DNA of 22,977 bases from Streptomyces diastaticus subsp. diastaticus (GTDB taxonomy: Bacteria > Actinomycetota > Actinomycetes > Streptomycetales > Streptomycetaceae). Positions 1 through 22,977 of this stretch are shown here, piece by piece. The position numbers and the translations under genes are program-made. Numbering within the stretch: position 1 is the stretch's first letter; the number at the start of each line of letters is the position of its first letter. Below the pieces are notes generated by a model. The model did not search any database. It worked only from the letters and a program-made list of their open reading frames with translations, and was not told the DNA's origin. Location of the stretch: assembly GCF_011170125.1 (NCBI RefSeq), contig NZ_BLLN01000007.1, positions 1 through 22,977 on the forward strand, in the 5' to 3' direction.

Positions 1-63
1 GCCAGGCCCGCTGGTCGCGCCTGCGGATCGGCCGGAGCAGCACGTCGCCCTCGCGCAGTTCCA
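1..63 (-). CDS. rimJ: RimJ-like acetyltransferase, N-terminal 21 codons (mirror copy, cut by window edge)
   Basis: Reverse complement of 9439-9501. It encodes the start of the GNAT protein described at 9439-10041, beginning MELREGDVLLRPI. The rest lies outside the window. It is a duplicate produced by the palindrome, not a second gene. Confidence 0.8.
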
Positions 64-80
64 CCGGCCAGTACCGCGGG

Positions 81-601
81 TTCAGCGGCGCTCCCCGGGG
101 CGGGCGGGCCGGCGGGGTGGTCGCCGCCCCGGATCTGGTCCACGGCGTGCGGCAGGAGGCGGCCCAGCACGGCGAGGCCGTCGCGGACGCCACCGGTGGA
201 GCCGGGAAGATTGACGATGAGGGTGCGTCCGGCGAGCCCGGCGAGGCCCCGGGAGAGGCGGCGGTCGGCACCTCGGGCAGGCCCTCGGCCCGGATGGCCT
301 CGGCGATGCCGGGGATCTCGCGGTCCAGCAGGGGACGGGTCGCCTCGGGCGTGCGGTCGGTGGGGCTCAGCCCCGTACCGCCGGTGGTGACGACCACGTC
401 GTAGCCCTCGGTGACCGCGGCGCTCAGGGCCTCGGCGACCGGGTCGCCGTCGGGGACGACGCGCGGGCCCTCGACGGCGAAGCCGAGGCCGGTGAGGGCC
501 TCGGTGATGAGCGGCCCGCCGCGGTCCTCGTAGACCCCGGCGGCGGCGCGGTTGGAGGCGGTGACGACGAGGGCGCGAGGCGTCGACGGCGCGGCGCTCA
601 C
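81..601 (-). pseudogene. mogA: mogA/moaB mirror copy with a one-base frameshift
   Basis: Mirror of the intact gene at 8900-9421. One G is missing in the run around 251-256 (GAGAGGCGGCGG here, GAGAGGGCGGCGG in the mirror copy). This breaks the frame roughly two thirds of the way along, just after the GLPEVPTAALSRG region. The intact reading in the other copy is the family-consistent one, so this is most likely a sequence error and not a real pseudogene. The start GTG overlaps the moaC stop as in the other copy. Confidence 0.85.
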
Positions 602-1125
602 GCGACGGTTCCCTCGGTGCGCCGCCAGGTGCCGGACTTGCCGCCGGTCTTCTCCTCGACGCGGACGTCGGTGATGACGGCGCCCTTGTCGACGGCCTTG
701 ACCATGTCGACCACGGTGAGGGCGGCGACGGTGACGGCGGTGAGCGCCTCCATCTCGACGCCGGTGCGGTCGGTGGTCTTCACGGTGGCGAGGATCTCCA
801 CCGCCTCCTCGGTGACGGCGAGGTCGACCTTGACGCCGGAGACGGCCAGCGGGTGGCAGAGCGGGACGAGGTCGGGGGTGCGCTTGGCGCCCATGATGCC
901 CGCGAGACGGGCGGTGGCGAGGGCGTCGCCCTTGGGGACGCCCTCGCCACGCAGGAGTTCCACCACGCGGGGCGAGACGAGGACCCGGCCGCTCGCGCGG
1001 GCGGTGCGGGCGGTGACGTCCTTCGCGGAGACGTCGACCATGCGGGCCGCCCCGGCCTCGTCGAGGTGGGTGAGCCGGCCCTGCTCAGGGGGGCGGGGGG
1101 TGTCCCCCGGTGTAAACGCTGTCAT
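598..1125 (-). CDS. moaC: Cyclic pyranopterin monophosphate synthase MoaC (mirror copy)
   Basis: Mirror of 8376-8903 with the same 175-residue translation. ATG is chosen at 1125-1123 because the family's conserved region begins about 17 residues later and a GGGAG ribosome-binding sequence precedes it. See the forward copy for functional detail. Confidence 0.9.
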   Translation of the reverse strand: MTAFTPGDTPRPPEQGRLTHLDEAGAARMVDVSAKDVTARTARASGRVLVSPRVVELLRGEGVPKGDALATARLAGIMGAKRTPDLVPLCHPLAVSGVKVDLAVTEEAVEILATVKTTDRTGVEMEALTAVTVAALTVVDMVKAVDKGAVITDVRVEEKTGGKSGTWRRTEGTVA

Positions 1126-1207
1126 GTGCTGTGCGACTCCCGGTCCGCGGCCCACCGCGCCCATGTCGGCCTGTGTGGGCGACCACCGTACCCGCACCGG
1201 GGTCCGG

Positions 1208-2623
1208 TCAGCCGAGCAGGACGACCTCGACCTCGCTGCCCCACGCCGCCCCGGTCGCCGCCTCGGGAAGGACGATGAGGGCGTCGGCGTGGGCGAGGGC
1301 GCCGATGAGGTGGGAGCCGGCGCCGCCGACGGGCCGCACCTCGGGCCGCTCACCACCGGTGTACGTACCGCGCAGGAACTGCCGCTTCCCCTCCGGCGAG
1401 GTGAGCTGCTCGGCCTCCTCGCCGGCGCCGTGCGGCGGCAGCAGGGTGGCGCGGACGGTGGGCCGGTGCAGCTCCTGCAACCCCATCATGGCGCGGATGG
1501 CGGGCCGGACGAAGAGTTCGAAACTGACGTACGAGGAGACCGGGTTGCCCGGGAGGGTCAGGATCGGGGTGCGGTCGGGGCCGATGGTGCCGAAGCCCTG
1601 CGGCTTGCCCGGCTGCATGGCGAGGGTGCGGAAGTCCACGTGGGCCCCGTGGAAGGCCCGCTCTTCCTCCTCGCCGTCCTCTCCCTCGCCCGGCTCGGCC
1701 CGCGCCTCCTCGGGCTCGGCTTCCCCGGCGACGGCGGTGAGTGCCTCCTTGACCACGTCGTACGCGCCGACGCTGACGCCACCGGTGGTGACGAGCAGGT
1801 CGGCGCGGATGAGCTGGTCCTCGATGGTGGCGCGGAGGGTCTCGGCGTCGTCGGTGACGGCGCCGACGCGGTAGGCGATGGCGCCCGCGTCCCTGGCAGC
1901 GGCGGCCAGCGCGAAGCTGTTGGAGTCGTAGATCTGACCGGCGGCCAGCTCCTCGCCCGGCTGGGCCAGTTCGCTGCCGGTGGACAGGACGACGACGCGC
2001 GGGCGCGGGCGGACCCGGGCGGCGGGGCGGCCGATCGCGGAGAGCAGCGCGATCTGCGGCGGGCCGAGGACCGTCCCGGCCTCCAGCGCGACGTCCCCGG
2101 CGCAGACGTCGCCGCCGCGGGTCCGCACGTGGGCCTGCGGGGTGACGGCCCGGTGGACGCGGACCTGGCCACCGGAGCCCTCGGGGGAGGCGCTGTGCGG
2201 GGCCATGGCGCGGACGGGCCCGCCGCCGGTGCCGCCGTCGGTCCACTCGACGGGGACGACCGCGTCGGCGCCGGGGGGCATCGGCGCGCCCGTCATGATG
2301 CGGGCGGCCCGGCCGGGGCCGACCGTCAGCTCGGTGCCGCTGGAGCCGGCCGCCACGTCGCCGATGACGGTGAGGACGGCCGGGGAGGCGTCCGAGGCCT
2401 TCTCGGTGTCGGCGGCGCGGACCGCGTAACCGTCCATGGAGCTGTTGTCGAAGGGGGGCAGCGCGACCGGGACGGTGACCTGCTCGACGAGGACGCAGCC
2501 CTGGGCGTCGAGCAGGTTCAGCTCGATGGGTTCCAGGGGCTGGACCGCGGTGAGGATGTCGTCGAGGTGCTCGGCCACCGACCAGGTGCGCGCGCCGGTG
2601 GCCTGCTCAGTCGTGCTGCTCAA
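1208..2623 (-). CDS. moeA: MoeA/gephyrin-like protein (mirror copy)
   Basis: Mirror of 6878-8293 with the same translation, including the acidic insert. It starts at TTG 2623-2621, four bases after the galU stop. See the forward copy for domains and the Glp interpretation. Confidence 0.9.
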   Translation of the reverse strand: MSSTTEQATGARTWSVAEHLDDILTAVQPLEPIELNLLDAQGCVLVEQVTVPVALPPFDNSSMDGYAVRAADTEKASDASPAVLTVIGDVAAGSSGTELTVGPGRAARIMTGAPMPPGADAVVPVEWTDGGTGGGPVRAMAPHSASPEGSGGQVRVHRAVTPQAHVRTRGGDVCAGDVALEAGTVLGPPQIALLSAIGRPAARVRPRPRVVVLSTGSELAQPGEELAAGQIYDSNSFALAAAARDAGAIAYRVGAVTDDAETLRATIEDQLIRADLLVTTGGVSVGAYDVVKEALTAVAGEAEPEEARAEPGEGEDGEEEERAFHGAHVDFRTLAMQPGKPQGFGTIGPDRTPILTLPGNPVSSYVSFELFVRPAIRAMMGLQELHRPTVRATLLPPHGAGEEAEQLTSPEGKRQFLRGTYTGGERPEVRPVGGAGSHLIGALAHADALIVLPEAATGAAWGSEVEVVLLG

Positions 2624-2627
2624 GGTG

Positions 2628-3530
2628 CTACATCTCCTCGGTGACGTAACTGCGGAGCCAGGCCCGGAAGTCGGGGCCCAGGTCTTCACGTTCGCACGCC
2701 AGTCTGACAATGGCGCGCAGGTAGTCGCCCCGGTCGCCGGTGTCGTAGCGGCGGCCCTTGAAGACCACTCCGTGCACGGGACCGCCGACCTTCTCGTCCT
2801 CGGCGAGCTTCTGCAGGGCGTCGGTGAGCTGGATCTCGCCGCCCCGGCCGGGCGAGGTCTCCCGCAGTATGCCGAAGATGGCGGGGTCCAGGACGTACCG
2901 GCCGATGATGGCGTAGTTGCTGGGCGCCTCGGCCGGGTCGGGCTTCTCGACCAGGTCGGTGACGCGGACGACGTCGTCCTCGCCGGTCGCCTCGACGGCG
3001 GCGCAGCCGTAGAGGTGGATCTGCTCGGGGGCGACCTCCAGCAGGGCGATGACGCTGCCGCCCTCGCGCTCCTGGACCTCGACCATGCGGGCGAGCAGCG
3101 GGTCCCGGGGGTCGATCAGGTCGTCGCCGAGGAGGACGGCGAAGGGCTCGTCCCCGACGTGCGGAGCGGCGCACAGCACGGCGTGACCGAGGCCGCGCGG
3201 GTCGCCCTGGCGGACGTAGTGCATGGTGGCGAGGTCGCTGGACTCCTGGACGCGGGCGAGGCGGGCCTCGTCACCCTTGCGGCTGAGGGCCTGCTCCAGT
3301 TCGTAGTTGCGGTCGAAGTGGTCCTCCAGCGGCCGCTTGTTGCGCCCTGTGACCATGAGGACGTCGGAGAGCCCGGCGGCGACGGCCTCCTCGACGACGT
3401 ACTGGATGGCCGGCTTGTCGACGACAGGAAGCATTTCCTTCGGCGTGGCCTTGGTGGCGGGCAGGAAGCGTGTCCCGAGGCCGGCGGCGGGGACGACCGC
3501 TTTGCTGATCCTGGCGTTCGACTCAGTCAT
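2628..3530 (-). CDS. galU: UTP-glucose-1-phosphate uridylyltransferase (mirror copy)
   Basis: Mirror of 5971-6873, same 300-residue translation. An upstream in-frame extension to 3833 exists but overlaps the divergent cyclo-ligase gene and has no family resemblance, so the ATG at 3530 is used. Confidence 0.92.
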   Translation of the reverse strand: MTESNARISKAVVPAAGLGTRFLPATKATPKEMLPVVDKPAIQYVVEEAVAAGLSDVLMVTGRNKRPLEDHFDRNYELEQALSRKGDEARLARVQESSDLATMHYVRQGDPRGLGHAVLCAAPHVGDEPFAVLLGDDLIDPRDPLLARMVEVQEREGGSVIALLEVAPEQIHLYGCAAVEATGEDDVVRVTDLVEKPDPAEAPSNYAIIGRYVLDPAIFGILRETSPGRGGEIQLTDALQKLAEDEKVGGPVHGVVFKGRRYDTGDRGDYLRAIVRLACEREDLGPDFRAWLRSYVTEEM

Positions 3531-3567
3531 GCCGCTCACCATAACCGCTGTTCGTGCCGGAAATCTG

Positions 3568-3596
3568 TTGATCCGACAAAATAACCCGAATATATG
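3568..3596 (+). promoter_or_regulatory. Sigma-70-type promoter for the cyclo-ligase gene
   Basis: TTGATC (3568-3573) and TATATG (3591-3596) are separated by 17 bases. They lie 24 bases upstream of the cyclo-ligase ATG at 3620 in an AT-rich island that stands out from the GC-rich surroundings. A GAGG ribosome-binding sequence follows around 3606. This resembles the vegetative (HrdB) promoter class. The mirror copy is at 5905-5933 on the minus strand. Confidence 0.55.
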
Positions 3597-3619
3597 CCGA
3601 TTGATGAGGTTTGGTACCG

Positions 3620-4231
3620 ATGAGTGGCACCGATGATGCCAAGCGAAGGTTGCGGCGGGAACTACTCGCCGTGAGGTCGCGGTTGACTGGAGAGGACGCC
3701 CGGGAGACGGCCGCGGTTCTGGCCCGGCACGCCCTGCTGCTGCCCGAGCTGGCCGGCGCCGGGACGGTCGCGGCGTACGTCTCGGTCGGCGGGGAGCCCG
3801 GTACCCGGGCCCTGCTGGAGGAGCTGCGCGCACGCGGCACCCGGGTGCTGCTGCCCGTGCTGCTCCCCGACGACGACCTCGACTGGGCGGTGTACGAGGG
3901 CCCGGACTCGCTGGCCGAGGTGGGACGGGCCGGCCGGCTGACGCTGCGCGAGCCCTCGGGCCCCCGGCTCGGCCCCGAGGCGGTGACCGGGGTGGACGCC
4001 GTCCTGCTGCCGGGCCTGGCGGCGGACCGCGCCGGGCGGCGGCTGGGCCGGGGCGGCGGCAGTTACGACCGGGTGCTGGCGCGGCTGGCCGCGGCCGGGG
4101 CCGATCCGGCGCTGCTGGTCCTGCTCCACGACCACGAGCTGCTGGCCGAGGTGCCGGCCGAGCCGCACGACCGGCCGGTGCACGTGGTGCTCACCCCCTC
4201 CGGCCCGCACCGCGTACGCGGTCGCGGCTGA
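3620..4231 (+). CDS. 5-formyltetrahydrofolate cyclo-ligase (mirror copy)
   Basis: Mirror of 5270-5881, same 203-residue translation. ATG 3620 is preferred over TTG 3611 because a GAGG sequence lies about 10 bases upstream of it. The motif LGRGGGSYDR falls at residues 142-151. See the other copy for details. Confidence 0.9.
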   Translation: MSGTDDAKRRLRRELLAVRSRLTGEDARETAAVLARHALLLPELAGAGTVAAYVSVGGEPGTRALLEELRARGTRVLLPVLLPDDDLDWAVYEGPDSLAEVGRAGRLTLREPSGPRLGPEAVTGVDAVLLPGLAADRAGRRLGRGGGSYDRVLARLAAAGADPALLVLLHDHELLAEVPAEPHDRPVHVVLTPSGPHRVRGRG

Positions 4232-4238
4232 CGGCCCC

Positions 4239-4295
4239 GCACGCACGCGCGGCCCCCGCGACCGGCGGTCGGTCGCGGGGGCCGCGCGTGCGTGC
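4239..4295. terminator. Bidirectional hairpin between convergent genes
   Basis: A perfect 26-base stem (4239-4264 pairs with 4270-4295) has a five-base loop. It begins 7 bases after the cyclo-ligase stop and ends 16 bases beyond the acylase stop, so it can serve both convergent genes. There is no T-tract, which is common for actinobacterial terminators. The mirror copy is at 5206-5262. Confidence 0.75.
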
Positions 4296-4311
4296 CGTGG
4301 GCCTGCCCGGA

Positions 4312-4756
4312 TCAGGGCTTGAGGACCAGGGTCTCCTGGGTGGCCTTCTTGACGGCCTTGTCGGTGAACGCCCAGGGCAGCAGTTCGCCCTTGACCCACT
4401 TCTCCGTCTGGTCGGTGTAGTGGGGGCTGTAGACGTGTCCGGAGGCGCCGGTGAGGTTGATCCACTCGGACTTGTCGAGGTCGCCGAGGTTGACCACCAT
4501 CCGCATGGACGGCACCCAGACGACCTCGTAGCCGCCGGCCGCGTTCCACCCGGTGGCGTTGACGGTGGCCTCGCCGCCGCCGAGGTCCCACGGGCCGCGG
4601 TTGAGGATCTTCTGGACCAGGCCGGGCCCGCTGGTGCCGAGGGTCTGGTTCTTCAGGGTCAGCTGGTGCAGCCGGCCCCAGCTCCAGGAGTCCATGTCCT
4701 TGCCGAGCTTGGCGGTCAGCTCCCAGCGGGCGTCCTCCATGGCCCGCTCGAAGAGC
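4312..4756 (-). CDS. Penicillin-acylase-family protein, C-terminal part (clean copy, cut at the palindrome axis)
   Basis: Reading right to left from the turn, the protein runs LFERAMEDARWELTAKLG, then WGRLHQLTLKNQTLG, then a segment with GGGEATVNATGWN and VPSMRMVVNLGDLDKS, ending TLVLKP. This is the pattern of the C-terminal end of the large (beta) subunit of penicillin/acyl-homoserine-lactone acylases, N-terminal nucleophile hydrolases that cleave amide bonds and are usually exported. Only about 145 of the roughly 800 or more residues expected are here. The nucleophile serine, spacer peptide and signal sequence would be upstream and are missing because the sequence folds back at 4751. It is convergent with the cyclo-ligase gene and shares its terminator. 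Family assignment is by recognition of the C-terminal pattern; the substrate cannot be told. Confidence 0.75.
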
Positions 4757-5189
4757 TGGTCATGGAGGACGCCCGCTGGGAGCTGACCGCCAAGCTCGGC
4801 AAAGGACATGGACTCCTGGAGCTGGGGCCCGGCTGCACCAGCTGACCCTGAAGAACCAGACCCTCGGCACAGGGGCCCGGCCTGGTCCAGAAGATCCTCA
4901 ACCGCGGCCCGGTGGGACCTCGGCGCGGCGAGGCCACCGTCAACGCCACCGGGTGGAACGCGGCGGCGCGCTACGAGGTCGTCTGGGTGCCGTCCATGCG
5001 GATGGTGGTCACCTCGGCGACCTCGACAAGTCCGAGTGGATCAACCTCACCGGCGCCTCCGGACACGTCTACAGCCCCCACTACACCGACCAGACGGAGA
5101 AGTGGGTCAAGGGCGAACTGCTGCCCTGGGCGTTCACCGACAAGGCCGTCAAGAAGGCCACCCAGGAGACCCTGGTCCTCAAGCCCTGA
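4746..5189 (+). pseudogene. Penicillin-acylase C-terminal part, damaged mirror copy
   Basis: Mirror of 4312-4756 but with about eight small insertions, deletions or substitutions between 4757 and 5035: an extra A near 4800, an extra C near 4828, changes near 4880, an extra G near 4910, losses near 4925 and 5010, and changes near 4965-4970. These split the reading among three frames until GDLDKSEWINLTG, after which it matches to the stop. The clean copy gives one continuous frame, so these look like sequence errors next to the turn. Confidence 0.8.
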
Positions 5190-5205
5190 TCCGGGCAGGC
5201 CCACG

Positions 5206-5262
5206 GCACGCACGCGCGGCCCCCGCGACCGACCGCCGGTCGCGGGGGCCGCGCGTGCGTGC
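5206..5262. terminator. Bidirectional hairpin (mirror of 4239-4295)
   Basis: Same perfect 26-base stem and five-base loop, between the damaged acylase copy and the cyclo-ligase gene, whose stop codon lies just 8 bases away. Confidence 0.75.
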
Positions 5263-5269
5263 GGGGCCG

Positions 5270-5881
5270 TCAGCCGCGACCGCGTACGCGGTGCGGGCCG
5301 GAGGGGGTGAGCACCACGTGCACCGGCCGGTCGTGCGGCTCGGCCGGCACCTCGGCCAGCAGCTCGTGGTCGTGGAGCAGGACCAGCAGCGCCGGATCGG
5401 CCCCGGCCGCGGCCAGCCGCGCCAGCACCCGGTCGTAACTGCCGCCGCCCCGGCCCAGCCGCCGCCCGGCGCGGTCCGCCGCCAGGCCCGGCAGCAGGAC
5501 GGCGTCCACCCCGGTCACCGCCTCGGGGCCGAGCCGGGGGCCCGAGGGCTCGCGCAGCGTCAGCCGGCCGGCCCGTCCCACCTCGGCCAGCGAGTCCGGG
5601 CCCTCGTACACCGCCCAGTCGAGGTCGTCGTCGGGGAGCAGCACGGGCAGCAGCACCCGGGTGCCGCGTGCGCGCAGCTCCTCCAGCAGGGCCCGGGTAC
5701 CGGGCTCCCCGCCGACCGAGACGTACGCCGCGACCGTCCCGGCGCCGGCCAGCTCGGGCAGCAGCAGGGCGTGCCGGGCCAGAACCGCGGCCGTCTCCCG
5801 GGCGTCCTCTCCAGTCAACCGCGACCTCACGGCGAGTAGTTCCCGCCGCAACCTTCGCTTGGCATCATCGGTGCCACTCAT
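5270..5881 (-). CDS. 5-formyltetrahydrofolate cyclo-ligase (MTHFS)
   Basis: 203 residues, normal for the family, which converts 5-formyl-THF to 5,10-methenyl-THF with ATP and Mg in cytosolic one-carbon metabolism. Visible signatures are the basic N-terminal helix RRELLAVRSRLT, the central DAVLLPGLAADRAG, the nucleotide/folate-binding motif RRLGRGGGSYDR (residues 140-151, usually GxRLGYGGGYYDR) and a C-terminal VPAEPHDRPVHVVLTP. It is divergent from galU across 89 bases, an arrangement also found in mycobacteria (Rv0992c-Rv0993, from memory). ATG 5881 has a GAGG upstream; an in-frame TTG nine bases earlier is less likely. The promoter TTGATC-17-TATATG is at 5905-5933. Nothing is odd beyond R and S replacing the usual aromatic residues in the motif. 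Confidence 0.92.
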   Translation of the reverse strand: MSGTDDAKRRLRRELLAVRSRLTGEDARETAAVLARHALLLPELAGAGTVAAYVSVGGEPGTRALLEELRARGTRVLLPVLLPDDDLDWAVYEGPDSLAEVGRAGRLTLREPSGPRLGPEAVTGVDAVLLPGLAADRAGRRLGRGGGSYDRVLARLAAAGADPALLVLLHDHELLAEVPAEPHDRPVHVVLTPSGPHRVRGRG

Positions 5882-5904
5882 CGGTACCAAACCTCATCAA
5901 TCGG

Positions 5905-5933
5905 CATATATTCGGGTTATTTTGTCGGATCAA
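5905..5933 (-). promoter_or_regulatory. Cyclo-ligase promoter (mirror copy)
   Basis: Reverse complement of 3568-3596: TTGATC, 17-base spacer, TATATG. It sits in the 89-base divergent gap between the cyclo-ligase and galU. Confidence 0.55.
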
Positions 5934-5957
5934 CAGATTTCCGGCACGAACAGCGGT

Positions 5958-5963
5958 TATGGT
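5958..5963 (+). promoter_or_regulatory. Candidate -10 element for a leaderless galU transcript
   Basis: TATGGT ends seven bases before the galU ATG (5971). This spacing would put transcription initiation at or next to the A of the ATG. No convincing -35 hexamer is seen 17-18 bases upstream, and there is no clear ribosome-binding site apart from GGTGAG, which overlaps this element. Confidence 0.35.
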
Positions 5964-5970
5964 GAGCGGC

Positions 5971-6873
5971 ATGACTGAGTCGAACGCCAGGATCAGCAAA
6001 GCGGTCGTCCCCGCCGCCGGCCTCGGGACACGCTTCCTGCCCGCCACCAAGGCCACGCCGAAGGAAATGCTTCCTGTCGTCGACAAGCCGGCCATCCAGT
6101 ACGTCGTCGAGGAGGCCGTCGCCGCCGGGCTCTCCGACGTCCTCATGGTCACAGGGCGCAACAAGCGGCCGCTGGAGGACCACTTCGACCGCAACTACGA
6201 ACTGGAGCAGGCCCTCAGCCGCAAGGGTGACGAGGCCCGCCTCGCCCGCGTCCAGGAGTCCAGCGACCTCGCCACCATGCACTACGTCCGCCAGGGCGAC
6301 CCGCGCGGCCTCGGTCACGCCGTGCTGTGCGCCGCTCCGCACGTCGGGGACGAGCCCTTCGCCGTCCTCCTCGGCGACGACCTGATCGACCCCCGGGACC
6401 CGCTGCTCGCCCGCATGGTCGAGGTCCAGGAGCGCGAGGGCGGCAGCGTCATCGCCCTGCTGGAGGTCGCCCCCGAGCAGATCCACCTCTACGGCTGCGC
6501 CGCCGTCGAGGCGACCGGCGAGGACGACGTCGTCCGCGTCACCGACCTGGTCGAGAAGCCCGACCCGGCCGAGGCGCCCAGCAACTACGCCATCATCGGC
6601 CGGTACGTCCTGGACCCCGCCATCTTCGGCATACTGCGGGAGACCTCGCCCGGCCGGGGCGGCGAGATCCAGCTCACCGACGCCCTGCAGAAGCTCGCCG
6701 AGGACGAGAAGGTCGGCGGTCCCGTGCACGGAGTGGTCTTCAAGGGCCGCCGCTACGACACCGGCGACCGGGGCGACTACCTGCGCGCCATTGTCAGACT
6801 GGCGTGCGAACGTGAAGACCTGGGCCCCGACTTCCGGGCCTGGCTCCGCAGTTACGTCACCGAGGAGATGTAG
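5971..6873 (+). CDS. galU: UTP-glucose-1-phosphate uridylyltransferase GalU
   Basis: Makes UDP-glucose from UTP and glucose-1-phosphate in the cytosol, feeding cell-wall glycans, trehalose and galactose metabolism. 300 residues, typical bacterial size. Signatures: nucleotide-binding VVPAAGLGTRFLPATKATPKEMLP (starting at residue 12), DKPAIQYVVEEA (38-49), GDD (135-137), VEKP (194-197), GEIQLTDAL (231-239) and YDTGDRGDYL (262-271). ATG 5971 is chosen because the conserved region begins nine residues in; a second in-frame ATG four codons upstream is possible. It is the first gene of a co-directional set: its stop is four bases before the moeA TTG, and the sequence GAGGAG at its end probably serves as the moeA ribosome-binding site, so the two are likely translationally coupled. 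Confidence 0.96.
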   Translation: MTESNARISKAVVPAAGLGTRFLPATKATPKEMLPVVDKPAIQYVVEEAVAAGLSDVLMVTGRNKRPLEDHFDRNYELEQALSRKGDEARLARVQESSDLATMHYVRQGDPRGLGHAVLCAAPHVGDEPFAVLLGDDLIDPRDPLLARMVEVQEREGGSVIALLEVAPEQIHLYGCAAVEATGEDDVVRVTDLVEKPDPAEAPSNYAIIGRYVLDPAIFGILRETSPGRGGEIQLTDALQKLAEDEKVGGPVHGVVFKGRRYDTGDRGDYLRAIVRLACEREDLGPDFRAWLRSYVTEEM

Positions 6874-6877
6874 CACC

Positions 6878-8293
6878 TTGAGCAGCACGACTGAGCAGGC
6901 CACCGGCGCGCGCACCTGGTCGGTGGCCGAGCACCTCGACGACATCCTCACCGCGGTCCAGCCCCTGGAACCCATCGAGCTGAACCTGCTCGACGCCCAG
7001 GGCTGCGTCCTCGTCGAGCAGGTCACCGTCCCGGTCGCGCTGCCCCCCTTCGACAACAGCTCCATGGACGGTTACGCGGTCCGCGCCGCCGACACCGAGA
7101 AGGCCTCGGACGCCTCCCCGGCCGTCCTCACCGTCATCGGCGACGTGGCGGCCGGCTCCAGCGGCACCGAGCTGACGGTCGGCCCCGGCCGGGCCGCCCG
7201 CATCATGACGGGCGCGCCGATGCCCCCCGGCGCCGACGCGGTCGTCCCCGTCGAGTGGACCGACGGCGGCACCGGCGGCGGGCCCGTCCGCGCCATGGCC
7301 CCGCACAGCGCCTCCCCCGAGGGCTCCGGTGGCCAGGTCCGCGTCCACCGGGCCGTCACCCCGCAGGCCCACGTGCGGACCCGCGGCGGCGACGTCTGCG
7401 CCGGGGACGTCGCGCTGGAGGCCGGGACGGTCCTCGGCCCGCCGCAGATCGCGCTGCTCTCCGCGATCGGCCGCCCCGCCGCCCGGGTCCGCCCGCGCCC
7501 GCGCGTCGTCGTCCTGTCCACCGGCAGCGAACTGGCCCAGCCGGGCGAGGAGCTGGCCGCCGGTCAGATCTACGACTCCAACAGCTTCGCGCTGGCCGCC
7601 GCTGCCAGGGACGCGGGCGCCATCGCCTACCGCGTCGGCGCCGTCACCGACGACGCCGAGACCCTCCGCGCCACCATCGAGGACCAGCTCATCCGCGCCG
7701 ACCTGCTCGTCACCACCGGTGGCGTCAGCGTCGGCGCGTACGACGTGGTCAAGGAGGCACTCACCGCCGTCGCCGGGGAAGCCGAGCCCGAGGAGGCGCG
7801 GGCCGAGCCGGGCGAGGGAGAGGACGGCGAGGAGGAAGAGCGGGCCTTCCACGGGGCCCACGTGGACTTCCGCACCCTCGCCATGCAGCCGGGCAAGCCG
7901 CAGGGCTTCGGCACCATCGGCCCCGACCGCACCCCGATCCTGACCCTCCCGGGCAACCCGGTCTCCTCGTACGTCAGTTTCGAACTCTTCGTCCGGCCCG
8001 CCATCCGCGCCATGATGGGGTTGCAGGAGCTGCACCGGCCCACCGTCCGCGCCACCCTGCTGCCGCCGCACGGCGCCGGCGAGGAGGCCGAGCAGCTCAC
8101 CTCGCCGGAGGGGAAGCGGCAGTTCCTGCGCGGTACGTACACCGGTGGTGAGCGGCCCGAGGTGCGGCCCGTCGGCGGCGCCGGCTCCCACCTCATCGGC
8201 GCCCTCGCCCACGCCGACGCCCTCATCGTCCTTCCCGAGGCGGCGACCGGGGCGGCGTGGGGCAGCGAGGTCGAGGTCGTCCTGCTCGGCTGA
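6878..8293 (+). CDS. moeA: MoeA/gephyrin-like protein (molybdopterin molybdenumtransferase; probable Glp orthologue)
   Basis: 471 residues, slightly long for MoeA (about 400-430). MoeA inserts molybdate into adenylylated molybdopterin. Visible: FDNSSMDGYAV (about 58-68), domain II RTRGGDVCAGD, the MoCF domain PRPRVVVLSTGSEL with TTGGVSVGAYD (from 279), LPGNPVSSYVSFELF (from 357) and a C-terminal beta-barrel ending ALIVLPEAATG. An acidic, low-complexity insert of about 26 residues (about 300-325, EAEPEE...GEDGEEEE) interrupts the MoCF domain. The TTG start is supported by GAGGAG ten bases upstream. Position between galU and rimJ/sepX matches the corynebacterial glp locus, whose product works in cell division with the membrane receptor GlpR, so a divisome role is inferred in addition to, or in place of, cofactor synthesis. 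A separate moeA elsewhere cannot be excluded. Confidence 0.9.
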   Translation: MSSTTEQATGARTWSVAEHLDDILTAVQPLEPIELNLLDAQGCVLVEQVTVPVALPPFDNSSMDGYAVRAADTEKASDASPAVLTVIGDVAAGSSGTELTVGPGRAARIMTGAPMPPGADAVVPVEWTDGGTGGGPVRAMAPHSASPEGSGGQVRVHRAVTPQAHVRTRGGDVCAGDVALEAGTVLGPPQIALLSAIGRPAARVRPRPRVVVLSTGSELAQPGEELAAGQIYDSNSFALAAAARDAGAIAYRVGAVTDDAETLRATIEDQLIRADLLVTTGGVSVGAYDVVKEALTAVAGEAEPEEARAEPGEGEDGEEEERAFHGAHVDFRTLAMQPGKPQGFGTIGPDRTPILTLPGNPVSSYVSFELFVRPAIRAMMGLQELHRPTVRATLLPPHGAGEEAEQLTSPEGKRQFLRGTYTGGERPEVRPVGGAGSHLIGALAHADALIVLPEAATGAAWGSEVEVVLLG

Positions 8294-8375
8294 CCGGACC
8301 CCGGTGCGGGTACGGTGGTCGCCCACACAGGCCGACATGGGCGCGGTGGGCCGCGGACCGGGAGTCGCACAGCAC

Positions 8376-8903
8376 ATGACAGCGTTTACACCGGGGGACA
8401 CCCCCCGCCCCCCTGAGCAGGGCCGGCTCACCCACCTCGACGAGGCCGGGGCGGCCCGCATGGTCGACGTCTCCGCGAAGGACGTCACCGCCCGCACCGC
8501 CCGCGCGAGCGGCCGGGTCCTCGTCTCGCCCCGCGTGGTGGAACTCCTGCGTGGCGAGGGCGTCCCCAAGGGCGACGCCCTCGCCACCGCCCGTCTCGCG
8601 GGCATCATGGGCGCCAAGCGCACCCCCGACCTCGTCCCGCTCTGCCACCCGCTGGCCGTCTCCGGCGTCAAGGTCGACCTCGCCGTCACCGAGGAGGCGG
8701 TGGAGATCCTCGCCACCGTGAAGACCACCGACCGCACCGGCGTCGAGATGGAGGCGCTCACCGCCGTCACCGTCGCCGCCCTCACCGTGGTCGACATGGT
8801 CAAGGCCGTCGACAAGGGCGCCGTCATCACCGACGTCCGCGTCGAGGAGAAGACCGGCGGCAAGTCCGGCACCTGGCGGCGCACCGAGGGAACCGTCGCG
8901 TGA
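8376..8903 (+). CDS. moaC: Cyclic pyranopterin monophosphate synthase MoaC
   Basis: Converts the MoaA product 3',8-cyclo-7,8-dihydro-GTP to cyclic pyranopterin monophosphate, early in molybdenum-cofactor synthesis. 175 residues, family-typical. Signatures: LTHLDEAGAARMVDVSAKDVTARTA near the N-terminus, GIMGAKRTPDLVPLCHPL (76-93) with the conserved lysine 81 and LCHPL, and TGVEMEALTAVTVAALTVVDMVKA (121-144) with an active-site aspartate at 140. ATG 8376 follows a GGGAG sequence by about 11 bases. An 82-base gap follows moeA, and its stop overlaps the mogA GTG by four bases (GTGA), indicating coupled translation. The N-terminal 17 residues are Pro-rich and outside the conserved fold. Confidence 0.95.
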   Translation: MTAFTPGDTPRPPEQGRLTHLDEAGAARMVDVSAKDVTARTARASGRVLVSPRVVELLRGEGVPKGDALATARLAGIMGAKRTPDLVPLCHPLAVSGVKVDLAVTEEAVEILATVKTTDRTGVEMEALTAVTVAALTVVDMVKAVDKGAVITDVRVEEKTGGKSGTWRRTEGTVA

Positions 8904-9421
8904 GCGCCGCGCCGTCGACGCCTCGCGCCCTCGTCGTCACCGCCTCCAACCGCGCCGCCGCCGGGGTCTACGAGGACCGCGGCGGGCCGCTCATCACCGA
9001 GGCCCTCACCGGCCTCGGCTTCGCCGTCGAGGGCCCGCGCGTCGTCCCCGACGGCGACCCGGTCGCCGAGGCCCTGAGCGCCGCGGTCACCGAGGGCTAC
9101 GACGTGGTCGTCACCACCGGCGGTACGGGGCTGAGCCCCACCGACCGCACGCCCGAGGCGACCCGTCCCCTGCTGGACCGCGAGATCCCCGGCATCGCCG
9201 AGGCCATCCGGGCCGAGGGCCTGCCCGAGGTGCCGACCGCCGCCCTCTCCCGGGGCCTCGCCGGGCTCGCCGGACGCACCCTCATCGTCAATCTTCCCGG
9301 CTCCACCGGTGGCGTCCGCGACGGCCTCGCCGTGCTGGGCCGCCTCCTGCCGCACGCCGTGGACCAGATCCGGGGCGGCGACCACCCCGCCGGCCCGCCC
9401 GCCCCGGGGAGCGCCCGCTGA
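8900..9421 (+). CDS. mogA: Molybdopterin adenylyltransferase-type protein (MogA/MoaB)
   Basis: 173 residues of the MoCF fold. It adenylylates molybdopterin ahead of MoeA-catalysed molybdenum insertion; MoaB and MogA are close relatives and cannot be told apart confidently here. Signatures: ALVVTASNRAAAGVYEDRGG (10-29), DVVVTTGGTGLSPTDRTPEA (68-87) with the molybdopterin-binding TTGGTG and D82, ALSRG (115-119) and VNLPGSTGG (130-138). The C-terminal tail is Pro/Gly/Ala rich. GTG start overlaps the moaC stop. Having moeA, moaC and mogA together argues that the cofactor pathway really uses this operon. Confidence 0.93.
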   Translation: MSAAPSTPRALVVTASNRAAAGVYEDRGGPLITEALTGLGFAVEGPRVVPDGDPVAEALSAAVTEGYDVVVTTGGTGLSPTDRTPEATRPLLDREIPGIAEAIRAEGLPEVPTAALSRGLAGLAGRTLIVNLPGSTGGVRDGLAVLGRLLPHAVDQIRGGDHPAGPPAPGSAR

Positions 9422-9438
9422 ACCCGCGGTACTGGCCG

Positions 9439-10041
9439 GTGGAACTGCGCGAGGGCGACGTGCTGCTCCGGCCGATCCGCAGGCGCGACCAGCGGGCCTG
9501 GCGCGAGATCAACCGCCGCAACCGCGACTGGCTGCGCCCCTGGGAAGCCACCATCCCGCCGCCCACCCCCTTCGGCCCCGTCATCCACCGCCCGACCTAC
9601 CGTCAGATGGTCCGCCATCTGCACAAGGAGGCCGGGGCGGGCCGCATGATGCCCTTCGTCATCGAGTACCGGGGCCGCCTCGTCGGTCAGCTGACCGTCG
9701 CCGGGATCACCTGGGGTTCGATGTGCTCCGCCCACATCGGCTACTGGGTGGACCAGGACGTCGCCGGGCGCGGCGTGATGCCGACCGCCGTCGCAGCCGC
9801 CGTCGACCACTGCTTCCGGGGCGTCGGACTGCACCGGATCGAGGTCTGCATCCGCCCCGAGAACGGGCCGAGCCGCCGTGTCGTCGAGAAACTCGGATTC
9901 CGCGAGGAAGGGCTGCGCCCCCGCTATCTGCATATCGACGGAGCCTGGCGCGACCACCTGGTATTCGCACTCACGGCGGAGGAAGTACCCGACGGTGTCC
10001 TGCGCCGCTGGCGCCGCGCCCGGCCCCACCCCACGGCCTGA
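9439..10041 (+). CDS. rimJ: GNAT acetyltransferase, RimJ/RimL type
   Basis: 200 residues in the GNAT fold that transfers acetyl from acetyl-CoA, in this subgroup to protein N-termini such as ribosomal S5; the actual target is unknown. Signatures: LLRPIRRRDQRAWREINRRN at the N-terminus, GYWVDQDVAGRGVMPTAV (101-118) with the acetyl-CoA pyrophosphate loop (DVAGRG, 107-112), and IRPENGPSRRVVEKLGFREEG (138-158), with N142 and S145 in the usual positions. GTG 9439 is the first standard start after the mogA stop. The codons just upstream would read NPRYWPV, which I associate with relatives, so an atypical start (CTG 9418, overlapping mogA) is possible. In mycobacteria rimJ directly follows moeA1; here moaC and mogA intervene. 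Confidence 0.9.
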   Translation: MELREGDVLLRPIRRRDQRAWREINRRNRDWLRPWEATIPPPTPFGPVIHRPTYRQMVRHLHKEAGAGRMMPFVIEYRGRLVGQLTVAGITWGSMCSAHIGYWVDQDVAGRGVMPTAVAAAVDHCFRGVGLHRIEVCIRPENGPSRRVVEKLGFREEGLRPRYLHIDGAWRDHLVFALTAEEVPDGVLRRWRRARPHPTA

Positions 10042-10263
10042 GGCGGGAACCACCGCTCCGCCGCGAAATCCGCACACCACAACCGTGATCACGGAAATAC
10101 GAATAAGCGTTCGAATTCTTTAGGGTTCGATCACCCGATTGTCGCGGAGTGCGATCGTCCGATCACATCTGTAGGAAAAAACTCTGGAGATATCAGCCAG
10201 ATCGTGCGACACACCGGTTCAATTGGCGGATGGCCCCGACGAAACCCCTCTACCGTGTGAGTC
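10042..10263 (+). promoter_or_regulatory. Regulatory gap upstream of sepX with palindrome and direct repeats
   Basis: This 222-base gap is clearly AT-richer than its surroundings from 10080 to 10200. It holds a perfect 12-base palindrome CCGTGATCACGG (10083-10094), two GTTCGA copies (10109-10114, 10125-10130), two CGATCAC copies 32 bases apart (10128-10134, 10160-10166), and the pentamer GACAC (10208-10212), which matches the WhiA core motif but is too short to mean much alone. A -10-like TACCGT (10251-10256) lies seven bases before the sepX GTG. The operators are unidentified. Confidence 0.4.
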
Positions 10264-11397
10264 GTGAGCAGCAGCGGCCTCATTTACGCAGTCATCGTGG
10301 GGGCCTGGGCCGCCTACTTGGTGCCCATGTGGCTCCGTCGGCAGGACGAGTTGAACGAAGCCCGTCCGACGGAACGCTTCAGCACCGCCATCCGGCTCCT
10401 GTCCGGACGCGCGGGGATGGAGCGGCGCTACGCCAAGGGTGCCGCCCAGGCCCGCGCCGCCGGCACCGGCGAGCCCTCCGGCGAGGGCGACCCGGCCGAC
10501 GGCGCGACCCGCGCCCCGGACGCCGGGACCGGATCGGTCGACGTCCGGTCCTTCGCCATGCCCCCGGTACGTGAGGAGCCCGCGCCGCCGCGCCGCACCG
10601 CGCCCCGGCCCGGGCAGCCTCCCCGGCAGGAGCGGCCCGCGCCGCAGCAGGTCCCCGCCCACCGCCCGGCCGATCCCGGCGCCACCGCGCGCGCCCGGCG
10701 CTCCAAGGTCCTCGCGCGCCGCCGCCGCACCACGATGCTCCTCTTCGTCGCCTTCACCCTCGGCGCGGTCGCCGCCGCCGTGGGCGGCCTCGCCCTCCTG
10801 TGGGCCCCCGCGATCCCCGCGATCCTCCTCAGCGCCTACATCGCCTACCTGCGCCGCCAGGAGCGCCGCCGCTTCGTCTACGCGATGGACCGCCGTCAGG
10901 CCGAGGTCGCCGCCCAGCACGTACGCGAGCGCGGCCGCCGCCGTGACCACCCCACCGAGCAGATCGAGGAGGCCGAGGAGCCCGCCCCGGCCCCCGACCC
11001 CGAGCGCACCGCGCTCGCCGCCGACCGCAGAGCACTGGTCGAGCAGACCGACCACGCCGAGTGGGTCGACCAGCAGCGCGCCCGCCGCCTGCCGGCCGAC
11101 GGGGACAGCTGGGACCCCGTCCCCGTCCCCCTCCCCACCTACGTCACGGCCCCCGTCGCCCCCCGCGCCACCCCGCCGGTCGACCTCGGCGCCCCCGACA
11201 CCTGGAGCTCCGCCCGTTCCAGCGCCGCCCCGGACACCGGCGGCGGCGAGGCCCCCGCGGGGGACGCCCCCGAGGAGCCCGCGGAGGCCGCCCCGGCCCG
11301 ACGTGCCGCCTCCGCCCGCCGCTCCCGCGAACGAGGCCGCACCCCCCTCTTCGACCAGTACGACGAAGGCGACCGCCCCCGCGCGGCCAACGAATGA
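10264..11397 (+). CDS. sepX: SepX/GlpR-like actinobacterial membrane protein of the division machinery
   Basis: 377 residues. An N-terminal membrane segment (about 5-24, LIYAVIVGAWAAYLVPMWL) is followed by a conserved short cytoplasmic stretch RRQDELNEARPTERFSTAIRLLS and GMERRYAKG. A Pro/Ala/Arg-rich disordered linker runs from about 60 to 150. Two closely spaced membrane segments follow (about 157-178 and 180-197), then basic LRRQERRRFVYAMDRRQAEVA and a long acidic/proline-rich tail. The N-terminal pattern and the position after galU-moeA-rimJ match Streptomyces SepX, Corynebacterium GlpR and, from memory, mycobacterial Rv0996. SepX supports septum formation in hyphae; GlpR is the membrane receptor of Glp. 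GTG 10264 has no clear ribosome-binding site and may be leaderless. The next gene is tRNA-Ala. Confidence 0.85.
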   Translation: MSSSGLIYAVIVGAWAAYLVPMWLRRQDELNEARPTERFSTAIRLLSGRAGMERRYAKGAAQARAAGTGEPSGEGDPADGATRAPDAGTGSVDVRSFAMPPVREEPAPPRRTAPRPGQPPRQERPAPQQVPAHRPADPGATARARRSKVLARRRRTTMLLFVAFTLGAVAAAVGGLALLWAPAIPAILLSAYIAYLRRQERRRFVYAMDRRQAEVAAQHVRERGRRRDHPTEQIEEAEEPAPAPDPERTALAADRRALVEQTDHAEWVDQQRARRLPADGDSWDPVPVPLPTYVTAPVAPRATPPVDLGAPDTWSSARSSAAPDTGGGEAPAGDAPEEPAEAAPARRAASARRSRERGRTPLFDQYDEGDRPRAANE

Positions 11398-11432
11398 GCC
11401 CCACCCCGGCCACCAGCACCGGATTACCGACC

Positions 11433-11446
11433 ACCCCGATCGGGGT
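11433..11446. repeat. 14-base perfect palindrome between sepX and tRNA-Ala
   Basis: ACCCCGATCGGGGT reads the same on both strands, 36 bases after the sepX stop and immediately upstream of the tRNA -10-like TAAAGT (11449-11454). It could be a weak sepX terminator or an operator on the tRNA promoter. The mirror copy is at 21204-21217. Confidence 0.5.
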
Positions 11447-11448
11447 GC

Positions 11449-11454
11449 TAAAGT
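11449..11454 (+). promoter_or_regulatory. Candidate -10 element of the tRNA-Ala gene
   Basis: TAAAGT lies 14 bases upstream of the mature tRNA 5' end. A TTACCG at 11424-11429 could be the -35, but the 19-base spacing is long, so only the -10 is called. Confidence 0.35.
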
Positions 11455-11468
11455 TTCACCCGTTGCAA

Positions 11469-11542
11469 GGGCCTGTGGCGCAGTCCGGTAGCGCACCTCG
11501 TTCGCATCGAGGGGGTCAGGGGTTCGAATCCCCTCAGGTCCA
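11469..11542 (+). tRNA. tRNA-Ala (anticodon CGC)
   Basis: A complete 74-base cloverleaf. The acceptor stem GGGCCTG/CAGGTCC (11469-11475 with 11535-11541) has a G3:U70 pair, the main alanine identity element, and discriminator A at 11542. The D stem is GCGC/GCGC. The anticodon stem CCTCG/CGAGG encloses loop TTCGCAT, giving anticodon CGC, which reads GCG codons. The T arm AGGGG-TTCGAAT-CCCCT carries the TTCGA motif. CCA is not encoded. A hairpin terminator follows at 11553. Confidence 0.97.
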
Positions 11543-11552
11543 CGCAAGTAAG

Positions 11553-11586
11553 AGCCCCTCCCGGGGTCACCCTGGGAGGGGCTTTC
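11553..11586 (+). terminator. Intrinsic terminator after tRNA-Ala
   Basis: AGCCCCTCCC (11553-11562) pairs with GGGAGGGGCT (11574-11583) around an 11-base loop and is followed by a short pyrimidine run TTTCT. It starts ten bases after the tRNA 3' end. Confidence 0.85.
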
Positions 11587-11649
11587 TGCTGTGCCGGTTT
11601 CCGCGCCGGCTCGCCCCATGGCTCAGGGAGCGGGGCGCCGAGGTTCTCG

Positions 11650-11980
11650 GTGCCGCCGCTGTCGGGGACCTGGGGCGTAGGGCCGTTCGGCAACGACGCG
11701 GCGGGGGACTTCTGCGGCGAGTCGGGGGCGTGGCCGAGAGGGAACGCCGCGAGGCCGTGCGTACCGCCTTCCTCCAGGTGCTCGACGGCGCCGAGGCGGA
11801 GGTCGACGCGTCCGAGACGCAGCGGGCGGTGGCCGCGGCCCTGCCTCGTCGCCGTGCAGTGCTCGGGCGGCGAGCCGGCCGGCCCCGTCCGCGGACCCGG
11901 GACGCCCCTGCCGGATCCGACCGGTCTGCGCGAGCTCGCCGGCCGCGCTCTGGAACGGATCCTCACGGAGCCCTCCTGGG
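11650..11980 (+). pseudogene. DUF4259-like gene remnant with two compensating frameshifts and a lost 3' end
   Basis: The opening GTWGVGPFGNDAAGDFCGE is the hallmark of DUF4259 proteins (small, about 130-140 residues, unknown function), which normally start MGTWG; here the nearest start is GTG 11650. The reading then shifts frame near 11721-11730 into GVAERERREAVRTAFLQVLDG and AEVDASETQRAVAAA. It shifts back near 11840 into CLVAVQCSGGEPAGP and LRELAGRALERILTEPSW. The 3' end is missing: after EPSW (11980) the sequence becomes a peptidase in another frame. Both palindrome copies carry exactly the same shifts, unlike the random differences near the turns, so real decay is more likely here, though a shared consensus error is possible. 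Confidence 0.7.
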
Positions 11981-12980
11981 CGCACACCCCCGGGGGACGT
12001 CGTCCGCGAGGCGGACCGCGCCCGGCAGGTCGCCGAGCGGTGCGCCGCCTCCCCCTCGGCGCCGCTCCTGCCGCACATCGGCACCGCCGACGTCGCCCGC
12101 GACATGGACCGGATCAGGGCGGCCCTCGGCGAGGAGCGGGTGTCCTACCTCGGTGCCTCCTGCGGCACGCAGCTCGGCACCGCGTACGCCTCGCTCTTCC
12201 CCGGACGCGGCGACCGGATCGTGCTCGACAGCAACCTGGGCCCCGGCGGGTACGACCACCGGGCCATGCGGCTGTCCGCCCGCGGGCTGGAGGACCGCTT
12301 CCCGGACTTCGCGGCGTACGTCGCAGCCCGCCCCGAGTACGGGCTCGGCACCACGCCGCGGCAGGTGCGCGCGACCTGCCAGGAGCTGGCCCGGCGGCTG
12401 GAGCGGGAGCCGGTCCAGGGCCGGGACGAAACGGCCTTCCGGGGCATCACCTACGACTGGCTCTACGCCGACGCCGACATGCCGGAGCTGGCAGAGATCC
12501 GGCAGGCGCTCGACACCGGCGGGCCGGTACCGGAACAGCCGCCCTTCCCCGGCCTGGAGGCGCTCAGGTCCGCGCGGTTCGCCGTGATCTGCGGCGACTC
12601 CCCGTGGCCGCGCACCATCCGGGAGTACCAGCGTGACGTGCGGGCCGACAGCGGGCGGTACCCCCTGCTCGGCGGCGCCACGGCCGACATCGGGCCCTGC
12701 GCCTTCCGGCCGCGTTCCTGGGTCGAGAAGCCCGTGCGCGTCGACGACCAGGGCCCCTCCAACCTCCTCCTCGTCCAGAACGAGCGGGACCCGGGCACCC
12801 CGCTCGCCGGGGCGAAGGCGCTGCGGCGGGCGTTCGGTGACCGGGCCGGGCTGGTCACCGTCGACCGGGGCGGCCACGGGGTCTACCCCTTCGGCGCCGA
12901 CCCTTGCGCCGACGACGTACCTGACCACCGGGCAACGGCCCGCGCGGGACCTCGCCTGCGCGGCCGAACCGGACGCGTGA
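11981..12980 (+). pseudogene. Tripeptidyl-aminopeptidase-like (S33, TAP domain) gene, 5'-truncated and frameshifted
   Basis: The reading starts abruptly as TPPGDVVREADRARQVAERC, then ADVARDMDRIRAALGE. The catalytic parts remain: GASCGTQLG with serine at 12158-12160 (usually GxSYGTxLG), NERDPGTPLAGA with aspartate at 12788-12790, and RGGHGVY with histidine at 12875-12877. The C-terminal TAP-type region ends GQRPARDLACAAEPDA, but is reached only by a frame change near 12913-12920. The signal peptide and the first 150 or so residues typical of these secreted Streptomyces peptidases are absent, replaced by the DUF4259 remnant. An uninterrupted frame continues past the shift into the next region but has no family resemblance. 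Both palindrome copies agree. Probably non-functional. Confidence 0.75.
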
Positions 12981-13540
12981 GGAGAGGGAGCGGCCTGTTC
13001 GGGGAGAGGCGGCGGCGCCGGGCCGAGCCGGCGACGGGCGGGCCCTGGAGCGGTTCCGCTGGTGGCGGGTGCCGTTCCGGGCCTTGTTCCACCTGCGGCT
13101 CACCGAGGCCGGGTGCACGGTGGCCGTGTACTCCGCCGGCGTGCGGCACGGGCAGCACCAGCCGTCGGGCGAGGCCACGGCCGGCCTGTACCGCGAGGCA
13201 GGCCGGCTGTCGGCGGCCGGCCGCCCTCCCCGTCCCCGGGCGGGTTCGTGGAGGTGGCGATGAGCGGCTTCGGGCTGGAGCGCGCCGGAACGTGACCCTC
13301 GACGGGACCGAGCACCAGCTCACCCTGACCCCGCCTCCGCCGAGAGCCCGGTCCGACCGGCACCACCGGGCGCCTTCGCCCCGCCGGTGCGGCTGCCCCG
13401 GTGGGGGAGAGGCGGCGGTGGCCGTGGCGACCCTCGCGGCCGGTACCGAGCGCATCCTGCGCCCGCGCCGCAACCGGCTGCCCGACCGAGCCGCCGCACA
13501 GCGCGTGTCCGGCCGGGGCCCGCTCATCTACGCTGCCCGC
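12981..13540 (+). pseudogene. Degraded coding region, unrecognised
   Basis: Protein-like segments follow one another in three different frames. First comes RALERFRWWRVPFRALFHLRLTE with TVAVYSAGVRHGQHQPSGEA and AGLYREAGRLS (about 13035-13210). Next is SPGGFVEVAMSGFGLERA (about 13235-13290), then NVTLDGTEHQLTL (about 13290-13330) and LAAGTERILRPRRNRLPD (about 13435-13490). Each change fits a one-base loss. The order suggests one ancestral protein of at least 150 residues with an internal deletion; I vaguely associate it with Streptomyces conserved membrane proteins but cannot name a family. No intact gene spans this stretch. Both palindrome copies are the same. The last 20 bases carry the TACGCT element before the hydrolase. 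Confidence 0.4.
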
Positions 13541-14344
13541 ATGGGGACTTACGAGGTCGACGGGGTGCGGCTGGCATACGAGGAGTGGGGGCCGGAGGGC
13601 GGGACGCCGGTGGTGCTGGTGCACGGGCACCCCTTCGACCGGAGCCTGTGGCGGGCGCAGGCCCGGCGGCTGGCCGGGGCCGGGTGCCGGGTGGTGCTGC
13701 CGGATCTGCGGGGGTACGGGGAGAGCCAGGTGGTGCCGGGGCGCACACCGTTCCCGGTGTTCGCCGGGGACGTGGTCGCCCTACTCGACCACCTGGGCAT
13801 CGCGGACGCCGTGGTCGGCGGGGTCTCCATGGGCGGCCAGATCACCATGGAGATCCGCCGGCTGCACCCGGAGCGGGTGCGGGCACTGGTGCTGGCCGGC
13901 ACCTCCTACCCGGCCGAGACCGAGGAAGGCCGGGTGGGCCGGCTCGCGCTGGCCGAGCGGCTGCTCGCGGAGGGGATGGGCGGGTACGCGGACGAGGTGA
14001 TCGGCAGGATGCTCGCGCCGTACAACGTCGAGGCGAAGCCGGACGCGGCCGCGCACGTGCTCCGCATGATGCGCGGCACCGACCCGGAGGGCGCCGCAGC
14101 GGCCCTGCGCGGCCGCGCGGAGCGAGCGGACTACGAGGCGACGCTGTCGGCCGTGACCGAGCCCGTGCTGGTCGTGGTCGGCGCCGACGACTCCTTCACC
14201 ACGGTCGCGGACGCCGAGGCGATCCGCCGGCTGGTCCCCCACGCCACCCTCACGGTGATCGACGGTGCCGGGCACCTGCCGCACCTGGAGCAGCCCGAGG
14301 AGACGGGGGAGGCCCTCGTGGAGTTCGTCACCGGAGTGGACTGA
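13541..14344 (+). CDS. Alpha/beta hydrolase
   Basis: 267 residues with the complete alpha/beta-hydrolase plan: oxyanion-hole region VVLVHGHPFDRSLW (24-37), DLRGYGES (55-62), nucleophile elbow GGVSMGGQ (93-100, serine 96), acid region VVVGADDSFT (211-220, aspartate 216 or 217) and DGAGHLPHLEQPE (241-253, histidine 245). The pattern resembles the esterase/3-oxoadipate-enol-lactonase group, but the substrate cannot be inferred. ATG 13541 has no ribosome-binding site; TACGCT at 13529-13534 lies six bases upstream, so a leaderless message is likely. It is the first intact gene after the decayed strip and is convergent with the small hypothetical gene at 14375, with only 30 bases between the stops. 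Confidence 0.92.
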   Translation: MGTYEVDGVRLAYEEWGPEGGTPVVLVHGHPFDRSLWRAQARRLAGAGCRVVLPDLRGYGESQVVPGRTPFPVFAGDVVALLDHLGIADAVVGGVSMGGQITMEIRRLHPERVRALVLAGTSYPAETEEGRVGRLALAERLLAEGMGGYADEVIGRMLAPYNVEAKPDAAAHVLRMMRGTDPEGAAAALRGRAERADYEATLSAVTEPVLVVVGADDSFTTVADAEAIRRLVPHATLTVIDGAGHLPHLEQPEETGEALVEFVTGVD

Positions 14345-14374
14345 GCCGGCCGCACCGGCCCGAGCGGGCGGGGC

Positions 14375-14746
14375 TCACGCCGGCGGGCCCTCGGCGGGCT
14401 CGTCGATCCAGCGGAAGCTCGCGCGGCTGTCGTCGTCCTCCACATGCAGCAGGAAGTCGGCGACGGGAACGCCCTCGGGCGTGTGGAGCGCCAGGGTCCG
14501 GTTCAGCTCCGACCAGCACGCGTCGAACGCCTCCCACTCCTCGGTCTCGCTCAGGTCGGCGAGACGGACGAAGAGGGGGCGGTGCTCCTCGTAGGGGGCC
14601 AGGGGCCGGAAGGCGGCGGTCAGCCAGGGGAAGTCCGAGCCGTCGACGTGCAGGTCGGCGACGTGCCGGGGCGGGGTGGCGCGGGTGTGCAGGCGCCACA
14701 GCCCGGGGGCGTCGCCGGCCGGTCGCGGCGATGCGGTGTCCGGCAT
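14375..14746 (-). CDS. Conserved hypothetical protein (123 aa)
   Basis: Encodes MPDTASPRPAG, then LWRLHTRATPPRHVADLHVDGSDFPWL, EEHRPLFVRLADLSETEEWEAFDACWSEL and DFLLHVEDDDSRASFRWIDEP. The sequence is acidic, soluble-looking and rich in tryptophan and aromatic residues, with no membrane segment. I know of no function. ATG 14746 is chosen because GGAGGA precedes it by about nine bases; longer in-frame extensions would run into the GNAT gene upstream. It lies 47 bases downstream of the co-directional GNAT gene and is probably co-transcribed with it. Confidence 0.8.
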   Translation of the reverse strand: MPDTASPRPAGDAPGLWRLHTRATPPRHVADLHVDGSDFPWLTAAFRPLAPYEEHRPLFVRLADLSETEEWEAFDACWSELNRTLALHTPEGVPVADFLLHVEDDDSRASFRWIDEPAEGPPA

Positions 14747-14760
14747 GACCGGTCGTCCTC

Positions 14761-14784
14761 CGGATGCGGGTGCGGATGCGGGTG
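14761..14784. repeat. 12-base tandem repeat, two units
   Basis: CGGATGCGGGTG occurs twice in a row, followed by GGGGTG, in the 47-base gap between the GNAT stop and the hypothetical gene's ribosome-binding site. The mirror copy is at 17866-17889. Confidence 0.8.
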
Positions 14785-14793
14785 GGGGTGCGG

Positions 14794-15327
14794 TCAGGCG
14801 GTGACGGCGGTCGGCTCGGGGCGGGCCGCCGCGGCGGCGGGGTTCAGCGGCTTGGCGTAGCAGCGGCTCAGCTCGTCGAAGCGGTACAGGCCGAACTTGG
14901 CGCACGGGGCGTAGCCACTGGAGGCGTACAGGTTGATCGCCTCGGGCTGCTTCGTGCCGGTCTCCAGGACCATGCGGGTGCGCCCGGCGGCCCGCGCGTC
15001 CTCCTCCAGCGCCGCGAGGATGCGCCGGGCCAGGCCGTGGCCCCGGGCCTCGCGGATGACGAACATGCGCTTCAGCTCGGCGTCGCCGTCGGAGTACGCC
15101 TCGTCGTTGGCGTCCTGGGGGCGCCAGCCGCCGGAGGCCACCGGGCGGCCCCGTCCGTCGTAGGCGAGCAGGTACAGCCCGTGCGGCGGGACGAACATGC
15201 CCGGGTCGAGCCAGGTGGCGTCGCCGTCGTCGCCGTACCGCTCGGCGTATTCGAGCTGGACCTCGTCGTTGAGCTGGACGGCGTCGGGGTGGTCGAAGGC
15301 GACCGGGCGCAGGGAATGCATGTTCAT
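14794..15327 (-). CDS. GNAT-family N-acetyltransferase
   Basis: 177 residues. Signatures: ELKRMFVIREARGHGLARRIL (84-104) with the acetyl-CoA-binding loop RGHGLA (95-100), followed by ALEEDARAAGRTRMVLETGTKQPEAINLYASSGYAPC, the usual strand-helix pattern of motif B. The substrate is unknown. Two ATGs lie at the start (MNM); the first is used. TACCCT sits seven bases before it, suggesting a leaderless transcript. It is divergent from xthA across 62 bases and followed by the hypothetical gene on the same strand. The C-terminal 20 residues are Ala/Pro-rich and probably disordered. Confidence 0.92.
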   Translation of the reverse strand: MNMHSLRPVAFDHPDAVQLNDEVQLEYAERYGDDGDATWLDPGMFVPPHGLYLLAYDGRGRPVASGGWRPQDANDEAYSDGDAELKRMFVIREARGHGLARRILAALEEDARAAGRTRMVLETGTKQPEAINLYASSGYAPCAKFGLYRFDELSRCYAKPLNPAAAAARPEPTAVTA

Positions 15328-15389
15328 GCGGATCAGGGTACTTCTATGCGGAGGCGGGGTGCCGGGGCGAACCTCGGTAGGGTGCCGGG
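15328..15389. promoter_or_regulatory. Divergent promoter region, GNAT and xthA, both with leaderless-type -10 elements
   Basis: On the plus strand TAGGGT (15378-15383) lies six bases before the xthA ATG. On the minus strand TACCCT (15335-15340 on the plus strand) lies seven bases before the GNAT ATG. Neither gene has a convincing ribosome-binding site or -35 hexamer in the 62-base gap. Confidence 0.4.
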
Positions 15390-16184
15390 ATGCTCACCGT
15401 CACCACTGTGAATGTAAACGGCCTGCGGGCCGCGGCCAAGAAGGGCTACGTCGAGTGGCTCGCCGCCACGGACGCCGACGTCGTCTGCCTCCAGGAGGTG
15501 CGCGCCGAGGAGTCCCAGCTCCCGGAGGCCGTGCGGGCTCCCGAGGGCTGGCACGTCGTGTACGCGCCCGCCGCGGCCAAGGGCAGGGCCGGAGTGGCGT
15601 TGCTCACGCGGCGCGAGCCGGAGCGGGTGCGGGTCGGCTTCGGCAGCGAGGAGTTCGACGGAAGCGGGCGGTACGTCGAGGCGGACCTGCCCGGGGTCAC
15701 CGTGGCCAGCCTCTACCTTCCCTCCGGTGAGGTCGGCACCGAGCGGCAGGACGAGAAGGAGCGGTTCATGGCCGAGTTCCTGGAGTACCTCCGGGGGCTG
15801 CGGGCGCGGGCCGCCGCGGACGGCCGCGAGGTCGTGGTGTGCGGCGACTGGAACATCGCCCACCGGGAGGCCGACCTCAAGAACTGGCGCGCCAACCGCA
15901 AGTCCGCCGGCTTCCTCCCCGAGGAGCGGGCCTGGCTCGACCGGGTCTACGCGGAGGCCGGCTACACCGACGTGATGCGCGCGCTCCACCCGGACCAGGC
16001 CGGGCCCTACTCGTGGTGGTCCTACCGGGGCCGTGCCTTCGACAACGACTCGGGCTGGCGCATCGACCTGCACGTCGCCACCCCCGGTCTCGCGGCCCGC
16101 GCGGTCAAGGGGCTGGTGGAGCGGGCGGCGACGCACGAGGAGCGCTGGTCGGACCACGCGCCGGTGACGGTCGCCTACGAGTGA
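15390..16184 (+). CDS. xthA: Exodeoxyribonuclease III (AP endonuclease)
   Basis: 264 residues of the exonuclease-endonuclease-phosphatase fold, cleaving at abasic sites and removing 3' blocking groups in base-excision repair. Catalytic signatures are complete: TTVNVNGLRAAAKKG (5-19), DVVCLQEVR (30-38, metal-binding E36), SLYLPSGEVG (107-116), CGDWNIAHREADLKNW (151-166, D153 and N155), SWWSYRGRAFDNDSGWRIDLH (208-228, D226) and SDHAPV (254-259, D255 and H256). ATG 15390 begins two residues before the first strand. Intact in both palindrome copies. Immediately downstream the sequence approaches the second turn. Confidence 0.96.
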   Translation: MLTVTTVNVNGLRAAAKKGYVEWLAATDADVVCLQEVRAEESQLPEAVRAPEGWHVVYAPAAAKGRAGVALLTRREPERVRVGFGSEEFDGSGRYVEADLPGVTVASLYLPSGEVGTERQDEKERFMAEFLEYLRGLRARAAADGREVVVCGDWNIAHREADLKNWRANRKSAGFLPEERAWLDRVYAEAGYTDVMRALHPDQAGPYSWWSYRGRAFDNDSGWRIDLHVATPGLAARAVKGLVERAATHEERWSDHAPVTVAYE

Positions 16185-16275
16185 ACCCCGCCGCGGGCGT
16201 GAACCCGCCCGGTGGCGTCCGGTGGCGGACCGCCTCCGCTACTCGCCCGGCCCGCCCCCGGCCGCCGCTCCGCTG

Positions 16276-16317
16276 CCGCCCGCTGGCCAAGAGCGTCCGC
16301 CCGCTGGCCAAGAGCGT
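16276..16317. repeat. 21-base perfect tandem duplication in the palindrome loop
   Basis: 16276-16296 and 16297-16317 are the same 21 bases and encode RPLAKSV twice in one plus-strand frame. The duplication straddles the inner edge of the left arm, so it may come from slippage at the turn and not from the genome. Confidence 0.85.
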
Positions 16318-16420
16318 GGTCGAGGCGGAGCTCTCCCTGGCGATGGACCGCCACCTCGCGGCCCTGCGGCAGCGGGAGGCGGCGGCCGGGGGGCGGGCCG
16401 GGCGAGTAGCGGATGGCGGT
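16280..16420 (+). other. Fragment of an unrecognised coding sequence at the second turn
   Basis: The unpaired loop and start of the right arm read LAKSVVEAELSLAMDRHLAALRQREAAAGG in one plus-strand frame, a helix-like stretch. In the right arm it runs towards the xthA copy and ends near GGCGAGTAG (16401-16409), if one frame change is allowed. This suggests the last 40-45 codons of a gene convergent with xthA whose 5' part was lost at the fold-back. No family is recognised. Confidence 0.3.
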
Positions 16421-16465
16421 CCCGCCCACCGGACGCCACCGGGCGGGTTCACGCCCGCGGCGGGT

Positions 16466-17260
16466 TCACTCGTAGGCGACCGTCACCGGCGCGTGGTCCG
16501 ACCAGCGCTCCTCGTGCGTCGCCGCCCGCTCCACCAGCCCCTTGACCGCGCGGGCCGCGAGACCGGGGGTGGCGACGTGCAGGTCGATGCGCCAGCCCGA
16601 GTCGTTGTCGAAGGCACGGCCCCGGTAGGACCACCACGAGTAGGGCCCGGCCTGGTCCGGGTGGAGCGCGCGCATCACGTCGGTGTAGCCGGCCTCCGCG
16701 TAGACCCGGTCGAGCCAGGCCCGCTCCTCGGGGAGGAAGCCGGCGGACTTGCGGTTGGCGCGCCAGTTCTTGAGGTCGGCCTCCCGGTGGGCGATGTTCC
16801 AGTCGCCGCACACCACGACCTCGCGGCCGTCCGCGGCGGCCCGCGCCCGCAGCCCCCGGAGGTACTCCAGGAACTCGGCCATGAACCGCTCCTTCTCGTC
16901 CTGCCGCTCGGTGCCGACCTCACCGGAGGGAAGGTAGAGGCTGGCCACGGTGACCCCGGGCAGGTCCGCCTCGACGTACCGCCCGCTTCCGTCGAACTCC
17001 TCGCTGCCGAAGCCGACCCGCACCCGCTCCGGCTCGCGCCGCGTGAGCAACGCCACTCCGGCCCTGCCCTTGGCCGCGGCGGGCGCGTACACGACGTGCC
17101 AGCCCTCGGGAGCCCGCACGGCCTCCGGGAGCTGGGACTCCTCGGCGCGCACCTCCTGGAGGCAGACGACGTCGGCGTCCGTGGCGGCGAGCCACTCGAC
17201 GTAGCCCTTCTTGGCCGCGGCCCGCAGGCCGTTTACATTCACAGTGGTGACGGTGAGCAT
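16466..17260 (-). CDS. xthA: Exodeoxyribonuclease III (mirror copy)
   Basis: Mirror of 15390-16184, same 264-residue translation. Duplicate created by the palindrome. Confidence 0.93.
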   Translation of the reverse strand: MLTVTTVNVNGLRAAAKKGYVEWLAATDADVVCLQEVRAEESQLPEAVRAPEGWHVVYAPAAAKGRAGVALLTRREPERVRVGFGSEEFDGSGRYVEADLPGVTVASLYLPSGEVGTERQDEKERFMAEFLEYLRGLRARAAADGREVVVCGDWNIAHREADLKNWRANRKSAGFLPEERAWLDRVYAEAGYTDVMRALHPDQAGPYSWWSYRGRAFDNDSGWRIDLHVATPGLAARAVKGLVERAATHEERWSDHAPVTVAYE

Positions 17261-17322
17261 CCCGGCACCCTACCGAGGTTCGCCCCGGCACCCCGCCTCC
17301 GCATAGAAGTACCCTGATCCGC

Positions 17323-17856
17323 ATGAACATGCATTCCCTGCGCCCGGTCGCCTTCGACCACCCCGACGCCGTCCAGCTCAACGACGAGGTCCAGCTCGAA
17401 TACGCCGAGCGGTACGGCGACGACGGCGACGCCACCTGGCTCGACCCGGGCATGTTCGTCCCGCCGCACGGGCTGTACCTGCTCGCCTACGACGGACGGG
17501 GCCGCCCGGTGGCCTCCGGCGGCTGGCGCCCCCAGGACGCCAACGACGAGGCGTACTCCGACGGCGACGCCGAGCTGAAGCGCATGTTCGTCATCCGCGA
17601 GGCCCGGGGCCACGGCCTGGCCCGGCGCATCCTCGCGGCGCTGGAGGAGGACGCGCGGGCCGCCGGGCGCACCCGCATGGTCCTGGAGACCGGCACGAAG
17701 CAGCCCGAGGCGATCAACCTGTACGCCTCCAGTGGCTACGCCCCGTGCGCCAAGTTCGGCCTGTACCGCTTCGACGAGCTGAGCCGCTGCTACGCCAAGC
17801 CGCTGAACCCCGCCGCCGCGGCGGCCCGCCCCGAGCCGACCGCCGTCACCGCCTGA
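17323..17856 (+). CDS. GNAT-family N-acetyltransferase (mirror copy)
   Basis: Mirror of 14794-15327, same translation, with TACCCT seven bases before the ATG. Confidence 0.9.
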   Translation: MNMHSLRPVAFDHPDAVQLNDEVQLEYAERYGDDGDATWLDPGMFVPPHGLYLLAYDGRGRPVASGGWRPQDANDEAYSDGDAELKRMFVIREARGHGLARRILAALEEDARAAGRTRMVLETGTKQPEAINLYASSGYAPCAKFGLYRFDELSRCYAKPLNPAAAAARPEPTAVTA

Positions 17857-17903
17857 CCGCACCCCCACCCGCATCCGCACCCGCATCCGGAGGACGACCG
17901 GTC

Positions 17904-18275
17904 ATGCCGGACACCGCATCGCCGCGACCGGCCGGCGACGCCCCCGGGCTGTGGCGCCTGCACACCCGCGCCACCCCGCCCCGGCACGTCGCCGACCTGC
18001 ACGTCGACGGCTCGGACTTCCCCTGGCTGACCGCCGCCTTCCGGCCCCTGGCCCCCTACGAGGAGCACCGCCCCCTCTTCGTCCGTCTCGCCGACCTGAG
18101 CGAGACCGAGGAGTGGGAGGCGTTCGACGCGTGCTGGTCGGAGCTGAACCGGACCCTGGCGCTCCACACGCCCGAGGGCGTTCCCGTCGCCGACTTCCTG
18201 CTGCATGTGGAGGACGACGACAGCCGCGCGAGCTTCCGCTGGATCGACGAGCCCGCCGAGGGCCCGCCGGCGTGA
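17904..18275 (+). CDS. Conserved hypothetical protein (mirror copy)
   Basis: Mirror of 14375-14746, same 123-residue translation, preceded by GGAGGA. Confidence 0.78.
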   Translation: MPDTASPRPAGDAPGLWRLHTRATPPRHVADLHVDGSDFPWLTAAFRPLAPYEEHRPLFVRLADLSETEEWEAFDACWSELNRTLALHTPEGVPVADFLLHVEDDDSRASFRWIDEPAEGPPA

Positions 18276-18305
18276 GCCCCGCCCGCTCGGGCCGGTGCGG
18301 CCGGC

Positions 18306-19109
18306 TCAGTCCACTCCGGTGACGAACTCCACGAGGGCCTCCCCCGTCTCCTCGGGCTGCTCCAGGTGCGGCAGGTGCCCGGCACCGTCGATCACCGTGA
18401 GGGTGGCGTGGGGGACCAGCCGGCGGATCGCCTCGGCGTCCGCGACCGTGGTGAAGGAGTCGTCGGCGCCGACCACGACCAGCACGGGCTCGGTCACGGC
18501 CGACAGCGTCGCCTCGTAGTCCGCTCGCTCCGCGCGGCCGCGCAGGGCCGCTGCGGCGCCCTCCGGGTCGGTGCCGCGCATCATGCGGAGCACGTGCGCG
18601 GCCGCGTCCGGCTTCGCCTCGACGTTGTACGGCGCGAGCATCCTGCCGATCACCTCGTCCGCGTACCCGCCCATCCCCTCCGCGAGCAGCCGCTCGGCCA
18701 GCGCGAGCCGGCCCACCCGGCCTTCCTCGGTCTCGGCCGGGTAGGAGGTGCCGGCCAGCACCAGTGCCCGCACCCGCTCCGGGTGCAGCCGGCGGATCTC
18801 CATGGTGATCTGGCCGCCCATGGAGACCCCGCCGACCACGGCGTCCGCGATGCCCAGGTGGTCGAGTAGGGCGACCACGTCCCCGGCGAACACCGGGAAC
18901 GGTGTGCGCCCCGGCACCACCTGGCTCTCCCCGTACCCCCGCAGATCCGGCAGCACCACCCGGCACCCGGCCCCGGCCAGCCGCCGGGCCTGCGCCCGCC
19001 ACAGGCTCCGGTCGAAGGGGTGCCCGTGCACCAGCACCACCGGCGTCCCGCCCTCCGGCCCCCACTCCTCGTATGCCAGCCGCACCCCGTCGACCTCGTA
19101 AGTCCCCAT
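18306..19109 (-). CDS. Alpha/beta hydrolase (mirror copy)
   Basis: Mirror of 13541-14344, same 267-residue translation. Confidence 0.9.
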   Translation of the reverse strand: MGTYEVDGVRLAYEEWGPEGGTPVVLVHGHPFDRSLWRAQARRLAGAGCRVVLPDLRGYGESQVVPGRTPFPVFAGDVVALLDHLGIADAVVGGVSMGGQITMEIRRLHPERVRALVLAGTSYPAETEEGRVGRLALAERLLAEGMGGYADEVIGRMLAPYNVEAKPDAAAHVLRMMRGTDPEGAAAALRGRAERADYEATLSAVTEPVLVVVGADDSFTTVADAEAIRRLVPHATLTVIDGAGHLPHLEQPEETGEALVEFVTGVD

Positions 19110-19669
19110 GCGGGCAGCGTAGATGAGCGGGCCCCGGCCGGACACGCGCTGTGCGGCGGCTCGGTCGGGCAGCCGGTTGCGGCGCGGGCGCAGGATGCGC
19201 TCGGTACCGGCCGCGAGGGTCGCCACGGCCACCGCCGCCTCTCCCCCACCGGGGCAGCCGCACCGGCGGGGCGAAGGCGCCCGGTGGTGCCGGTCGGACC
19301 GGGCTCTCGGCGGAGGCGGGGTCAGGGTGAGCTGGTGCTCGGTCCCGTCGAGGGTCACGTTCCGGCGCGCTCCAGCCCGAAGCCGCTCATCGCCACCTCC
19401 ACGAACCCGCCCGGGGACGGGGAGGGCGGCCGGCCGCCGACAGCCGGCCTGCCTCGCGGTACAGGCCGGCCGTGGCCTCGCCCGACGGCTGGTGCTGCCC
19501 GTGCCGCACGCCGGCGGAGTACACGGCCACCGTGCACCCGGCCTCGGTGAGCCGCAGGTGGAACAAGGCCCGGAACGGCACCCGCCACCAGCGGAACCGC
19601 TCCAGGGCCCGCCCGTCGCCGGCTCGGCCCGGCGCCGCCGCCTCTCCCCGAACAGGCCGCTCCCTCTCC
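19110..19669 (-). pseudogene. Degraded unrecognised coding region (mirror copy)
   Basis: Mirror of 12981-13540 with the same frame changes at the same places. Confidence 0.38.
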
Positions 19670-20669
19670 TCACGCGTCCGGTTCGGCCGCGCAGGCGAGG
19701 TCCCGCGCGGGCCGTTGCCCGGTGGTCAGGTACGTCGTCGGCGCAAGGGTCGGCGCCGAAGGGGTAGACCCCGTGGCCGCCCCGGTCGACGGTGACCAGC
19801 CCGGCCCGGTCACCGAACGCCCGCCGCAGCGCCTTCGCCCCGGCGAGCGGGGTGCCCGGGTCCCGCTCGTTCTGGACGAGGAGGAGGTTGGAGGGGCCCT
19901 GGTCGTCGACGCGCACGGGCTTCTCGACCCAGGAACGCGGCCGGAAGGCGCAGGGCCCGATGTCGGCCGTGGCGCCGCCGAGCAGGGGGTACCGCCCGCT
20001 GTCGGCCCGCACGTCACGCTGGTACTCCCGGATGGTGCGCGGCCACGGGGAGTCGCCGCAGATCACGGCGAACCGCGCGGACCTGAGCGCCTCCAGGCCG
20101 GGGAAGGGCGGCTGTTCCGGTACCGGCCCGCCGGTGTCGAGCGCCTGCCGGATCTCTGCCAGCTCCGGCATGTCGGCGTCGGCGTAGAGCCAGTCGTAGG
20201 TGATGCCCCGGAAGGCCGTTTCGTCCCGGCCCTGGACCGGCTCCCGCTCCAGCCGCCGGGCCAGCTCCTGGCAGGTCGCGCGCACCTGCCGCGGCGTGGT
20301 GCCGAGCCCGTACTCGGGGCGGGCTGCGACGTACGCCGCGAAGTCCGGGAAGCGGTCCTCCAGCCCGCGGGCGGACAGCCGCATGGCCCGGTGGTCGTAC
20401 CCGCCGGGGCCCAGGTTGCTGTCGAGCACGATCCGGTCGCCGCGTCCGGGGAAGAGCGAGGCGTACGCGGTGCCGAGCTGCGTGCCGCAGGAGGCACCGA
20501 GGTAGGACACCCGCTCCTCGCCGAGGGCCGCCCTGATCCGGTCCATGTCGCGGGCGACGTCGGCGGTGCCGATGTGCGGCAGGAGCGGCGCCGAGGGGGA
20601 GGCGGCGCACCGCTCGGCGACCTGCCGGGCGCGGTCCGCCTCGCGGACGACGTCCCCCGGGGGTGTGCG
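19670..20669 (-). pseudogene. Tripeptidyl-aminopeptidase-like remnant (mirror copy)
   Basis: Mirror of 11981-12980. The catalytic motifs, missing 5' part and late frameshift are the same as in the other copy. Confidence 0.72.
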
Positions 20670-21000
20670 CCCAGGAGGGCTCCGTGAGGATCCGTTCCAG
20701 AGCGCGGCCGGCGAGCTCGCGCAGACCGGTCGGATCCGGCAGGGGCGTCCCGGGTCCGCGGACGGGGCCGGCCGGCTCGCCGCCCGAGCACTGCACGGCG
20801 ACGAGGCAGGGCCGCGGCCACCGCCCGCTGCGTCTCGGACGCGTCGACCTCCGCCTCGGCGCCGTCGAGCACCTGGAGGAAGGCGGTACGCACGGCCTCG
20901 CGGCGTTCCCTCTCGGCCACGCCCCCGACTCGCCGCAGAAGTCCCCCGCCGCGTCGTTGCCGAACGGCCCTACGCCCCAGGTCCCCGACAGCGGCGGCAC
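20670..21000 (-). pseudogene. DUF4259-like remnant (mirror copy)
   Basis: Mirror of 11650-11980. Both internal frameshifts are present, as in the other copy. Confidence 0.68.
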
Positions 21001-21063
21001 CGAGAACCTCGGCGCCCCGCTCCCTGAGCCATGGGGCGAGCCGGCGCGGAAACCGGCACAGCA

Positions 21064-21097
21064 GAAAGCCCCTCCCAGGGTGACCCCGGGAGGGGCT
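21064..21097 (-). terminator. tRNA-Ala terminator (mirror copy)
   Basis: Reverse complement of 11553-11586: ten-base stem with a pyrimidine run after it on the minus strand. Confidence 0.83.
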
Positions 21098-21107
21098 CTT
21101 ACTTGCG

Positions 21108-21181
21108 TGGACCTGAGGGGATTCGAACCCCTGACCCCCTCGATGCGAACGAGGTGCGCTACCGGACTGCGCCACAGGCCC
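21108..21181 (-). tRNA. tRNA-Ala (CGC), mirror copy
   Basis: Reverse complement of 11469-11542 with no base changes. It should not be counted as a second tRNA gene. Confidence 0.95.
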
Positions 21182-21252
21182 TTGCAACGGGTGAAACTTT
21201 AGCACCCCGATCGGGGTGGTCGGTAATCCGGTGCTGGTGGCCGGGGTGGGGC

Positions 21253-22386
21253 TCATTCGTTGGCCGCGCGGGGGCGGTCGCCTTCGTCGTACTGGTCGAA
21301 GAGGGGGGTGCGGCCTCGTTCGCGGGAGCGGCGGGCGGAGGCGGCACGTCGGGCCGGGGCGGCCTCCGCGGGCTCCTCGGGGGCGTCCCCCGCGGGGGCC
21401 TCGCCGCCGCCGGTGTCCGGGGCGGCGCTGGAACGGGCGGAGCTCCAGGTGTCGGGGGCGCCGAGGTCGACCGGCGGGGTGGCGCGGGGGGCGACGGGGG
21501 CCGTGACGTAGGTGGGGAGGGGGACGGGGACGGGGTCCCAGCTGTCCCCGTCGGCCGGCAGGCGGCGGGCGCGCTGCTGGTCGACCCACTCGGCGTGGTC
21601 GGTCTGCTCGACCAGTGCTCTGCGGTCGGCGGCGAGCGCGGTGCGCTCGGGGTCGGGGGCCGGGGCGGGCTCCTCGGCCTCCTCGATCTGCTCGGTGGGG
21701 TGGTCACGGCGGCGGCCGCGCTCGCGTACGTGCTGGGCGGCGACCTCGGCCTGACGGCGGTCCATCGCGTAGACGAAGCGGCGGCGCTCCTGGCGGCGCA
21801 GGTAGGCGATGTAGGCGCTGAGGAGGATCGCGGGGATCGCGGGGGCCCACAGGAGGGCGAGGCCGCCCACGGCGGCGGCGACCGCGCCGAGGGTGAAGGC
21901 GACGAAGAGGAGCATCGTGGTGCGGCGGCGGCGCGCGAGGACCTTGGAGCGCCGGGCGCGCGCGGTGGCGCCGGGATCGGCCGGGCGGTGGGCGGGGACC
22001 TGCTGCGGCGCGGGCCGCTCCTGCCGGGGAGGCTGCCCGGGCCGGGGCGCGGTGCGGCGCGGCGGCGCGGGCTCCTCACGTACCGGGGGCATGGCGAAGG
22101 ACCGGACGTCGACCGATCCGGTCCCGGCGTCCGGGGCGCGGGTCGCGCCGTCGGCCGGGTCGCCCTCGCCGGAGGGCTCGCCGGTGCCGGCGGCGCGGGC
22201 CTGGGCGGCACCCTTGGCGTAGCGCCGCTCCATCCCCGCGCGTCCGGACAGGAGCCGGATGGCGGTGCTGAAGCGTTCCGTCGGACGGGCTTCGTTCAAC
22301 TCGTCCTGCCGACGGAGCCACATGGGCACCAAGTAGGCGGCCCAGGCCCCCACGATGACTGCGTAAATGAGGCCGCTGCTGCTCAC
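21253..22386 (-). CDS. sepX: SepX/GlpR-like membrane protein (mirror copy)
   Basis: Mirror of 10264-11397, same 377-residue translation. Confidence 0.83.
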   Translation of the reverse strand: MSSSGLIYAVIVGAWAAYLVPMWLRRQDELNEARPTERFSTAIRLLSGRAGMERRYAKGAAQARAAGTGEPSGEGDPADGATRAPDAGTGSVDVRSFAMPPVREEPAPPRRTAPRPGQPPRQERPAPQQVPAHRPADPGATARARRSKVLARRRRTTMLLFVAFTLGAVAAAVGGLALLWAPAIPAILLSAYIAYLRRQERRRFVYAMDRRQAEVAAQHVRERGRRRDHPTEQIEEAEEPAPAPDPERTALAADRRALVEQTDHAEWVDQQRARRLPADGDSWDPVPVPLPTYVTAPVAPRATPPVDLGAPDTWSSARSSAAPDTGGGEAPAGDAPEEPAEAAPARRAASARRSRERGRTPLFDQYDEGDRPRAANE

Positions 22387-22609
22387 GACTCACACGGTAG
22401 AGGGGTTTCGTCGGGGCCATCCGCCAATTGAACCGGTGTGTCGCACGATCTGGCTGATATCTCCAGAGTTTTTTCCTACAGATGTGATCGGACGATCGCA
22501 ACTCCGCGACAATCGGGTGATCGAACCCTAAAGAATTCGAACGCTTATTCGTATTTCCGTGATCACGGTTGTGGTGTGCGGATTTCGCGGCGGAGCGGTG
22601 GTTCCCGCC
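22387..22609 (-). promoter_or_regulatory. Regulatory gap upstream of sepX (mirror copy, one extra base)
   Basis: Mirror of 10042-10263 with one additional A near 22499-22501 (GCAACTCC against the expected GCACTCC). The palindrome CCGTGATCACGG is at 22557-22568. Confidence 0.4.
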
Positions 22610-22977
22610 TCAGGCCGTGGGGTGGGGCCGGGCGCGGCGCCAGCGGCGCAGGACACCGTCGGGTACTTCCTCCGCCGTGAGTGCGAATACCAGGTGGTCG
22701 CGCCAGGCTCCGTCGATATGCAGATAGCGGGGGCGCAGCCCTTCCTCGCGGAATCCGAGTTTCTCGACGACACGGCGGCTCGGCCCGTTCTCGGGGCGGA
22801 TGCAGACCTCGATCCGGTGCAGTCCGACGCCCCGGAAGCAGTGGTCGACGGCGGCTGCGACGGCGGTCGGCATCACGCCGCGCCCGGCGACGTCCTGGTC
22901 CACCCAGTAGCCGATGTGGGCGGAGCACATCGAACCCCAGGTGATCCCGGCGACGGTCAGCTGACCGACGAGGCGGC
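22610..22977 (-). CDS. rimJ: RimJ-like acetyltransferase, C-terminal part (mirror copy, cut by window edge)
   Basis: Mirror of 9674-10041, covering the last 122 codons and including the acetyl-CoA-binding loop. The first 78 codons are beyond the window; the opposite edge (1-63) carries the first 21 codons on the same strand, leaving about 172 bases of the gene unrepresented on this strand. Confidence 0.88.
   Translation of the reverse strand, partial: RLVGQLTVAGITWGSMCSAHIGYWVDQDVAGRGVMPTAVAAAVDHCFRGVGLHRIEVCIRPENGPSRRVVEKLGFREEGLRPRYLHIDGAWRDHLVFALTAEEVPDGVLRRWRRARPHPTA

Follow-up and report, generated by a model that had tools for sequence, protein, structure and literature searches.

The window analysed here is the whole of a single contig (C7; 22,977 bp) belonging to a nine-contig genome assembly of 7,083,172 bases (7.08 Mb; G000). 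Its gene content is contained in a unique map of 11.6 kb, the forward-strand segment 4751–16325 (segment B), which Pfam families, a tRNA gene and colinearity with related genomes all identify as ordinary chromosome. Ten ORF proteins, encoded on this map outside about 11.4–14.8 kb, were scanned against Pfam, and nine of them were assigned to a family. These are penicillin amidase (the 3′ part of the gene), 5-FTHF cyclo-ligase, nucleotidyl transferase (presumably galU-like), MoeA, MoaC, MoCF_biosynth (presumably mog-like), acetyltransferases (one of which we take to be rimJ-like) and Exo_endo_phos (presumably xthA-like), these nicknames being informal or carried over from a first-pass annotation of the sequence. 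No replication or partition family occurs among these ten proteins, the tenth of which gave no Pfam match. A tRNA-Ala gene lies at 11469–11543. Between the acylase and the 5-FTHF cyclo-ligase genes there is a terminator-like, near-perfect hairpin of 57 nt, which the window carries at both 4239–4295 and 5206–5262.

Palindromic layout of the window

The remainder of the contig repeats this map in the opposite orientation. By inverted-repeat comparison, positions 1–4750 (segment A, minus strand) are the reverse strand of 4751–9502, and positions 16326–22977 (segment C, minus strand) are that of 9674–16325. The arms of the first palindrome (257–4490 and 5011–9244; 4,234 nt) and of the second (10150–16188 and 16462–22500; 6,039 nt) are 100% complementary. 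With one-base shifts they continue to 1/9502 and 9674/22977, that is, as far as both ends of the contig. The left axis falls at 4750.5–4752 and the right one at 16325–16325.5. The two contig ends map to 9502 and 9674 on the unique map, only 172 bases apart and both within the rimJ-like acetyltransferase gene (9439–10041); as represented in the contig, the reverse strand lacks about 172 bases. Such a layout is far beyond chance. The first-pass annotation had described two nested palindromes with axes at 4751 and about 16325, segment B being the full forward strand and A plus C its reverse strand less about 172 bases in rimJ, and our recalculation of arms and axes agrees with this description throughout.

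Native copies of the sequence in the assembly and in relatives

Most of the unique map exists a second time in the assembly, in a non-palindromic form. The terminal part of contig C5 (2,710,683 bases; 2.71 Mb), from C5:2701764 to its last base at 2710683, corresponds to the window read from 16279 down to 7366 on the minus strand. Over 7366–16270, segment B differs from it by 12 one-base indels and no substitution; eight of the indels lie in the last ~620 bases of C5 and four no more than 140 bases from the right axis, and the 8,207 bases of 7979–16185 show no difference at all. Segment C is nearly identical as well (one mismatch and four gap positions in 6,685 columns). Contamination by another strain was rejected on this absence of substitutions in segment B together with the near-identity of segment C. 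C5 runs past the right axis into non-palindromic sequence, and no palindrome was found in its 14.7-kb end piece; since C5 continues in this way, chromosomal DNA does not stop at the right turn.

The remaining 2.6 kb of the map (4751–7365, forward strand) is present in no other contig, and its status was judged from other genomes. Window positions 4760–9500 were matched in 21 of the 21 genomes searched, G000 itself included, and three relatives (G007, G009 and G005) were compared in detail. The unique map is colinear with all three, in long blocks of ~72–78% identity, and in each of them aligned blocks span the region of C5 where the right turn occurs. The exception is a stretch at about 11.55–14.85 kb which is unaligned in the three relatives but present in C5; this strain-variable segment of ~3.3 kb (window 11550–14850) adjoins the tRNA-Ala gene. 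In the three relatives the end of C5 is followed by the extra 2.6 kb of C7, by a gap of ~3.8–3.9 kb and by the beginning of contig C2. The spacing between blocks beyond the left axis is 3,889, 3,906 and 3,782 bases, and the start of C2 aligns from its base 2, 24 and 1, respectively. This shared order places C7 at the assembly break between C5 and C2. C7 thus supplies 2.6 kb of real chromosome that extends into the gap and is absent elsewhere in the assembly, and it ends short of C2.

The penicillin-acylase gene lies mostly within the missing piece beyond the left axis. When a 640-residue acylase fragment of a relative was compared with G000, only residues 482–640 had a close match, which was in C7; the other matches, in C2 and C5, were 29% and 44% identical. 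A search of 2.9 kb of the G009 gap region against the G000 DNA returned one weak match only, which agrees with a gap at this place. It had been anticipated that sequence flanking both axes would prove to be normally placed. At the right axis this is borne out within the assembly itself, where C5 crosses the turn unbroken; the left turn is crossed only in the relatives, the assembly having its gap there. Nor does the locus have the position expected of a terminal-protein linear replicon end: in each of the single-contig genomes G005, G007, G009 and G012, both ends of the record are 1.0 Mb or more away from it. A plasmid origin was also considered and rejected: only 3 of 72,556 plasmid records match the query 4760–16280 by megablast, and they cover 8%, 4% and 1% of it.

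The turns and a second palindromic contig

The two turns of C7 are asymmetric. The left one (4735–4765) lies inside the penicillin-acylase gene and shows no adapter remnant; by eye, its loop comprises about 21 nt, all native, and the native stem seen around GCTC-GAA-GAGC is imperfect. The right one (16279–16325) lies just past the xthA-like gene, and its arms stop at two different native positions, C5:2701764 and C5:2701691, so that one reaches 73 nt further than the other; a native unit of ~21 nt appears, again by eye, to be repeated there. The differences between arms are mainly indels and adjoin the turns. On the left, 15 of 17 fall at 4751–5011, within 261 bases of the axis, and on the right 55 of 56 fall at 16186–16325, within 140 bases of it, the latter partly as a product of the unequal loop. 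One of the two copies of the acylase sequence is clean over 159 residues and the other broken. This clustering would fit a situation in which few reads crossed the turns. A generic test of hairpin strength did not single out either turn, 6.8% of 400 random sites scoring as high as the right turn and 29.5% as high as the left. The overlap between the outgoing and returning strands is likewise short (by eye, about 4 nt on the right and 1 nt on the left; the chance of an overlap of at least 4 nt is P 0.033).

Among the nine contigs, long palindromes were found in C7 and C8 only (C4, C6 and C9 were examined whole and the four large contigs at their ends). C8 (23,403 bp) forms one palindrome over its whole length, with an axis near 11,702–11,710 and a unit of 11.7 kb. 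Its arms correspond to the normal starts of C3 (8,467 bases) and C1 (7,806 bases), which overlap each other by 4.57 kb. Both of these contigs continue beyond the match with C8, and no palindrome was present in the 15 kb examined of each; C3 crosses the C8 axis and C1 passes the C8 end. The turn of C8 coincides with a native hairpin in C3 (near 8430–8463) that has an 11-bp perfect stem and a 12-nt loop, with nothing inserted, and at the junction the strand that returns has exactly 11 nt in common with native C3 sequence. In random fold-backs an overlap of at least 11 nt has a probability of about 0.00005 (200,000 trials, loops of 3–79 nt), a test computed for the C8 junction, the overlaps in C7 having been judged by eye. 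The open end of C8 is not hairpin-rich: of 400 random sites, 96.3% equalled or exceeded its score. In both palindromes of C7 and in C8, the second half lies within 200 bp of the first and on the opposite strand.

Origin of the palindromes

We consider it almost certain that C7 is an assembly artefact derived from one ordinary chromosomal locus. That the contig is an artefact and not a real hairpin-ended replicon, as the first-pass annotation had also proposed, is strongly supported by comparison with C5, C2, C8 and the three relatives. Hairpin-capped or dog-bone DNA formed in the cell, either at short inverted repeats by ODIRA or by a telomere resolvase, is one rival reading, and the turn of C8 does lie at a native interrupted inverted repeat, the type of site on which ODIRA is described as acting in PMC4689423. 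The dog-bone intermediate presented there is a hairpin-capped duplex that turns at native, short interrupted inverted repeats, which C7 and C8 would resemble. However, ODIRA as outlined in that account is a yeast model, named as origin-dependent, whereas here, of the four sites at which C7 and C8 turn or end, three are crossed by the single-copy contigs C5, C3 and C1. A native inverted repeat is clear only in C8, with its 11-bp stem, and is weak at both turns of C7. The clustering of arm differences at the C7 turns also speaks against such DNA, as does the lack of a replication family among the ten scanned proteins.

Replicons with hairpin telomeres of the N15 type, which are made by a telomere resolvase, have the dumbbell topology that C7 would possess if taken at face value. 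Unlike them, C7 carries core-type chromosomal genes with native copies in megabase contigs, and the G000 genome has no match to the resolvase family PF16684; resolvases of other families would escape this search, whose control run picked out Synechococcus elongatus alone among 14 named genomes. A telomere-resolvase replicon was rejected on the absence of this match. An in-cell hairpin of any of these kinds is thus highly improbable, and we think it just as improbable that hairpin-capped, dog-bone-like molecules of ~11.6 kb form in vivo in this bacterium at short inverted repeats native to it, in small amounts alongside the intact chromosome, and were captured as C7 and C8. The length of the palindromes and their 100% identical cores could also come from an inverted duplication fixed in the strain's chromosome, but C5 carries the locus in single copy past the right axis and the relatives are colinear there; such a duplication was rejected on these grounds and has, in our judgement, scarcely any chance of being correct.

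How the artefact arose is a matter of lesser certainty. A fold-back of library molecules is in our opinion the most likely route, a preference that we hold with some reserve. A strand end would snap onto its own neighborhood, be copied or joined, and then be read as a forward strand followed by its reverse; the turns would have formed during library preparation and not in the cell. PMC12870357 describes fold-back reads in ONT genomic DNA whose halves are separated by little sequence or none, and virtually none of them in PacBio HiFi data; given this near-absence in HiFi, the fold-back route depends on the sequencing platform. The artefact reads described there resemble C7 and C8 in that their two halves map to one place on opposite strands and other sequence crosses the site normally. 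They differ in being raw reads, where ours are assembled contigs, one of which (C7) has two turns. The principal alternative among library artefacts is a SMRTbell-like molecule of 11.6 kb, both of whose hairpin adapters were missed, so that reading went round it repeatedly and the assembly became a circle, cut open near 9502–9674. That C7 amounts to one lap minus 172 bases, and that the unit of C8 is of nearly equal length (11.7 kb), would both follow naturally from such a molecule. But adapter-like sequence is lacking at all three turns: compared with adapter letters they score 8, 8 and 10, with a random mean of about 9, and scores at least equal to theirs occur in 182, 186 and 53 of 200 random pieces. 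The turn of C8 coincides with a native hairpin and carries no insertion, although the consensus may have lost an adapter. The native-hairpin turn of C8 and the absence of adapter-like sequence at the three turns make fold-back molecules more plausible than missed adapters, a preference that is clear in C8 but weak in C7, and we regard the missed-adapter route as unlikely. We rate as somewhat more doubtful the formation of the palindromes by a polymerase, in a whole-genome amplification that preceded long-read sequencing. Amplification also yields inverted chimeras and palindromic reads, as PMC6218980 relates, and the long artificial palindromes that confuse long-read assembly in that account resemble C7 and C8; moreover, both turns of C7 skip or repeat tens of bases. 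Nevertheless, long palindromes are confined to two of the nine contigs, and four others, checked at their ends, reach 0.4–2.7 Mb.

The library fold-back has difficulties of its own. The junction overlaps of C7 are short and the hairpin test gives no support at its turns, the arm differences of C8 are not confined to its turn (of 99, 53 lie at 2000–3499, away from the turn, and 19 in the last bin beside it), and the 172-base closeness of the C7 ends would be coincidental had a pair of unrelated fold-back reads simply been joined. Such closeness may also come about when an assembler allows every read a single use and halts at the meeting point of the two return walks. The adjoining ends could mean either that no unused reads were left to the assembler or that one molecule was lapped once; as between one dumbbell lapped once and two joined fold-back reads, the closeness favors the single lap. 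The first-pass annotation saw the window as about one lap around an 11.6-kb dumbbell; the layout is indeed that of a lap less 172 bases, and a single dumbbell molecule of that size is a possible source. The turning reads may have survived as a small contig because few normal reads span the break between C5 and C2.

As biology, the window is ordinary chromosome and has no significance. Its interest is one of quality control, at least two of the nine contigs of this assembly being palindromes of the fold-back type. Such contigs duplicate genes, break reading frames beside their turns and can pass for inverted duplications or hairpin replicons. Several other contig ends overlap one another, the end of C1 with that of C2 (9.39 kb), the end of C4 with the start of C6 (1.68 kb) and the end of C6 with that of C9 (0.92 kb), and from these overlaps the assembly can probably be ordered further. 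A repeat of 0.9 kb, possibly an insertion element, occurs in inverted orientation within C9 (16066–16960 and 21145–22039) and once more near the start of C5, at C5:9592–10485.
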